NCBI RefSeq assembly: GCF_900103175.1
Contig: NZ_FNLF01000002.1
Span: 3,238,136-3,302,135, forward strand
Direction: 5' to 3'
Source of the DNA: Tsukamurella pulmonis
Lineage (GTDB): Bacteria; Actinomycetota; Actinomycetes; Mycobacteriales; Mycobacteriaceae
Length of the DNA: 64,000 bases
Of the stretch, positions 1-64,000 are shown in pieces (positions within the stretch are counted from its first letter, which is position 1; each line of letters starts with the position of its first letter). A program made the translations under genes and the position numbers. Below the pieces are notes generated by a model that did no database searches, had not been told where the DNA came from, and saw only the letters and a list, made by a program, of their open reading frames with translations.

Positions 1-386
1 GCGACCTGCCGCAGCTCGAGGCCGTTGGGCAGGGTCGATCCGCGCAGCACCGTCCCGATGGGGTCCGGCAGCCCGGCGACCTGACGCAGGCCGGAGGCGA
101 TGCCGTCGACCCGGGCCTCGGTGAGGGCGAGCCGGTCGATGAGCGACTCCTCGGTGCCGGCGGCGCGGGCGCGCTCGACGTCCTCCGCGTTCGCGGCGAG
201 GATGCGGTCCTTGTGCGCCAGCAGCGCGTCGGCGGCGGCGTGCAGCGCGGCGTTCTTCTGCTCGGTGGTCAGCGTGATCAGCTGCTTCGAGGCGGCGCGG
301 GCGGCGCGGGCCGCCTCCTCGACCGCGGCGGTCGCGGCCCGCAGTTCGGCGTCGGCGGTGGCGTCGGAGGCGGTGGGCGTGCTCAT
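1..386 (-). CDS. proA: gamma-glutamyl phosphate reductase, N-terminal part (runs off the window)
   Basis: Reading from the ATG at 386 leftwards gives about 128 residues of a ProA N-terminus. A helical Ala-rich start is followed by the conserved run containing [20 protein letters not shown] and then [20 protein letters not shown], which are signature ProA segments. The enzyme reduces gamma-glutamyl phosphate to glutamate-5-semialdehyde in proline synthesis in the cytosol. The catalytic Cys and most of the NADPH fold lie beyond the left edge. Base composition is host-like (very GC rich). It is divergent from the HNH gene that begins at 442. Confidence 0.93.
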
Positions 387-441
387 GGTCCGAGAATACG
401 GGGCCGCCGGAATCGTCAGTGCGCGGTGCTACGTTGCGCTC

Positions 442-738
442 GTGTCCCGCCGAAGAACCGCTCGCAGCCTGTCGCGGCAGGCGTGGATCTCGCTGCTCCT
501 CGTGGTCGCGACCGCGGTCTTCGTGGCCGTCGGCGCGCTGCGCGACCGCTCCTCCGCGGAACCCTCCTCCGGTCCCGCGGCCCCCTCGGCGGGACCGTCC
601 GCGGGTGCACCCCTCGCCGGGGTCCGGATCGTCGCCGCCCGCGAGCGCGCGCCGCAGCCCTACCGGCGCGCCGCCTTCGGGAAGGCGTGGACGGACGATC
701 AGTCGGCCCCGCTCGGGCACAACGGCTGCGACACTCGT
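442..738 (+). pseudogene. HNH endonuclease family (DUF1524) gene, 5' half, split by the Tn554-like element
   Basis: From the GTG at 442 the frame encodes an N-terminal hydrophobic segment (about residues 12-30, signal or anchor), a Pro/Ala/Ser linker, then the family motif region FGKAWTDD and GCDTR. Just after the Thr-Arg codons (733-738) homology stops and the reading frame enters unrelated sequence. The rest of the protein resumes in the same frame at 28886 with the residues NDVLDRDLEDKT. Joining 442-738 to 28886-29320 gives 732 bases, a complete 243-residue frame, so this is one gene interrupted by a 28.1 kb insertion. Members of this family are secreted or membrane-anchored actinobacterial proteins with an HNH-type motif; their biological role is poorly known. 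Confidence 0.92.
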
Positions 739-748
739 ATTATCTATA
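733..748 (+). repeat. left end: att core plus terminal inverted repeat
   Basis: Core ACTCGT (733-738) is followed by A and then TTATCTATA (740-748). The nine bases are an exact inverted match to TATAGATAA at 28872-28880 at the other end. Confidence 0.75.
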
Positions 749-985
749 GCGAATTTCCGGAGCTAGCCCGCCGTAGTGCTCTGACGTGCAATAAGTCGAT
801 GCACGCCTGCGCTTCGACTGAACGAGCGACGTGTGGCACATCACGGAGGTGACTCTAATGAATTTGGCTGCGGGCAGGTGCAGCGGCTCCCCCTGTTGGC
901 CTCGGTGGCTGCTGCCCTTGGTTACGACCGCAATCGCGACCGTTCAACATGTCGAGGTCATGCCGACCACTCACGCGGTGGAGCT

Positions 986-1765
986 GTGACCCGTCGCGAA
1001 GCGATCGGGGCCGCGGCGGCAGTGATGATGATCGCGGGCACCACGGGGTGTTCGATCGCGCCGGGTAGTGGAGAATCAGTTCTGGCCGCTCCTGCGTCTG
1101 GAACGGCAGCAGCGGGCACTGAGGCCGGTGACGGGCGTCGAGGTGCGTTGGCGGCGCTGGAGCAGCTTCCAGTCAAGGGGCGCGCACCGAAGACCGGATA
1201 TGCGCGCAGCCAGTTCGGGATCGCGTGGACCGACGCGAACACAGTTCTGTGGGGCGGGGATTCGTTGAGCACTCGCGAGAACATCCTGTCGCGGGACTTG
1301 ACCGATATCACTTGTAAGCCCCGGTCTGGGAAGACCTCTCCGCCGTGCGTGGTGCAGTCGGGTGTACTGCAGGATCCGTATACCGCCAAGACGCTGAACT
1401 TCGTTCGCGGGGACAAGACTTCGCCGTTGGTTCCCATCGATCACGCGGTGAGTTTGGGGGACGCATTCCAGAAGGGAGCACAACAACTTTCACTGGCCGA
1501 GCGCATCAATCTTGCTAACGACCCGCTGAATCTCGTTGCGACGACGCGTGAGCCAAACTCCGCGAAGAAGGATTCGGACGCAGCTTCGTGGCTGCCGCCC
1601 AACAAGGCGTTCCGATGCAACTACGTGGCGCGACAGGTCGCTGTAAAGGTTCGGTATCGACTCTGGGTGACGCGAGCCGAGAAGGAAGCCATCACCCGGG
1701 TGCTGTCGAGTTGCTCGCGTCAGATGCTGCCGACCGAGGCGGAGGAGGCCTTCAGAGTCGAATAG
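986..1765 (+). CDS. DUF1524/HNH family lipoprotein carried by the element
   Basis: The GTG at 986 is preceded by a GGTGGAG ribosome site and starts a 259-residue protein. Residues 1-21 look like a lipoprotein signal: twin Arg near the start, an Ala-rich core, then TTGC as lipobox. The body has the family layout: FGIAWTD, then STRENILSRDL, then the HNH-like IDHAVSLGDAF and the NLVATTREPNSAKKD segment, ending near WLPPNKAFRCNY. It is a full-length relative of the gene the element has split, but clearly diverged from it and less GC rich. It lies directly inside the left end. It may be cargo, or may replace the lost host protein; neither is shown. Confidence 0.85.
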   Translation: MTRREAIGAAAAVMMIAGTTGCSIAPGSGESVLAAPASGTAAAGTEAGDGRRGALAALEQLPVKGRAPKTGYARSQFGIAWTDANTVLWGGDSLSTRENILSRDLTDITCKPRSGKTSPPCVVQSGVLQDPYTAKTLNFVRGDKTSPLVPIDHAVSLGDAFQKGAQQLSLAERINLANDPLNLVATTREPNSAKKDSDAASWLPPNKAFRCNYVARQVAVKVRYRLWVTRAEKEAITRVLSSCSRQMLPTEAEEAFRVE

Positions 1766-2199
1766 CTCGGGGTGGCCGACCTGTACGCGAAGGTCTTGAG
1801 AACGGAACGCTCGCGGGCAGCCGCGCCTGCTCGTGATGAGCTCGTAGCCGCGCCCGCTGGCGCACTCCTTAGCAGCGTCAGCACCGCCGGTCGGCAGGTC
1901 TTCATCCAAGACCTCGCTGGACGAATGGGGCTTCCAGGGTACATCGCCGCCACCATGAGACTCGCACGTGCGAGTTACGGTCCACCTCAACTGGTTCGCG
2001 GCGGACACTTCGGCTCGTGCTCATCGAAGCGCTCAACCTCGCCGAGCACCAGCTCAACACCCCCTCGAAGACGCCTGGCCTGCGGTTTGAATCGGGGAGA
2101 GGCAGAGTGGTATTCGCACGCGCGGATCGCACGCTGACTCGGCGTGCCAACTGCGCCCCCCTCTCAATCACCGGTTCGGTTACTGGCACGCTCGTGCCA
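1766..2199. other. 434-base stretch without a convincing gene
   Basis: Several overlapping open frames exist on both strands, as expected in GC-rich DNA, but none shows recognisable motifs or a good ribosome site. I see no strong hairpin or repeat here. Confidence 0.5.
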
Positions 2200-2976
2200 A
2201 TGTCTCGCAGAGCAAAACGCAACCGAACATCCCCCCAGGAGCTCCAGCCTGCAGCCCGTGATCACACCTCGCTGATCACGGCATTGCGACAGGTGGAGAT
2301 CGCCGTCGACGACTTCAATCGCGAGGCCGCCCGGATTCACGCCGAGTACGGCATCGCCATCTCCCCGGAGCGGGTCTTCAACACCCCTGAGAACTCCGGC
2401 CTGGAGCAATACATCGAGGTCGCGATCGGCATAGTCGCAGGCAAGCGTCCCGTCGCCGTGTACGGCTCGGATAGCCGGCGCTGGACCGGCGCTCAGTCCC
2501 CACGCCAGGTCCTTGCCCTGCACGAAGCGGCCGGCGACAACACCATCGACTACCTGACGCAAATGGCTCTCAACATCGAGGTGATCAAGGCCAAGCAGGA
2601 CGACCTCGACCGCAGCCTCAAGAAGAGGTGCCTTCGGCCGAATATCAACGGGAAACCTTGCCAGATGCGGCCGCTGTACCAGGCAGGAGTCGGCCACCAG
2701 GACGGGTTCGGATGCTGGCGTCACGCCACCGACAAGGAGAAGCGTGACCTCGAGGAGTCTCGAATCAGCATTGAGTTCAAGACCAGTTGCCCTGGATGCA
2801 AAGCCAGAGCGGGCGAGACGTGCTCAATTCCGACTGAGGGCCACCTCACCCCTGCTCAGGCCGGCCTGAAGATGGTTGACGGAGAGTGGCCGCGGGTGCG
2901 GGTTCTCGGCGGCGCCGACATTCACGTACCGCGGATCGAACTGATCCATCCTCGCGTCCTCGAACCCGCCGAGTAG
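2200..2976 (+). CDS. hypothetical protein with C-terminal Cys-rich (zinc-ribbon-like) region
   Basis: I chose the ATG at 2200, giving 258 residues starting with a basic run (MSRRAKRNR); the open frame extends upstream to 2017 without motif support. The middle is mixed alpha-helical. The C-terminal part holds two Cys/His groups: C-x-RP...GKPC...GCWRH around residues 145-175 and CPGCKARAGETC near residues 190-205. The second resembles the small CPxC-x-AxPGxPC zinc module found in many actinobacterial phage and mobile-element proteins. That suggests nucleic-acid or protein binding. No catalytic family is recognised. It sits in the element's left accessory part beside the DUF1524 gene. Confidence 0.6.
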   Translation: MSRRAKRNRTSPQELQPAARDHTSLITALRQVEIAVDDFNREAARIHAEYGIAISPERVFNTPENSGLEQYIEVAIGIVAGKRPVAVYGSDSRRWTGAQSPRQVLALHEAAGDNTIDYLTQMALNIEVIKAKQDDLDRSLKKRCLRPNINGKPCQMRPLYQAGVGHQDGFGCWRHATDKEKRDLEESRISIEFKTSCPGCKARAGETCSIPTEGHLTPAQAGLKMVDGEWPRVRVLGGADIHVPRIELIHPRVLEPAE

Positions 2977-3218
2977 ACCTCTCGCACCTGGCGGGGGCCG
3001 ACTGAGCCGCATCGAATCTCAGATGGGAGCGTCATCACGCCGCGATACCGCGACGCCCCTCCGATAGGTGGTTGTAGTTGAGGTGGGTCGAGACGTTTCG
3101 CTCGCACGCGTCACGACCACGAAGGTCATCGGTTCACCGGCGGTGGCGAGACCCTGCAGCGCCGAGCCTGCTCGCGTTCTCGCTTCGGTGCGACGGCGAT
3201 CTTTCACCGATCTTGCGT

Positions 3219-3629
3219 TCAATCAGTGGTACGGGCGTTGCGACGAGCGCGTTCGCCAAGCACCTCATCAATGTCGATCAGCGGGAGGATCAGAGGCTGC
3301 CCTGGGGGTGGCGAGATCCTATGAGTGTGGATTTCACTGTTCATACGTTTGACAATCGCGCGGGCGGCAGCGGCGCTAGGAGCCGCGATCGCCTCGCTCC
3401 GAGCTTCAATGATTCGTCGACGAATATCGTCGGCTAGGTTCGGGTAGCGCAGACCTTCGCGCTCCATCTTCTTGCGCACCCACCAGTTCTCTCCATCTAG
3501 GACCGAGTCCGGCGGAATAGGCTTCCCTGCACCAGTCAAGTTATCGAACTCGCCACGATCCTGGGCTGCTTGAATCTGGGATTCAACCCATGACTCGAAG
3601 GAAACGCTCGCCGGCTTACGCTCTGTCAT
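3219..3629 (-). CDS. DUF1992 (DnaJC28-like) domain protein
   Basis: This 136-residue protein carries the DUF1992 signature near its N-terminus: WVESQIQAAQDRGEFDNL followed by GAGKPI, then an aromatic WWVRKKM segment and RYPNLADDIRRRI. The domain occurs in bacterial proteins of unknown function and in the DnaJC28 J-protein. No J-domain is present here. It is a short cytosolic protein with no membrane segment. It is transcribed in the same direction as the exporter gene upstream (27-base gap, 3629 to 3656), so it may be co-transcribed with it, though a link to polyketide export would be speculative. Its codon use is less GC biased than the host genes. Confidence 0.8.
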   Translation of the reverse strand: MTERKPASVSFESWVESQIQAAQDRGEFDNLTGAGKPIPPDSVLDGENWWVRKKMEREGLRYPNLADDIRRRIIEARSEAIAAPSAAAARAIVKRMNSEIHTHRISPPPGQPLILPLIDIDEVLGERARRNARTTD

Positions 3630-3655
3630 TCTCTCTCCAATCGAACTCGTAGAAG

Positions 3656-5074
3656 CTACCTCTTAGCGTCTCTGCGCGCTGGGAGCGCTAAAGCCACTGC
3701 CGCGGTGATTATCAAGATCGCAGCTATAGCGAGAAACGCACGATTGTATGCGGCAAGGAGCACAGATTTATCACTATCGTCAGCAACCGCAAACGTGACT
3801 AGAACCGCTAGCCCCAGGGCGCCTCCGACTTGCTTCATCGTATTCATCACACCCGAAGCTGCACCGGCTTCGTCAGGCGCAATACCCGAGTTGACCGCCG
3901 CAGTAATCGGAGTATTAAGCAGACCGCTTCCAACACTGAAGAGAATCGCAGGCAGCAGGATTCCCGAAACATAGGTGCTCTCGATCGACAGCTGAGACTG
4001 CCACCAGAAGCCCCCAGCGGCAATCACTGCACCTCCGGCAATCAGAATTCGTCCATCAACTCGTGCCATTAGCCACGGAGTTACTCCAACTCCAATAATA
4101 ATTGCCACAACCGTGTGCGGCAAGAATGCCAGACCAGTTTGCACAGGACTGTAGCCCAATGCGTTCTGCATGGCAAGCGTCAAGAAGTACCACATAGGAT
4201 TAAGGGACGCGCCGGCTAGAAATATCGCTATATTACCTACCGAAACCGAACGACTCTTGAAGATCTTCAGGGGAATCAATGGAGAGTTCGTGAATCGCGC
4301 CTCAACAACAATGAAAGCTATCACTAACAACGCACCGGCCGAGACCGTGAGCACTGTCGATCGCGCTCCCCATCCGCGGTCGGCCGCGAGCGTTATCCCG
4401 TACGCCAGGGTCCCCAAACCGGCAGTTGCCAGCACAGCCCCACCGGCATCCACTCGTGGCCGCTGACGAGTCAGTCTGTCGGCTTCAATGACTCGAACGG
4501 CCAGCAATGCGGCAGCGAGTCCGATCGGCACATTGATCAACAGGATAGATCGCCACGAGAGATACTCGGTGAGAACGCCTCCCACCAAGTTTCCCGCTGT
4601 GCCACCTGCTATGCCTACGGCGGTCCAGGTAGCGAATGCACGCGTCCTGCGAGGGCCTTCTGGGAAAGACGCGGTCAGTATCGTCAGGGTGCTAGGTGCC
4701 AAAATCGCCGCTCCCAGGCCTTGAATCGCCCGAGCAACTACCAGCATCCCGGCCGAGCTAACCAGACCTCCGACAAGACTGGACAGCGAGAAGATAGCAA
4801 GACCCACCAAGAAGGTACGCCGTCGACCGGCGAGGTCGGCGAGCCTGCCGCCTAGAAGTAGAAATCCAGCAAATGTGAGTACGTACGCATTTACAACCCA
4901 CTGCAGATCGCCATCGCCAAAGCCAAGAGAGTCCTTGATCGAGGGGAGCGCGACGTTCACGACCGAGACGTCTAGTACCACCATGAACTGTGCGGCACAG
5001 ACCACCGCCAGCGTGATGCCAGTCGGCGCACGGCCAGAGCGCTCAGGTCCGGTTGCTGCCACACCGTGCTGCAT
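3656..5074 (-). CDS. MFS drug exporter, DHA2 (EmrB/QacA) family, 14 predicted TM segments
   Basis: This 472-residue, strongly hydrophobic protein begins near AAQFMVVLDVSVVNVALP, the motif of TM1 in proton-driven 14-TM drug exporters. It continues with the WVVNAYVLTFAGFLLLGGRLADL region and the RR loop of motif A (LAGRRRTFLVG). Such pumps export antibiotics, so it is the obvious self-resistance and efflux gene of the polyketide cluster. A perfect 6-bp-arm palindrome lies 27 bases upstream of the start, and a related sequence precedes the TetR gene at 9453, which points to TetR control. Length and topology are normal for the family, and no frameshift is seen. Confidence 0.9.
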   Translation of the reverse strand: MQHGVAATGPERSGRAPTGITLAVVCAAQFMVVLDVSVVNVALPSIKDSLGFGDGDLQWVVNAYVLTFAGFLLLGGRLADLAGRRRTFLVGLAIFSLSSLVGGLVSSAGMLVVARAIQGLGAAILAPSTLTILTASFPEGPRRTRAFATWTAVGIAGGTAGNLVGGVLTEYLSWRSILLINVPIGLAAALLAVRVIEADRLTRQRPRVDAGGAVLATAGLGTLAYGITLAADRGWGARSTVLTVSAGALLVIAFIVVEARFTNSPLIPLKIFKSRSVSVGNIAIFLAGASLNPMWYFLTLAMQNALGYSPVQTGLAFLPHTVVAIIIGVGVTPWLMARVDGRILIAGGAVIAAGGFWWQSQLSIESTYVSGILLPAILFSVGSGLLNTPITAAVNSGIAPDEAGAASGVMNTMKQVGGALGLAVLVTFAVADDSDKSVLLAAYNRAFLAIAAILIITAAVALALPARRDAKR

Positions 5075-5100
5075 GGACTCACCCCCGTAGGACCGCGGAT

Positions 5101-5116
5101 TGATACGTTTGTATCA
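5101..5116. promoter_or_regulatory. palindromic operator upstream of the exporter
   Basis: TGATACGTTTGTATCA is a perfect inverted repeat (6-bp arms, 4-bp centre) 27 bases before the exporter start. A site matching 12 of 15 bases lies at 9409-9423 just upstream of the tetR gene, so the same TetR repressor probably binds both. Confidence 0.6.
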
Positions 5117-5278
5117 TACTACTGGTTCAGACGACCGCTCGCTCACCCCTGACGAGATCCGAGATCTGACGTGCCGGTCCTTCCAACCTGGGATGATGGG
5201 CGCCAATCAGTGGTTAAGATCCCGAATCCGCGGTTGACAAGAGATGCAGCGATGTCGGCCAGTCCGGATCGGATGGAC

Positions 5279-5458
5279 TCACTCGGCCAACCGCCAGCCA
5301 GGAACCTCAAGGTCGTGTTCGCTGCCATTGAGGATCTGCATATGCAGACGTCGAAACCCTTGCGAAGGATCGATCCCTAGTTCTTCCCGTAGGACGATCA
5401 GCAAACGTCCGTACACCTCAAGCGCCTCGCTACGGCGGCCCAGTCTGGTCAGCGCGGT
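5279..5458 (-). pseudogene. SARP activator gene, 3' fragment (end of the BTAD domain)
   Basis: Reading the minus strand from 5458 gives TALTRLGRRSEALEVYGRL, then REELGIDPS, then RLHMQIL, and a stop at 5279-5281. This is the classic end of a bacterial transcriptional activator domain (BTAD) of SARP regulators. The matching upstream part ends abruptly at 8524 on the other side of an IS21-family insertion. Joining 9186-8524 to 5452-5279 (one copy of the 6-bp duplication removed) gives 837 bases and a 278-residue protein with the frame kept. Confidence 0.88.
5453..5458. repeat. target site duplication of the IS21-family element, left copy
   Basis: CGCGGT at 5453-5458 is repeated at 8524-8529 immediately outside the other IS end. 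Confidence 0.85.
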
Positions 5459-5544
5459 TGGCTATGTCAAGTTGATCTGGCCCCGGTAGGGCGGTTTCAT
5501 TCGGCCCCACCTGAGTGGGGCCCTGAGCCGCTAGAGTCCGGGGT

Positions 5545-5796
5545 GTGGATGGGCGGCCGCGGGTGCGCAGTGTGGTTGCGCCGACTGGTTGGGATCGCGA
5601 GTCGGTGCGTGCGTATGCCGAGTTCGTGATCGCGCGTGATGATCAGCTCGGTGATCAGGTATCGGTCCGGGTGAAGATTAAAGACGGGGAGCCACTGCCG
5701 AACCTGACGACCCGGTGGACCGTGGTTTATGTCACTCACCAGAACCGGGCCTTGCGCCGGCATCTGTCGGTAGTCAAGGACGAACGCCGCGCTTAG
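5545..5796 (+). CDS. small hypothetical protein at the left end of the IS21 element
   Basis: This 83-residue open frame lies inside the IS, convergent with and overlapping the last codons of istB by 4 bases. The sequence is Arg/Val/Asp rich without a domain I can name. It might be a passenger gene, or a chance frame in the IS end. No clear ribosome site is seen. Confidence 0.3.
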   Translation: MDGRPRVRSVVAPTGWDRESVRAYAEFVIARDDQLGDQVSVRVKIKDGEPLPNLTTRWTVVYVTHQNRALRRHLSVVKDERRA

Positions 5797-6620
5797 CCCG
5801 CGGTAGCTGCTGCTTCGGTGTGAGCCAGGCGGTAGCTGTGAGTGCCGGTTTCGATGATGGTGCCGCGGTAGGTGAGCCGGTCGACGATCGCGGCGCAGAG
5901 TCGTGGGTCGGTGAAGGTGTCTGTCCAGCCGGAGAAGGACTGGTTGGAAGCGATCGCGACGCTGTTCTTCTCTTCGCGTTCGGTGAGGACTTGGAAGAGC
6001 AGTTCGGCGCCGCGGCGATCGAGTTCCATGTAGCCGAGCTCGTCGATGATGAGCAGGTCAACGCGGCCGTAGCGGTTGATGGTCTTCGCGAGCTGCTTCT
6101 CGTCAGCGGCCTCGACCAGCTCGTTCACTAGTTTGGTGGCGAGGGTGTAGCGGACTCTAAAGCCTTGCTCGGCGGCAGCGGTTCCCAATCCGATCAGCAG
6201 ATGGGATTTGCCGGTTCCGGAGTCGCCGATGAGGCAGAGCGGCAGTCCGTGGCGGATCCAGTCGCCGGTGGCGAGCTGGTGGATGGTGGCGGGTTCGATG
6301 TCGGGGTTGGCGTCGAAGTCGAAGTCCGCCAGCCACTTCTCCCGCGGGAACCCCGCGGCTTTGACGCGGCGAACAGTGGAGCGGCGGTCCCGGTCGTCGA
6401 CTTCGGCGAGCAGGAGTTCGGCGAGGAACCCCTGGTAGGACAATTGCTGCTTGGCGGCGGCGGTGAGGTGCTGGTCGATCATCGACCGCACTGTCGGCAG
6501 GCGTAGGCGCCGGCAGGCCTGGTCAACGGCGGCGAGGGCGGCTTCTTCGGTGAGGCCGCCCCGGCGGCGCAACGACGGGGCCAGCGCATTCGTCTGGTTC
6601 TTATTGGCGGTTGCGGTCAT
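5793..6620 (-). CDS. istB: IS21-family helper ATPase IstB
   Basis: This 275-residue protein is typical of IstB. An N-terminal helical region (residues 25-100) includes the pattern LSYQGFLAELLLAEVDDR. It is followed by Walker A GDSGTGKSH near residue 130, Walker B LLIIDELGYMEL, and the conserved ASNQSFSGW and DRLTYRG segments. IstB is the AAA+ regulator that remodels target DNA and activates the IstA transposase. Its start overlaps the istA stop by four bases (ATGA type), indicating translational coupling. The gene appears intact. Confidence 0.96.
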   Translation of the reverse strand: MTATANKNQTNALAPSLRRRGGLTEEAALAAVDQACRRLRLPTVRSMIDQHLTAAAKQQLSYQGFLAELLLAEVDDRDRRSTVRRVKAAGFPREKWLADFDFDANPDIEPATIHQLATGDWIRHGLPLCLIGDSGTGKSHLLIGLGTAAAEQGFRVRYTLATKLVNELVEAADEKQLAKTINRYGRVDLLIIDELGYMELDRRGAELLFQVLTEREEKNSVAIASNQSFSGWTDTFTDPRLCAAIVDRLTYRGTIIETGTHSYRLAHTEAAATAG

Positions 6621-8377
6621 AGCCGGGTGGGCCTTTCAATCGGTGGTGGGTCCAGCGACTCAATCGGTGGTGGGTCCAGCGACGCAGGTAGCGCGTCGGA
6701 GGCAGTGCGTCGCCGGTGCTGCGGGAGCAGGCGGTCGTAGGCCGTAACGCTGGGCAGCGGTCGCCGGTCGGGTGGCAGGCCGGCGATCACCGCCGCGGGG
6801 TCTGCGAGCCGTCGTTGGGTGAGGCTGACAACTCGTTGCTCGCGTCGTTCGGCATGGCGATCGAGATGACGGCCAGCGTTGGCCCCACCTGTCTGGTCGG
6901 CAGCGACCGAGGCGTGCGCGAGCAGGCGGGCTTCGGCGCGGCGAGCCTCAACGGCGACGACCTCGGCGCTCACCGCCCCGACCCGCAATGCAGCATCGAT
7001 GCCGGCGATCACCGCCGCGGCGGGCAGGCTGCGGTGCAGCAGCAGGACGTCGATCAGCTCGCTGGTGCCGTCGGTGTCGCCGTTGACTCGTCGGGCGGCG
7101 GCCCAGAACGCATCATGGCTGGCGGTGAACACCCCGGCAGCGCGGGCCTGCGCCAACGCCGTTGATCCCGGCAGGGCACCGGGTTTGAACTTGAGCACCT
7201 CGAGGTAGTGGTCGAGGTCGATCTTCGCGGTGCCGCGGCCGGCGACCCGTGGATGCCGCGCGACCAGGGTCCGGCCGTCGTAGACCAGCAGCTGGGAGGC
7301 TTGTAGTGAGACGCGGACTCGGCGGCCGATCAGGTGCGCCGGCACCGAATACTTCACCATCCGAACGGTGATCATCGCCGACCGATCGACCCGTGGTGTG
7401 AGGATCAGGCCCGGGTCGAAATCCTCCACCGGCAGCGGCGCGAGCGCTGCTCGGTCGTGCTCGTAGTCCTGGCCGATGGTGCGCAGTCGTCCGTCGATCC
7501 GGCGGCCCTCGTCGCGGTCCTCCCAGGCTTTGATCTGCTCGTTGAGCTCATCGAGGGACTCGACCTGCGGCATTGGGGTCAGCCGGTTGCGGCGGAACCA
7601 TCCGACCTCGCCTTCAACGCCGCCCTTCTCGTGCGCCCCGGCGATGCCGGGCTGGCAGTAGAACGGATCGAATCCGTAGTGCGAGTGAAACAACGTCCAC
7701 CGCGGGTTCTCCTGTCGCCGCCGGTCTCCGCCCTGCAGGACCGCGACCACCGCCGAGGTGAGATTGTCGTAGCGGATATGCCGGGTCGGGACCCCGCCGA
7801 GCTCGCGGAACGCCTCGACGTGCCCTTCGAGGAACGCTTCCTGCCCGCCGGTCGGATAGACCCGGTGAATGGCCTTGCCCGAGTGCGAGAGCCGGTAGAC
7901 GAACATGTGGCACTTGGTCTTCACCCCGCCCAGGATCACCCAGACCTCGCCGAAGTCGACCTCCGCCTCCGCGCCCGGGGCGTGGTCCTGGGCGATGAAC
8001 ACCTCCGTCCGGCGGCCGGCCTCCACCTCGATCTGCGCCCGCCGGACCCGCACGTAGTCCCGCACCGTCGAATACGACAACTCGACCGCATCGTGCTCGA
8101 TCGCCAGGCGTTCCCGGATCCGCGTCGCGGTGTGCCGCTGCTTACGCGGAGCATCCAGATCCGACCGCAACATCTCATCAATCGCCGCCTTGAACCGGTC
8201 CAACCGCGGCGACGACCGCTCCGGCGTCTTCCGCGGCGGCGGCTCCGCCGATGACAACGCCTGCCGCACCGTCCTCCGGTGCACGCCATGCTTGCGAGCC
8301 AACGCCCGGATACTCATGCCCTCGACCCGGGCGTCCCGCCGGATCTGCGCGAACAGCTCCACCTTCGATCCCATCAT
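6617..8377 (-). CDS. istA: IS21-family transposase IstA
   Basis: This 586-residue protein has an N-terminal helix-turn-helix (residues 15-45, MSIRALARKHGVHRRTVRQAL) and a DDE catalytic core: Asp in EAEVDFGE, Asp in RYDNL, Glu in HEKGGVEGEVG. A Mu-transposase-like beta-barrel region and an extended C-terminal tail follow. It cuts and joins the IS ends together with IstB. The C-terminus contains an exact repeat of SLDPPPIE encoded by a 24-bp tandem duplication (6636-6683). No stop or frameshift interrupts it, so the element may still be active. Confidence 0.95.
   Translation of the reverse strand: MMGSKVELFAQIRRDARVEGMSIRALARKHGVHRRTVRQALSSAEPPPRKTPERSSPRLDRFKAAIDEMLRSDLDAPRKQRHTATRIRERLAIEHDAVELSYSTVRDYVRVRRAQIEVEAGRRTEVFIAQDHAPGAEAEVDFGEVWVILGGVKTKCHMFVYRLSHSGKAIHRVYPTGGQEAFLEGHVEAFRELGGVPTRHIRYDNLTSAVVAVLQGGDRRRQENPRWTLFHSHYGFDPFYCQPGIAGAHEKGGVEGEVGWFRRNRLTPMPQVESLDELNEQIKAWEDRDEGRRIDGRLRTIGQDYEHDRAALAPLPVEDFDPGLILTPRVDRSAMITVRMVKYSVPAHLIGRRVRVSLQASQLLVYDGRTLVARHPRVAGRGTAKIDLDHYLEVLKFKPGALPGSTALAQARAAGVFTASHDAFWAAARRVNGDTDGTSELIDVLLLHRSLPAAAVIAGIDAALRVGAVSAEVVAVEARRAEARLLAHASVAADQTGGANAGRHLDRHAERREQRVVSLTQRRLADPAAVIAGLPPDRRPLPSVTAYDRLLPQHRRRTASDALPASLDPPPIESLDPPPIERPTRL
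6636..6683. repeat. 24-bp tandem duplication at the 3' end of istA
   Basis: Two exact 24-base units lie back to back (6636-6659, 6660-6683), adding eight residues to the IstA tail without shifting the frame. Confidence 0.85.
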
Positions 8378-8523
8378 TGGCCACCACCTGCTTCGGCTCG
8401 GAAACGATGTTCACGAGCAACCATCAGGTGGGGCCAGATCAAACCGTCGCAACACCACCGGCGAGTCGCAAACGGGGCCAGGTCTAGCCGTCGAGCCGGG
8501 GCCTCTTCAAGCTGTCATAGCCA

Positions 8524-8529
8524 CGCGGT
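8524..8529. repeat. target site duplication of the IS21-family element, right copy
   Basis: CGCGGT, identical to 5453-5458. Confidence 0.85.
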
Positions 8530-9186
8530 CATCAACTGGTAGTAGAACGACTCGCGCAGAGGATATTTGGCACACAACTCATACAACTCGATAACTACTT
8601 CGCTGTAGCGCTCCAATTCCATCTGCGCCTCGGTGAGGAGCTCGCACGTCGACACGATCTCTTCCTCCAGTCTGGCAACACTGCCGCGGAGAATTTGTCC
8701 GTGTTTTACCCCTGCAAGGGGCGCACCGCGGATCATCCGCAACGCATGGCGCCCAGTCGACAACGCATCTTCTGCGGAACAGTGCAGCAACGACCTGGCT
8801 TTAGCGACGAGCTCACGGAAACGCAATACGTCGATGTCGAGAGCGTGCTGGTCGAGCGAGTAGCCCGGCGGTTCTGTCCTCACAATGGCAGCCGCATCAC
8901 ATCGGTAATCCAACGCCTCCAGCGCTTGACGCAGCTGGTATACGTACGTTTGCATGGTTGTTGTTGCACTGCGGGGCGGGCTTTCGGGCCACAGTTCTGC
9001 GATGAGTGTTTCCTGCATCACCAACGCACCTGGGCGCAGCGCCAATACTGCGAGCACCTGCTGAACCTTCGGAGACAACGATGCTTCGGTGCCACTCCAA
9101 CCCAACTTCACTGGCCCAAGCAGTCGTACAGCCAACCCGGTAGGCTCCGTCGCAGTTAATCCACCTTCAATGACCTTCACGTGCAT
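8524..9186 (-). pseudogene. SARP family pathway activator, 5' part (interrupted)
   Basis: The ATG at 9186 is preceded by a strong GGGAGG site. The fragment encodes an OmpR-type winged-helix DNA-binding domain (about residues 15-100: VRLLGPVKLGW, LSPKVQQVLAVLALRPG, LIAELWPESPPRSA...TYVYQLRQAL). The first two thirds of the BTAD domain follow, ending at LRESFYYQLMTA, where the IS21 element starts. In the sequenced state translation ends two codons later (WL, then stop). SARPs activate antibiotic clusters by binding 11-bp-spaced heptamer repeats near -35; two such arrays occur in this cluster (10124-10152, 22736-22764). Without its BTAD end the protein is probably inactive, although SARP DNA-binding domains can sometimes act alone. 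Confidence 0.9.
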
Positions 9187-9408
9187 GTACCTCCCGGTAC
9201 GCTTCCACTTTAGGACGAACACTTTGGCGATGGAGGCTGGTCAACATGACAGGTACGTGCGTCGCGCACCTCACCACCTCCAGGTTAGGGAAATGCGGTT
9301 TGCGCCATGCAGGACGCAACTGCATGCCCGGAAACGACTCGATTGCGCAGCGTTACCCCCCGGAAAGCAGCCGCCACGTCTGCCGGTAGCGGTTGTACGC
9401 TTGTACCC

Positions 9409-9423
9409 TATACGTGTGTACCA
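9409..9423. promoter_or_regulatory. putative TetR operator, autoregulatory site
   Basis: TATACGTGTGTACCA matches 12 of 15 positions of the palindrome found upstream of the exporter (5101-5116). It lies 30 bases before the tetR start, in the intergenic region shared with the divergent SARP gene. Confidence 0.45.
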
Positions 9424-9452
9424 CACAAACCTGAACGATGCAGGAGCAAACA

Positions 9453-10100
9453 GTGCCGCGCACGCCTGACCACACTGTGCGCCGCACGCAGATCGCGGAC
9501 GCACTGGTCCGAACCGCGACTCGAAACGGCCTGCACGCAGTCACGATGCGGTCGGTAGCAGCTGAGGCCGGCGTCTCGCTAAGGCTCGTGCAGTACTACT
9601 TCGTCAACAAGGAACAGCTGCTGGCCGGTGCCCTCCTGCATCTTGAGCGCTGCAGTCACGAACGTTGGGCTCAGCGGCTGGCCGACATCCCGCAACCGCT
9701 GCCAGCACGTGCGGTGATTGAAGCGTTCGTTTCCGAGGCTCTTCCCACGGACGAATCGAGCCGGGCATTTCACCAACTGAGTATGTCCTACGCAGTCCTT
9801 GCAATGACGAACCCTCAGATCGCGGAACAACCGTTCATCAGTGGCGTGAGCCGCATCGAGAGCGAGCTCAGCAGCTTGTTCGAGCGCGCAGTCGATACGA
9901 ACGAGATCGCAGCTGGTCGCGATGCTCACACCGAGGCCGTCAGACTGGCGGCACTGGTCAATGGGCTCGGGACTGGCATTCTTGTCGGCCAATACACAGA
10001 CGAAGATGCTGCTCAGGTAGTCGCGTATCACCTCGATCGACTCTTCGATCAGGTTCCTACACGTCTCCCGCCGCCGGCCGAACTCGGCCGTCACGGCTGA
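9453..10100 (+). CDS. TetR/AcrR family transcriptional regulator
   Basis: This protein of about 215 residues has a classic TetR N-terminal DNA-binding domain: QIADALVRTATRNGLHAVTMRSVAAEAGVSLRLVQYYFVNKEQLL. The ligand-binding helical domain follows. I prefer the GTG at 9453 because AGGAG lies 6 bases upstream; an in-frame ATG at 9438 is possible but lacks a good site. It is divergent from the SARP gene and sits upstream of the aryl-acid ligase gene. The shared operator-like sequences suggest it represses itself and the exporter gene, with a pathway product or intermediate as the likely inducer (inference). Confidence 0.9.
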   Translation: MPRTPDHTVRRTQIADALVRTATRNGLHAVTMRSVAAEAGVSLRLVQYYFVNKEQLLAGALLHLERCSHERWAQRLADIPQPLPARAVIEAFVSEALPTDESSRAFHQLSMSYAVLAMTNPQIAEQPFISGVSRIESELSSLFERAVDTNEIAAGRDAHTEAVRLAALVNGLGTGILVGQYTDEDAAQVVAYHLDRLFDQVPTRLPPPAELGRHG

Positions 10101-10123
10101 TGCCGGCAACACGCGCTCGGGTG

Positions 10124-10152
10124 CTTCGATGAAACTTCGACCGCATCTCGAA
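10124..10152 (+). promoter_or_regulatory. candidate SARP box upstream of the aryl-acid ligase gene
   Basis: Three heptamers, CTTCGAT, CTTCGAC and TCTCGAA, begin at 10124, 10135 and 10146, i.e. exactly 11 bases apart. This is the spacing bound by SARP activators. The downstream gene starts at 10175. Confidence 0.5.
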
Positions 10153-10174
10153 GGCCGTCACCGGTACTAGAGCC

Positions 10175-11707
10175 ATGCCCTCACGAGATTCCAATGCAGC
10201 ACCTCTATCCACAATCGTCGATCGTGTAGTTCAACGCGGCGACGGCGATCGCCCCGCCGTGTGGACCGATGACGGTCCTGTGACCTACAGCCAATTGCTC
10301 AGGCTTGTGAAGATCGTTGCGTGGCGCCTTCGCGCCTTGGGGCTCCGCGCACAGGACCGCGTAGTGATCGAACTCGACGACTCCGTCGAGTTGGTTGCCG
10401 CGTTCCTCGGTGCCGTTCGGATGGGAGCGGTCCCTGTGCCGATCAATCCGTGGGCGAATTTCAGCACACAAGCAATTGCACATAGTCATGCCAAATTGCT
10501 CATCAGCGAAAACGCCGAACTGGACATCCCATGTGAAGCGCTCACAGGCACAGAGCTCACGGCCGCCACCTGCCAGGACATTCATCTGCAGGCCCCTCCC
10601 GAACCGGCACATAGTGAGGACCAAGCCTTCTGGCTGTACAGCTCGGGTTCAACAGGTCACCCGAAGGCTGTCGTGCACCTTCACCGTGACGTCTCCGGAG
10701 CGTGCGAGAACTACGCTGGCGAGGTCCTCGGGATGAAGGCGACCGATCGCTGCCTATCCACAGCCAAACTATTCCACGCGTACGGGTTAGGTGGTGGGCT
10801 GTTGTTCCCGCTCTGGCATGGAGCATCAGTCACCTACCTTCGGGGTAAGCCTGGGCCGTCCGCACTATGCGCGGCGATCGGCCAGTTTGGCGTGACGGTC
10901 TTGTTCTCCGTGCCTGCCCTTTACAACGCCGTAGTCCGCCGCGACCACGAGCTTTCGATGCCCTCACTACGCCGGTGCGTATCAGCCGCCGAGCCCCTGG
11001 CGCCCGCAGTCTGGGAGCACTGGCAGCGGAAGACTGGCATCGAGATCCTCGACGGGGTGGGATCGACCGAGATGCTCCATATCTACTGCAGCAACAGGCC
11101 CGGCGGCGTTGTGGCGGGCTCAGCGGGCGTTCCAGTCCCGGGATACGAGCTCAAACTACGGCCCGGCAGGATGGACGACGATGATGGTGAAGACGAACCA
11201 CAGGAACTGTGGGTACGCGGCCCAAGCACCTTCGACCGGTACTGGCACAATCAGCAGGCCACCCGCAGTGCATTCTGTGGGCAGTGGTTCCGCACCGGTG
11301 ACTGCTTTCGCCTCGACAGCGACGGACTGTACTGGTACCTCGGCAGAGTCGACGACATGCTCAAGATCAGCGGTCTATGGATCTCTGCGAATCACATCGA
11401 AGCCCGTCTGGCCGCCCACCCGCTGGTCAACGAAAGTGCCGCAATCAGCGTCGAGGCACGTGGATCGAATCGGATAAAGGCATTCGTCGTCGTTAACGGC
11501 GATCTGATCACGCCCAACGAGAAGCCGTCACTTCTCGCGAGTCTGCGAAAGTGGTGCGCGCAGGGGCTGCCCGCCGATCACGTGCCCCATCATTTTGAGC
11601 TGATCGACGCCTTGCCGAAATCCACCGGAGGTAAAGTGCAGCGGCACATACTGCGCGAGAAACTCACTTCGGCTCCACAATCCGAGTCACGTGAATCGAA
11701 TGTATGA
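10175..11707 (+). CDS. aryl acid (benzoate) activating ligase, EncN-like
   Basis: This 510-residue member of the ANL adenylating family most resembles benzoate-CoA ligases. Core motif YSSGSTGHPK is at residues 155-164, then FHAYGLGGG, the diagnostic DGVGSTEMLHIYCSNRPG region, the hinge GRVDDMLKISG, and the catalytic C-terminal Lys in PKSTGGKVQRHILR. In the enterocin pathway the homologue EncN activates benzoate and loads it on the ACP to prime the type II synthase. The same role is inferred here, since KS, ACP and a MIO lyase are clustered with it. The exact substrate (benzoate, cinnamate or another aryl acid) cannot be read from the sequence. Its 3' end overlaps the convergent SnoaL-like gene by 44 bases. 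Confidence 0.87.
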   Translation: MPSRDSNAAPLSTIVDRVVQRGDGDRPAVWTDDGPVTYSQLLRLVKIVAWRLRALGLRAQDRVVIELDDSVELVAAFLGAVRMGAVPVPINPWANFSTQAIAHSHAKLLISENAELDIPCEALTGTELTAATCQDIHLQAPPEPAHSEDQAFWLYSSGSTGHPKAVVHLHRDVSGACENYAGEVLGMKATDRCLSTAKLFHAYGLGGGLLFPLWHGASVTYLRGKPGPSALCAAIGQFGVTVLFSVPALYNAVVRRDHELSMPSLRRCVSAAEPLAPAVWEHWQRKTGIEILDGVGSTEMLHIYCSNRPGGVVAGSAGVPVPGYELKLRPGRMDDDDGEDEPQELWVRGPSTFDRYWHNQQATRSAFCGQWFRTGDCFRLDSDGLYWYLGRVDDMLKISGLWISANHIEARLAAHPLVNESAAISVEARGSNRIKAFVVVNGDLITPNEKPSLLASLRKWCAQGLPADHVPHHFELIDALPKSTGGKVQRHILREKLTSAPQSESRESNV

Positions 11708-12041
11708 GATTGTCCGTCCCCACAGTCAATGAGAATCGAAATCTGCCGTCCGTTGAGACGGCTCCGTTCCTCCCAGCTTGCGCCTGATCTGCCACCACAA
11801 TGGCCGAAGTCGAACTCAACGAAACCACAATGAGGCCCACGAGATCGAAACGGTCGTTCGATACCACACCTGACCGGTATTTCTCGACCCACTCGTCCTT
11901 GGTCCGGAGCCATCCCATCGGACCAACACCGACGAAGTCAGAAGCCAACACCGCAGCCAAGTCGGCGTCGTCACCAGACAGTTCGGCTTGTCGCCACCGC
12001 TCGACGAGACCAAGAATCTCTGTGGATTCAGGCATCCACAT
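11664..12041 (-). CDS. SnoaL-like / NTF2-fold protein (DUF4440 type)
   Basis: This protein of about 125 residues has the pattern of an NTF2-like cone fold: an N-terminal helix (EILGLVERWRQAELSGDDADLAAVL) followed by SDFVGVGPMGWLRTKDEWVEKY, then beta strands. Such proteins act as small cyclases, isomerases or unknown accessory proteins in polyketide pathways. Starts at 12047 (GTG), 12041 (ATG) or 12035 (ATG) all overlap the end of the ammonia-lyase gene, so it is translationally coupled and last in the encA-to-PAL operon. It overlaps the convergent ligase gene at its 3' end. The function is not known. Confidence 0.75.
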   Translation of the reverse strand: MWMPESTEILGLVERWRQAELSGDDADLAAVLASDFVGVGPMGWLRTKDEWVEKYRSGVVSNDRFDLVGLIVVSLSSTSAIVVADQAQAGRNGAVSTDGRFRFSLTVGTDNLIHSIHVTRIVEPK

Positions 12042-13635
12042 CGCCACCCGAAGGCACTGTAAGTAGCGTCGACACCTCGTCTCCTAGCAAGAATTCTGCA
12101 AGCGCTTCGAGATAGTCGGTAATCGTCACATCTTGGTCGAGATACGGAACGATTTCACGTACCTTCTCATAGAGCACTCTAGTCCACGAACTCAAACCGG
12201 CTGCACCGCCTCGAATGTCCACGGCTTGACAAGCGCACATCAACTCGAACGCGACGACGTACACAGTATTTCGGAGAATCTCACGCGCACGACGAGCGGC
12301 CACGAAACCGAAGGAGACGATATCTTGAAAGTCTGCGGTGGTGGACAGTGATTGTATGGACATTGGCACGGTTAGTGCACGGTTTTCTGCGGTCACTGAT
12401 GCGGTCATGAATTGTCCGCCCATCAGCCCGAGACGAAGACCCGGGTTCTCCTGGCACAGGAACGCCGGCAGGCCGTTACTGTTGGACTGATCAAGGAACC
12501 TGTCGACTCGTCGGTTCGCGAGATTGGTGACAGTCGTCAGTGCGATGGCAAGATGGTCCATGGCCATCGAGATGTACTGCCCGTGGAAGTGTCCGTTGTG
12601 GAAGGCTCGTCCGATGTCAGGAAGAACAATCGGATTATCGCTGGTCGAATTCAGTTCGTTTTCGATCGTTGTTTCGATCCAGTCGAGGCTGTCCAGTACG
12701 GGGCCAAGAATCTGCGGTGTGCAGCGGATAGAATAGGCATCTTCGATTGCCAACTTTTCGGTGCCGGCTGGCACAGTATGGGAGCGACCGGCGCGGCGCA
12801 CAGCGAGCTCTGCTTCGATATCGCTTTCCGAGCGTGCCATCTTGGAGTCATGGAGCCCCTTAAAGATGGTATTCGCCGAAGCCAATTGCCCGCGATGAGG
12901 TTTGACCCTGTGTACCTCTGGACGAAATGGGTCGACGATTCCTGCTAGGCCTTCGACCGAGAGCGCAGTGATAGCGTGATAGATGTCTACCAGTGCGCGA
13001 GCACTACTGTAGGTCAACACGGCGATGCCAACCATCCCGGAGGTGCCATTGATCATGGCCAAACCCTCCTTGTAGCTTAGGTTCGCTGATTCAATTCCAG
13101 CTCGCTGGAGAGCTTCGGCGCCGCTGACTATTTCACCATTGTGGTACGCCTTCCATTTGCCAGTACTCACCATTGCGACGTAAGCCAACGGCCCGAGGTC
13201 ACCGCTAGTTCCCAGGGAACCCTTTTCAGGGATGCACGGCACGATTCCCGCGTTGAGAATGGCGAGATAGATTCGCAGATTCTCAGGCCTAATTGCAGAA
13301 TTGCCTAGCGATAGGGATACGAGGCGACTAATCATGATCGCTCGCGTGGTCTTCTCGTCAAGATAGCTACCGACATTGGTCGCAACAGCCTGAATGAGGT
13401 TTTCCTGGAGTTGTTGAGCGTCCGAAGCGGGAACGAATCGGTCTGCGAAACCTCCGACACTGGTTGTCACCCCATATATGATGCGGCCGTCATCGACGAA
13501 TCCGTCGAGCAAGGCTCGGGATGCGTCGATTCGCGCCCATGCTCGCTCATCAATAGCAACGTGATCGCCGTTGCGGGCAGCGTCGGCGACTTGTCCGATC
13601 GTGACTCGATTGGATGGATCGATAGTCAATCCCAT
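12028..13635 (-). CDS. MIO-type phenylalanine ammonia-lyase, EncP-like
   Basis: This 535-residue member of the histidine/phenylalanine ammonia-lyase family carries the MIO-forming triad as Thr143-Ser144-Gly145 (GTSGDLGPLAYVA). That is the variant of bacterial Phe lyases and aminomutases such as EncP, rather than the usual Ala-Ser-Gly. The catalytic Tyr region is IIYGVTTSVGGF (residues 52-63). The substrate-selectivity segment QENLIQAVATNVG lacks the His typical of tyrosine lyases. The expected reaction is L-Phe to trans-cinnamate plus ammonia, supplying the aryl starter. A good ribosome site (GAGAGGAACCC) precedes the ATG. The gene is intact and lies downstream of the encM-like gene with a 187-base gap. 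Confidence 0.92.
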   Translation of the reverse strand: MGLTIDPSNRVTIGQVADAARNGDHVAIDERAWARIDASRALLDGFVDDGRIIYGVTTSVGGFADRFVPASDAQQLQENLIQAVATNVGSYLDEKTTRAIMISRLVSLSLGNSAIRPENLRIYLAILNAGIVPCIPEKGSLGTSGDLGPLAYVAMVSTGKWKAYHNGEIVSGAEALQRAGIESANLSYKEGLAMINGTSGMVGIAVLTYSSARALVDIYHAITALSVEGLAGIVDPFRPEVHRVKPHRGQLASANTIFKGLHDSKMARSESDIEAELAVRRAGRSHTVPAGTEKLAIEDAYSIRCTPQILGPVLDSLDWIETTIENELNSTSDNPIVLPDIGRAFHNGHFHGQYISMAMDHLAIALTTVTNLANRRVDRFLDQSNSNGLPAFLCQENPGLRLGLMGGQFMTASVTAENRALTVPMSIQSLSTTADFQDIVSFGFVAARRAREILRNTVYVVAFELMCACQAVDIRGGAAGLSSWTRVLYEKVREIVPYLDQDVTITDYLEALAEFLLGDEVSTLLTVPSGGDVDA

Positions 13636-13822
13636 TGGGTTCCTCTCGTAAATCCGCGGGTATCCATATGTTTCGCTCGATCTGGCGGCCGGTTAACCCT
13701 GGCATGTATGTTCGTCGATCTCAGCTGGTTATGCGTTCCGCGACTAGCCGCAAGCGGAACGCCACTGATCGGTAGTAGTCAGAAAGGTGAATCCGTTCGC
13801 CAGGTGGGACGCCGACTGAGGT

Positions 13823-15226
13823 TCATCGTGGCATGAATTCGCCAGCGTCGTCAGCGGGCAAGATATTCGGATTCAGCCGAAAGAAGTTTCCTGGATCATA
13901 TTGCCTCTTAAGAGCCTGAAGTCGACCGTACTTGGTGCGCCCATACGAGTCCGCGGTCCGTCCATCTTCATCTGGATTCATGAAATTGACGTATCCCCCA
14001 GCAAGGAATGGCTTCAAGTCTTCGTATCCAGAGCGCGCCCAGATAACGTTCGCTTCGTCGAGCGTCGGATCGTTCCATGCTGCGGCAAAGCTCACGACGA
14101 ATGGTAAATTCCGGTTGTGATATGCCGTGGCTTCCGAAGGGACTCGTTCGACGGCTCCGCCGAGGTACAGTAGCTCGAGCTGAGAAAACGGCGAAGTTAT
14201 CCGACTTCCATATAGCAGGGCCCGATCGATCAGAGCATCAGGAAGCGCCGCCGCGTATCCGCTCTTTGTGCAAATTCGCTCCGGCACGACCGCTCCAGGG
14301 AATGCGTAAGCTTGCACAGCACGGTAGGGCATGGTTGCTTTCGTGACACCATAGCAGGTTGCCACTGCGGTGATATCTCTGATTGCGTTCTCGCCGTCGG
14401 CCGGATTTCCGACCCAGCAAGCCATCGCACATAGCACGGGGGTGCCCCACATATGTTGGGGCAGTTCAGGCAGCGGCGGAGCCAGACGCAGGTAGAATAC
14501 CCAGGTCAACTCGTCGGGTGCTGTCGGCATATAGTCCCGCCATGTCGTCAGGACATGCTTGGCGTCGTCCAGCGAGAAGTACCCAGAGAAGAAGCGTATT
14601 GGTCCGACGCGGTGCAAAGAGAAGTCGAATTCTGTTACCACACCGAAGTTTCCGCCACCACCGCGCAACCCCCAGAAAAGTTCACTGTTCTCGTCGGCGC
14701 TGGCTCGAACGACGTCTCCTGACGCCAACACCACCTGCGCTGAGTTCAGATTGTCGATTGACAAACCGTACATTCTACTCAACCAGCCGAAGCCACCGCC
14801 GAGCACCAGCCCGCCCAGGCCGGTGTGGGACACAACCCCCGCCGGCGCTGCCAGCATATGAGCTTGCGTTGCTGTGTCGAACGCTCCAAGAAGGCAGCCA
14901 CCCTCGGCTATGGCTGTACGAGAATCCGGATCGACGGTTACCGCTGCCATCCTGTGGAGATCAAGAACAAGTCCACCTTCAACTGTCGAGTGCCCGGCCA
15001 TCGAGTGACCACCGCACCGAACAGCGACGGGCAACTCCTCTATCTGAGCCCATGCGATGGCTGCTCTGATGTCTTCGGGACCAGTCACCTGCGCGATCGC
15101 CACCGGGTGGCGGTCGATCATGCCGTTCCACACCCTGCGTGCCCTGTCGTAAGTGCGGTCCGCCGGCGTGACCACAGGGCCCCTGATCCGGCGCTTGAGT
15201 GAACGCAAATCGGTCGCTCTGGTCAT
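13823..15226 (-). CDS. FAD-dependent oxygenase/oxidase of the berberine-bridge family, EncM-like
   Basis: This 467-residue protein has the PCMH flavin fold. RCGGHSMAGHS places His74 where family members bind FAD covalently (EncM uses His78). GLGGLVLGGGFGWLSRMYG follows. The position of the second, cysteinyl link is SHTGLGG, without Cys, so the flavin should be monocovalent as in EncM. The C-terminal motif YDPGNFFRLNPNI is present. EncM performs the oxidative Favorskii-type rearrangement and directs cyclisation of the poly-beta-ketone in enterocin biosynthesis. The start overlaps the stop of the EncL-like gene by four bases. Length matches EncM closely. The role is inferred from cluster context; generic family oxidases of other function look similar. 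Confidence 0.87.
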   Translation of the reverse strand: MTRATDLRSLKRRIRGPVVTPADRTYDRARRVWNGMIDRHPVAIAQVTGPEDIRAAIAWAQIEELPVAVRCGGHSMAGHSTVEGGLVLDLHRMAAVTVDPDSRTAIAEGGCLLGAFDTATQAHMLAAPAGVVSHTGLGGLVLGGGFGWLSRMYGLSIDNLNSAQVVLASGDVVRASADENSELFWGLRGGGGNFGVVTEFDFSLHRVGPIRFFSGYFSLDDAKHVLTTWRDYMPTAPDELTWVFYLRLAPPLPELPQHMWGTPVLCAMACWVGNPADGENAIRDITAVATCYGVTKATMPYRAVQAYAFPGAVVPERICTKSGYAAALPDALIDRALLYGSRITSPFSQLELLYLGGAVERVPSEATAYHNRNLPFVVSFAAAWNDPTLDEANVIWARSGYEDLKPFLAGGYVNFMNPDEDGRTADSYGRTKYGRLQALKRQYDPGNFFRLNPNILPADDAGEFMPR

Positions 15227-16263
15227 CGTCCTGTCCTCTCAGTCTGGATTACCCCTTCGTGACCGCACAATCGAGCAAGCGCGGCGTCCAGTGTGTCGTT
15301 GTCGTCATCGGACCGCCTACCGGGAATCACTGCAATGCAGGTACTTTCACCAGATGCCACAGGTGGTAGGCGGCGAGCGAGCGCAGTCAGAGACCGACCG
15401 GGCCCGCACTCAATCAAGGTGCAAGGACCGTCGGCAAGCGCGGCGCGCAGGGCGGGACCGAACCGCACTTGGCGTGCGGGTTGCTCCAGCCAGTAGTTGG
15501 GATCGAACGTATGGTCGTCGGGAACGCGGGATCCAAGGTAGCCCGAATACAGTTGGCACCCTGGCCGGCGTACAAAGTTGTGCATTTCCGTGTCCCACTG
15601 CGGTCGCTCCACTGTTTCCAGAATATCATTCATCAAATCGCTGTGAAACGGTTGGAGCGCGTTTACATCTGCGCATGTCACGCCATCACGCATTAGTCGG
15701 CGTCGTACTTCGCGCAGCCCGCTTGTGCTGCCACAAACCAGTACCTGACGCGGTCCGTTGACCACCCCCACGGAGACGTGATCGATTCCCGCGATCCGCT
15801 CTTCTATCTCCTCCTCGCTTCCCGCCACGGCAAGCATTCCACCGGCTGGTGCGTGCTGGTATTGACGAACGAAGCTCGCGATTAATGCTAACGCGTCTCC
15901 GAAGTCAAGTACGCCAGCAACGACGGCGGCAGATATCTCTCCGACACTGTGTCCCAGCAGCCCATCGGGGTGAACACCAGCCTCAATCAGGGTAGAAGCC
16001 AACGCGCAGTTTACCGACAGCAGCAGTGGCTGGGCACGGGTGATGTCGTGGAAGAGCGGCCCGGGATTGTGCTGGAGCCACACTTTCCGGAGAGCGGGGT
16101 CGTCGAGGATGTCGAACGCCTGATCCATCACGGTGGTGAACGTTTCGTTGATTCCGTACAGGTCTGCGGCCATTCGTGGCTGCTGCGCCCCTTGGCCCGG
16201 GAAGAGAAATACTGTTCGCCGGCGGTTGCTGCTCGCGCTGGTCGAGTCAGGGTTGGCTGTCAC
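15223..16263 (-). CDS. acyltransferase-fold protein, EncL-like (editing thioesterase of the PKS)
   Basis: The frame is open from 16320, but the GTG at 16263 overlaps the ACP stop by four bases (GTGA) and gives a 346-residue protein starting MTANPDSTSA. Residues 18-30 are VFLFPGQGAQQPR and GHSVGE contains the nucleophile Ser106, as in malonyl/acyl transferases. Position 177-181 reads NGPRQ, typical of the fold. In the enterocin system the homologue EncL was described as a type II thioesterase that removes acetyl from the ACP and so favours aryl starter units. This role, or a true acyltransferase role, is inferred. It is co-transcribed between the ACP and the EncM-like gene. Confidence 0.85.
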   Translation of the reverse strand: MTANPDSTSASSNRRRTVFLFPGQGAQQPRMAADLYGINETFTTVMDQAFDILDDPALRKVWLQHNPGPLFHDITRAQPLLLSVNCALASTLIEAGVHPDGLLGHSVGEISAAVVAGVLDFGDALALIASFVRQYQHAPAGGMLAVAGSEEEIEERIAGIDHVSVGVVNGPRQVLVCGSTSGLREVRRRLMRDGVTCADVNALQPFHSDLMNDILETVERPQWDTEMHNFVRRPGCQLYSGYLGSRVPDDHTFDPNYWLEQPARQVRFGPALRAALADGPCTLIECGPGRSLTALARRLPPVASGESTCIAVIPGRRSDDDNDTLDAALARLCGHEGVIQTERTGR

Positions 16264-16505
16264 GGTGCTGTGTTGTCGTTGACCCAGCGCAGTAGCTCCT
16301 CCGGCGTCGTGAAGTCCCACAACGTTTCGTCCGGAATCACGATACCGTGCTCGCGTTTGAGCTGCGAGGAGGTTTCCATCAACGCTAGGGAGTCGAATCC
16401 TAGGTCGGCGAATTCGGTCTTCTCAAATTCGCCATCGAGAACGACCGACTCATCCTCGCCCGCGCTGGCGATCATGGCCTTGCGTAGATCATCGGAATTC
16501 AACAT
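16260..16505 (-). CDS. acyl carrier protein of a type II PKS, EncC-like
   Basis: This 81-residue acidic protein has the phosphopantetheine site DLGFDSLALME with Ser39. Predicted helices surround it, and the C-terminal segment WDFTTPEELLRWVNDN is typical of aromatic PKS ACPs. It carries the starter and growing poly-beta-ketone chain. A GAAAGGTGC ribosome site precedes the ATG. It follows the KS-beta gene by 33 bases and overlaps the next gene by four bases, so it is part of one operon. Confidence 0.95.
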   Translation of the reverse strand: MLNSDDLRKAMIASAGEDESVVLDGEFEKTEFADLGFDSLALMETSSQLKREHGIVIPDETLWDFTTPEELLRWVNDNTAP

Positions 16506-16538
16506 TTTGCACCTTTCGTGGGGGTGGAAATTTGTACA

Positions 16539-17738
16539 TCATTTTTGGACGACTACCGCCGAGATGAATCCCCCGTGGCCTCGGGCAATCACTAAGGCGG
16601 TCTCCAGCGGCCCAGTCCTCGGCTGTCCAACAACGAGATCAATCGGAAGATCGGTCACAGTCACGTTCGGAGTCGGGGGGATGATGTTGTGGCCCAGCGC
16701 CAGCAGAGCCGTGGCAATATCGAGAGGTCCAGCACCTGCCATGATTCTTCCGGTGCCCGATTTCGGTGCCGTCACGGGAATGCTCCTGGGGCCAAATAGT
16801 TCGCCGAGCACTTCAGCTTCAGCCTCATCGGCAGATCGCACGCCTCCTGCGTCGGCGAAGACGACATCTACATCATCAGGAGTGACGCGTGCATCTTCGA
16901 GTGCTGCCATGATGGTCCGCGCCAGCGGCCGGGTATAGCTGTGATCATCACGGGGGTTGAAACCCGATGCGTACCCGCTGATGGTGCCGTACTTCTTTCG
17001 ACCTGTATCGGGGTTACTCTCGACGACAAGCATGGCGCCACCCTCACCGGGTACATATGTGTCGTTTCCTGGCGCGAACGGACAATAGCCCTGATCAGCT
17101 GCGCGCGTGGCCGCAATAGATCCGCTGGCAAGATGCGATACCCAACCCCACGGGTCAAATGACGACTCCATGCCACCTGTGACAGCCAGGGAACACTCCC
17201 CCGCCTCGATGGTGCGTAAGGCGTGTCCGACTGCGTCCAGGCCTCCTGCTTGCTCAGCCACCAGTACGGCGCTCGGTCCCTTCATGCCGTGGCGGATAGA
17301 TATCTGCCCGGTATTTACCGCATAGAACCATGCGAAGCATTGATACACGCTTACGCTCTCTCGGCCTTCGGTCCACAGCCGCTGCATTTCTCTGTGGGAG
17401 AATTCGAACCCTCCAGTCGCGTTCGACGTAATAACAGAGCATTCGAACGGGTCGTGGCTAGCGAGGTCGACTTGCGCATCGGCGAGAGCACGTTCTGCGC
17501 TGACCAGCGCCAACTGGGTAACTCTGTCGGTCTGTTTGATAAGGCGGCCAGAGAGGAAGTCAGCGGGGTTAAACACAGAGATCCGTCCTGCCAAAGCGGC
17601 CGAATAGCGCGAGTCGTACTCGGGAATTACTTCGATCCCCGACGCGCCTGAGACTGTTCGTTGCCAGTACTGACTCAAACCGAGCCCGGTGGCAGCTGCG
17701 ACGTCCAGGCCCGTCACGACACAACGTCGATCGGTCAT
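16539..17738 (-). CDS. ketosynthase beta subunit / chain length factor, EncB-like
   Basis: This 399-residue ketosynthase-fold protein has Gln163 in VLVAEQAGGLDAVGHA in place of the catalytic Cys, the hallmark of KS-beta (chain length factor). CVVTGLDVAAATGLG opens the protein, and GRIMAGAGPLDIATALLAL and GHGGFISAVVV close it. It pairs with KS-alpha to set polyketide length. Its ATG overlaps the KS-alpha stop by four bases, the usual coupling of minimal PKS genes. No defect is seen in this gene. Confidence 0.95.
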   Translation of the reverse strand: MTDRRCVVTGLDVAAATGLGLSQYWQRTVSGASGIEVIPEYDSRYSAALAGRISVFNPADFLSGRLIKQTDRVTQLALVSAERALADAQVDLASHDPFECSVITSNATGGFEFSHREMQRLWTEGRESVSVYQCFAWFYAVNTGQISIRHGMKGPSAVLVAEQAGGLDAVGHALRTIEAGECSLAVTGGMESSFDPWGWVSHLASGSIAATRAADQGYCPFAPGNDTYVPGEGGAMLVVESNPDTGRKKYGTISGYASGFNPRDDHSYTRPLARTIMAALEDARVTPDDVDVVFADAGGVRSADEAEAEVLGELFGPRSIPVTAPKSGTGRIMAGAGPLDIATALLALGHNIIPPTPNVTVTDLPIDLVVGQPRTGPLETALVIARGHGGFISAVVVQK

Positions 17739-18959
17739 GACGGGACCTTCTTCAAGACCATGGCGCTTTGGAATCCGCCGAAACCGCTACCGACGGACAG
17801 AACAGTGTTCAAGGACGCTTCACGAGCGACCAACGGAACGTAGTCAAGATCGCACAGGGGGTCAGGTTCGTGGAGGTTAGCGGTTGGCGGTACCAGTGAG
17901 TCGCGCATGGCCAGTAGGCAGGTTGCGATCTCGATCGATCCGATCGCGCCCAGCGAATGGCCCACCATCGACTTGATCGAGCTGACCGGCACCCGCATCG
18001 CGTGAGAGCCTAAGCTCCGTTTGATCGCAGCGGTCTCGTGGATGTCGTTCTGTTTGGTCCCCGAACCGTGTGCATTGACGTAGTCAATTTCGGTGCTCGC
18101 CGCGTGGGCTGCTGAGAGCGCTTTGTTGATCGCCAGAGTCATCTCGAAGCCATCCGCCGTCAGTCCAGTCATATGGTGGGCGTTACACGTGGAGGCGTAA
18201 CCACCAACTTCACCGAGAACCACAGCTCCTCGCCGGCGGGCGTGCTCGTATTCTTCGAGGATGAGCATGGCTGCACCCTCGGCGATCGCAAATCCATTTC
18301 GGCGGGCATCGAACGGTCTGGCGGCTCCGGCGGGATCATCGTTGTTGGGAGTTGTAGCGCGGATCGCGTCGAAGCACGCAACTGCGATCGGGGTTATAGG
18401 CGCATCCGTTGCACCCGCTACCATCACATCCGCGGAGCCGTCTCCTATGAGGCGGGCTGCTTGTCCGATCGAGTCGATGCCCGAAGTACACCCCGCCGAC
18501 ACCACCCGGACGGGCCCTTCCGCCGAGACGACCTGCGCGACTTCGCGCGCGATCGACCCTGGTGTGAAGTAGTCAAACAGATGCGCAGAAGCGTAACGCT
18601 CGTCAACGAGCCAATCCGTGCCGTCATCGGACAGGACCACGTACTCATTCTCAACGCTGGTCGCGGACCCCACCGCGTTGCCGACAGTGACGCCGACGCG
18701 CGCCCGGTCTACGCTATCTTCGATACCCGACTGTGCCAGTGCGCGACGAGCACATACCACGGCAAGCATTGACGCTCGGTCCATCCGGCGCGCCTCGCGG
18801 TGCGTCAGCCCCATGCTTAGCGGGTCGAAGTCGATCTCGCCGCCCACCTGAGAACGGAACTGGGTCGGGTCGAACGCGGTTATCCGGCGGATCGCGGTGC
18901 GTCCAGCCGTAATCATTGACCAAAATGGTTCGGTATCGGCTGACCCGGGTGCCAAAACC
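17735..18959 (-). pseudogene. ketosynthase alpha (EncA-like), main part, cut off from its first codons by an ISL3 insertion
   Basis: The frame from 18959 encodes residues 12-418 of a KS-alpha: VLAPGSADTEPFWSMI, the active Cys in SAGCTSGIDS (Cys168 in the restored numbering), His in NAHGSGTKQND and the SIKSMVGHSLGAIGSIE motif, ending VGSGFGGFQSAMVLKK. The first 13 codons lie 3.7 kb away at 22712-22673. Joining 22712-22673 to 18951-17735 (one 8-bp duplication removed) gives 1257 bases, i.e. 418 residues, the normal KS-alpha length. In the present state the open frame continues into IS sequence, so an IS-initiated hybrid is possible, but the first beta strand is lost. Confidence 0.92.
18952..18959. 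repeat. 8-bp target site duplication, left copy
   Basis: CCAAAACC (GGTTTTGG on the coding strand) is identical to 22673-22680; together they bracket the composite insertion. Confidence 0.9.
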
Positions 18960-19140
18960 GGCTCTTCCCAGATGAGGGTGTAGGTCGGTCGGGCGCGTCG
19001 GTCCGCAGATAGACGTCGAGGTCTCCCGACGATGGAGGTTCCTACGCCATCCATCCGAAAGACCTCGACGTGACCGACACAACCCCGCCGGCCGGCTTCG
19101 GCCGCCCTGACCTCACCGCCTTCGCGGCTCATCCCAATCG
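18960..19140 (+). mobile_element. remnant of the left end of an ISL3-family IS
   Basis: 18974-19125 matches 21250-21401 of the complete IS almost exactly (I see two differences), including the first codons of the transposase. At 19126 it jumps to a 15-base copy of the IS right terminus in reverse orientation (GGCTCATCCCAATCG, 19126-19140), after which similarity ends. Confidence 0.85.
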
Positions 19141-19353
19141 ACCCTGATCGGGTCTGCTGACCCCCTCGACGAGAACGCAGCGACATCACAGCCACCCAAC
19201 CCCGACCGTCCGGGAAGCTGGGGCACGTCACACGGCCTGTGCTGCGGGCGTGTCGAGTGGGTCGTCCAGGGGCGACGCAGGAGCGTCGACGCGACGTGCT
19301 GAGAGGTGGTTCCAACCGAGCGCTAGGACACTGGCTACAGGCATGGCGATAGG

Positions 19354-20295
19354 TCAGGAACGGCGTCGCTCCCTGCGCAGGAGGGAGCGCAGAGTCTCGG
19401 CGTTCGCGTAGCCGACCCGTAGCGCGATCTCGGCGGAGGTGAGGTCCGTGGTTGCTGAGAGGTGCCGAGCTCGTTCGATGCGAAGCCGTTGGACGAAGCC
19501 GAGCGGAGTGAGGTTGAGCGCCGCACGGACTCGTCGTTCGAGGGTGCGCCGGCTGGTGCCGAGCGACTGCGCGACGAAGGCGACGTTGAACGGTTCGTCC
19601 AGGCGGGCGCGCACGAAGCGTTCGAACTCGACGACGATCGGGTCCTCGTGCCGGAGATGTTCGTAGGCGACGAAGGCCGCCTGCGACGGACGCTCGTCTA
19701 TGATGAGGAGCTTGGCGACATGTTGGGCCAGGTCGGGGCTGATCGATCGCACGAGTGAGAGCGCGAGGTCGATGTGGGCGAACGCGGCGCCGGCGGTGAC
19801 GAGGTTCCCGTCGACCACGACCATGGTGTCGAGATCGAGGGCGACGGTCGGATAGCGCTTCAGGAACTCCGGCCCCAGGAACCAACTGGTCGTCGCCCGC
19901 CGATGATGCATCCGTCCAGTCTCGGCGACAGCGAACACGCCGGTGCACGCCGCGGCGATCCGGGTGGTCGCCTCGTCGAGGCGCCCGAGCGAGGCGATGA
20001 CCGAACGAGCATCTCGGCTCTGGAGGGCGTCGTGGGTCGCGGCGGCCGTGAGGGTTCCAAGCGCAGGGACGACGACCACGTCGAACTCTCCGGACTCCGA
20101 CAGCGGGTGGTCCACCGACAGGGTCATCGATGCCGTCGTGGTCACTCGCCGTTTCGGTCCGAGGATGGCGAGTTCGATCGCGTCGATCCGCGGGTCGACA
20201 TCGCTGCGGGCTCCGTCGGCCACCCGCACGATGTCGATGATCGACGCGACAGCCGAACCGAAGCAGCCGTCGATCGCGATCAGTCCGATACGCAT
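19354..20295 (-). CDS. GlxA-type transcriptional regulator (DJ-1/PfpI domain + AraC HTH)
   Basis: This 313-residue protein starts at the ATG at 20295 (MRIGLIAIDGC), where homology to the DJ-1/PfpI-like domain begins. It includes the VVVVPALGT strand and IAAACTGVFAVAETG, with Cys at the nucleophile-elbow position (about residues 110-125). The C-terminal 100 residues form an AraC double HTH (VAFVAQSLGTSRRTLERRVRAAL, then SAEIALRVGYANAETLRSLLRRE). Such regulators often control a neighbouring small enzyme gene; here the divergent ABM-domain gene starts 108 bases away. It is carried inside the ISL3 composite and is unlikely to belong to the polyketide pathway. It is GC rich like the host genes. 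Confidence 0.9.
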   Translation of the reverse strand: MRIGLIAIDGCFGSAVASIIDIVRVADGARSDVDPRIDAIELAILGPKRRVTTTASMTLSVDHPLSESGEFDVVVVPALGTLTAAATHDALQSRDARSVIASLGRLDEATTRIAAACTGVFAVAETGRMHHRRATTSWFLGPEFLKRYPTVALDLDTMVVVDGNLVTAGAAFAHIDLALSLVRSISPDLAQHVAKLLIIDERPSQAAFVAYEHLRHEDPIVVEFERFVRARLDEPFNVAFVAQSLGTSRRTLERRVRAALNLTPLGFVQRLRIERARHLSATTDLTSAEIALRVGYANAETLRSLLRRERRRS

Positions 20296-20403
20296 GGCGC
20301 CAACAATAGCAATACTGCCGTATACGCCACTTCTCACATGCCCTTGCTCGTCATACGCTGAACTCGCTTCACCAAGAAACCTCGACACCTAGGAGAACCC
20401 CTC

Positions 20404-20715
20404 ATGTCCACACCCGCATCACTTCCGTATGCCTTCGTCGCCAAGATCGTCGCGGCCGATGGACAGCACGACGCGCTCGCCGATCTGCTCGCCGGCGCTG
20501 TCGCGCTCGCCAACGAAGAAGTAGGAACGATTGTCTGGTTCGCGGTCAGGACCCACGCCGACACCTTCTGGATCTTCGATGCATTCCCCGACGAGGCCGC
20601 TCGCGACGCCCACGCCAACGGCGCCATCGTCGCAGCCCTGATGGCCAACCAGCACCTCCTCGGCGCAGCACCCGAGATCCTGGCGGCCGACGTCCTCGCG
20701 TCCAAGCTTCCGTAG
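20404..20715 (+). CDS. putative quinol monooxygenase / ABM-domain protein
   Basis: This 103-residue protein has the antibiotic-biosynthesis-monooxygenase (dimeric ferredoxin-like) pattern: YAFVAKIVAADGQHDALADLL, EEVGTIVWFAVRTHADTFWIFDAFPDEAARDAHANG and LLGAAPEILAADVL. A GGAG ribosome site precedes the ATG. It is divergent from the GlxA-AraC gene, its likely regulator. Members act on quinols or as stress-related monooxygenases; the substrate here is unknown. It lies in the composite insertion, so it is probably a passenger, although the name invites linking it to the polyketide. Confidence 0.8.
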   Translation: MSTPASLPYAFVAKIVAADGQHDALADLLAGAVALANEEVGTIVWFAVRTHADTFWIFDAFPDEAARDAHANGAIVAALMANQHLLGAAPEILAADVLASKLP

Positions 20716-21233
20716 TCCGCCAACGCACGAGACGATCGCGCCCCGCCGAGCCGTCGCCAGGTCGCGACGCAGCGCCACGCTGCGTTGCCGAGCGGTGCGA
20801 GGCCTATCGGCACACGGACAGGATGTCCGAGCGTTCATCCGGCGAGGGGTCCGTCGCAGAGGAGAGCGACGTCGGGTGTCGGGCAGAGCCGTGAGGCCAG
20901 CGCATCGCGCGACCATCAGAACCGAACCGCCCCTGCCCTACGTTTCCGCAGGTCAGGGGCTGTTCGCCGGAGCCGCCTGTCGGAATCGAACCGACGACCT
21001 AATCACGTCGGCTTTGCGTCTATCGCCTGATGCGCCCACTGGGCGAACGAGCCGCTGACCTGCGCGAACGCCGAGCGTGGGGGACGCCGCCATCCGGTGG
21101 TGACCGACGACGACCGACTAGTACCGACCGTTTCACCGGAGCTTGCGGCGGCGTCGAAGCCGAGCAAGCTCCATTCTTTTAGCTCACCGCGCCCTCCTCC
21201 TCGCCGGTCCCGTCTTCGTCGAAGACGTTTCAG
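20716..21233. other. 518-base non-coding stretch with a tRNA-Thr 3' fragment
   Basis: No convincing gene is seen. 20969-21000 (minus strand) matches the T-arm and acceptor 3' side of an actinobacterial tRNA-Thr (T-loop GGTTCGATTCC, acceptor side AGGCGGCT). The rest looks like scrambled intergenic DNA running up to the IS left end. Confidence 0.55.
20969..21000 (-). repeat. tRNA-Thr 3'-end fragment (possible old att site)
   Basis: The minus strand shows a T-stem/loop GTCGG-TTCGATT-CCGAC followed by AGGCGGCTCC. The 5' half of a tRNA is absent, so this is not a functional tRNA. Fragments like this are left by elements that integrate into tRNA genes. Confidence 0.5.
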
Positions 21234-22672
21234 GGGTCTTCTCAGATGCCGGTGTAGGTCGGCCGGGCGCGTCGGTCCGCAGATAGACGTCGAGGTCTCC
21301 CGACGACGGAGGTTCCTACGCCATCCATCCGAAAGACCTCGACGTGACCGACACAACCCCGCCGGCCGGCTTCGGCCGCCCTGACCTCACCGCCTTCGCT
21401 CGACTCGACGGCCTCGGTCTGAGCGTGACCGGACAACGACTTGAACCGGATCGTGCGGTCCTAGCGTGCCGCGTGGTGGAACCAGATCAGTGGTGCCGAC
21501 GGTGCGGCAGCGAAGGCGCTGCTCGTGACACCGTGATCCGGCGGTTGGCCCACGAGCCGCTGGGCTGGCGACCGACCGTGCTGGAAGTTGTAGTGCGCCG
21601 CTACCGCTGTGCCGACTGCGGACACGTGTGGCGCCAAGACACCAGCGCCGCTGCGGAGCCACGCGCGAAGCTCTCGCGCACCGGGCTGCGGTGGGCGCTG
21701 GAAGGGATCGTGGTCGCACACCTCACCGTCGCCCGTGTCGCCGAGGGACTCGGGGTCGCGTGGGACACCGCCAACAACGCGGTCCTGGCTGAAGGCAAGC
21801 GGCTGCTGATCAACGACCCCACGCGGTTCGAGGGCGTGAAGGTCATTGGCGTCGATGAGCACGTCTGGCGCCACACCAGGCGTGGCGACAAGTATGTCAC
21901 CGTGATCATCGACCTCACCCCGGTCCGCGATGGCGCCGGCCCAGCAAGGCTGCTGGACATGGTCGAGGGCCGGTCGAAGGCGGCGTTCAAGACCTGGCTC
22001 GCCGACCGCGACGACGCCTTCCGTGACGCGGTCGAGGTGGTCGCGATGGACGGCTTCACCGGGTTCAAGACCGCCGCTGCGGAGGAGATCCCGGACGCGG
22101 TCACGGTGATGGATCCCTTCCACGTCGTGCGCCTGGCCGGTGACGCCCTCGACAGGTGCCGGCGCCGGGTCCAACTCGCGATCCACGGGCACCGTGGGTT
22201 CAGGGACGACCCGCTCTACAAGTCGCGGCGCACGCTGCACACCGGCGCGGACCTGCTCACCGACAAGCAGAGCGACAGGCTACGCGCGCTGTTCGTTGAT
22301 GACGCTCACGTCGAGGTCGAGGCGACCTGGGGTGTCTACCAGCGCATGATCGCCGCCTATCGCCACGAGGACCGGCAACGTGGCCGCGAGCTCATGGAGA
22401 AGCTGATCACCGACCTCAGCGCCGGCGTCCCCAAGGTGCTCACCGAGCTCACCACCCTGAGCCGGACCCTGAAGAAGCGAGCCGCTGACGTGCTCGCCTA
22501 CTTCGAACGACCCGGCACCAGCAACGGGCCGACCGAGGCGCTCAACGGACGGCTCGAACACCTGCGCGGCTCCGCACTCGGGTTCCGCAACCTGACCAAC
22601 TACATCGCCCGAAGCCTGCTCGAGACCGGCGGCTTCAGACCCCAACTCCTACACCCCCGATTGGGATGAGCC
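21234..22672 (+). mobile_element. complete ISL3-family insertion sequence
   Basis: The IS is 1439 bp. The left end GGGTCTTCTCAGATGCCGG matches the remnant end at 18960 with few differences; the right end is the inverted GGCTCATCCCAATCGGGGG. It encodes one transposase (21344-22669). No duplication flanks this copy by itself, consistent with movement as part of the larger composite. Confidence 0.88.
21344..22669 (+). CDS. tnpA: ISL3-family transposase
   Basis: This 441-residue protein has an N-terminal zinc-ribbon (CRRCG, then YRCADCGHVWRQD at residues 45-95) and a helix-turn-helix (VARVAEGLGVAWDTANNAV). The DDE domain of the ISL3/IS1096 group follows: Asp in VIGVDEHVWR, Asp in VVAMDGFTGFKTA, and the C-terminal Glu region SNGPTEALNGRLEHLRGSALGFRNLTNYIAR. 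It catalyses movement of this IS. Its stop codon lies only 3 bases before the IS end. The ATG follows the sequence duplicated in the remnant at 18974-19125. The gene appears complete. Confidence 0.95.
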   Translation: MTDTTPPAGFGRPDLTAFARLDGLGLSVTGQRLEPDRAVLACRVVEPDQWCRRCGSEGAARDTVIRRLAHEPLGWRPTVLEVVVRRYRCADCGHVWRQDTSAAAEPRAKLSRTGLRWALEGIVVAHLTVARVAEGLGVAWDTANNAVLAEGKRLLINDPTRFEGVKVIGVDEHVWRHTRRGDKYVTVIIDLTPVRDGAGPARLLDMVEGRSKAAFKTWLADRDDAFRDAVEVVAMDGFTGFKTAAAEEIPDAVTVMDPFHVVRLAGDALDRCRRRVQLAIHGHRGFRDDPLYKSRRTLHTGADLLTDKQSDRLRALFVDDAHVEVEATWGVYQRMIAAYRHEDRQRGRELMEKLITDLSAGVPKVLTELTTLSRTLKKRAADVLAYFERPGTSNGPTEALNGRLEHLRGSALGFRNLTNYIARSLLETGGFRPQLLHPRLG

Positions 22673-22680
22673 CCAAAACC
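22673..22680. repeat. 8-bp target site duplication, right copy
   Basis: CCAAAACC, identical to 18952-18959. Confidence 0.9.
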
Positions 22681-22712
22681 GAGAGCCCTGTTACAACCAC
22701 TCGTCGATTCAC
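22673..22712 (-). pseudogene. ketosynthase alpha (EncA-like), first 13 codons
   Basis: The minus strand from GTG 22712 reads (V)NRRVVVTGLSVLG up to the IS end. RRVVVTG is the invariant N-terminal strand of KS-alpha proteins. Removal of the insertion joins it in frame to APGSADTEPFW at 18951. The start codon is provisional: an in-frame GTG lies 21 bases upstream and neither has a clear ribosome site. Confidence 0.88.
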
Positions 22713-22718
22713 CCTTAC

Positions 22719-22744
22719 GATCTTGAAGCCCACAGTTCAAGATC
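22719..22744. promoter_or_regulatory. 9-bp-arm inverted repeat in the encA/encD intergenic region
   Basis: GATCTTGAA and TTCAAGATC form a perfect palindrome with an 8-base centre, just upstream of the KS-alpha start (22712) and 106 bases before the ketoreductase start. It is likely an operator for a dimeric regulator; its right arm also begins the SARP-box-like array. Confidence 0.55.
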
Positions 22745-22764
22745 AACTCGAAGACCGATCGAGA
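22736..22764 (+). promoter_or_regulatory. candidate SARP box between KS-alpha and ketoreductase genes
   Basis: Heptamers TTCAAGA, CTCGAAG and ATCGAGA start at 22736, 22747 and 22758, exactly 11 bases apart, as in the array at 10124-10152. It is placed between divergent biosynthetic genes. Confidence 0.5.
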
Positions 22765-22811
22765 TCATTCACTATTGGACCTCGATTCAGCCTGGACGGG
22801 AGGTGACCAAC

Positions 22812-22862
22812 GTGAACGCGCAAGCAATCATCGTAGGTCGGGAGGAACTGTGGGGGCGCTAG
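22812..22862 (+). CDS. possible 16-residue leader peptide before the ketoreductase
   Basis: GTG at 22812 follows a strong GGGAGGTG site and opens a 16-codon frame (VNAQAIIVGREELWGR) that ends at TAG 22860-22862, overlapping the ketoreductase start at 22850. It may couple translation of the downstream gene, or the strong site may be a chance feature. Confidence 0.3.
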   Translation: MNAQAIIVGREELWGR

Positions 22863-23611
22863 CTCTGGTTACAGGTGGAACAAGTGGCATCGGGTATTCT
22901 TGCGCCCAGCAGCTTCGCGATGCTGGATTCCGGGTCGTCGTCACTGGGCGTAGGCAGGACAAGCTCGATCGGGTCGTTGACGGGATGCCTGGTATCGGCG
23001 GGTACGTCAACGACGTTCGTGACCGAGCAGCGGTACAGACCCTGGTCTCCGCGGTCGTCGCTGAGCACGGACCCATCGACATTCTGGTCAACAACGCTGG
23101 ACGCGGCGGCGGCGGCCCCATCGCCACGATTACCGACGACTTGTGGCTCGATGTAATCGAGACTGACCTGAACAGCGTATTCTGGGTAACTCGCGCGGTT
23201 CTAATTGCATCACCAAGCATCCGTAGGTCCACAGGACGTATTATCAATATTGCCTCGACAGGCGGTAAACAAGGCGTCCCTTTTGGAACCCCTTATTCGG
23301 CCGCGAAGGCCGGAGTCATTGGCTTCACGAAGGCGCTTGCCAAAGAAGTTGCCCCCACCGGCCTCACCGTCAATGCCGTGTGTCCCGGATACGTCGAAAC
23401 TCCAATGGCGGTAGAGATTCGCGAGTCGTATGCCCAGATGCGTGGCGTCTCGGAGGAGAAAATCATGCAAGAGTTCGAGTCGAAGATTCCCCTCGGACGA
23501 TATAGTTCTCCAGAAGAAGTCGCGTCAATGGTCACTTATCTCGCAAGTCCGTCTGCGGCCTCGGTGACCGCACAAGCGTTAAACGTATGCGGCGGACTCG
23601 GAATCTACTAA
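22850..23611 (+). CDS. type II PKS ketoreductase (SDR), EncD/ActKR-like
   Basis: The GTG at 22850, preceded by GGGAGG, starts a 253-residue SDR. NADPH motif TGGTSGIG is at residues 8-15. NNAGRGGGGP carries the extra Gly run of aromatic C9 ketoreductases. The catalytic set is Ser136 (INIASTGGKQGVPFG), Tyr149 and Lys153 (YSAAK). VNAVCPGYVETPMA and the terminal ALNVCGGLG follow. It reduces one ketone of the nascent poly-beta-ketone. A frame upstream to 22775 lacks support. It is divergent from the KS-alpha gene and heads a plus-strand operon with the methyltransferase and SnoaL-like genes. Confidence 0.93.
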   Translation: MGALALVTGGTSGIGYSCAQQLRDAGFRVVVTGRRQDKLDRVVDGMPGIGGYVNDVRDRAAVQTLVSAVVAEHGPIDILVNNAGRGGGGPIATITDDLWLDVIETDLNSVFWVTRAVLIASPSIRRSTGRIINIASTGGKQGVPFGTPYSAAKAGVIGFTKALAKEVAPTGLTVNAVCPGYVETPMAVEIRESYAQMRGVSEEKIMQEFESKIPLGRYSSPEEVASMVTYLASPSAASVTAQALNVCGGLGIY

Positions 23612-23636
23612 AGCGACAAACTCGAAAGCGAGCAAT

Positions 23637-24302
23637 ATGAGCGCCATGGAAGCCAACGATCACGGTCAAGCCTTCTATCGAACCAAACGCTTAAATGGCT
23701 ACGATCTTGTGACGGTGCAAGCGGCGAATCACCTCCTGTGGAGGTGTGCCCCGAGCCGGCTGATCGATTTATACAATTCGCACGTCACCGACCGCCACCT
23801 TGATATCGGTCCAGGTTCGGGCTACTATCTCGACCACTGCACCTTTCCGTCGATGAATCCAGAACTCACACTCGTTGACCTTAATCCGGATCCTTTAACA
23901 TTCGTTCAACAGCGTCTTGCCCGCTACTCCCCGTCAGTCGCACGAGCGGATCTACTCGATAGTTTGGAAGACGTTCCAAACGCACCGTTCGACTCGATCG
24001 GCCTCAACTACGTACTGCACTGCCTTCCACAGACACCGGGAGGCCGGGCAGATGTATTTGCCAATATCAAGCCTTTGCTGAAGCCCCAGGGAGTGCTTTT
24101 TGGTAGCACAGTCGTAACTGGCGGCGCATCAGCAACACCGCTATCGCGCGCATTCAACGCCTTGTACCAGAAGATGGGCGCATTCCATAACGAACTCGAC
24201 ACCGTCGATTCGTTACATTCGGCACTTGACGAACATTTCACTAGCCACGTGCTTGAGGTACGCGGCAGCGTGACAATATTCAGCGCGCGAGGCCCGCGAT
24301 GA
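23637..24302 (+). CDS. SAM-dependent methyltransferase, EncK-like
   Basis: This 221-residue class I methyltransferase has the SAM motif HLDIGPGSGYYLD near residues 53-65, an acidic strand end LTLVDLNPDPL, and the FDSIGLNYVLHCLP motif IV region. In the enterocin pathway EncK is the O-methyltransferase acting on the pyrone oxygen; the same role is plausible here. It starts 25 bases after the ketoreductase stop and overlaps the next gene by four bases, so it belongs to the same operon. An internal ATG at 23646 is an alternative start. Confidence 0.85.
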   Translation: MSAMEANDHGQAFYRTKRLNGYDLVTVQAANHLLWRCAPSRLIDLYNSHVTDRHLDIGPGSGYYLDHCTFPSMNPELTLVDLNPDPLTFVQQRLARYSPSVARADLLDSLEDVPNAPFDSIGLNYVLHCLPQTPGGRADVFANIKPLLKPQGVLFGSTVVTGGASATPLSRAFNALYQKMGAFHNELDTVDSLHSALDEHFTSHVLEVRGSVTIFSARGPR

Positions 24303-24751
24303 CCTCAATCTCTGCGCAGGTTCACACAGATGTCGCCCAGCTGTACAGCCGTCATATGCGGGCTATGGATGAAGGTCGCGTCACTGATTGGACCGCCGAC
24401 TTTACTGATTCCGCGACCTTCACGACGAACGCACGTCCGGATACTCAGGAAGGGCGGTGCAACATCGCCACCGAGGCTCGCGACGCCGCGAATAAACTAC
24501 GGGACTCTGGCGACCGTCGACGACATTGCTTGACGAACCTGGAACTGTGCTACGTAGATGGCGACACCACCAGACTACGGGCTGATAGCTATGCTGTAGT
24601 AGTCCGTACACCCCAAGGTGGACCGTCGGCTGTAGAATTCTTGTGCACGTGCACGGACTACCTGGTATTCGAAGCGGGCCGCTGGTCGATAGAACGGCGT
24701 GTTGTTCAACGTGACGACTTGCCGCGGCTTCCCACAGAAGGCGCCATATAG
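24299..24751 (+). CDS. SnoaL-like / NTF2-fold protein
   Basis: This 150-residue protein has the NTF2/ring-hydroxylating-dioxygenase-beta fold pattern: helical start VAQLYSRHMRAMDEGRVTDW, then FTDSATFTT, then strands ending DYLVFEAGRWSIERRVVQRDD. The family includes polyketide cyclases (SnoaL) and small hydroxylase-like proteins. It is translationally coupled (ATGA overlap) to the methyltransferase. No homologue of this role is assigned in the well-known enterocin steps that I recall, so the function is open. It is the last gene of the plus-strand biosynthetic operon. Confidence 0.75.
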   Translation: MTSISAQVHTDVAQLYSRHMRAMDEGRVTDWTADFTDSATFTTNARPDTQEGRCNIATEARDAANKLRDSGDRRRHCLTNLELCYVDGDTTRLRADSYAVVVRTPQGGPSAVEFLCTCTDYLVFEAGRWSIERRVVQRDDLPRLPTEGAI

Positions 24752-24908
24752 CGCTCAGGATTGTTGGACCATAGGAATGGCGGCACACATACGCTTCATG
24801 CGTTTGTGTCAATCCGTTGCGCGCGGCTAACTGCACCCACCTAATAGCGGAACCGATCACTGAGATCGCAACCAAGCATCGTTTAGTGGAAGCTCTGGAT
24901 CTCGATGC

Positions 24909-25490
24909 TTAATTTGGGACCTTTCTTATCATTTGACGCAGAGCAAGTTGCGCACCGTCTCGGTCGGCGATCGCAACGTCACGTTCGCGCTTGACGATGG
25001 CGATTTCTGCGGTGGCGGCGTGCAGTTCTTTCCGAAGACGGGTGTTCTCGTCTTCAATGCGGCAAAGTTCCTTGGCAAGGTCTTGTGCGCTTGTTGCATC
25101 GAGCTGGTCCCCGAGGTTTCGCTGCACACGACGGCGAAGGCGATCACGTTCGCCACGCAGATCACGGATTTCACCTCTCGCATTCGCCAGTTCAGTGCGT
25201 AGACCTTGAGCGGTGCGATCATCGACCGTGTCGTTCGAGCCGCCGTCCTTGTCAAGATTTTGGTTGGATTGCGATTGAATGGCTGTTTCGATTGCCAGCC
25301 GTACAGTGGGGTTATTGTAGACAAACCAGGTTGATACACGCGCGGCGCGGTGGACGCTCGTGAAGCTTACTTGTTCGCCGTGGGTCACCATTTCGTCGAT
25401 TTTGTCCAACGTGGCGGTCTGTTTTCCCGCCGCGGCGGCACGGCGTGCTGCGACTAAGTGTTGCGTTCGTGCGTCAGACGATGTCTTCAT
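24909..25490 (-). CDS. tnpC: DUF6262-like coiled-coil protein, TnpC of the Tn554-like element
   Basis: This 193-residue protein has an N-terminal helical/HTH-like region (KIDEMVTHGEQVSFTSVHRAARVSTWFVYNNPTVRLAI), then a long charged coiled coil from about residue 100 to 185 (RTELANARGEIRDLRGERDRLRRRV and so on). Proteins of this type always sit beside paired tyrosine recombinases in Tn554-like elements, where TnpC modulates orientation and efficiency of transposition. Its start overlaps the tnpB stop by 17 bases. The assignment rests on gene context and architecture. Confidence 0.8.
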   Translation of the reverse strand: MKTSSDARTQHLVAARRAAAAGKQTATLDKIDEMVTHGEQVSFTSVHRAARVSTWFVYNNPTVRLAIETAIQSQSNQNLDKDGGSNDTVDDRTAQGLRTELANARGEIRDLRGERDRLRRRVQRNLGDQLDATSAQDLAKELCRIEDENTRLRKELHAATAEIAIVKRERDVAIADRDGAQLALRQMIRKVPN

Positions 25491-27636
25491 CGAGCCTCCG
25501 TCGCAGGCTTCCTATGGGGATGATTGCTGCTTGGCGGGCCTTTCGGAGATCTGTGCAGGCTGATTCGATGGCTGTCTTCTCCGACTCGGGGAGCGCTGCG
25601 AGTTGCTTACGCATCGTGTCGGCGATTTGCTCGTAGGACTTGATCTGAGCGTCGAGGTTGTCGGTCACCCAGCCGGCCGCGTCGACAGTTAGGGCGATAG
25701 CTCGGTCCGCGCGTAGCTGCGCTACTTGTTGTTCGATCGCTGCAAGGTAGGAGGGGTCTGATCGGTAGAAGCTGCAGCCACTACACTGGAACCGGATGGG
25801 GCAGCTCTGACCTCCCGCTTTGACGTTGCTCGGCTCGGTGCAGTTGCCGTACGCCGTTGCCACGCTTGCCCGCTCATAGGATAGCTCGCCAGCAAACGGC
25901 GCGGCCGTACCTGTTCGGTCGACGGCCATTTTCGAGACCAGCGCCACCGCTTTCTGCTTCCGGGTAAGCGTGACCTGGTAGTAGCCCATCGTGGTGCTGA
26001 CTTCCCGATGATCCATCAGATCCCGGAGAACGTCGACTGGAGTGCCGTTGTCTGCGTGCCGTTGCGCGTATGCGTGCCGGAAGCCATATAGTTCAAGGTC
26101 CTCTGCCCGGAATGACGCTGCGGGTTCCGAGAACCCCTGAGGAGGGGGGATGATCTCAGCCCAGGCGTTGAAGATCTTGCGGAACTGGCTGGAGTTCATG
26201 TGTTCGCGCCGTTCCTTGTTCCGGCCTCCCAGGGCGGGAAATAGGTAGCCGACGCATGCTGTCGGCAAATAGAGCGTCCACAGACGTTGGCGCCATGCCT
26301 CGATTACGTCGGCCGTCGAGGTGTCGATGGGCAGACGGCGCTTGTGCCGGCCAGCTTTGGTGTTGTCGTAGATCAGAGAGGGCTGGTCGCGGATGTACTC
26401 AATTGGGTTGTCACTGAGCCTGGCGATCTCGCTTGGTCGTCGGCCGGTATCGCGCAGCACTTGGTAGAACACCTTGTACATCTGTCGGACATCGTCGAGA
26501 TCCCACCCCTTGGGCGTGAAAGAGGAGGTTGTGCCGAGTAGATGCAGTTGCCCGTCGAGGTAGGCGGTCCACTCCTCTGGGATGGCCCGTCCAAGATCGT
26601 CCTCAGCGGCGCTCGGGCGGCGGGGCGTGTGCTCCGGGCGGACCGCGAACGTTCCTGGAATATGGTCCATAAGCCCGCTACTGCGAGCGTGCTCAGTCAA
26701 TCGGCGCCACCAACCGATGATCGCCTGGCTGTGGGTGGCGGAGTATGGGCGGTCGGTCTTCGGATTGACCGCCGCCGCGATGGTGCGGCATATCTCCGCC
26801 ATGTCTCCGGCATTGAGGCTTTCTGGGGCGTTGCCGTTGCGTCGCCCCGTCAGCGCAACGCTCGCGAGCTCTGCAGCTTGAATGTACCGCTGACACTCGG
26901 CGACGTTCGGCCGCAGGGACCTGAGCACGTCGCGGGTGAGATCCCTAAGCCACTGTTGCCGGACTACGGTGAAGTCAAGACTGCCGGTGACGGCGACATA
27001 GCTTCGGTCGCGGTGCGAGACCAATCCAACAAGGGCACAGTCCCAGATATCGCCTTCGGTGCCATCCTCGCCCCTGTGGCGAAGTTCAAGGCGGCGCAAC
27101 GCCTGTTGCAACGACCTCAGTACCGCTCGCGGCATCCCGGTGTAGTGCGTGTCATCTTGATCAAGGAGAGTTGTCGCGGCCGCAGGAAGGCGACTGACCA
27201 AGCACCGCACATGCATTGGCCTGATCGCGATTTGTTGCCGGTCACGGTCCTGCAGGCCGTACAGGATCTCGTTTCGAAGGGCTGGTGTTAGCGCGGCCAG
27301 CGTGAACCGGCCCGCAGCTCCCGGATCGGTGCTGCGCCGACCGTGCAGCCTTCGCGGAGGTAGCGTCGCTCCAGGGGGGAGCTTGCCTTTTGCTTTTCGG
27401 CAGCCAGTACATAATTGGGTGTCGCCGTCGACGACTACCTCACATCCATCGCGCAGGCAGATGGAGATCCCTGTTTGCGCGGATTCGAGCGATCCGACGA
27501 ACGAGAAACTGTCAGGGTCCCATTCGTCGGGACGCCATGGCTGCTGGTCGAGAGCTGCTGCGACGAACTCGTCCCAACTCTGATGTGTGGCAGCGGGAAC
27601 CGCCTTCTCGGGCGGGTCGAACGCAATGACGGTCAT
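25474..27636 (-). CDS. tnpB: tyrosine recombinase TnpB of the Tn554-like element
   Basis: This 720-residue protein is close to the large recombinase of Tn554-like elements. A CxxC-type motif lies near residue 85 (CEVVVDGDTQLCTGC). The catalytic domain carries Arg in DTGRRPSEIARL (about residue 402), the His/Arg box YGFRHAYAQRHADNG (about 515-530), DHREVSTTMGYY with the nucleophile Tyr near 553, and a C-terminal Cys group CPIRFQCSGC. It acts with TnpA in site-specific integration and excision. Its start overlaps the tnpA stop by four bases. No frameshift is seen. Confidence 0.9.
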   Translation of the reverse strand: MTVIAFDPPEKAVPAATHQSWDEFVAAALDQQPWRPDEWDPDSFSFVGSLESAQTGISICLRDGCEVVVDGDTQLCTGCRKAKGKLPPGATLPPRRLHGRRSTDPGAAGRFTLAALTPALRNEILYGLQDRDRQQIAIRPMHVRCLVSRLPAAATTLLDQDDTHYTGMPRAVLRSLQQALRRLELRHRGEDGTEGDIWDCALVGLVSHRDRSYVAVTGSLDFTVVRQQWLRDLTRDVLRSLRPNVAECQRYIQAAELASVALTGRRNGNAPESLNAGDMAEICRTIAAAVNPKTDRPYSATHSQAIIGWWRRLTEHARSSGLMDHIPGTFAVRPEHTPRRPSAAEDDLGRAIPEEWTAYLDGQLHLLGTTSSFTPKGWDLDDVRQMYKVFYQVLRDTGRRPSEIARLSDNPIEYIRDQPSLIYDNTKAGRHKRRLPIDTSTADVIEAWRQRLWTLYLPTACVGYLFPALGGRNKERREHMNSSQFRKIFNAWAEIIPPPQGFSEPAASFRAEDLELYGFRHAYAQRHADNGTPVDVLRDLMDHREVSTTMGYYQVTLTRKQKAVALVSKMAVDRTGTAAPFAGELSYERASVATAYGNCTEPSNVKAGGQSCPIRFQCSGCSFYRSDPSYLAAIEQQVAQLRADRAIALTVDAAGWVTDNLDAQIKSYEQIADTMRKQLAALPESEKTAIESACTDLRKARQAAIIPIGSLRRRLDEDIV

Positions 27637-28763
27637 CGCGCCCCCTGCTGGCGCGCCGCATGGACGGCCGCGACCGCCGCACGGGTCCGTGCATCGCTGG
27701 CGTGAATATAGATACTGGTCGACTCCGAGGTCGCATGTCCGAGAAGGTTCTGAACAACGTCGATCTCACTGCCAGCAGCGATCCACTCCGTTGCCGCCGA
27801 GTGCCGAAACATGTGTGGCGTCGCCCTGAACCCACATTTGCGTCCAAGCCCACTGACTATCTGGTAGGCGTTCGAGTACGTCATCGGCCCGCCTGCCTCA
27901 GCTCCTCGATAGTTGACGAACAGAAACCTGCCCTGTCGATCTCCCAACAAGGTAAACCGTTCATGCTGGTAGTCGCGGTAGTCGCTGACGAAGCTGTCCG
28001 CGACCGGCACGTGGCGAGGGGTCTTCGACTTCGCGATCGCGTAGTTCCGATTATCGGTTCGCCGTCTGACGTGGAAGTGCGGTCCAGACACGGCACATCC
28101 GAGCGCACGAGAGTTGGGCAAGAGGTGAATGTCCTCACTGAGGAGTCCTAGGGTTTCACCGATGCGAGGGCCACCTTCGTGCAGAACACGCAGCAAGAAC
28201 CGATCCCGGGCAGTCTTCGCGTACTCACGCATCGCCAGCACCTGCTCGTCGCTGAAAACTTCCGGCGGTCGCTCAGCGACCTTGACCCGCAGCGCGTTAA
28301 TCCGCGTCCGGTGGAACTGCCCTCCCTCTCCGCGCCCCAGGGCGCGACTCTGCTGGATCCAGCGTTTCTCGACGAGTCGGTCAGCGATAGCGGCGTCGAT
28401 GTGACCGTTTGCTGCGCAAAAGCGGAGGAACTCTGTGACCGCCGTCAACATCACACTCACTGTTCGGGGAGCCCGCGGCCTCCCTGTCCTCGCGCTCGGA
28501 ACGACCTGAAGGTGCCGCTTAAACCGAACCAGATCAAGCACGTTGACACTCTGCCATCGCACCCCATCGGCCGCCGCCCACGTCAGGAACGCTGCGACCG
28601 CCAACATGTAGGTACGGATCGTGTTCGGCGACTTCTCAGCCCCCTCCATCGAGACAGCAAATCGCATCGCCTCCGGATGCGGATCGAACTGCTCGTCGTC
28701 CACCACCAACCACGTCGACCATCCCGCCCGGTGCCGTGCCTGCTCAACCTTCCACCGCATCAC
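27633..28763 (-). CDS. tnpA: tyrosine recombinase TnpA of the Tn554-like element
   Basis: This 376-residue integrase has an N-terminal SAM-like core-binding domain (NTIRTYMLAVAAFLTWAAADG, about residues 50-70) and the catalytic domain: Arg in EGGPRIGETLGLL (about 201), HMFRHSAATEW (about 320) and the nucleophile Tyr in HATSESTSIYIHAS (about 352). The GTG at 28763 and the ATG at 28760 both follow a very strong GGAGGGAGGGGGG site. It is the first gene of the transposition operon, reading inward from the right end 109 bases away. Confidence 0.92.
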   Translation of the reverse strand: MMRWKVEQARHRAGWSTWLVVDDEQFDPHPEAMRFAVSMEGAEKSPNTIRTYMLAVAAFLTWAAADGVRWQSVNVLDLVRFKRHLQVVPSARTGRPRAPRTVSVMLTAVTEFLRFCAANGHIDAAIADRLVEKRWIQQSRALGRGEGGQFHRTRINALRVKVAERPPEVFSDEQVLAMREYAKTARDRFLLRVLHEGGPRIGETLGLLSEDIHLLPNSRALGCAVSGPHFHVRRRTDNRNYAIAKSKTPRHVPVADSFVSDYRDYQHERFTLLGDRQGRFLFVNYRGAEAGGPMTYSNAYQIVSGLGRKCGFRATPHMFRHSAATEWIAAGSEIDVVQNLLGHATSESTSIYIHASDARTRAAVAAVHAARQQGAR

Positions 28764-28871
28764 CCCCCTCCCTCCGCCTACCGCCCGCCGTCACTCGCTA
28801 CTAAAAGATAGATGTGAGCCACAATAGCAGCTAACCCTCGTAACACACGTCCCTCACCTGCAGAGTGTGGG
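28764..28871. promoter_or_regulatory. right terminal region of the element with the transposition promoter
   Basis: This is a short AT-richer stretch between the tnpA start and the right inverted repeat. It must contain the tnpA promoter and the recombinase-binding sites; GATAGAT and TATAGATAA are similar subterminal words. Confidence 0.45.
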
Positions 28872-28885
28872 TATAGATAACCCGC
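28872..28885 (+). repeat. right end: terminal inverted repeat plus att core
   Basis: TATAGATAA (28872-28880) is the inverted partner of 740-748. The core ACCCGC (28880-28885) differs from the left core ACTCGT at two synonymous positions, as expected if one core came from a previous integration site. Confidence 0.75.
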
Positions 28886-29320
28886 AACGACGTGCTCGAC
28901 CGGGACCTCGAGGACAAGACCTACGTGCGCACGTCCGGCTGCCCCACCGCGGTCGCGACAGGCGTGCTGGTCGACCCGTACGGCGGCGCCACCATCCGCT
29001 TCCAGCGCGGCGCGAAGACCTCCGCGAAGGTGCAGATCGACCACGTCATCGCGCTGGCCTACGCCTGGGACATGGGCGCGTGGTCGTGGGACGACGCCAA
29101 GCGCGCCACCTTCGCCAACGATCCGCGCAACCTGGTCGCTGTCGACGGTCCGGCGAACGAGAACAAGCGCGACTCTCCCCCGGGCCGGTGGATGCCCTCG
29201 AACGAGCGCTTCCACTGCCAGTACGCCCGGCAGTTCTCCTTCGTCGCCCGCGAGTACGGCCTGTCCGTCGACCGGGCCTCCGCGGCGGTGATCGACCGGG
29301 CCGCGCAGAGCTGCCCCTGA
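28886..29320 (+). pseudogene. HNH endonuclease family (DUF1524) gene, 3' half
   Basis: This continues the frame of 442-738. NDVLDRDLEDKT leads into the two-Cys region (RTSGCPTAV), the HNH-like IDHVIALAYAWDMGAWSWDD, FANDPRNLVAVDGPANENKRD and WMPSNERFHCQYA, ending in a stop at 29318-29320. A GTG at 28892 could in principle start a 142-residue product containing the whole catalytic part but without a secretion signal; no ribosome site is seen there. Base composition is host-like. Confidence 0.92.
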
Positions 29321-29367
29321 GCTTCGCTCCGCCCGCCGTCGCTGCTCTGTACCGCGCCGCACCCAGT

Positions 29368-29393
29368 AAACAAGCATTGCTGCTTGTTTTTTT
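29368..29393 (+). terminator. intrinsic terminator after the HNH gene
   Basis: Hairpin AAACAAGCA-TTGC-TGCTTGTTT followed directly by a T run. Confidence 0.85.
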
Positions 29394-29412
29394 CGGTCCG
29401 GGCTGACAGAGT

Positions 29413-30201
29413 GTGCGCGTGCCCACTTCAGCCCCCGTGTTCGATGCGCTCGAGTCCACCTCGGCCGCGGTCGCCGCGATCGCCGACTCCCTCACCGACT
29501 GGTCGGTCCCCACCCCCGCCGAGGGCTGGACCGTCGCCCACCAGGTAGCCCACCTCGCCTGGACCGACGAGGTCTCCCTCGTCGCCGCCACCGACCCCGA
29601 CGGCTTCACCGCGATCCTGCAGGACGCGATGGCCGACCCGATGGGCTTCGTCGACGCCGGGGCGGCCGAGCTCGCAGCCGACCCCGACCTCCGCGCGCGC
29701 TGGGACCGCGCTCGCGCCGCGCTCGCGATCGCCCTGCGCGAGGCCGACCCCGGCACCCAGCTGCCCTGGTTCGGCCCGCCCATGCGGCCGGCCACCATGG
29801 CGAACGCCCGGCTCATGGAGACCTGGGCGCACGGCCTCGACATCGCCGACGCGGCGGGCGTCGAGCTGGACGCCCCCGAGGCGCTGCCCCACGTCGCCAA
29901 GATCGCCTACAAGACCCGCGACTTCGCCTACACGATCAACGGCCAGACGCCGCCCGCCGAGCCCTTCGACGTCTTCCTGGTCGCCGCCGACGGCTCCGAG
30001 GTCAGCTTCGGCCCCGGCGACGCCGCACAGCGCGTGACGGGCTCGCTCGAGGACTTCTGCCGCCTCGCGACCCAGCGCGTCAACGTGGCCGACACCGATC
30101 TCGTCGCCACCGGCGCCGACGCCGCTCACTGGCTGACCATCGCGCAGTGCTTCGCCGGCGCCCCCGGCACCGGCCGCGCCCCGCAGGAGGGAACAGCATG
30201 A
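29413..30201 (+). CDS. TIGR03084-family protein (DinB/mycothiol maleylpyruvate isomerase-like)
   Basis: This 262-residue protein has the DinB-like fold: GWTVAHQVAHLAWTDE near residue 40 with metal-ligand His residues, and MRPATMANARLMETWAHGLDIADAAG near 130 with the third ligand His. Such proteins are presumed metal- or thiol-dependent enzymes. GTG 29413 or 29419 are possible starts. The stop overlaps the start of the AtuA-like gene by four bases, making it the first gene of the catabolic operon. TIGR03084 genes often accompany AtuA-like genes; the role is unknown. Confidence 0.85.
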   Translation: MRVPTSAPVFDALESTSAAVAAIADSLTDWSVPTPAEGWTVAHQVAHLAWTDEVSLVAATDPDGFTAILQDAMADPMGFVDAGAAELAADPDLRARWDRARAALAIALREADPGTQLPWFGPPMRPATMANARLMETWAHGLDIADAAGVELDAPEALPHVAKIAYKTRDFAYTINGQTPPAEPFDVFLVAADGSEVSFGPGDAAQRVTGSLEDFCRLATQRVNVADTDLVATGADAAHWLTIAQCFAGAPGTGRAPQEGTA

Positions 30202-31940
30202 CCCGCACCATCAGCATCGCCAACGTCTCGGGCTTCTACGGCGACCGCGCGGCCGCCCTGGGCGAGATGCTCGCCGGCCCCCGCGTCGACTACATCACCG
30301 GCGACTACCTCGCCGAGCTCACCATGCTCATCCTCGGGCGCGACCGGCTCAAGGACGCCGACCTCGGCTACGCCAAGACCTTCCTGCGGCACCTCACGCC
30401 GCACCTGGGCCTCCTCGCCGAGCGCGGCACCAAGGTCGTCGTCAACGCCGGCGGCCTCAACCCGGGCGGCCTCGCCGCCGCCGTCGAGAAGGCCATCGAG
30501 AACGCAGACGAGTCCGCCCGTCATCTCACGGTCGGCTGGGTCGACGGTGACGATCTCATCGCCCGGTCCGCGGAGCTCGGCGTGCCGAACGCCGTGACCG
30601 CCAACGCCTACCTGGGCGCCTTCGGCATCGCCGAGTGCCTGACCGCGGGCGCCGACATCGTCATCACGGGCCGCGTCACCGACGCCTCCGTGATCCTCGG
30701 CCCCGCCATCGCCGAGTTCGGGTGGCAGCGCACCGACTTCGACGCGCTCGCCGGCGCCGTCGCGGCGGGCCACATCATCGAGTGCGGCACCCAGGCCACC
30801 GGCGGCAACTACGCCTTCTTCGACCGCCACCCGATCGAGCGACTGCTGCACCCCGGCTTCCCCATCGCCGAGATCGCCGACGACGGTTCCTTCGCCATCA
30901 CCAAGCAGCCGGGCAGCGGCGGCGTGGTCGAGGTGGGCACCGTCACCGCGCAGTTGCTCTACGAGGTCACCGGTCAGCGGTACGCCAATCCCGATGTCAC
31001 CCTGCGCCTGGACTCCATGACGCTGGCCCAGGACGGCGACGATCGCGTCACCGTCACGGGCGTGCGCGGCGAGGCGCCGTCCGCCACGACCAAGGTCGCC
31101 ACCACCACGCTCGGCGGCTTCCGCAACGAGATCGCCTTCCTGCTCACCGGAATCGACGTCGAGCGCAAGGCGGCGCTGCTCGAGGCGCAGCTGCGCGCGG
31201 CGCTCGATCCGGCACCGTCGGGCCTGCAGTTCCGCCTCGCCCGCACGGATCACCCCGACGCCCCCACCGAGGCGGCCGCGTCGGCCACCCTGACAGCCGT
31301 GGCGTGGGACACCGATCCGAACCGGGTCGGCCGCGCCTTCAGTTCCGCGGCGGTCGAACTCGCGCTCGCGACCTACCCCGGCGCCTCGCCGATGGCGCCC
31401 CCGTCGAGCGGCGGGCCCTACGGCGTCTACCAGGCGGTGTACGTGCCCAACGAGGACGTGCCGCACCGGGCGCACCGTCCCGACGGGACCGTCGTGGAGA
31501 TCGCGCCGCCGCTGGTGGTCCAGGAGCTCCCGGCCGACCCGTCGCAGCCGGGCACCGCGCCGTCGCCGGCCACCACCGCGACCGCCCGGGTGCCGCTCGG
31601 CACCGTCTTCGGCGCCCGCAGCGGCGACAAGGGCGGCAGCGCGAACGTGGGCGTGTGGGCGGAGTCCGACGAGGCCTACGAGTGGCTCCGCAGTAATCTG
31701 ACCGAACAGGCTCTGCGCGAACTCCTTCCGGAGGCTGCGGAACTCCCCGTCCGCCGGTACGAGCTGCCCAACCTCAAGGCCCTCAACTTCGTCATCGAGG
31801 ACCTGCTCGGCAAGGGCGTCGCGCACGGCTACCGGTTCGACCCGCAGGCCAAGGGGGTCGGCGAATGGCTCCGCGGCCGCTACGTCGACCTGCCCGTCGG
31901 CCTGCTGCCCGCCGGCCACACGACCAAGGAGATCGCATGA
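30198..31940 (+). CDS. atuA: acyclic terpene utilisation AtuA family protein
   Basis: This 580-residue member of the AtuA (former DUF1446) family starts at the ATG at 30198: ISIANVSGFYGDRAAALGEML. Family segments follow: YITGDYLAELTMLILGRDR, KVVVNAGGLNPGGLA, ADIVITGRVTDASVILGPA and IIECGTQATGGNYAFF, with the C-terminal GARSGDKGGSANVGVWA domain. AtuA is required for citronellol/geraniol catabolism in Pseudomonas, but its reaction is not established. It overlaps both neighbours by ATGA-type junctions, so it is tightly coupled with the acyl-CoA enzymes that follow. Confidence 0.9.
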   Translation: MTRTISIANVSGFYGDRAAALGEMLAGPRVDYITGDYLAELTMLILGRDRLKDADLGYAKTFLRHLTPHLGLLAERGTKVVVNAGGLNPGGLAAAVEKAIENADESARHLTVGWVDGDDLIARSAELGVPNAVTANAYLGAFGIAECLTAGADIVITGRVTDASVILGPAIAEFGWQRTDFDALAGAVAAGHIIECGTQATGGNYAFFDRHPIERLLHPGFPIAEIADDGSFAITKQPGSGGVVEVGTVTAQLLYEVTGQRYANPDVTLRLDSMTLAQDGDDRVTVTGVRGEAPSATTKVATTTLGGFRNEIAFLLTGIDVERKAALLEAQLRAALDPAPSGLQFRLARTDHPDAPTEAAASATLTAVAWDTDPNRVGRAFSSAAVELALATYPGASPMAPPSSGGPYGVYQAVYVPNEDVPHRAHRPDGTVVEIAPPLVVQELPADPSQPGTAPSPATTATARVPLGTVFGARSGDKGGSANVGVWAESDEAYEWLRSNLTEQALRELLPEAAELPVRRYELPNLKALNFVIEDLLGKGVAHGYRFDPQAKGVGEWLRGRYVDLPVGLLPAGHTTKEIA

Positions 31941-33109
31941 CCGACCTGTGGGAGTCCGAGGAGCGGCTCGCCCTGCGCAAGACCGTGACCGCGTTCACCG
32001 AGCGCGAGATCCTGCCGCACCTCGACGACTGGGAGGCCGAGGGCCTCCTGCCGCGCGAGCTCCACAAGAAGGCCGGCGAACTCGGCCTGCTCGGCGTCTC
32101 CTTCCCCGAGTCGGTGGGCGGCGGCGACGGCGACCCCCGCGACGCCCTCATCGTGTGCGAGGCGATGCACGAGGCCGGCGGCTCCGGCGGCCTGTTCGCC
32201 TCCCTGTTCACCTGCGGGATCTCGGTGCCGCACATCATCCTCGCGGGCACCGACGAGCAGAAGTCCCGGTGGGTCGCGCCCGTCCTCGCCGGCGAGAAGA
32301 TCAGCTCCCTGGCCATCACCGAGCCGAACGGCGGCTCCGACGTGGGCCATCTGACGACGACCGCCCGCAAGGACGGAGACCACTACATCGTCAACGGCGC
32401 CAAGACCTTCATCACCTCGGGCGTGCGCGCCGACTGGGTGGTCACCGCCGTGCGTACCGGCGGCGAGGGCGCGAGCGGCATCAGCCTGCTGGTGATCGAG
32501 AAGGGCCTCGACGGTTTCGAGGTCAGCGCTCCGCTCAAGAAGATGGGCTGGCACGCCTCCGACACCGCGGAGCTCTCCTTCACCGACGTCCGCGTCCCCG
32601 CGGAGAACCTCATCGGCCCCGAGGGCAGTGGCTTCCTGCTGATCGGCGCCGCCTTCGTCACCGAGCGGCTGGCTCTCGCGGTGCAGGCCTACTCGCACGC
32701 GCAGCGCTGCCTCGACCTCACGCTCGACTGGGTCCGCCAGCGCGAGACCTTCGGCAAGCCGCTGATCAAGCGGCAGGCGGTGCAGAACACGGTGACCGAG
32801 ATGCGGCGGCGCATCGAGGTGGCCCGCGTCTACAGCCGGCACGTCGCCGATCAGTACTCGGAGGCGCTCGCGTCCGGCGGCCCCGGTGCGGCCGCGGAGC
32901 TGGTACCGCAGGCATGCTTCGCCAAGAACACCGCCGTCGAGTGCGGCGAGTGGGTCGCCAACGAGGCGGTGCAGCTCTTCGGCGGCCACGGCTACATGTC
33001 CGAGTACGAGGTCTCGCGGCACTACCGCGACGTCCGCATCCTCGGCATCGGCGGCGGCACGTCCCAGATCCTCACCACCCTCGCGGCGAACCGACTCGGC
33101 TACAAGTGA
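31937..33109 (+). CDS. acyl-CoA dehydrogenase
   Basis: This 390-residue FAD-dependent acyl-CoA dehydrogenase shows the N-terminal helical domain (LHKKAGELGLLGVSFPESVGGGDGD), the signature LAITEPNGGSDVGHLTTTA, QRETFGKPLIKRQAVQN, and the C-terminal VQLFGGHGYMSEYEVSRHYRDVRILGIGGGTSQI. The start ATG at 31937 overlaps the AtuA stop. It likely oxidises a branched (citronellyl- or isovaleryl-type) acyl-CoA feeding the carboxylase encoded next; AtuD is the nearest functional analogue. Substrate is inferred from the operon only. Confidence 0.93.
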   Translation: MTDLWESEERLALRKTVTAFTEREILPHLDDWEAEGLLPRELHKKAGELGLLGVSFPESVGGGDGDPRDALIVCEAMHEAGGSGGLFASLFTCGISVPHIILAGTDEQKSRWVAPVLAGEKISSLAITEPNGGSDVGHLTTTARKDGDHYIVNGAKTFITSGVRADWVVTAVRTGGEGASGISLLVIEKGLDGFEVSAPLKKMGWHASDTAELSFTDVRVPAENLIGPEGSGFLLIGAAFVTERLALAVQAYSHAQRCLDLTLDWVRQRETFGKPLIKRQAVQNTVTEMRRRIEVARVYSRHVADQYSEALASGGPGAAAELVPQACFAKNTAVECGEWVANEAVQLFGGHGYMSEYEVSRHYRDVRILGIGGGTSQILTTLAANRLGYK

Positions 33110-33161
33110 TTCCCGCTCCAGCTCCCCGGCAGTTCCCCCACCAAGGCAAAGGACTCCCTTC

Positions 33162-34751
33162 ATGACGGTGCTCCGCAGCACACCAGCGCCCGACTCCGGC
33201 GCGTATCGCGAGGCCATGCTCGGCAAGCTCGCCGACCTCACCACCGAGTTCGACAAGGCCCTCGCGGGCGGCGGCGAGAAGTACGTCGAGCGGCACCGCG
33301 GGCGGGGCAAGCTGACCGCCCGCGAGCGGATCGACAGTGTGCTCGATCCCGCCTCCCCGTTCTTGGAGCTGATGCCGCTCGCCGCCTGGGGCAGCGACTT
33401 CCAGGTCGGCGCGTCCCTCGTCGGCGGCATCGGCGTGGTCGAGGGCGTCGAGGTGATGGTGGTCGCCAACGATCCCACCGTCAAGGGCGGAACCTCCAAC
33501 CCGTGGACGCTGCGCAAGTCGCTGCGCCTGAACGACATCGCCAAGGAGAACCGGCTCCCGGTGCTGTCCCTGGTCGAGTCCGGCGGCGCCGACCTCCCCA
33601 CGCAGAAGGAGGTCTTCGTCCCCGGCGGCGCGATGTTCCGCAACCTCACGCAGCTGTCCAAGGCCGGCATCCCCACCATCTCCGTCGTCTACGGCAACTC
33701 CACCGCCGGCGGCGCGTACATCCCCGGCATGAGCGATCACGTGGTGATGATCAAGGAGCGCTCCAAGGTCTTCCTCGCGGGACCGCCCCTGGTGAAGGCC
33801 GCGACGGGCGAGATCTCCGACGACGAGACGCTCGGCGGCGCCGAGATGCACTCGCGCACCTCGGGTCTGGGCGACTACATGGCCAACGACGAGCTCGATG
33901 CGGCGCGCATCGCGCGCTCGATCGTCAAGCGGCTCAACTGGCACAAGCAGGGCGCGGCGCCGTCGAGCCTGGTCAAGCCCCCGCGCTACGACGCGGAGGG
34001 CCTGCTCGACATCGTGCCCGACGATCTGAAGATCCCGTTCGACCCGCGCGAGATCATCGCCCACATCGTGGACGACTCCGATTACGACGAGTTCAAGCCC
34101 CTCTACGGCGGTTCGCTGACCACCGGCTGGGCGAACCTGCACGGCTACCCCATCGGCATCCTCGCCAACGCCCGCGGCGTCCTGTTCTCCGAGGAGGCGC
34201 AGAAGGCCACGCAGTTCATCCAGCTCGCGAACCGCTACGACACGCCTCTGCTGTTCATCCACAACACCACCGGCTACATGGTGGGCGCCGAGTACGAGCG
34301 CGGCGGCATGATCAAGCACGGCTCGATGATGATCAACGCGGTCTCCAACTCGGAGGTGCCGCACCTCTCGCTCATCGCCGGTGCTTCGTACGGCGCCGGG
34401 CACTACGGCATGGCGGGTCGCGCCTTCAACCCGCGCTTCCTGTTCTCCTGGCCCAGCGCCCGCTCGGCCGTCATGGGGGCCAAGCAGCTCGCCGACGTGG
34501 TCACCGAGGTCGCCGCGGCCTCCGCCGCCTCGCGGGGGCAGGCCATGGACCCGGCGTTCGTCGACGGCATGCGCACCGCCATCGAGACCCAGATCGACAA
34601 GGAGTCGTTGCCCGCCTTCATGTCCGGGATGCTCTACGACGACGGCATCATCGATCCCCGCGACACCCGCACGGTCCTCGGCATGGCGCTCTCCGCCATC
34701 CACAACGGCCCCGTCCACGGCACCGACGCCTTCGGCGTCTTCCGGATGTGA
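33162..34751 (+). CDS. acyl-CoA carboxylase, carboxyltransferase (beta) subunit
   Basis: This 529-residue carboxyltransferase begins at ATG 33162 (MTVLRSTPAPDSGAY). It shows KLTARERIDSVLDPASPFLEL, the acyl-CoA binding VSLVESGGADLPTQ-type region, YGNSTAGGAYIPGMSD and the C-terminal GASYGAGHYGMAGRAFNPRFLFSWPSAR. It resembles methylcrotonyl/geranyl-CoA carboxylase beta subunits (MccB, AtuC). It is paired with the biotin-carrying alpha subunit 7 bases downstream. Confidence 0.93.
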   Translation: MTVLRSTPAPDSGAYREAMLGKLADLTTEFDKALAGGGEKYVERHRGRGKLTARERIDSVLDPASPFLELMPLAAWGSDFQVGASLVGGIGVVEGVEVMVVANDPTVKGGTSNPWTLRKSLRLNDIAKENRLPVLSLVESGGADLPTQKEVFVPGGAMFRNLTQLSKAGIPTISVVYGNSTAGGAYIPGMSDHVVMIKERSKVFLAGPPLVKAATGEISDDETLGGAEMHSRTSGLGDYMANDELDAARIARSIVKRLNWHKQGAAPSSLVKPPRYDAEGLLDIVPDDLKIPFDPREIIAHIVDDSDYDEFKPLYGGSLTTGWANLHGYPIGILANARGVLFSEEAQKATQFIQLANRYDTPLLFIHNTTGYMVGAEYERGGMIKHGSMMINAVSNSEVPHLSLIAGASYGAGHYGMAGRAFNPRFLFSWPSARSAVMGAKQLADVVTEVAAASAASRGQAMDPAFVDGMRTAIETQIDKESLPAFMSGMLYDDGIIDPRDTRTVLGMALSAIHNGPVHGTDAFGVFRM

Positions 34752-34758
34752 GGAAAGC

Positions 34759-36714
34759 ATGACGACATTCGATTCCGTCCTCGTCGCCAACCGCGGCGAG
34801 ATCGCCCGCCGCGTCATCGCGGCGGCCCACGCCCGCGGCCTGCGCGCCGTGGCCGTCTACTCCGATCCGGACGCGAACGCGCCGCACGTCGCCGAGGCCG
34901 ACGAGGCCGTCCGGCTGCCCGGCGAGTCCCCCGCGGACACCTACCTGCAGGCCGAGAAGATCATCGCCGCGGCGAAGGCCACCGGTGCGCAGGCGATCCA
35001 CCCCGGCTACGGCTTCCTCTCCGAGAACGCAGACTTCGCGGCCGCGGTGCAGGCCGCCGGCCTGATCTGGATCGGACCCTCCCCCGAGGCCATCACCGCG
35101 ATGGGCTCGAAGGTGGCGGCGAAGGCACGCCTCGCGGACGCCGGCGTCCCGATGCTCACCAACCTCACGCCCGACCAGGTCTCCGACAAGGACTTCCCCG
35201 TACTGGTGAAGGCGTCGGCGGGCGGCGGCGGCCGCGGCATGCGCGTGGTGCGCACCCGCGCCGAGCTCCAGGACAACCTCGACGCCGCCGAGCGCGAGGC
35301 GAAGTCGGCTTTCGGCGACGGCACCGTCTTCTGCGAGCGCTACCTCGAGCGCGGCCGCCACATCGAGGTCCAGGTGATGGCGGACGCGCACGGCACGGTC
35401 TGGGCCGTGGGCGAGCGCGAGTGCTCGATCCAGCGGCGCCACCAGAAGGTGCTCGAGGAGGCTCCGTCGCCGCTCGTGGAGCGGCATCCCGCCATGCGGA
35501 TGGCGCTGTACGAGGCGGCTGCCAACGCCGCGAAGGCGATCGGCTACACCGGGGCCGGCACCGTCGAGTTCCTCGCGACCGACGAGGGCGAGTTCTTCTT
35601 CCTCGAGGTCAACACCCGCCTGCAGGTGGAGCACCCCGTCACCGAGGCCACCACGGGCCTCGATCTGGTCGGGCTGCAGTTCGACGTGGCCGCCGGCCTG
35701 CCCCTCCCCTCCGCCGAGCCGCCCGCGACCCGCGGGTGGGCGATCGAGGCCCGCCTCTACGCCGAGGACCCCGCCAACGACTGGCGGCCCGCCGCCGGCA
35801 CCGTGCACCGCTTCGAGGTGCCCGGTGTGGTCAGCGAGTTCTCGGGTCCGGACCGCCCCGGCATCCGCCTCGACAGCGCGCTGGCGCGCCGCGACAGCGT
35901 GGTCGAGGTCTTCTACGATCCGATGCTGGCCAAGGTGATCGGCTTCGCCCCGACCCGTGCGCAGGCGCTCGCGATCACGGAGGCCGCGCTGCGCAAGGCC
36001 GTGATCCACGGCCTGACCACCAACCGCGACCTGCTGGTGCGCGTCCTCGCCGATGCCGATTTCAAGGCCGGCGATTTCGCGACCGACTTCCTGACCGGCG
36101 AGCGGCTCGAGCGTCTCGCCGCGCCCCTGCTGGGCGAGGACGAGCTGGCGGAGGCCGCGTCGGCCGCCGGCGCCGTGCTGGATCGACGGGGCGCCGCGGC
36201 GAGCCCGCTGCCGCACGTCGCCCCGGGCTGGCGCAACATCGGCGCACGCACGCTCGCGCCCGAGTTCCGCACCGCCGACGAGCGGGAGTTCACCGCCGAC
36301 GGTGCCGGCGTCGCCTCCGTCCTCGACGACGGCGAGCGAGCGAGCGTGGCCGTCGAGCGGGACGGGGTCCGGCGCACCTTCGCCGTGACCGCCTACCCCG
36401 GCGACCAGACGGTGGTGGAGGTGGAGACCGCGCGGGGCGCGGCGACGCTGACGCTGGTGAACCGGCTGCCGTCCGCCGATGCCGCCGCGGCGGCGGGTTC
36501 CCTGCTCGCCCCCATGCCCGGCGTGATCACCCGGATCGGCGCCGCCGAGGGCGATTCCGTCACCGCCGGCCAGCCGGTGCTGTGGATGGAGGCCATGAAG
36601 ATGGAGCACGCCATTTCGGCCCCGGCGGACGGGGTCATCGCCTCGATCCCCGTCGCGGTCGGTCAGAACATCGATGCCGGCGCCGTCGTCGCCGTGCTGG
36701 AAGATACGGAGTAG
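34759..36714 (+). CDS. acyl-CoA carboxylase, biotin carboxylase + BCCP (alpha) subunit
   Basis: This 651-residue protein begins at ATG 34759 with FDSVLVANRGEIARRV. The ATP-grasp biotin carboxylase covers about 1-450 (KASAGGGGRGMRVV, ERECSIQRRHQKVLEEAPS, EVNTRLQVEHPVTE). The C-terminal biotin domain carries the lysine in WMEAMKMEHAI. It carboxylates its biotin with bicarbonate and ATP and hands it to the beta subunit. The AtuF/LiuD type is expected from the AtuA neighbour. The longer upstream frame is in another gene. Confidence 0.95.
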   Translation: MTTFDSVLVANRGEIARRVIAAAHARGLRAVAVYSDPDANAPHVAEADEAVRLPGESPADTYLQAEKIIAAAKATGAQAIHPGYGFLSENADFAAAVQAAGLIWIGPSPEAITAMGSKVAAKARLADAGVPMLTNLTPDQVSDKDFPVLVKASAGGGGRGMRVVRTRAELQDNLDAAEREAKSAFGDGTVFCERYLERGRHIEVQVMADAHGTVWAVGERECSIQRRHQKVLEEAPSPLVERHPAMRMALYEAAANAAKAIGYTGAGTVEFLATDEGEFFFLEVNTRLQVEHPVTEATTGLDLVGLQFDVAAGLPLPSAEPPATRGWAIEARLYAEDPANDWRPAAGTVHRFEVPGVVSEFSGPDRPGIRLDSALARRDSVVEVFYDPMLAKVIGFAPTRAQALAITEAALRKAVIHGLTTNRDLLVRVLADADFKAGDFATDFLTGERLERLAAPLLGEDELAEAASAAGAVLDRRGAAASPLPHVAPGWRNIGARTLAPEFRTADEREFTADGAGVASVLDDGERASVAVERDGVRRTFAVTAYPGDQTVVEVETARGAATLTLVNRLPSADAAAAAGSLLAPMPGVITRIGAAEGDSVTAGQPVLWMEAMKMEHAISAPADGVIASIPVAVGQNIDAGAVVAVLEDTE

Positions 36715-36720
36715 CAGGAC

Positions 36721-37899
36721 ATGAGCACAGGACCCATCTCGCTGGACGTCATCGAGTCCGAGGAGCGCCAGGCGCTCCGCGCCACGGTCTCGGAACTGGG
36801 TCGCAAGTTCGGCCCCGAGTACATGCGCGAGAAGATCGCATCGGGCGAGGGACCCACCGAGCTGTGGAAGGCGGCGGGCGATCTCGGCCTGGTCGGCGTG
36901 AACATCGCCGAGGAGTACGGCGGCGGCGGTGCCGGCATGTACGAGCTGGGCATCGTCGGCGAGGAGCTCGCCGCGGTCGGCTCGTCGCTGCTCATGCTGG
37001 TGGTCTCCCCGGCGATCAACGGCACCATCATCTCCAAGTTCGGCACCGAGGAGCAGAAGCAGCGCTGGCTGCCCGGTATCGCCTCGGGCGAGACCATCGC
37101 CGCCTTCGCGATCACCGAGCCCGACGCCGGCAGCAACAGCCACCGGATCACCACCACCGCTCGCCGGGACGGTGACGACTGGATCATCTCGGGCCAGAAG
37201 ACCTTCATCTCCGGCATCGAGCTCGCCGACGTGATCCTCGTGGTCTCGCGCAGCGAGGACGCCAAGACCGGCAAGCTGCGTCCCGCGCTGTTCCTCATGC
37301 CCACCGATTCCCCCGGCCTGCAGAAGACGAAGATCCCCATGGAGGTCGGCCTCCCGGAGTCGCAGTGGACGCTGTTCTTCGACGACGTGCGGCTGCCCGC
37401 CGAGGCGCTCGTCGGCGAGCCGGACGCGGCCATCGCGCAGCTCTTCGCCGGGCTCAACCCCGAACGCATCATGGCCGCAGCGGGTTCCGTGGGCTCGGCC
37501 CGGTACGCGATCGACCGCGCGGTGGACTACGCCAAGCAGCGCACCGTCTTCAAGGTCCCGATCGGTGCGCACCAGGCGATCGCCCACCCGCTGGCCGAGC
37601 TCAAGGTGGAGACGGAGCTGGCGAAGCTGATGCTGCAGAAGGCCGCCACGCTCTACGACGCCGGTCAGGAGTTCGCCGCCGCCGAGGCCGCGAACATGGC
37701 GAAGTTCGCCGGCGGCGAGGCCGGGGCGAAGGCCGTCGACCGCGCGATCCATTCGCTCGGCGGCAACGGCCTGACCACCGAGTACGGCCTGGCGCAGATG
37801 CTCGTCGCCTCGCGCCTGTTCCGCATCGCGCCGGTCAGCCGCGAGATGGTGCTCAACTTCATCTCCGAGCACACGCTCGGCCTGCCCAAGAGCTACTAG
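36721..37899 (+). CDS. acyl-CoA dehydrogenase, second copy of the operon
   Basis: This 392-residue protein has LGLVGVNIAEEYGGGGAGM, the flavin-contacting IAAFAITEPDAGSNSHRITTTA, and a C-terminal SLGGNGLTTEYGLAQMLVASRLFRIAPVSREM region. It begins 6 bases after the carboxylase stop. Two acyl-CoA dehydrogenases in one operon fit successive oxidation of a branched isoprenoid acid and its shortened product. Substrate is unknown. It differs clearly from the copy at 31937. Confidence 0.92.
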   Translation: MSTGPISLDVIESEERQALRATVSELGRKFGPEYMREKIASGEGPTELWKAAGDLGLVGVNIAEEYGGGGAGMYELGIVGEELAAVGSSLLMLVVSPAINGTIISKFGTEEQKQRWLPGIASGETIAAFAITEPDAGSNSHRITTTARRDGDDWIISGQKTFISGIELADVILVVSRSEDAKTGKLRPALFLMPTDSPGLQKTKIPMEVGLPESQWTLFFDDVRLPAEALVGEPDAAIAQLFAGLNPERIMAAAGSVGSARYAIDRAVDYAKQRTVFKVPIGAHQAIAHPLAELKVETELAKLMLQKAATLYDAGQEFAAAEAANMAKFAGGEAGAKAVDRAIHSLGGNGLTTEYGLAQMLVASRLFRIAPVSREMVLNFISEHTLGLPKSY

Positions 37900-37909
37900 G
37901 AGGGACGCG

Positions 37910-38698
37910 ATGACCGACGATCCCCTGGTCCGGTACGAGACGCGGAGCGGTGCTACCTTCCTCACCATCGACAGCCCGCACAACCGCAACGCCATCTCGC
38001 AGCGGCTCCTCGCCGACCTCAGCGCCGGCCTGGAGCGGGCCGCGGCCGACGACGCGGCGCGCGCGGTGGTGCTCACGCACACCGGCACGACGTTCTGCGC
38101 CGGTGCGGATCTCAAGGAGGCCGCGGCGAACGGTGCCGGCTCGGACCCGAAGTCGCGCACGCTCGCGATGATCGGCGCGATGCGCGGGATCATCGAGTGC
38201 CCCAAGCCGGTGATCGCCCAGGTCGACGGCCACGTCCGGGCCGGCGGCTTCGGCCTGATCGGCTCCTGCGACTTCGTCTTCGCCGGTCCCGCCGCGTCGT
38301 TCGCTGTCACGGAGACGCGGATCGGGGTGGCGCCGGCGATGGTCTCGCTGGTGCTGCTGCCGCACCTGCCCTCCCGCGTCGCCTCCACCCTGCTCCTGAC
38401 GGGGCGGAAGTTCGACGCCGCGGAGGCGGCCGGGTACGGCCTCATCACCGCGGCCGTGGCGGATCCCGCGGCGGCCGTCGCGGAGCAGCTCGCCGAGCTG
38501 CAGCTGTGCAGCCCGCAGGGGCTCCGGGAAACGAAACAGATCCTCTGGCACGACATCCTGCGTTCCTTCGACGAGCGGGCCGACGCGCTCGGCGAGCAGT
38601 CCGCGCGCCTGTTCGGCTCCGCCGAGTCCGTCGAGGGGATCACGGCGTTCCTGCAGAAGCGCGCGCCGAGCTGGGCCGAACCGGTATCGGCGGAATAG
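37910..38698 (+). CDS. enoyl-CoA hydratase/isomerase family protein
   Basis: This 262-residue crotonase-fold protein contains TIDSPHNRNAISQRLLADL, oxyanion-hole residues in FCAGADLKEA and HVRAGGFGLIGSCDFVFA, and the C-terminal ETKQILWH helix. It probably hydrates the carboxylated unsaturated intermediate (AtuE-type step). A GGAGGGACGCG ribosome site precedes the ATG. It is the last enzyme gene of the operon; a tetR gene follows after 10 bases. Confidence 0.9.
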   Translation: MTDDPLVRYETRSGATFLTIDSPHNRNAISQRLLADLSAGLERAAADDAARAVVLTHTGTTFCAGADLKEAAANGAGSDPKSRTLAMIGAMRGIIECPKPVIAQVDGHVRAGGFGLIGSCDFVFAGPAASFAVTETRIGVAPAMVSLVLLPHLPSRVASTLLLTGRKFDAAEAAGYGLITAAVADPAAAVAEQLAELQLCSPQGLRETKQILWHDILRSFDERADALGEQSARLFGSAESVEGITAFLQKRAPSWAEPVSAE

Positions 38699-38708
38699 GC
38701 TGCATCCG

Positions 38709-39323
38709 ATGACTCCCCTCCGCCCGCCCATCCGCGCACCCCAGCAGTCCCGTAGCCGGGAGACCCGGCAGCGCCTGCTGGAGACCACCATCGCCTCGCT
38801 CGCGGCGCGCGGCTGGACCGCCACCACGGTGGGCAGTGTGGCGCGGCAGGCGGGGGTCTCGCGCGGCGCCGCGCAGCACCACTTCCCCACCCGGGAGGAC
38901 TTGATCAGTGCCGCACTGGAGTACATGGGCGAGCAGCGTCTCGCCCAGGTGGCCCAGGCCGGTGCGGCGGTGCCCGAGGGCCCCGACCGCCCGTACGCGG
39001 TGGCTCGCCTGATCGTCGAGTACTACACGGACGACCTGTTCAAGGCGGCGCTGCACGTGTGGACCGCCGCCGCGAGCGACGACGCGCTGCGCGAGCGGAT
39101 GCTGCCTTTCGAGAACAAGCACTCCCGTGAGGTGTTCGCGCTCGCGATGCGCCTGCTGGGGGTGGACCGGGACGACGACGAGGCCCGTCGCGCCGTGCAG
39201 GCGACGCTCGATCTCGCCCGCGGCCTCGGCCTCGCGGACCTGCTCTCCGACGACGCCGCCCGCCGCGAGCAGGTCGTCGAGTTCTGGGGACGGCAGCTCG
39301 CCGCTGTGGTCGCCTCGCGCTGA
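38709..39323 (+). CDS. TetR family regulator of the terpene-type operon
   Basis: This 204-residue TetR protein has an N-terminal HTH (RQRLLETTIASLAARGWTATTVGSVARQAGVSRGAAQHHFPTREDLI) and a ligand-binding helical domain. It lies at the end of, and co-directional with, the catabolic operon, so it is probably its local regulator, released by an acyl-CoA intermediate (inference). It is convergent with recG, with only 5 bases between stops. Confidence 0.9.
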   Translation: MTPLRPPIRAPQQSRSRETRQRLLETTIASLAARGWTATTVGSVARQAGVSRGAAQHHFPTREDLISAALEYMGEQRLAQVAQAGAAVPEGPDRPYAVARLIVEYYTDDLFKAALHVWTAAASDDALRERMLPFENKHSREVFALAMRLLGVDRDDDEARRAVQATLDLARGLGLADLLSDDAARREQVVEFWGRQLAAVVASR

Positions 39324-39328
39324 GGCGC

Positions 39329-41677
39329 TTACGCCTTGTCGAGGTAGTCGCCGCGGTCGCCGCCGAGGACGACCTCGTTCATCGCGCGCAGCGCGGGATG
39401 GCGCTCCAGCTCCGGGTCCTCGCCGACGATCCCGTAGGCGAGGTCGCGGGCGGCGGCCAGCACGTCACCGTCGTGCGCGAGGTCCAGGAAGCTCAGGCGC
39501 CGGGCCAGGCCCGACTGGTCGACGCCCAGGATGTCGCCGAAACCGCGGTACTCGAGATCGAGCTGGGCGAGCGCGAAGCCGTCGACCGTGTCGGCCACCG
39601 CGTTCAACCGTCCGAGAGTGCGCTCCGATCCGCTCGCGGTGATGAGCAGGCAGAGGCCGGGGAGGCCGCCACGACCGACGCGGCCGCGCAGCTGATGCAG
39701 CTGGCTGATGCCGAAGCGGTCGGCGTCGCGCACCACCATCGTGGTCGCGTTCGCCACGTCCACGCCGACCTCGATCACGGTGGTGGCCACCAGGATGTCG
39801 ATCTCGCCGGCGGCGAAGGTCGCCATGATCTCGGACTTCTCCTCGGCGGGCAGGCGCCCGTGCAGGAGCGCGATCCGGTGCTCGCCGAGCGGGCCGGCGG
39901 CCAGCTCGTCGTACATCTCGATGGCGGAGACGGTCTTCGGCTTCGCGTTCTCCTCCTCGGGCTCATCCCGGGAGGCGGTGCGCGTCGCGGCCTTCGGGGC
40001 CGCAGCGGGCTTGTCGAAGTCGTAGTCCTCGTCGGTGAAGCCGGCCTTGGCCTGCTCACCCGTGGCGTCGTCGCCGATCCGGGGGCACACCACGTAGACC
40101 TGCCGGCCGGCGCGCACCTCCTCGTCGACGCGCGCCCACGCCCGCGCCACCCAGGCCTCACGATCCTCGGGGACCACGGAGGTCTGGATCGGCTGGCGGC
40201 CGCGCGGGAGCTCCCGCAGCACGGAGGTCGTCATGTCGCCGAACTGCGCGAGGGCGACGGTCCGCGGGATCGGCGTCGCCGTCATCACCAACAGGTGCGG
40301 CATGGATTCGTCGTCGGTGCTCTCACCGGTCCCCTTGCGCCGCAATCGGTCGCGCTGCTCGACGCCGAACCGGTGCTGCTCGTCGACCACGACCAGGCCC
40401 AGCCGGAAGAACTCGACCGTGTCCTCCAGCAGCGCGTGGGTGCCGATCACGATGCCGGCCTCACCGGTCACGATGCGCAACAGCGCCGCCCGCCGCTGCT
40501 TGACCGTCATCGAACCCGTCAGCAGGGTCACCGTCGTCGCCGCCTCGGCCGCGCCCAGCTGTCCCGCCTGCGCCAGGTCGCCGAGCATCGAGGTGATCGA
40601 CAGCAGGTGCTGGGTCGCCAGCACCTCCGTCGGGGCGAGCAGCACGGCCTGGTGCCCCGCGTCGACCGCGGCCAGCATCGCCAGCAGCGCGACGAGGGTC
40701 TTACCCGAGCCGACCTCGCCCTGCAGCAGACGGGTCATCGGGTGGTCGCGGGCCATGTCGCCCACGATCTCCGCGAGCACCTCCTCCTGGCCCGCGGTGA
40801 GCGCGAACGGAAGCCGCTCCCGGAGCCCGGCCTGCAGCGGACCGTCGGGGGCGTGCAGCGGCGGCGCCCCGACGATGCCGACGTCATGCGCACGGCGCGC
40901 GAGGGCGCTCTCGATCGCCACGGCCTCGTCGAAGGCGAGGCGCCGGCGGGCCCCGTCGGCCTGGGCGCGACCGTCGGGCTTGTGCGCGGCGCGCACGGCG
41001 TCGTCGAGGCTCATCAGTGCGTGCGCCGCGACGAAGTCGGCGGGCAGGGACTCCGGCACCGGAGCGAGGCGCTGCAGCACGCTGTCCACGAGCGAGAGGA
41101 TCAGCCACGTCGGCATGTTCTTGGTGCCGTGGTAGATCGGGACGGTGGGCTGCATCAGCAGGCTCAGGTCGGCGAACTTGAGCCGCTTGGAACCCGCCTT
41201 GGTCGAGCCGGCCTCGTTGGCGGCGAGCGCCTCCGCCGACGTGATCGAAGTGTCCGGCAGGACGAGCCACTCGGGGTGGGTGAGCTGCAGCTTGCCGTTG
41301 AACTCCCCCAGCCGCCCGATCAACAGCAGCTGCCGGTCCTGCTGGATCGGCTTGGGCAGGTAGTTGAAGAAGGTCACGTCGTAGGCCCGGACCTTGTTGA
41401 CCACCTGCACCTTGAACATCTTCTTGCCGCGGTGGTGCGCCCGGGGCGGGGTGATCGCGGTGACGGTGCCGATGACCACCACGTCGTCGCCGATCCGGGG
41501 TTCGGAGCGCCGCGTACCGTCGTCCTCGACGGCTCCGCCCTCGTAGCGGAAGGGGAAGTGCCGCAGCAGATCACCGACGGTGAACAGGCCCAGCTCGGCG
41601 GTCGCCGCCTCGGCGATCTCGGGGTCGAGCGCCTCGGCCAGCGGCGTCTGCAGCGTCAGCGTGCGCGCGGAACTCAT
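39329..41677 (-). CDS. recG: ATP-dependent DNA helicase RecG
   Basis: This 782-residue protein starts at ATG 41677, overlapping the stop of the DAK2 gene. The N-terminal wedge/OB domain spans about 60-200. Helicase motifs are LLQGEVGSGKTLVALLAM (Walker A), DEQHRFGVEQRDRLRRKG (DExH), VMTATPIPRTVALAQFGDM and the C-terminal ATTVIEVGVDVANATTMVVRDADRFGISQLHQLRGRVGRG. RecG remodels stalled replication forks and Holliday junctions. An acidic, low-complexity insert near residues 550-590 (EEENAKPK) lies between the two RecA-like lobes. The apparent 1046-residue frame reaching 42469 is not real beyond the start. Confidence 0.96.
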   Translation of the reverse strand: MSSARTLTLQTPLAEALDPEIAEAATAELGLFTVGDLLRHFPFRYEGGAVEDDGTRRSEPRIGDDVVVIGTVTAITPPRAHHRGKKMFKVQVVNKVRAYDVTFFNYLPKPIQQDRQLLLIGRLGEFNGKLQLTHPEWLVLPDTSITSAEALAANEAGSTKAGSKRLKFADLSLLMQPTVPIYHGTKNMPTWLILSLVDSVLQRLAPVPESLPADFVAAHALMSLDDAVRAAHKPDGRAQADGARRRLAFDEAVAIESALARRAHDVGIVGAPPLHAPDGPLQAGLRERLPFALTAGQEEVLAEIVGDMARDHPMTRLLQGEVGSGKTLVALLAMLAAVDAGHQAVLLAPTEVLATQHLLSITSMLGDLAQAGQLGAAEAATTVTLLTGSMTVKQRRAALLRIVTGEAGIVIGTHALLEDTVEFFRLGLVVVDEQHRFGVEQRDRLRRKGTGESTDDESMPHLLVMTATPIPRTVALAQFGDMTTSVLRELPRGRQPIQTSVVPEDREAWVARAWARVDEEVRAGRQVYVVCPRIGDDATGEQAKAGFTDEDYDFDKPAAAPKAATRTASRDEPEEENAKPKTVSAIEMYDELAAGPLGEHRIALLHGRLPAEEKSEIMATFAAGEIDILVATTVIEVGVDVANATTMVVRDADRFGISQLHQLRGRVGRGGLPGLCLLITASGSERTLGRLNAVADTVDGFALAQLDLEYRGFGDILGVDQSGLARRLSFLDLAHDGDVLAAARDLAYGIVGEDPELERHPALRAMNEVVLGGDRGDYLDKA

Positions 41678-43338
41678 TCGACGCCGATCTCCATCACGCT
41701 GGCGCTCTGCCCGCCGGTGTAGCCGACGACCTCGACCTCGGGCCGGTCCGGGCGCAGTGCGGCGCTGACCCGGTCGGGGAAGTCGCCGTCGGCGGCCTCC
41801 CCCATCAGCACTGTCACCAGATCGCCGCCGGTCGCGAGCAGCAGCTCCGCCAGCGCCTCGCCGGCGGAGTACTGGTCCTCCTCGAGGACCACCACCTCGC
41901 CACCGACCATCCCGAGGTAGTCGCCGGGACCGCAGGGCCCGAGGATCGTCAGCGCGTCCTCGGTGACCGCGACGACGGACCCGCAGCGCGCGCCCGCCGC
42001 GGCCTCGGCCATGGAGTAGGTGTCGTCGGCGGCGTGCCCGTTCGGCTCGTGCACGGAGAGGGCGGCGATGGCCTGCACCATCGACGAAGTCGGCAGTAGG
42101 GTCACGAGCACTCCCGACTCGCGCGAGCGCGCGGCGACCGCGAGCAGTTCCGGCGTCGGGAGCGCGCCGTTCGGCATGAGCAGCACCTCGCGGCCCTCGA
42201 ACCGGTGCAGGGCGGCCAGCAGCTCGGCGTGGGTCATCCCGCGATCGCAGCGGATCACCTCGGCGCCGGCGCTCGCGAACAGCTCGGCGGCACCGTCGCC
42301 GGAGACCAGCGCGACGATCGCGCGCGGCGCGTCCAGCAGGGCCTGCAACGGGGTCTCGGTGTGGCCGGTCTCCTGCAGCACGTTCACGGCGATGCTGCGC
42401 AGCTTGCCGTGCGCGAGCCCGGCCTGGATCGCCCGGCCGGGTTCGGTGGTGTGGGTGTGCACCGACCACACCGCGACGGGGTCGGGATCGGCGGCGGCGA
42501 CGACCACGACGGAGTCGCCGAAGGTCTGCAGTTCGCCGCGCAACCGGGTCGCCGCGGCCTCGGTGGCGTCCGGCAGCAGGTACATGACCTCGTAGTCGGC
42601 GTGCGGGCCGCGCGGCGGGTCCTCCCCGTGGCCGTGGTCGTGCCCGTGCCCGGTGTCGACCTGCACGTGCACGTGCGGCGCGATCTGCCGTCCGAACCGC
42701 GGGCGCTCGGCCGCGGCCCCGGCGGTCACCTCCACCAGCGCGTCCAACAGCACCAGCAGTCCGCGGCCGCCGGCGTCCACGACCCCCGCCGCGGCGTTGT
42801 CGGCGAGTTGATCGCGCGTGCGCAGCAGGGCGTCGAAAGCGGCATCCGCACAGGTCCGGGCACAGGCGGCGAGATCACCGCCGCCGGCCAGCGCGGCGCC
42901 CGCGCCGTCGGCCGCGGCCCGCAGCACCGACAGGATGGTGCCCTCGATCGGCTCGGCGACGGCGCTGGTGACCAGCGACGTGGCGTTGCGCAGACCGGTC
43001 GCCAGCCCCTCGGCCGACAGGTCCGCGTCGGGTCCGAGCTGGGCGGCGACGCCGCGCATGATCTGCGAGACGATGACCCCCGAGTTGCCGCGCGCCCCGG
43101 CCACGGCGCCCGCGACGGTCGCGCGGGCGACGGCGTGGGGCCCCTCGGTGCGGTCCGCCTCCTCGGCGGAGCGTGCCGCCGCGCGGAGTGTGACCAGCAT
43201 GTTGGTTCCGGTGTCGGCGTCGGCCACCGGGAAGACGTTGAGGGTGTTGATCTCGTCGACGGCGCGCTCGAGTCCGAGGACGGCGCGCCGCAGCCAGGCC
43301 ACCACCACGCGGCCGTCCTCCGCCATCGGTCCCGTCAC
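41674..43338 (-). CDS. DAK2 (DhaL-like) domain protein, FakA/YloV type
   Basis: This 554-residue protein has the N-terminal DAK2 kinase-like domain with Mg-ligand Asp residues in NVFPVADADTGTNMLVTL and GARGNSGVIVSQIMRG, then the C-terminal FakA-like region. FakA homologues phosphorylate fatty acids bound to FakB; in mycobacteria the gene precedes recG and its role is unproven. The stop overlaps the recG start. GTG 43338 and ATG 43326 are possible starts. A His/Asp-rich run (GHGHDHGHGED) near residue 245 could bind metal. Confidence 0.88.
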   Translation of the reverse strand: MTGPMAEDGRVVVAWLRRAVLGLERAVDEINTLNVFPVADADTGTNMLVTLRAAARSAEEADRTEGPHAVARATVAGAVAGARGNSGVIVSQIMRGVAAQLGPDADLSAEGLATGLRNATSLVTSAVAEPIEGTILSVLRAAADGAGAALAGGGDLAACARTCADAAFDALLRTRDQLADNAAAGVVDAGGRGLLVLLDALVEVTAGAAAERPRFGRQIAPHVHVQVDTGHGHDHGHGEDPPRGPHADYEVMYLLPDATEAAATRLRGELQTFGDSVVVVAAADPDPVAVWSVHTHTTEPGRAIQAGLAHGKLRSIAVNVLQETGHTETPLQALLDAPRAIVALVSGDGAAELFASAGAEVIRCDRGMTHAELLAALHRFEGREVLLMPNGALPTPELLAVAARSRESGVLVTLLPTSSMVQAIAALSVHEPNGHAADDTYSMAEAAAGARCGSVVAVTEDALTILGPCGPGDYLGMVGGEVVVLEEDQYSAGEALAELLLATGGDLVTVLMGEAADGDFPDRVSAALRPDRPEVEVVGYTGGQSASVMEIGVE

Positions 43339-43509
43339 GCCCGCCAGCCTAGTGGGCGCCCCCGTCCGAGTAGAGGCCCCGGAGCGGTTTGGCTCCGTCG
43401 GCGGCCTCGGCTATGCTTGCAGGGTTGCCTCGCGTCCGGGCGTGTCACCGACACGTCCCGACCGGCGGGGCGAAGCACAGGTTTTCAACGATACGAGGAG
43501 TACACGACT

Positions 43510-43701
43510 ATGGCTGCCGTCTGCGACGTCTGCGACAAGGGCCCCGGCTTCGGTAAGTCGGTCTCGCACTCGCACCGGCGTACCAACCGCCGGTGGAACC
43601 CGAACATCCAGACCGTGCGCGCCCAGGTCGCGCCCGGCCAGAGCCGGCGCCTGAACGTGTGCACCTCGTGCATCAAGGCCGGCAAGGTCGTTCGCGGCTA
43701 G
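43510..43701 (+). CDS. rpmB: 50S ribosomal protein L28
   Basis: This 63-residue protein has CDVCDKGPGFGKSVSHSHRRTNRRWNPNIQ and a second CTSC pair, i.e. the zinc-binding C+ form of L28. It is part of the large ribosomal subunit. It is divergent from the DAK2 gene, with about 170 bases of promoter region, and is followed by a strong hairpin terminator. Confidence 0.97.
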   Translation: MAAVCDVCDKGPGFGKSVSHSHRRTNRRWNPNIQTVRAQVAPGQSRRLNVCTSCIKAGKVVRG

Positions 43702-43718
43702 TACGCGAGAAGCTTGCA

Positions 43719-43755
43719 CGAAGGCCCGTGACCTCCCCGAGGTCACGGGCCTTCG
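43719..43755. terminator. bidirectional terminator between rpmB and ung
   Basis: CGAAGGCCCGTGACC and GGTCACGGGCCTTCG form a perfect 15-bp stem with a 7-base loop between convergent genes. Confidence 0.85.
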
Positions 43756-43777
43756 TCGTGCGCGGGGCACGGCGTCG

Positions 43778-44473
43778 TCACTGCACCTGGGCCAGGTGCG
43801 GCAGGCGCCAATCGACGGGCTCGGCGCCCAGGCCGGCGAGCGCCTCGTTCGCCTTCGAGAAGGGGCGGGAGCCGAAGAATCCGCGGGAGGCGGACAGCGG
43901 CGACGGGTGCACCGATTCGATCCGCGGCACGCCGCCGAGGCGCGGGCCCAGCGAGGCCGCGTCCCGGCCCCACAGGATCGCCACGAGCGGCGCGTCCCGC
44001 GCGACCAGCGCGTCGATCGCGCACTCGGTGACCTTCTCCCAGCCCTTCCCGCGATGCGAGGCCGCCTCCCCCGGGCGCACCGTCAGGACGCGGTTGAGCA
44101 GCAGCACGCCCTGCCGCGACCACGGCGACAGATCGCCGTTCGCGGGCATCGGGAGCGCCAGGTCCTCGCAGTACTCGCGGTAGATGTTCTGCAGGCTGCG
44201 CGGGATCGGCCGCACAGACGGGTCGACGGAGAAGGACAGCCCGACCGCGTGCCCCGGCGTGGGATACGGGTCCTGGCCGACGATGAGCACCCGGACCTCG
44301 TCGAACGGCTGCCGGAACGCGCGCAGCACGTCAGCCCCGGTCGGGAGGTAGCCGCGGCCGGAGGCGTTCTCGGCGCGCAGGAAGTCGCCCAGCGCCGTGA
44401 TCTCGTCGGCGACGGGTGCGAGCGCCCGCGCCCATCCCGCCTCGACGGTGTCGGACAGTGGTCTCGCCGTCAT
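43778..44473 (-). CDS. ung: uracil-DNA glycosylase
   Basis: This 231-residue family 1 UDG starts at ATG 44473, overlapping the thiL stop by four bases. It shows the water-activating loop [16 protein letters not shown], the uracil-binding [10 protein letters not shown] segment and the minor-groove loop [11 protein letters not shown]. It removes uracil from DNA in base excision repair. A longer frame upstream is inside thiL. Confidence 0.97.
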
Positions 44474-45489
44474 CGCGCGCCCTCCTCGGGGTCCTCGGTG
44501 AAGGTGTTCCAGCCGCCCGCTGCGGGGCCCGCGTCGCCGTCGACGGTGACGGTGCCCGCGGGCAGTGCGCCGGGCTCGAGCGCCACCCCGAGGGGGCGCC
44601 ATTCCGGCGGGATATCGACGCCGGGCGGGAAGGTCGCGAGCAGGGCGTGGTCCTCGCCCCCGGTGCGCACCCAGTGCTCGGCGTCGCCGCCCAGCGCCGC
44701 CGCGCAGGCGACGAGGTCGGCATCGGGGGCCAGCCGCGCACCGTCGAGTTCGATCCGGACACCGGAGGCCTTCGCCAGCGCGCGCGCGTCCCGCAGCAGG
44801 CCGTCGGAGACGTCAGTGAGCGCGGTCGCCCCCGCCTCGGCCGCCTGCGGCCCCGCCGCGAGGGGCGGCACCGGGCACCGGTACACCTCGACGAGTTCCT
44901 CGAAACCGGTGCGCCCGGCGAGCAGCACCGCCAGCCCCGCGGCGGAGCGGCCGAGCGTGCCGCAGACGGCGACCACATCGCCGGGGCGCGCGCCCGAGAG
45001 CAGCACCGGAGCCCGCCCCTGCAGATCGCCGAGCACGGTCACGGCCAGCAGCACCTGCTCGGTGCGCACCACGTCGCCGCCCGCCACCGCGCCGCCGGCC
45101 TCGGCGGCGCCGCGAGCCGTCCCGCGGGAGATGCCCGCGACGACGTCCTCGCCGGTCGTGGACGGGCACCCGAGGGTCACGGTGAAGGCGGTGCACACCG
45201 CGCCCATCGCCGCGATGTCGGCGGCGTTCTGCGCGATCGCACGCCGGCCGACGTGCTCCGGCGTGGTCAGGTCGAACCGGAAGTGGCGCCCCTCGACGAT
45301 CGCATCGGAGGAGACGACCATCCGTCCGTCGGGCGCCACGACGACGGCGGCGTCGTCGCCCGGGCCGACCGGGACGCGGGGATCCGGGCCCACACCGCCG
45401 GTGGCCAGCGCGATCACGCCGTCCTCCCCCAGCTCCGCCACCGTGCGCACGCGGGGTCGCGCGGGGCTCTCCGGCTCTCCTGAAGTCAT
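44470..45489 (-). CDS. thiL: thiamine-monophosphate kinase
   Basis: This 339-residue protein starts at ATG 45489: the GPGDDAAVV nucleotide/Mg motif near residue 43, [43 protein letters not shown] and [12 protein letters not shown]. It phosphorylates thiamine monophosphate to the diphosphate cofactor. It is translationally coupled to ung and divergent from the DUF3515 gene. Confidence 0.95.
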
Positions 45490-45508
45490 CGCGGCTACCG
45501 TAGCGGAC

Positions 45509-46102
45509 GTGAGCGATGCAGACGACAAGACCACCGCGGGCCCCGACGGTCCGCCCGCCAAGGAGCGCCGCAGCCCGGCGTTCCTCGCCACGGCCGTGGC
45601 GCTGCCCGTCGCGGTGGCGGTCTGCTTCATCGCCTTCCTCGTCCTGGCCCAGCAGAAGCAGGGCGACGCGCGCAACGCGGCGGAGGCCGGCCATCTGAAA
45701 TCCATCGCGGCGCCCGCCTCCGGCGAGGCCGCGTGCGCCACCGTGCTCGGCGCACTGCCGGCCGACCTGGACGGCTACCGTCGCACCGACGACTCCGAGC
45801 CCGGCGGCTTCGCGCGCTGGAGTTCGGAGAAGGCGGGAGCCGTCGAAGTGCGCTGCGGCACCGAGCGTCCGGCCGAGCTGACCGCGACGGCGAAGCTGCA
45901 GATCATCAACGGCGTGCAGTGGCTGCAGGCCACCCCAGCCGGCGCGCCCGCCGCCGACGGCGGGAGCTACTGGACGGCCGTCGACCACCGCCCGTACGTC
46001 ACCGTCTGGGTGCCCGACGGTGCCGGCACCTCGGCGGTGCAGGCGACCTCGGACGCGATCCGCGAGCACCTGCAGGCTGCCTCGCTCGATCTGGGCCGCT
46101 GA
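45509..46102 (+). CDS. DUF3515 family membrane-anchored protein
   Basis: This 197-residue protein has a short cytosolic N-terminus, one TM segment (ATAVALPVAVAVCFIAFLVLA, about residues 27-47) and an extracytoplasmic domain with paired Cys (CATVLG and VRCGTE). It matches the mycobacterial DUF3515 protein found between thiL and ddl. Function unknown. The start is GTG 45509; an ORF extending far upstream is a shadow of thiL. Confidence 0.85.
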   Translation: MSDADDKTTAGPDGPPAKERRSPAFLATAVALPVAVAVCFIAFLVLAQQKQGDARNAAEAGHLKSIAAPASGEAACATVLGALPADLDGYRRTDDSEPGGFARWSSEKAGAVEVRCGTERPAELTATAKLQIINGVQWLQATPAGAPAADGGSYWTAVDHRPYVTVWVPDGAGTSAVQATSDAIREHLQAASLDLGR

Positions 46103-46114
46103 GGCCGCGACCGG

Positions 46115-47200
46115 TCAGCGCAGGCCGGTGCCGCGCGCCAGGGCGGTGTCGATGAGCAGGGTGAGCAGCTCCGCGTAGTCCACGCCGGACTCCGCCCACA
46201 TCCGCGGGTACATCGAGGTGGAGGTGAACCCGGGCATGGTGTTGACCTCGTTGATCACCGGGCCGTCGGGGGTCTGGAAGAAGTCCACGCGGGCCAGGCC
46301 CTGGCAGTCGAAGGCGTGGAAGGCACGCACCGCGAGGTCACCGATCACGGCCGCCTCGGCCTCGGTGAGGTTCGCGGGCACGGTGTAGCGCGCCCGGTCG
46401 TCGAGGTACTTGGTCTCGAAGTCGTAGAAGGAGTGCTCGGCGTCGGCGGCCATCTCGATCTCGGCGATCGCCGACGCGGCCACGGTGCCGTCGGGCCGCT
46501 CGAGCACGCCGATCTCGACCTCGCGGCCGATCACGGCCGCCTCGATGATCACCTTCGGATCCCATCTGCGAGCCTCGGCGATCGCGGCGGGCAGCTCGGT
46601 CAGGTCGGTGACGCGGGTGATGCCGATCGACGATCCGCCGCGGGCGGGCTTGACGAACAGCGGCAGCCCCAGGCGGTGCAGCACCTCCGGCGGAACCTCC
46701 GTCTCGCGCTGGCGCAGCACGTGGAAATCGCCCACGGGCAGGCCGTCGGCGGCGAGCAGCTTCTTCGCGAACTCCTTGTCCATGCCGGCAGCGGAGGCGA
46801 GGACGCCGGCGCCCACGTACGGCACGCCGACCATCTCCAGCAGGCCCTGCAGGGTGCCGTCCTCGCCGTACGGCCCGTGCAGGACCGGGAAGACCACGTC
46901 GACGGTGCCCAGGAGCTCACCCGCGCTGTCGGCGTGCACCGAGACGAGCTCCGCGCCGGGCAACAGCGCGAGATCCGTGGGTGCGTCCGCCACGCTCGGG
47001 AGCGCGCGATCGGCGAACCGCAACGCCGTCGCGTCGCCCTCGGAGAGCACCCATGCGCCCGCCTGCGTGATCCCCACGGGGATGACCTGGTAGCGCTCCG
47101 GATCGAGATGGGCGAGGATGCTCCCCGCCGATACGCACGAGACCGCATGCTCGCTGCTGCGCCCGCCGAAGACCACTGCCACCCTGATTCGCTCCGTCAC
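46115..47200 (-). CDS. ddl: D-alanine--D-alanine ligase
   Basis: This 361-residue ATP-grasp ligase begins [19 protein letters not shown]. It contains [43 protein letters not shown] and the C-terminal [19 protein letters not shown]. It joins two D-Ala for peptidoglycan synthesis and is the target of D-cycloserine. GTG start at 47200. It is adjacent to gpsA in the same direction. Confidence 0.97.
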
Positions 47201-47252
47201 GGTCGCCCACCTTACGTGTCGGCCGGAACGAGGGCCACGCGGTTACCGGGGG

Positions 47253-48284
47253 CTATTCGACGTCGTGCGGGCGCCACTCGCCGCCGACGTCGCGGTTGAG
47301 CAGGTCGTCCATCGCGCGGAAGACGGGCACCCCGTCGTAACAGACGGCGCGCACCGCCTCGGTGAGCGGCATCTCGACACCGACGCGGCGCGCCAGGTCG
47401 GCGATGGAGATGCACGACTTCGCGCCCTCGGCGACCTGCCCGTGCGCGGCGGCCTGCGCCTGGTCGACGGTCATGCCCTGCCCCAGTCGGGCGCCGAAGC
47501 TGAAGTTGCGCGACTGCGGCGAGCTGCAGGTGGCGACGAGATCGCCCACCCCGGCGAGGCCGGCGAGCGTGAGCGGCTGGGCGCCGAGCGCGGTGCCCAG
47601 CCGCAGGGTCTCGGCGAGGCCGCGGGTGATGATCGCGGCCCGCGAGTTCTCCCCCAGGTTGATCCCGGAGGCGATGCCGCAGACCAGCGCGATGACGTTC
47701 TTGGTGGCGCCGCCGATCTCGCAGCCGACGACGTCGTCACTGGTGTACGGCCGGAAGTAGTCGGTGCGCACCAGGTACTGGGCGAGGGAGGCGCGGTCGG
47801 GGTTGTCGGACGCGACCACGGCGAGTGTGGGCTGCCCCTTGGCGATCTCCTTGGCGAAGTTCGGGCCGGTGAGCACGGCGAGCCGGTCCCGGTCGATGCC
47901 GGCGGCGTCGACGACGACCTCGCTCATCCGGTCCAGGGTGCCGATCTCGATGCCCTTCGCCAGATTCACGACGGTGACGTCGGGCGGGATGAGGTGCCCC
48001 CAGTCGCGCAGGTTGGCGCGCAACGACTGCGACGGGACGGCCAGGACGACGAGTCCGGCGCCGCGCATGGCCTCCGCCGGATCGTGTGTCGCGGAGAGGT
48101 TCTCGGGCAGCACTCCTTCCGGGAGGTACTGCGCGTTGATCCGGCTCGTGTTGATCTGGTCGGCGACCTCCTGCCGGCGGCACCACATCCGCACGCGGTG
48201 CGGCTCCGGGCGAGTGGCGTCCGCGAAGACCTTCGCCATCGCGGTACCGAACGACCCCGCCCCCATCACCGCAACGTCGACCAT
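47253..48284 (-). CDS. gpsA: glycerol-3-phosphate dehydrogenase [NAD(P)+]
   Basis: This 343-residue protein starts at ATG 48284 with [68 protein letters not shown] and [23 protein letters not shown] are all GpsA hallmarks. It reduces dihydroxyacetone phosphate to sn-glycerol-3-phosphate for phospholipids. It lies upstream of ddl. Confidence 0.97.
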
Positions 48285-48394
48285 CCGGCCCCTCCTCGCA
48301 TCACGCCCGCCCACCGGATCGGCGGGCACCGGACGCGAGCCTATCGCCCGCCCGGAAGCGGCAGGGTCGGTTCCGCCCGCCTAGATTGGAGTGC

Positions 48395-49096
48395 ATGAGG
48401 TCACCGCACGGGGTCGACGCACCCCCCGAGGTCGCGGTGGTGACCGCGGTGAAGTCGCTCGATGCGGCCAAGTCGCGCTTCGCCGCCCCCGGTGACGGGC
48501 TGCGCGGGGCCGTCCCCGGACTGGTGCTGGCGATGCTGCTCGACACGCTCGCCGCAGCCGCGGCGGCCCCGGGTGTCGTCGGGATCCACGTGGTCTCCCC
48601 GGACCCCGCGGTGCGCGCGGCGGCCGAATCGGCCGGCGCCCGCACCGTCGACGAACCCGACCCGGGCGGCCTCAACGCCGCGCTCGAGGCCGGCGCCGCC
48701 GCGGCGCGGGCGGCGCACGGCCCGGGTGTCGCGGTGCTGGCGCTGCAGGCGGATCTGCCCGGGGTCACGCCCGGCGAGCTCGCGGACTTCCTCGCGGCGA
48801 CGGCGGGCCGACGGGGCTTCGTGCCGGACCACGCCGGGACGGGGACCGCCGCGCTCTACGCGCCCGGGGGCACCGGCCTGCGGGCCGCCTTCGGACCGGA
48901 TTCCGCGGCGGCGCACGGCGTGACCGGCGCCGTGCGGCACGCCGGTGCGTGGCCCGGCCTGCGCACCGACGTGGACACGCCCCGCGACCTCGCCGCTGCC
49001 GGACGGCTGGGCGAGCACACCGCCGCCGCACTCGCGGCCGCCGATCGGGCCGTCGCGTCGAAACCGCGCGCCCGATACGCCAGAATGGAACGGTGA
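48395..49096 (+). CDS. fbiD: phosphoenolpyruvate/2-phospho-L-lactate guanylyltransferase (F420 biosynthesis)
   Basis: This 233-residue nucleotidyltransferase has [16 protein letters not shown], then [25 protein letters not shown] and [11 protein letters not shown], as in FbiD/CofC. It makes the activated guanylyl intermediate used for coenzyme F420. I use ATG 48395; TTG 48386 is an alternative. Its stop overlaps the ppk GTG start. Confidence 0.92.
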
Positions 49097-51285
49097 CGAC
49101 CGAGCCTGACGCCCCCTCCGCCGATCCGACGCCCGCACCCGGTACCGCGGTCGCCGACACCGTCGGCCCGCCCACGGGCCGGCCGACGGCGATCCCGACG
49201 GCCCCGCCCGCGGCTCCGGCCGAAGTGACCAGTGACCTCCCCGCCGATCGGTACCTCAACCGGGAACTGAGCTGGCTCGATTTCAACGCGCGCGTGCTGG
49301 CGATGGCCGAGGACGCGTCGCTGCCGCTTCTCGAGCGCGCGAAGTTCCTGGCGATCTTCGCCTCCAACCTCGACGAGTTCTTCATGGTGCGGGTCGCGGG
49401 ACTCAAGCGGCGCGACCAGATGGGCCTCTCCGTGCGCTCGGCCGACGGCCTGTCGCCGCGCGAGCAGCTGCGCATGATCTCCCAGCGGACGCAGGAGCTC
49501 TCGCACAAGCACGCGCTGGTCTTCAGTGATGCGGTGCGGCCTCAGTTGGCGGCACAGGGCATCTCGGTGGTCAGCTGGGCCGATCTGTCCCCGTCGGAGC
49601 GCGAGGACCTCACGGCCTACTTCCACACCCAGGTCTTCCCCGTGCTGACGCCGCTCGCCGTCGATCCGGCGCACCCGTTCCCGTACATCTCCGGCCTGTC
49701 GCTCAACCTGGCGGTCGCGGTGGTCGACAGCACCACGGGCGGCGAGCATTTCGCCCGCGTGAAGGTGCCGGACAACGTGGCCCGCATGGTGTCGGTGCGC
49801 AGCGAGCGCATGGACCACGCGGTGCTCCCGCTCGAGGACCTGATCTCGGCCCACCTCGATGTGCTGTTCCCGGGCATGACGGTCTCCGAGCACCACGTCT
49901 TCCGGATCACGCGCAACGCCGATTTCGAGGTCGAGGAGGATCGCGACGAGGACCTGCTGCAGGCGCTCGAGCGTGAGCTCGCGCGCCGGCGCTTCGGCTC
50001 GCCGGTCCGGCTCGAGGTGGCCCAGGACATGTCCGAGCACATGCTCGAACTGCTGCTGCGCGAGATGGACGTCGACCCGGCGGACGTCATCACCGTTCCC
50101 GGCCTGCTCGACCTGAACTGCATGTTCGAGCTCTACGGCGTGGACCGGCCGGACCTCAAGGAGAAGCCCTTCGTCCCCGTCACCCACCCCGCGTTCGGCG
50201 AGCGGGAGACGCCCAAGAGCGTGTTCTCCACGCTCCGCGAAGGCGATGTGCTGGTGCACCACCCGTACGACTCGTTCTCCACCAGCGTGCAGCGGTTCAT
50301 CGAGCAGGCCGCCGCCGATCCCCACGTACTGGCGATCAAGCAGACGCTCTACCGCACCTCCGGTGATTCGCCGATCGTGGACGCGCTGATCGACGCCGCC
50401 GAGGCGGGCAAGCAGGTCGTGGCGCTGGTCGAGATCAAGGCGCGCTTCGACGAACAGGCGAACATCAAGTGGGCGCGCAAGCTCGAGCAGGCCGGCGTGC
50501 ACGTCGTCTACGGCCTGGTCGGCCTGAAGACGCACTGCAAGACCTGTCTGGTGGTGCGGCGTGAGGGTTCGACGATCCGCCGCTACTGCCACATCGGCAC
50601 GGGCAACTACAACCCGAAGACAGCGCGGCTGTACGAGGACGTCGGCCTGTTCACCGCCGACCCCGACCTGGGCGCCGACCTGACGGATCTGTTCAACCGG
50701 CTCACCGGCTACTCCCGCAAGGAGGAGTACCGCAACCTGATGGTCGCGCCGCACGGGATCCGGTCGGGCATCATCGAGCGGATCGACGAGGAGATCGAGC
50801 TGCACCGCGCGGGTAAGCCTGCGGGCGTGCAGCTCAAGGCGAACGCCGTGGTGGACGAGCAGATCATCGACGCTCTCTACCGCGCCAGCCAGGCCGGAGT
50901 GCCGGTGGAGGTCGTCGTCCGCGGGATCTGCGCGCTGCGACCGGGCATGCCGGGGGTGAGCGAGAACGTCACGGTCCGCTCGATTCTCGGGCAGTTCCTC
51001 GAGCACTCCCGGATCCTGCACTTCCGCGGAGCGGACGAGTACTGGATCGGCAGCGCCGACATGATGCACCGCAACCTGGACCGTCGCGTCGAGGTGATGG
51101 CCCAGGTCAAGGATCCGCGGCTGACCCGTCAACTGGGCGAGATGTTCGACTCCGCACTCGATCCCGCCACCCGGTGCTGGGTGCTCGACGCGGACGGCAA
51201 CTGGAACGCCTCCCCCGTCTCCGGCGAGAAGGTCCGGGACCACCAGCGGGAACTGATGCGCGCGCACCGCGCGAGCCAGCGGTGA
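49093..51285 (+). CDS. ppk: polyphosphate kinase 1
   Basis: This 730-residue PPK1 starts at GTG 49093. A Pro/Ala-rich N-terminal tail (about 40 residues) precedes [22 protein letters not shown]. The catalytic His lies in [26 protein letters not shown] near residue 499. The ATP-binding C1/C2 domains show [33 protein letters not shown]. It makes inorganic polyphosphate from ATP. Both ends overlap neighbouring genes by GTGA junctions. Confidence 0.97.
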
Positions 51286-52229
51286 GCGGCGGGGGCGAGG
51301 GCGCGGTCGTCCGCGCCTCCGGGGGCGTGCTCTGGCGGCCCGGCGCGGAAGGCCCCGAGGTGGCCGTGGTGCACCGTCCCCGCTACGACGACTGGTCGTT
51401 GCCGAAAGGGCACGTCGAGCCCGACGAGCACCCCGTCGTCGCCGGACTGCGGGAGGTGGTCGAGGAGACCGGTTTCTCCGCCCGGTTCGTGCGGTCCGTG
51501 AGTCAGGTGTCCTACGACGTCCCCCGGCGCCGGCGCCACGGGCCCGGCGGCGACACCGTCCGCAAGCGCGTCGGGTACTGGTCGGCGCTGGCCGGTCCGG
51601 GCGCGTTCGCGCCCAACGAGGAGACCGACGAGCTGCGGTGGCTCCCGGTGCGGGACGCCACGGCGCTGCTGACCTATCCCATCGACAAGAAGGTCCTGCG
51701 CGCCTTCGGGGAACAGCCGCGGTCCACGGCGACGATGCTGATCGTCCGGCACGCCAAGGCCGGTCGCAAGCAGGGCTACCAGGGCGACGATCTGGCGCGA
51801 CCGCTGGACCGCAACGGTCGCGCCCAGGCGGAGGCCCTCGTCGACCTGCTGAGCGCCTTCGGGCCCGGTCGCCTCCTGTCGGCCCCACCGGTGCGCTGCA
51901 CGCAGACGCTGGAGCCGCTGGCGGCCGAGACGGGCCTGCCCCTGCTGGAGGAGCCGACCGTCTCGGAGACGGCCTACGCGCGCGACCCGGCGGCCGCGCA
52001 CCGGCGGATCCGGGAGATCGCCCGCAGCGGCGAGGAATCGGGCACGGTGCCCGTGGTGTGCAGTCAGGGCGGCGTGATCCCGGACCTGACCGCCTGGTGG
52101 GCCGGCGCGGACGACGTGCGCCTCCCCGCGGCACGCAACCGCAAGGCGAGCGTGTGGGTGCTCACCACTGCGGGCGGCCGGCTCCTGACGATGGACCACA
52201 TCGACAGCCCGCTGCCCCTGGAGCACTGA
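51282..52229 (+). CDS. mutT1: MutT1-like protein: NUDIX domain plus histidine phosphatase domain
   Basis: This 315-residue protein from GTG 51282 has the NUDIX box [11 protein letters not shown] (with KGHVEPDE before it) and a C-terminal phosphoglycerate-mutase-like domain starting [14 protein letters not shown]. This two-domain layout matches mycobacterial MutT1, which hydrolyses 8-oxo-GTP/dGTP and diadenosine polyphosphates. It is translationally coupled to ppk. Confidence 0.93.
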
Positions 52230-52248
52230 GGCTTCCAGGGGCAGCGGG
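52208..52248. terminator. hairpin between convergent mutT1 and hupB
   Basis: CCCGCTGCCCCTGGA and TCCAGGGGCAGCGGG form a perfect 15-bp stem with an 11-base loop spanning the mutT1 stop. Confidence 0.75.
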
Positions 52249-52266
52249 TCCTGCTCCGCGAGCGGG

Positions 52267-52690
52267 TTACTTCTTCGTGGCCTTCTTGGCGGGAGCCTTC
52301 TTGGCGGGAGCCTTCTTGGCGGGAGCCTTCTTGGCGGGCGCCTTAGTGGCGGCCTTCTTCGCAGGCGCCTTGGTCGCGGCCTTCTTGGCCGGAGTGGCCT
52401 TGGTGGCGGCCTTCTTCGCAGGCGCCTTGGTCGCGGCCTTCTTCGCAGGCGCCTTGGTCGCGGCCTTCTTGGCCGGAGTGGCCTTGGTGGCGGCCTTCTT
52501 CGCAGGCGCCTTGGTCGCGGCCTTCTTCGCAGGCGCCTTGGTGGCGGCCTTCTTGGCGGGTGCGGCCTTCGTGGCCTTGGCCGGAGCCTTCTTCGCGGCG
52601 GTCTTGGTCGCGGTCGCCTTGGCGGCCTTGGCCGGAGCCTTCTTGGCGGCCGTCTTCTTCGCGGGCGCGGCGGTGGCCGAGCTGCGGCGC
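52267..52690. repeat. degenerate tandem repeats coding the HupB tail
   Basis: Units related to GCCTTCTTCGCAGGC and GCCTTGGTCGCGGCC recur, including near-identical longer blocks around 52350-52450 and 52470-52560. Length variation by recombination is likely. Confidence 0.8.
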
Positions 52691-52995
52691 ACGGCGGGGC
52701 CGGAGGAGGGCAGCTTGGCCGAACCGGAGATCACGGCCTTGAACTGCGCACCGGGGCGGAACGCGGGGACGGAGGTGGGCTTGACCTTGACGGTCTCACC
52801 GGTGCGGGGGTTGCGGGCGACGCGGGCGGCGCGCTTGCGCTGCTCGAAGACACCGAAGCCCGTGATGGTGACGGACTCACCGGAGTGGACGGCACGGACG
52901 ATCGTGTCCACGATCGCCTCGACGGCGGCGCCGGCGGTCCGGCGGTCGGTGCCCAGCTTCTCGGTGAGCGCCTCGATCAGTTCTGCCTTGTTCAT
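52267..52995 (-). CDS. hupB: histone-like DNA-binding protein HupB with Lys/Ala-rich tail
   Basis: This 242-residue protein has an HU domain in residues 1-90 ([50 protein letters not shown]). A long basic tail built from repeats of PAKKAATKA and PAKKA follows. Such tails occur in mycobacterial HupB and resemble histone H1. It compacts DNA. The tail DNA is a degenerate tandem repeat (52267-52690). The gene has an upstream AT-rich promoter region. Confidence 0.97.
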
Positions 52996-53115
52996 GGACG
53001 ATCTTCCTCTGTGGTCGGAGGCTCACCGCTGAGCCAACTAGGGACACCGTAAACGCACAATTGCATTCAATCCAAGAGCCACGCCAGATTTGATCGAAGG
53101 TGTGTCGGAATGACA

Positions 53116-53159
53116 AGTGGCGGCACCGGTTCGATCCGGTGCCGCCACTGCGGGTTTTT
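53116..53159 (+). terminator. hairpin with T run between hupB and leuD
   Basis: AGTGGCGGCACCGG and CCGGTGCCGCCACT form a 14-bp stem with a 6-base loop, followed on the plus strand by GCGGG and TTTTT. It lies downstream of leuD on the minus strand and may act in both directions. Confidence 0.7.
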
Positions 53160-53163
53160 CGCG

Positions 53164-53751
53164 CTAGAGAGTCACGGGTTTGTATGCGGGCCTGCGGCTT
53201 TCAAAATCCGCGATGACGTCCGACTGCTGCAGCGTGATGCCGATGTCGTCCAGACCCGCCATCAGGCGGTGTCGGACCGAGTCGTCGATCGTGAAGGGAA
53301 CTACCAAGTCCCCGGCCGTCACCGTCCGGTCCTCGAGGTCGACGGTGATCTCGAGGCCGGGCTCGTTCTCGAGCGCCTTCCAGAGCAGTTCGACGTTCTC
53401 CTGCTCGACGAGCGCCGCGACGAGGCCCGCCTTGCCCGAATTGCCCCGGAAGATGTCGGCGAAGCGCGACGAGATGACCACCCGGAAGCCGTAGTCCATG
53501 AGTGCCCACACGGCGTGCTCGCGCGAGCTGCCCGTGCCGAAATCCGGTCCGGCGACGAGGACGGAACCCTTGTCGTAGGGCGCGGTGTTGAGGATGAAGT
53601 CCGGATCGGCGCGCCAGGCCGAGAACAGCCCGTCCTCGAATCCGGTGCGGGTCACGCGCTTGAGGTAGACGGCGGGGATGATCTGATCGGTGTCGACGTT
53701 GGTGCGCCGCAGCGGCACGCCGATACCGGTGTGGGTGACGATGGCTTCCAT
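53164..53751 (-). CDS. leuD: 3-isopropylmalate dehydratase small subunit
   Basis: This 195-residue protein has [21 protein letters not shown], the [14 protein letters not shown] loop and [14 protein letters not shown], all typical of LeuD. With LeuC it isomerises 2- to 3-isopropylmalate in leucine synthesis. It is 27 bases downstream of leuC in one operon. Confidence 0.97.
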
Positions 53752-53778
53752 GATGTTCTCCTCGGACTGCGGTGGGCG

Positions 53779-55212
53779 CTACGCGCCGGCGACGGGGGCC
53801 AGATCGGCGGGGGCGGAGAGCGTGCCGCGCACGGCCGTGGCGGCGGCCACCGCCGGGGAGACCAGGTGCGTGCGACTGCCCTTGCCCTGCCGCCCCTCGA
53901 AGTTGCGGTTCGACGTGGACGCGGAACGCTCACCGGCGGCAAGCTGATCGGGGTTCATGCCCAGGCACATCGAGCATCCGGCCTGGCGCCACTCGGCGCC
54001 CGCGTCGAGGAAGACCTGCCCGAGGCCCTCCTCCTCGGCCTGCGCGCGCACCCGCATCGATCCGGGAACGACGAGCATGCGCACCCCGTCGGCCACCTTG
54101 CGGCCCCGGAGGATCTCGGCGACGGCGCGCAGGTCCTCGATCCGGCCGTTGGTGCACGAGCCGACGAACACGGCGTCGACGGCGATGTCGCGCAGCGGAG
54201 TGCCCGCCTCGAGGCCCATGTACTGCAGGGCCTTCGCGGCGGTCTCCTTCTCGCCGTCGGAGCCGAACGACTCGGGATCGGGCACCGACGCGCTCAGCGG
54301 CGCACCCTGGCCCGGATTCGTCCCCCAGGTGACGAACGGGGTCAGCGCGCTGCCGTCGATGTCGACCTCGGCGTCGAAAACGGCCCCCTCGTCGGTGCGC
54401 AGGGCGTCCCACGCCTCGATCGCGGCATCCCAGTCGGCACCCTTGGGCGCGTGCTCGCGACCCTCGATGTAGTCGTAGGTGATCCGGTCGGGCGCGATCA
54501 GCCCCGCGCGGGCGCCGGCCTCGATCGACATGTTGCAGATGGTCATCCGCGCCTCCATCGAGAGCTTCTCGATGGCGCTGCCGCGGTACTCGAGGACGTA
54601 GCCCTGGCCGCCGCCGGTGCCGATCTTGGCGATGATCGCCAGGATCAGGTCCTTGGAGGTGACGCCGGGCTGCAACTCGCCGGAGACGTTGATGGCCATG
54701 GTCTTGAAGGGCTTGAGCGCCAGCGTCTGCGTCGCCAGCACGTGCTCGACCTCGGAGGTGCCGATACCCATGGCGATCGCGCCGAAGGCGCCGTGCGTCG
54801 AGGTGTGACTGTCGCCGCACACGACCGTCATGCCGGGCTGGGTGAGCCCGAGCTGCGGTCCCATCACGTGGACGATGCCCTGCTCGCCGTCGCCCATCGA
54901 GTGCAGGCGCACCCCGAACTCGGCGCAGTTGCGGCGCAGCGTCTCCACCTGGAGCCGGGAGACCTCGTCGGCGATGGGCTGGACCAGCGTGTCCGTGGGC
55001 ACGTTGTGGTCCTCGGTGGCGATGGTCAGGTCGGGGCGGCGCACCGGCCGGCCCGCCAGACGCAGCCCGTCGAAGGCCTGCGGACTGGTGACCTCGTGCA
55101 CGAGGTGCAGGTCGATGTAGATGAGGTCGGGCTCGCGCGAGGCGCCCTCGCCCTCCCCCCGGACGACGACGTGCTGGTCCCAGACCTTCTCGGCCATTGT
55201 GCGCGGCTGCAT
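53779..55212 (-). CDS. leuC: 3-isopropylmalate dehydratase large subunit
   Basis: This protein of about 477 residues contains [13 protein letters not shown], the [4Fe-4S] cysteines in [14 protein letters not shown] and [12 protein letters not shown], and [16 protein letters not shown] prefer ATG 55212 ([12 protein letters not shown]), which matches the usual LeuC start; frames are open to ATG 55278 and beyond. It is divergent from the IclR regulator gene. Confidence 0.96.
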
Positions 55213-55299
55213 GCTTCCCACCTGCTTCATCATCTTCGCTTCGCCGGCGGGCGCGGGCTGCGCGTTGAATCCCACCATGCGAGAGCCTAGTATCGAACT

Positions 55300-56022
55300 A
55301 TGGGAAAGGATACCGCACTGCCGGACGCCCCCGAAAGCCTCACCCCGGTGAGCGGAATCGGCGTGCTCGACAAGTCCGTCGCCGTGCTGCGCGCGGCCGC
55401 GGCGGAGCCCGCGAGCCTGGCCGACCTGTGCGGCCGCACCGGCCTGCCGCGCGCCACGGCGCACCGGCTTGCCGTCGGGCTCGAACTGCACGGACTGCTC
55501 ACCCGCGACGGCGACGGGCTGTGGCGCCCCGGTTCGGCGCTGCGCGAACTCGCGGCCAGCACCGCGGACGCGCTCGTGGACACCGCCGCGATGGTGCTGC
55601 CCCGGCTCCGCGAGATCACGGGCGAATCGGTCCAGCTCTACCGCCGCGAGGGCGATCACCGCATCTGCGTCGCGGCGGCCGAGCCCCCGTCCGGACTCCG
55701 GGACACCGTACCGGTGGGCTCGCGCCTGCCGATGACCGCCGGATCCGGGGCCAAGGTGCTGGCGGCGTGGGCCGACACCCGGGCGGACTCCTTCTTCACC
55801 GACCGCGCCCTCTCCGAGGTCCGCAAGCGCGGATGGGCGCAGAGCGCCGGCGAACGCGAATCCGGCGTCGCCAGCGTCTCGGCGCCCGTGCGCAATCCGC
55901 GCGGCGAGGTGATCGCCGCGATCTCCGTCTCCGGTCCGATCGATCGCATGGGCCGGCGCCCCGGCGCCCGCTGGGCGGCGGACCTGTTGCAGGCGGCCGA
56001 GGCGCTGCAGCGACGGATCTGA
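55300..56022 (+). CDS. ndgR: IclR family regulator next to leuCD (NdgR type)
   Basis: This 240-residue protein has an N-terminal winged helix ([47 protein letters not shown]) and a C-terminal GAF-like effector domain ([20 protein letters not shown]). Divergent placement against leuCD is conserved in actinobacteria, where NdgR/LeuR regulators control leucine and other amino acid genes. It likely binds in the 87-base intergenic gap. Confidence 0.9.
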
Positions 56023-56023
56023 A

Positions 56024-57151
56024 CTAGGCCTCGCCGCCCACCCGGCAGCGCACGGCGCCGCCGTCCACGACCAGTACGGCCGACACCCGGCTCGTCGTGT
56101 CCGCCATCCGCGCCGCGCGGTGCGCGATGACCGCCTCGGCGACCATCGGCCACACGTCGTGCCGGATCGCGCGACGCACCGAGCGCGCGCCGTAGACCGG
56201 GTCGAAGCCGATCTCCACGAGGTGGGCAGCCACCGCGTCGTCGATGCTCAGATCGACGCCGCGCTTGCGGGCGCGGTCGCCGAACATCTCCAGCTCGTGT
56301 CGCGCGACCTCCACGGCGGTGTCCTCGGAGAGCTCCTCGAACAGCGTCACCTCGTCGATCCGGTTGAGGAACTCGGGATCGAAGAACCGGGCGATCGACT
56401 GCTCGGAGATCCGGTCGAGGCGGCCCTCCAGAATCCGGTCCACCCGCTCTCCCGCCGGTGCGGGCAGCAGCCGGGAGACCGAACGGCCGGCGCGGTGCCA
56501 CGGCCGCTCCTGCTCGGCGCGCAGCTCACGACTGCCGAGGTTGGAGGTCATGAACACCAGGCAGTTGCGGAAGTCGTAGCGCTGCTGGCCGTTCGCGAGC
56601 GTGAGCTGTCCGCGGTCGAGCACGTGCAGGAGCGCGCGCAGCACCGTGGTGTGCGCCTTCTCGACCTCGTCGAAGAGCACGATCCCGGGCATCGAGACGG
56701 TGCCCTCGATACGGTCGCGGTCGAAGACGCTCAGGCCCTCCTTGGATCCCGAGTACCCGGGCGGCGCGCCGGCGAAGGAGGCCGCGTAGTGCTCCTGCGC
56801 CATGGCCGACATGTCCACCTGACAGAAGTCGTCCGGCCCCGTCCGCAGCGCGGAGGCGAGCTGGCGCACGATCTCCGTCTTGCCGGTCCCCGTCGGGCCC
56901 ACCAGCAGGTGGCTGGCGAGCGGACGGGTCTTGTCGGTGAGGCCGGCCTGCACCACGGACAGGGTCTTGAAGATCGATTCGATCGCATGATCCTGCCCGA
57001 AGACGTTGGCGCGCAGCTGCGCCAGGATCCGGGCGGCGTCGACCCTCCCGACGGCCGCCTTGGCGAACTCCTCGTCGGTGGGGCGCGAGGTGGCCTCCCG
57101 GCCGCCGAGGTCGACACCCTCGGCGGCCAGGCGATCGGTGATGAAGGGCAC
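56024..57151 (-). CDS. amiB: ClpB-like AAA+ protein of the amidase operon (AmiB)
   Basis: This 375-residue protein is a single AAA+ module of the Clp D2 type: [22 protein letters not shown], Walker [15 protein letters not shown] near residue 87, Walker [17 protein letters not shown], sensor 1 [12 protein letters not shown], arginine-finger region [19 protein letters not shown], and sensor 2 [16 protein letters not shown] ClpB-like AmiB of this size occurs in the Pseudomonas aeruginosa amidase operon (amiEBCRS). It starts only 3 bases after the amiE stop, so it is co-transcribed. The role may be assembly or refolding of the amidase. Confidence 0.88.
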
Positions 57152-57154
57152 GGT

Positions 57155-58192
57155 CTACGCCTCGCGGGTCTTCTCGGTGGGGATGGTGCCGACGGGGCAC
57201 TCCGCGACGCCGATGGTGTCGCGCGTGAAGGATTCGACCTGCTCGCGGGCGGCCTCGGCGTCGGTGACCCACAGCTTGTAGAAGTCGAAGGGGCATTCGG
57301 CGACACCCTTGTCGCCCTCGCCCGCGGCGTGGATCCCCGTGTACCCACGGTGGAGGATCTTGAAAAGGTGGTTCTGCGACTGGTCGTGCTTGCGGGCGTC
57401 GCGGATCGTCGAGACGGAGAGCTGCGCGTACTGGATGCCGTACTCCTCCTCCCCCGTCTCGCCGAGGGTGCGGCCGTCGAAGCCGATGATCGACGAGTGG
57501 CCGAAGTAGGAGTAGACGCCGTCGAATCCGGCCGCGTTGGCGACGGCGACGTAGACGTTGTTGGCCCACGCCATGGCTTTCGCCATGAGCACCTGCTGCT
57601 CCTTGGACGGGTACATGTAGCCCTGGCAGCGCACGACGAGCTCGGCGCCCTTCATGGCGCAGTCGCGCCAGATCTCCGGGTAGTTGCCGTCGTCGCAGAC
57701 GATCAGCGAGACCTTGAGCCCCTTGGGACCGTCGACGACGTACGTCGAGCTGCCCGGATACCAGCCCTCGATCGGGGCCCAGGGGATGATCTTGCGGTAC
57801 TTCTGGACGATCTCGCCCTGATCGTTGATGAGGATCAACGTGTTGTACGGCGGCTTGTTCGGGTGATCCTCGTGCTGCTCGCCGGTGATCGAGAAGACGC
57901 CCCAGGTGCCCGCCTTGCGGCAGGCGTCCGAGAAGATCTTCGTCTCCTCGCCCGGGATCGCGGCGGCGGTGGCGTACATCTCGTCGGGGTCGTACATGAT
58001 GCCCTGCGTCGAGTACTCGGGGAAGACCACGAGGTCCATCCCCGGCAGGCCGGCCTTCATGCCGACGATCATCTCGGCGATCTTGTGACAGTTCTCGATG
58101 ACGCCGGCGCGGTCGTGCAGCCGGGGCATCTTGTAGTTGACGACGGCGACGCCGACGGTGTCCGGGCTCGAGGAGATGTCTCCGTGACGCAT
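57155..58192 (-). CDS. amiE: aliphatic amidase
   Basis: This 345-residue nitrilase-superfamily enzyme has the catalytic triad at the classical positions: Glu59 (VVFPEYST), Lys134 (QKYRKIIPW) and Cys166 ([14 protein letters not shown]). It hydrolyses short amides such as acetamide to acid and ammonia in the cytosol. It lies between amiS and amiB in one operon. Confidence 0.97.
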
Positions 58193-58223
58193 GGTGGAAC
58201 CTTTCGTTGAGGTGGTTTGCGGG

Positions 58224-58838
58224 TCAGACGGTTGCGGGGACGGGGGCCGGCAGCTTCGGCAGCGCTTTGGCGGCCATGGCGCTGAGCACCAGGAGGGCGA
58301 CCGCGATCACCGCGGCGCCCACGGCGGCGGAGGTGCTGGTGGGCCAGGCGCCCCGCCAGATGAGGAGCGCGGGAACAGTGCAGGTCAGATGCGATCCGAT
58401 GAGGATCAGCCAGCCGGTGAAGGGCATCAGCGCGGTCATGCCGCGGGCCAGGATGAGGAAGAACAGCAGCCACATCACGGCCCAGACGAACCAGACGACG
58501 CCGAGCACGGGATCGGCGGCGAACGAGAACGCGCCGAACACGATCGCCATGGCGGCCACGAAGATCGAGTACCAGCCGAGGCCCCGGCCGTCGTTGCCCA
58601 TGAGGTTGTTCACGCCCACGTAGAGGTAGGTGAAACCGAAGAGGTAGCTCGAGCCCGCCCCGAAGATCCCGTTCAGGTCGCCGTCGGCGGCGACGACCGC
58701 GAGCGTGGGCAGCACGACCTGCATCGCGCCCACGAAGAGGTTGAAGACACCGGCCTCGCGGGCGGAGATCGCCCCGAGGAACCAGGCCCCGTTGACGAAG
58801 AGAACGGCTCCGACGAACAGCAGTCCGATGGTGGTCAT
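58224..58838 (-). CDS. amiS: AmiS/UreI family amide/urea channel
   Basis: This 204-residue protein with six or seven predicted TM segments starts [18 protein letters not shown] and contains [20 protein letters not shown], typical of AmiS/UreI. It is a channel for short amides or urea. It is the first gene of the amiS-amiE-amiB operon, with an imperfect inverted repeat 17 bases upstream of its start (58855-58889). Confidence 0.94.
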
Positions 58839-58854
58839 GTGGCGACTCCCGATT

Positions 58855-58889
58855 TATTACCGATTCGGCACTATCTCTGATCGGTAGTA
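58855..58889. promoter_or_regulatory. inverted-repeat operator upstream of amiS
   Basis: TATTACCGAT (58855-58864) and ATCGGTAGTA (58880-58889) are inverted copies (9 of 10 matching). They are a candidate binding site for the neighbouring MarR regulator. Confidence 0.5.
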
Positions 58890-58944
58890 TTCGCGGGTCG
58901 ACGGGAACGCGCAGCGGATTCGGGGAAAAAGCTGGCGGGAGCCG

Positions 58945-59325
58945 CTACGAGAGCCGCAGGACCAGGGACTGCCAGACCTCGCGGCCGGTGTCCGAGAGCG
59001 TCAACAGGACGCTGCGGCGGTCCCCCGGGGCGGGGCGGCGATAGGCGAGATTGCGCTCGACGAGGCGGTCCACCAGGCGCGTGGTGGACGACGGCGTGGT
59101 GCCGGTGCGTGCCGCGAGCTCTCCGACGGTGGCCCCCTCCACGGCGGCCAGGAGCCGGAGCGCGCGGAAGTGCTCGACGGTGAGATCGTGTTCCGCGAGA
59201 GCGGGGAGGAGGACTCTCATGACCAGATCGTCGGCCTCGCAGACGGCCGCGAAAGCGGTGCGCTCCGACGCCTCCCGCACATCCGCGCTGCCGTCCATGC
59301 CCGCCCCGATCTTCGACTGTGTCAT
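58945..59325 (-). CDS. MarR family regulator of the amidase locus
   Basis: This 126-residue protein has the winged-helix pattern LTVEHFRALRLLAAVEGATVGELAARTGTTPSSTTRLVDRLVERNLAYRRPAPGDRRSVLLTLSDTGRE. In Mycobacterium smegmatis a small regulator of this kind (AmiA) controls acetamidase expression. It lies upstream of and co-directional with amiS and divergent from amiC. It is somewhat short at the C-terminus for a MarR protein. Confidence 0.88.
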   Translation of the reverse strand: MTQSKIGAGMDGSADVREASERTAFAAVCEADDLVMRVLLPALAEHDLTVEHFRALRLLAAVEGATVGELAARTGTTPSSTTRLVDRLVERNLAYRRPAPGDRRSVLLTLSDTGREVWQSLVLRLS

Positions 59326-59435
59326 CGCAATCCGCGATCACTGTAGCGCGTTCCGGCGCGGGCGCGGGCGGCCTCCGCGTAAGCTCGGCCGCACACCCGG
59401 TCCGTAGTGCAGGACTGTCAGACGAGCGGACGTCC

Positions 59436-60482
59436 ATGAGCGAGTACACCGTTGGGTTGCTGTACCCCCGGCGTGGCCCGGCAGGGCTGTTCGGCCCGTC
59501 GTGCCTGAGCTGCACGACGCTCGCCGCCGACGACATCAACGCGCGCGGCGGCATCCTCGGCCGCGAGTTGGCCGTGCGGCCGATCGATTCCGCCACCGGC
59601 GTCGCGAACGTCACCCACGAGGTCGAAACCCTGCTGGCCGCGGGCGAGATCGATGCGATCGTGGGCTGGCACACCTCGGACGTGCGGCGCGCGCTCTCCG
59701 CCCGCCTGGATCTGCGCGTGCCGTACGTCTACACGGCCCTCTACGAGGGCGGCGAGTCGACGGCAGGCGTCTTCCTCACGGGAGAGACGCCGGAGGACCA
59801 GATCCGCCCCGCCCTGCAGTGGCTGCGCCGCGAACGCGGGCTGCGCCGGTGGTGGATCGTCGGCAGCGACTACCTCTGGGCGCGCGACAGCGCCAAGGCC
59901 TGTGTGCGCTTCGCGCGCGGCCTCGGCGACGACCTCGTCGGTGCCCGGTTCGTCCCCGTCGGCACCCAGGACTTCTCCGCCGTGATCGCCGACATCGCGC
60001 GGTCCGACGCGGACGGGGTGCTGATGCTGCTGCTCGGGCAGGACGCGGTCGAGTTCAACCGGGCCTTCGCCGCGGCCGGGCTCGACGACGGGCTGGTGCG
60101 CTATTCGCCGCTCATGGACGAGCACATGCTGATGGCCTCGGGCCCGGACGCCACGCGCGACCTTTTCGCCTCGGCCGGCTACTTCGACTCGGTGGTGACG
60201 TCCGAGTCGATGGAGTTCGGCGCCCGCTACTTCGGCCGCTTCGGCCCCGACGCCTGCACGCCGACCTCGATGGGCGAATCCTGTTTCGAGGGCATGCTCC
60301 TACTCGAATCCCTGCTCTCGACGGTGCGCAGCACGGACGTCCGCGACATCATGGCGGGCGTGGGCGGCGTGCACTACGAGGGGGCGCGGGGCGACATGGC
60401 GCTGCGCGACGGGCACGCGCACCAGCGCATGTATCTGGCGCGCGCGGAGGGCTGCGATTTCGACGTCATCGGCCAACTCTGA
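59436..60482 (+). CDS. amiC: AmiC-like amide-sensing periplasmic-binding-fold protein (cytoplasmic)
   Basis: This 348-residue type I periplasmic-binding fold starts directly at SEYTVGLLYPRRGPAGLFGPSCLSC with no signal peptide, as in the cytosolic sensor AmiC. Motifs include AADDINARGGILGRELAVRPID, WHTSDVRRAL, PEDQIRPALQWL and GADGVLMLLLGQD-like strands. AmiC binds amides and relays induction to a regulator. It is divergent from the MarR gene, so the regulator and sensor flank one promoter region. Confidence 0.88.
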   Translation: MSEYTVGLLYPRRGPAGLFGPSCLSCTTLAADDINARGGILGRELAVRPIDSATGVANVTHEVETLLAAGEIDAIVGWHTSDVRRALSARLDLRVPYVYTALYEGGESTAGVFLTGETPEDQIRPALQWLRRERGLRRWWIVGSDYLWARDSAKACVRFARGLGDDLVGARFVPVGTQDFSAVIADIARSDADGVLMLLLGQDAVEFNRAFAAAGLDDGLVRYSPLMDEHMLMASGPDATRDLFASAGYFDSVVTSESMEFGARYFGRFGPDACTPTSMGESCFEGMLLLESLLSTVRSTDVRDIMAGVGGVHYEGARGDMALRDGHAHQRMYLARAEGCDFDVIGQL

Positions 60483-60616
60483 CGGTGCGCCGGCCCGGGC
60501 AGGGCCGCCGCGAGGCGGAGTGCGCCCGCGTACGCACGATCGGCGTGGGTCCGGCGGTCCGGTGCGGGGCAGGACCCACGCGCCATTCCGTCCGTGACCG
60601 GAGCACGGAAACGACG

Positions 60617-60644
60617 AAGGCCCGGATCAGAAGATCCGGGCCTT
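60617..60644. terminator. hairpin between amiC and the tRNA genes
   Basis: AAGGCCCGGATC and GATCCGGGCCTT form a perfect 12-bp stem with a 4-base loop just past the tRNA-Glu 3' end (minus strand). Confidence 0.75.
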
Positions 60645-60650
60645 GCGCTG

Positions 60651-60723
60651 TACCCCCGATGGGATTCGAACCCACGCTACCGCCGTGAGAGGGCGGCGTC
60701 CTAGGCCGCTAGACGACGGGGGC
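60651..60723 (-). tRNA. tRNA-Glu (CTC)
   Basis: The 73-nt cloverleaf has acceptor GCCCCCG, D-arm with CTAGCGGCCTAGGA, anticodon loop CTCTCAC (CTC), T-loop GGTTCGAATCC and discriminator A. It is the first of two copies. Confidence 0.95.
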
Positions 60724-60791
60724 TAGAACTGTTCGCCGACGCGCCGAAACGCCTCAGCAGTGCGATGAAGATAGCACATCTGCATCGTACG

Positions 60792-60864
60792 TACCCCCGA
60801 TGGGATTCGAACCCACGCTACCGCCGTGAGAGGGCGGCGTCCTAGGCCGCTAGACGACGGGGGC
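60792..60864 (-). tRNA. tRNA-Glu (CTC), second copy
   Basis: Identical in sequence to 60651-60723. Confidence 0.95.
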
Positions 60865-60902
60865 TAGGACTGCGCCCTCCGCGAACGGAGGGCGCTGTCA
60901 CG

Positions 60903-60974
60903 CTGGCCTACCAGGACTCGAACCTAGAATGGCTGAACCAGAATCAGCTGTGTTGCCAATTACACCATAGGCCA
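60903..60974 (-). tRNA. tRNA-Gln (CTG)
   Basis: The 72-nt cloverleaf has acceptor TGGCCTA, anticodon loop TTCTGGT (CTG), T-loop AGGTTCGAGTCCT and discriminator G. Confidence 0.93.
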
Positions 60975-61066
60975 ATGACTCTCGCCGAGATCGTTTCCGA
61001 CCTCGTTTTGAGCCGCGATCCAGCTTACCCAGCCGCACTGGGAACACCAAATCGCCAGGTCATCCC

Positions 61067-62587
61067 CTACTGCGGGGCGCCACCGTCGGCCGGCACGAGG
61101 GCGCGCGCGGCCGCGAGGCGCCCCAGGGTGCGCTCGCGCCCCAGCAGCTCCAGCGACTCGAACAGCGGCGGGCTGATGGGCGAGCCGGTGACACCCACGC
61201 GGATCGGCGCGTAGGCCTTGCGGGGCTTGAGCTCCAGCTCGTCGATGAGCCGGCCCTTGAGCGCACCCTCGATCGCCTCGGTGGTCCAGTCCGTGAGGCC
61301 CTCGAGCGCGGCGATGCTCTCGTCGAGCACCTGGCCGGCATCGGCCTTGATGTTCTTGGAAGCCGCGGCGGGATCGACGGCGAAGTCGGCCTCGTCGACG
61401 TAGAGGAACTTCAGCAGGTCCCACGCGTCGGAGAGCACCACGATGCGGGTCTGCACCAGCTCGGCGGCGGTCGCGAACTCCGGACCGAGGCGCGCACCGT
61501 CGACGAAGCCCCGCTCGACGAGGAAGGCCCGCAGGCGCCCCTCGAAGTCCTCCGGGGTGAGCAGGCGGATGTGCTCGGCGTTGATCGCGTCGGCCTTCTT
61601 CTGGTCGAAGCGGGCCGGGTTGGAGTTCACCCGGTGCACGTCGAAGGCGGCGATCATCTCGTCGAGGCTGAAGACGTCGTTGTCCGCGGAGATGCCCCAG
61701 CCGAGCAGCGCGAGGTAGTTGAGCAGACCCTCGGGGATGAAGCCGCGGTCGCGGTGGTGGAAGAGGTTCGACTCGGGGTCGCGCTTGGAGAGCTTCTTGT
61801 TGCCCTCCCCCATCACGAACGGGAGGTGCCCGAACTCGGGGGTGCGCTCGGCGACGCCGATCGCCTCCAGCGCCTCGTAGAGGGCGATCTGACGGGGCGT
61901 GGAGCTGAGCAGGTCCTCGCCGCGCAGCACGTGCGTGATCTTCATCATCGCGTCGTCGACGGGGTTGACCAGGGTGTAGAGCGGGTCGCCGTTCGCGCGG
62001 GTGAGGGCGAAGTCCGGCACGCTGCCCGCGGCGAAGGTGGTCTCGCCGCGCACCATGTCGTTCCAGGTGAAGTCGTGGTCGGGCATGCGCAGGCGCACGA
62101 CGGGGCTGCGCCCCTCGGCGAGGAAGGCGGCCTTCTGCTCGTCGGTGAGGTCGCGGTCGAAGTTGTCGTAGCCCAGCTTCGGGTTGCGGCCGGCGGCGAC
62201 GTGCCGCGCCTCCACCTCCTCCGGGGTCGAGAAGGCCTCGTAGGCGTGGCCGCCCTCGACGAGCCGCCGCACCACGTCCAGGTGCAGGTCCTTGCGCTCG
62301 GACTGGCGGTAGGGGCCGTACGGACCGCCCACCTCGGGCCCCTCGTCCCAGTCGAGCCCGAGCCACCGCAGCGATTCGAGGATCGCGGCGTAGCTCTCCT
62401 CGCTGTCGCGGGCGGCGTCGGTGTCCTCGATGCGGAAGACGAAGGTGCCGCCCGTATGGCGCGCGTGCGCGAAGTTGAACAGTGCGGTGCGCACCATGCC
62501 CACGTGCGGGGTACCGGTGGGCGACGGGCAGAAGCGCACGCGGACGGCGTGGTCGGCGGGGTTCGCGGGGAGCTCAGTCACGTCCAC
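61067..62587 (-). CDS. gltX: glutamyl-tRNA synthetase
   Basis: This 506-residue class I synthetase has the HIGH-type motif [19 protein letters not shown] and KMSKS-type [17 protein letters not shown], plus [14 protein letters not shown]. It charges tRNA-Glu, and in actinobacteria lacking GlnRS also tRNA-Gln for GatCAB amidation. The two tRNA-Glu and one tRNA-Gln genes lie just downstream on the same strand. GTG start at 62587. Confidence 0.97.
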
Positions 62588-62631
62588 CAGGGTAGTCGGC
62601 GCACGAGCGGCGACCGGCCTAGCCTCGGGGC

Positions 62632-63954
62632 ATGGTCGAACCCCTCGCCGTCACGGAGTCGGGTGCCGTGCGCGGCACCGTCGCTCACGGGATCGCCGCC
62701 TTCCGCGGCATCCCCTACGCCGCACCGCCCGTCGGCCCCGGACGCTTCGCCCCGCCGCGCCCGCCGGAGCCGTGGTCACTCCTCGACGGTGCGCGCCCGG
62801 GACCGTCGGCGCCGCAGGGGCCGTCGCGTCTCGAGGCCGTGATGGGACGGCGCGCGCCCGACTGGGACGAAGCCGGATGCCTCACCCTGAACGTGTGGGC
62901 CCCGGACGGCGACACCACCGGCGTCCCCGTCCTGCTGTGGTTCCACGGGGGCGGGTTCACGAGCGGCAGTGGCGGTTGGGACTGGTACGACGGTGCGCGG
63001 CTCGCCGCAGCGGGCGGGATCGTGGTGGTCACGGCGAACTACCGTCTCGGGCCGCTCGGCTACGCGCGGCTGGGGCTGCCGGACGGGGACGACCTCGGCG
63101 TCCGCGACCAGGCGTGCGCGCTGGCGTGGGTGGCGCGCAACATCGCCGCGTTCGGAGGCGACCCGGCGCGGATCACGGTGGGCGGTCAGTCGGCCGGGGC
63201 GTACTCGGCGCTCCACCTCGCCCTGTCCCCCGAGACCGGCTCCCTGGTGCACGGCGTCCTGGCGCAGAGCGGGCCGTTCGGGCTGCCGCCGCAGGAACCC
63301 GACGAGGCCGCGACGCGGAGCGACCGGCTCCGCGTCCTCGCCGGCGCCGACGATGCGGCGGCCCTACGCGCGCTGCCGGCCGAGCGGCTCCTCGCGGCGT
63401 ACGGCGCCCTGGCGGCGGAGATCTCAGAACCGGGCGCGCTCGCGCCCCCGCTGTATCCCGCGCTCGGCGGATTCGGGACCGAGCGCCCCTGGCAGGAGCG
63501 TCTCGCGACGCTCGACGGCAAGCCGTTGCTGATCGGGACGGCGCGCGACGAGATGACGGCCTTCGTCGCCTTCGACCCGCGGTTCGCGCGCGATCCGGAA
63601 CACGAGCACACACTGAGCGAGCAGGTGTTCGGCGCCGGGTCGCGGGAGATCGCCGATCGGCACGCGGAGGCCGGGAATCCGGTGTACGCCTACCGGTTCG
63701 ACCGCGTCCCCGCGGACGATCCGTCGGGCCTGGGCGCGACGCACTGCGCCGAGCTGCCGTTCGTGTTCGACGCGCTGGATGCCTACCGGGATGCGCCGAT
63801 GCTGGGCCCCGTCGACGGCGTGGACCGCGCGCTCGCGCGCGGGATGTGCCGCGCCGTAGCGGGGTTCGTCGCCACCGGCCGGCCCGACGACGCGGCCTGG
63901 ACCGCCTATCGGGCCGGCGAACCGGAGACGGTTCGCGTGATCGACCGCGCCTGA
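62632..63954 (+). CDS. type B carboxylesterase
   Basis: This 440-residue alpha/beta-hydrolase has oxyanion-hole residues in [25 protein letters not shown], the nucleophile Ser in [13 protein letters not shown] (about residue 188) and the catalytic His in [12 protein letters not shown] near residue 370. It is shorter than typical type B esterases (about 500 residues), mainly in the C-terminal half. Substrate unknown. It is divergent from gltX. Confidence 0.9.
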
Positions 63955-63955
63955 G

Positions 63956-64000
63956 TCAGCGGTCCTCGGCGAGGCTGGTCAGCGTGCCGATGCCCTCGAC
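63956..64000 (-). CDS. C-terminal end of a fumarylacetoacetate hydrolase family protein (partial)
   Basis: The minus strand from the right edge reads VEGIGTLTSLAEDR and a stop at 63956-63958. The EGIGTL motif is the usual C-terminus of FAH-family proteins, and an FAH-like gene lies beside gltX in mycobacteria. Only 14 residues are visible. Confidence 0.6.
   Translation of the reverse strand, partial: VEGIGTLTSLAEDR

Follow-up and report, generated by a model that had tools for sequence, protein, structure and literature searches.

The window, the whole 64,000-nucleotide stretch of Tsukamurella pulmonis DNA that was analysed, contains an insert of 28,141 bp (positions 740–28,880) that interrupts a host gene, and a PF07510 match on the right half of the split gene identifies it as a GmrSD_C/DUF1524 gene. 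The GC content of the insert is 0.614, as compared with 0.761 for the left flank (733 bp) and 0.717 for the right flank. The site is uninterrupted in all of the 15 other genomes of the genus that were searched, with continuous alignment across it; an open reading frame through the empty site was displayed for 12 of them, and for L057, L059, and L060, which were read in a wrong frame, continuity was seen at the DNA level only. The native target reads ACCCGC in 13 congeners, ACACGC in L060, and ACGCGC in L061. The original prediction, of 28.1 kb of foreign DNA inside one gene with ends at 739 and 28,879, was borne out by the size, the lower GC content, and the empty sites, including the intact DUF1524 locus that it had suggested looking for in relatives; its ends coincide with the junctions at 739/740 and 28,879/28,880. 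The element terminates in a 9-bp inverted repeat, and its two 6-bp cores are unequal (Table 1).

Table 1. Features of the insert and of the interrupted host gene (positions in the window).
Feature	Position	Strand	Evidence or comparison
Host GmrSD_C/DUF1524 gene, 5' half, ending ...NGCDTR	442–738 (start approximate)	+	Translation, alignment to 15 congeners
Left 6-bp core ACTCGT, unlike the commonest native ACCCGC	733–738	+	Congener alignment, junction comparison
Left terminal inverted repeat TTATCTATA	740–748	+	Junction comparison
GmrSD_C gene of the element, far end from the trio	833–1765	+	PF07510, E 5.7e-16
Gene without Pfam match	2017–2976	+	80% DNA match at C2:297 kb of the same genome
DJC28-domain protein	3219–3629	-	Profile search
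MFS exporter of the cluster	3656–5074	-	68% to MFS of the G1157 cluster
IS21-family IS (istB 5793–6620, istA 6617–8377)	5472–8442 (ends approximate)	-	Pfam; inverted ends TTGATCTGGCCC/GGGCCAGATCAA
SARP/BTAD regulator, C-terminus lost beside IS21	8515–9222	-	Compared with longer G1157 homolog
TetR regulator	9438–10100	+	64% in G1157
Benzoate-CoA ligase family	10175–11707	+	TIGR02262, 380 bits (cut-off 375)
DUF4440 protein	11664–12047	-	Profile search
Aromatic amino acid lyase family	12028–13635	-	Best NCBIfam model, Phe aminomutase; 73% to Salinispora
FAD/BBE flavoprotein	13823–15226	-	72% Salinispora, 74% G1157
Acyltransferase (AT)	15223–16320	-	Profile search
ACP	16260–16505	-	PF00550
KS-beta/CLF	16539–17738	-	Profile search, Salinispora comparison
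KS-alpha, cut near codon 11 by ISL3-type insertion	17735–18959	-	78% to Salinispora
ISL3-family insertion, 3,713 bp	18960–22672		8-bp duplication CCAAAACC at 18952–18959 and 22673–22680
AraC-type gene within ISL3-family insertion	19354–20388	-	
orf within ISL3-family insertion	20419–20916	-	
Transposase of ISL3-family insertion	21344–22669	+	
Ketoreductase-type SDR	22775–23611	+	Pfam, cluster comparison
Methyltransferase	23637–24302	+	Pfam, cluster comparison
SnoaL-like protein	24299–24751	+	Pfam
TnpC, DUF6262	24909–25490	-	PF19776
TnpB, long tyrosine recombinase	25474–27636	-	PF00589
TnpA, short tyrosine recombinase	27633–28763	-	PF00589
Right terminal inverted repeat TATAGATAA	28872–28880	+	Junction comparison
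Right 6-bp core ACCCGC, same as 13/15 congeners	28880–28885	+	Congener alignment, junction comparison
Host GmrSD_C gene, 3' half, beginning RNDVL...	28883–29320	+	PF07510, congener alignment

At one end of the insert, the predicted pair of overlapping tyrosine recombinases with a TnpC-like partner was confirmed: the tnpA and tnpB genes overlap by 4 bp, the active-site residues of both products are readable, and the DUF6262 gene shares their direction and holds the same position in annotated plasmid relatives. TnpB matched R. jostii RHA1 pRHL3 (NC_008271) at 31% over 84% of TnpB, and Listeria plasmids, among the matches listed, at only 24% over 31% of TnpB. According to the accessible text of Van Houdt et al. 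(2012; PMC3414803), which describes an actinobacterial Tn554-related class by its recombinases, a trio that includes DUF6262 corresponds to the layout of Tn554. This arrangement argues against an integrative conjugative element or phage island, as does the result that no conjugation or phage gene was found among the scanned proteins of 739–28,880; such an island, which the tyrosine recombinases and the single conserved site would fit, is highly improbable. The designation as a Tn554-like transposon is supported in the sense of Tn554-related by the 15 empty sites and by end motifs that match those of seven other GmrSD_C-targeting loci. The element departs from Tn554 sensu stricto in two respects: the target is GmrSD_C, not radC, and terminal inverted repeats (TTATCTATA/TATAGATAA) are present; to our knowledge, Tn554 itself has none. 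Only one copy of the 28-kb element is known.

The space between tnpC and the GmrSD_C gene of the element serves as the cargo slot, in which one locus holds KS-alpha, KS-beta, ACP, AT, an EncM-type flavoprotein, a lyase, and a benzoate-CoA ligase. We take the ligase, the flavoprotein, and the AT to be EncN-like, EncM-like, and EncL-like, respectively, and the lyase to be in an EncP-like position. The predicted aromatic type II PKS gene set is real, and its core from SnoaL to the ligase is colinear with the clusters of Salinispora mooreana (L066) and of G1157, a genome of the host's family. The KS-alpha/KS-beta/ACP/AT/EncM/lyase/ligase series and the ketoreductase and methyltransferase genes are shared with these clusters at 55–79% identity, whereas the window has no P450, a split KS-alpha, and a shortened SARP, and the MFS and TetR genes are placed differently in G1157. 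The minimal PKS is not intact, since KS-alpha is split by the ISL3-type insertion with its 8-bp duplication. For the P450, expected between the EncM and lyase genes, no match to the Salinispora P450 was found in the window at 1e-3; this P450 has a 72% match in G1157. For a working cluster, the prediction that it was carried whole was therefore not supported. It had missed the insertion that splits KS-alpha, the IS21 element beside SARP, the loss of the P450, and the GmrSD_C gene of the element.

A role of the trio in dispersing enterocin clusters was also rejected, because no second case of trio and PKS was found. Among 30 KS-alpha loci from a single-protein genome scan, which reaches close relatives only, none matched TnpA, TnpB, TnpC, or the element GmrSD_C (1e-5; flanks of at most 10 kb, shorter where the contig ended). 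Neither a trio nor a GmrSD_C match was found in the 39.8 kb surrounding the G1157 cluster, and in the stretches that were read, neither the L066 nor the G1157 cluster is part of a trio element. Conversely, none of the 44 other trio loci matched KS-alpha, KS-beta, EncM, lyase, or AT (1e-10). EncM was present in 2/301 genomes of the family (E 1e-120), the window genome and G1157, and in 148 plasmid records (1e-60), the best of which, from Pseudonocardia, reached 55%. Thus, the ends of the element stood as claimed, whereas trio and PKS genes were found together only in this window, and the proposal that such a transposon explains the scattered distribution of the clusters was not supported.

The lack of a second trio–PKS pair in these searches, as well as the size of compact relatives (~5–8 kb), would also fit a PKS cluster that, rather than travelling with the trio, entered a small element already in place. 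This sequence of events is rather doubtful, as no separate boundary was noticed between trio and cluster, the cluster occupies the slot between tnpC and the element's own GmrSD_C copy, and the outer ends alone match an empty site. Cargo and trio presumably moved as one unit.

The most distinctive part of the element is its own GmrSD_C gene. The product shares 69% identity with its counterpart in a Rhodococcus element and only ~44% with the host 3' half. As read from its sequence, it has a lipoprotein-like N-terminus, keeps the IDH...ANDP.NL residues, and carries GGDSLSTREN where the target has NGCDTRND. The lipoprotein-like leaders suggest that the GmrSD_C copies act outside the cytoplasm.

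The same design was observed in relatives. In all eight GmrSD_C-targeting loci with TTATCT/AGATAA ends (about seven insertions, the window element included), the target is split at the same Thr-Arg codons and an internal GmrSD_C gene is present. The two core copies are unequal in four of these loci and equal in the other four, so that unequal cores are not general. GmrSD_C matches were found in 9/45 trio loci, namely these eight and L161, in which a partial match lies at 0.4–0.5 kb, ~6 kb from the trio. In two further trio loci, a serine recombinase gene is split at one codon and another serine recombinase is carried, and in one, an HNH gene is split and an HNH gene is carried; no other locus of the 45 matched the carried serine recombinase or HNH gene (1e-6). 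The carried family thus changes with the target family. On Rhodococcus plasmids, nested elements were seen within one GmrSD_C gene.

In a tree of the GmrSD_C copies, which gave long-branch warnings and from which the three outer-element copies are missing, the element-borne state needs at least three label changes, suggesting repeated capture. Chance capture of neutral passengers, when excision was imprecise or when elements nested in GmrSD_C genes lying in tandem, would be in keeping with the nested Rhodococcus elements and with the frequency of GmrSD_C genes (137/397 genomes of the order, E 1e-45). Such an origin is unlikely in view of the three or more captures and of the 11 loci for which target halves were placed: in these, the carried family matches that of the target, and the carried genes look complete, as judged from open frames only.

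Alternatively, the carried GmrSD_C, serine recombinase, and HNH genes could be parts of the transposition machinery, a nuclease or recombinase helper, with kinship to the target as a by-product of, for example, capture after insertion. All three come from families of nucleases or recombinases and look DNA-active, and the carried gene has a fixed place relative to the trio, at the opposite end and facing back to it, irrespective of how the target gene is oriented. A helper function is nevertheless quite improbable, because the carried family switches with the target, relatives with the same end motif exist without a target/carried pair, and the leaders of the GmrSD_C copies hint at action outside the cytoplasm.

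The carriage of a target homolog as a universal rule of the family was rejected. The end motif was found on both sides in 22 loci, 11 with placed target halves and a carried homolog and 11 further loci without a pair, whose far end was assigned from the motif only. The 11/22 ratio is biased upward, because it was the homolog pair that led to the first 11 loci. TTATCT occurs within 700 bp upstream of TnpA in 18/29 further loci, as compared with ~0.04 expected per 700 bp from the motif density in the 45 loci. The sequences on either side of the element in L146, L150, L160, and L171 read as two parts of a single gene; peptide reading, not family search, gave a ligase-like target for L150, MazG-like for L163 and L164, SRAP-like for L171, and phosphotransferase-like for L160.

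The raw count of homologous pairs flanking the trio, 17/45 loci, is not far above the 7/29 control PKS loci (30, of which one under 15 kb was dropped), and the claim therefore rests on the junctions. In five Streptomyces plasmids or contigs (L137, L144, L145, L159, and L170), helicase-related pieces flank the trio, with a full-length gene at the far side in all except L170. The helicase fragment is adjoined by a TTATCTA end in L137, L144, and L145 and by the variant ATATCTC only in L159, and no TTATCTA-type end lies next to it in L170. This group was left out of the count, because no far end was found in any of the five.

The comparisons of ends, target, empty sites, trio, carried copy, cargo, damage, and the design shared with relatives indicate that the insert is probably a 28.14-kb site-specific Tn554-related transposon, driven by TnpABC and targeting GmrSD_C, with a putative stand-in copy and an enterocin-type cargo. 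With the help of TnpC, TnpA and TnpB would recombine the TTATCTATA ends with the target Thr-Arg codons (ACN CGN), which sit in the conserved NGCDTRND motif of GmrSD_C/DUF1524 genes. A match of the 6-bp cores would not be required, so that wobble variation in the target would be tolerated, and one junction could retain the core of an earlier site. Insertion splits the host GmrSD_C gene and brings an apparently complete one at the far end; if this carried copy stands in for the broken gene, as we infer, insertion would cost little. The polyketide cargo was later damaged by two IS insertions, and its P450 is missing. The element is presumably still mobile today.

More broadly, we tentatively propose that several Tn554-related actinobacterial lineages may have independently captured homologs of their target genes, which would encode an extracytoplasmic GmrSD_C nuclease, a serine recombinase, or an HNH endonuclease, for use as replacements. 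In some, a drifted site might make the carried copy resist new insertions, and the low-cost site might have let one element hold a 20-kb polyketide cargo. The class described by its recombinases in 2012 gains defined ends and exact target codons, and one Tn554-related element is found to hold a set of type II polyketide genes. The strategy of breaking a gene while bringing a relative of it, if confirmed, would make it easier to trace where such elements end and which genes they target in genomes of Rhodococcus and Streptomyces, and would flag cargo slots for biosynthetic and defence genes. In the literature searched, with subscription papers mostly outside it, no paper combined Tn554 with 'biosynthetic gene cluster', and none among those listed concerned a Tn554-like element that carries a target homolog or polyketide genes.

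Among known systems, the actinobacterial Tn554-related transposons likewise pair a long with a short tyrosine recombinase, frequently together with a TnpC-like protein, and include R. jostii RHA1 pRHL3, tabulated there and kin of the window TnpB; in contrast to the present element, no target gene, cargo cluster, or carried target homolog is given for them in the accessible part of the paper (PMC3414803). Tn554, Tn558, and Tn6188 of Firmicutes share the tnpABC order, one conserved site in a coding motif, and 6-bp junctions, whereas their target is radC and that of the window element is GmrSD_C. According to the same partly accessible source (PMC3788773), Tn6188 is 5,117 bp long and carries a resistance gene, with no flanking inverted repeats; the window element differs in its 9-bp inverted repeat, carried target homolog, and PKS cargo. 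The nearest precedent found for breaking a gene while bringing a relative of it is the RME island of Vibrio cholerae S24, excision of which restored recA, as reported in the accessible text (PMC4405046). RME has another integrase system and target and is, in that text, a single described island, not a multi-target trio family; like the window element, this 32.8-kb island interrupts a conserved gene and brings along, at one of its ends, a divergent but complete copy of it, and its inverted repeats are also 9 bp long.

The 28-kb element that splits the host GmrSD_C (DUF1524) gene, at window positions 738/28880 in a 4.78-Mb genome of two contigs, is real and is a member of the Tn554-related actinobacterial class. 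Among plasmids, the first 20 kb of the genome's 61-kb contig come closest to T. tyrosinosolvens (83.5% over 35%), and Tsukamurella is the probable genus. The gene was found in 16/16 searched genomes of the genus, and both flanks aligned without gaps over the site in the 15 others. The empty site reads ACCCGC in 13 congeners, ACACGC in L060 and ACGCGC in L061, and an open frame was read across it for 12 of the 15. The cores, the 6 bp at each junction of the window element, are ACTCGT (left) and ACCCGC (right).

TnpA (376 aa) and TnpB (720 aa) are both tyrosine recombinases in which the R, H-x-x-R, H and Y residues are readable, and TnpC is a DUF6262 protein. No close TnpA relative was found among the 16 genus genomes (next matches, 33–34%), and the source genome holds one TnpB match at 1e-40. 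At that threshold TnpB was matched in 8/397 genomes of the order and 5/396 of the phylum, the source genome being counted in each; the numbers were 17/246 for the Streptomyces-like genus g87 at 1e-60 and 102/72,556 for plasmid records at 1e-5. Of 29 further loci, 18 have TTATCT in the 700 bp that lie upstream of TnpA, as against an expectation of about 0.04 given how often the motif occurs in the 45 loci; six of the distant relatives (L099–L104) have none in this interval.

For the GmrSD_C gene, a split at ...GCDTR/RND was seen in eight loci, with variants (GCGTR/RDD, SCDTR/RDD and similar) in some, and all eight hold an internal GmrSD_C gene. Since L097 and L139 have one interrupted gene in common, these represent about seven distinct insertions. 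Four loci have unequal cores (the window, L096, L097 and L140); in the remaining four the two cores agree. In the window element, the trio is found next to the right terminal repeat, at the other end from the carried gene; Rhodococcus plasmids show a compact version of this plan, tnpA-tnpB-tnpC followed by a reversed GmrSD_C gene.

Features of the window element and of the compared loci
Feature	Locus	Position	Length	Cores	Remark
Left terminal repeat	window	740-748			TTATCTATA
Right terminal repeat	window	28872-28880			TATAGATAA
Element-borne GmrSD_C gene	window	833-1765			just inside left end
Gene, function not assigned (L105)	window	2017-2976			80% DNA match in same genome at C2:297 kb
ISL3-family insertion	window	18960-22672	3.7 kb		carries AraC-type regulator
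GmrSD_C-splitting element	window		28,141 bp	unequal	internal GmrSD_C
GmrSD_C-splitting element	L096		5,080 bp	unequal	internal GmrSD_C
GmrSD_C-splitting element	L097		5,082 bp	unequal	internal GmrSD_C
GmrSD_C-splitting element	L139		7,961 bp	equal	internal GmrSD_C; IS genes within
GmrSD_C-splitting element	L140		5,080 bp	unequal	internal GmrSD_C
GmrSD_C-splitting element	L152		6,214 bp	equal	internal GmrSD_C
GmrSD_C-splitting element	L153		6,351 bp	equal	internal GmrSD_C
GmrSD_C-splitting element	L154		6,205 bp	equal	internal GmrSD_C
Second Tn554-like type, Rhodococcus plasmid	L096	13519-18575			own GmrSD_C carried
Second Tn554-like type, Rhodococcus plasmid	L097	13600-18581			own GmrSD_C carried
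Second Tn554-like type, Rhodococcus plasmid	L139	3982-9038			own GmrSD_C carried
Second enterocin-type cluster in family (L177, L178)	G1157	C1:1756000-1795800			with P450 and longer SARP
Trio adjoining LanM lanthipeptide synthetase gene	L147	10340-18366			Streptomyces plasmid

Other target genes were also accompanied by homologs: L148 and L174 split a serine recombinase at one shared codon and carry a full serine recombinase, and in L098 the split gene encodes an HNH endonuclease, as does a carried one. Among the 45 trio loci, serine-recombinase matches were confined to L148 and L174, HNH matches to L098, and GmrSD_C matches to nine, namely the eight split loci and L161, where a partial match at 0.4–0.5 kb lies about 6 kb from the trio. 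A further 11 loci have the end motif at either side, and no carried homolog was found in them. L163 and L164, trio elements each about 6.29 kb long, both sit at NPRKG(V/T)SH of a MazG-like gene in a peptide reading and are without a carried homolog.

In the GmrSD_C protein tree (36 of 40 rows, four without the IDH motif, three of them element copies, being left out), the element label changes at least three times, with long-branch warnings, which argues for repeated capture. The closest of the 40 to the window's carried GmrSD_C (69%) is the copy in the second Rhodococcus element type, which interrupts the same gene at its QIDHV motif; in this type, the copies from DN22 and VT6 have IEH in place of IDH. 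The window copy and its closest Rhodococcus copy both have SLSTRE where targets have GCDTRN, and the target motif is kept in the Rhodococcus inner and Streptomyces-like carried copies; therefore, judging from the motifs, an insertion-resistant carried copy is possible in one group only.

The KS-alpha of the cargo is 78% identical to that of Salinispora mooreana (L066). Both L066 and G1157, a genome of the same family, have the core set SnoaL-MT-KR / KS-alpha-KS-beta-ACP-AT-EncM-lyase-DUF4440-ligase in colinear order, and the positions of MFS, TetR and SARP differ among the three clusters. The ligase satisfies the benzoate-CoA ligase model. The top NCBIfam model of the lyase, scoring above cut-off, is phenylalanine aminomutase, for which reason we only infer cinnamate as its product. 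KS-alpha is broken near codon 11 by the ISL3-type insertion (3,713 bp, AraC passenger, 8-bp duplication CCAAAACC), and the SARP, which adjoins IS21, is without its C-terminus. The P450, located between EncM and the lyase in L066 and G1157, is missing from the window cluster; we take it to be the enzyme for the last oxidation in enterocin-type clusters, and thus a deoxy product would be expected even from an undamaged set. Of the predicted Tn554-like transposon with an enterocin-type set, both element and cargo are present, but the cluster is damaged at KS-alpha, SARP and P450.

The proposal that the trio is the vehicle of the scattered enterocin clusters found no second case: none of 30 KS-alpha loci joined trio and PKS, the 39.8 kb around the G1157 cluster hold no trio element, and the PKS genes were not matched in the 44 other trio loci. 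The window is the single known capture of such a cluster by a trio element. The L147 trio is another possible biosynthetic-cluster link. On Streptomyces linear plasmids, the trios of L137, L144, L145 and L170 lie near defence-type genes (NACHT, ABC three-component, SAVED/ThiF) with helicase-related pieces at the flanks; their far end was looked for and not found.

By the likeliest mechanism, TnpABC would join the terminal repeats to a 6-bp core lying in a pair of codons, in a motif that is conserved at the protein level but free at wobble positions, and matching cores would not be required. The structure of the element is established by the sequence, and the carried homolog may make up for the loss of the interrupted gene, to which we give an even chance. 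Tn554 insertion at radC is similar, with the conserved motif and 6-bp junctions described in PMC3788773. The table of Tn554-like actinobacterial elements in PMC3414803 includes R. jostii RHA1 pRHL3, which is among the plasmid records matching the window TnpB at 1e-5. The carried target homolog and the polyketide cargo are two features absent from the compared portions of the published descriptions. As described in PMC4405046, the RME inside recA of V. cholerae bears a divergent recA at its end and is a precedent for an element that carries a homolog of the gene it interrupts.
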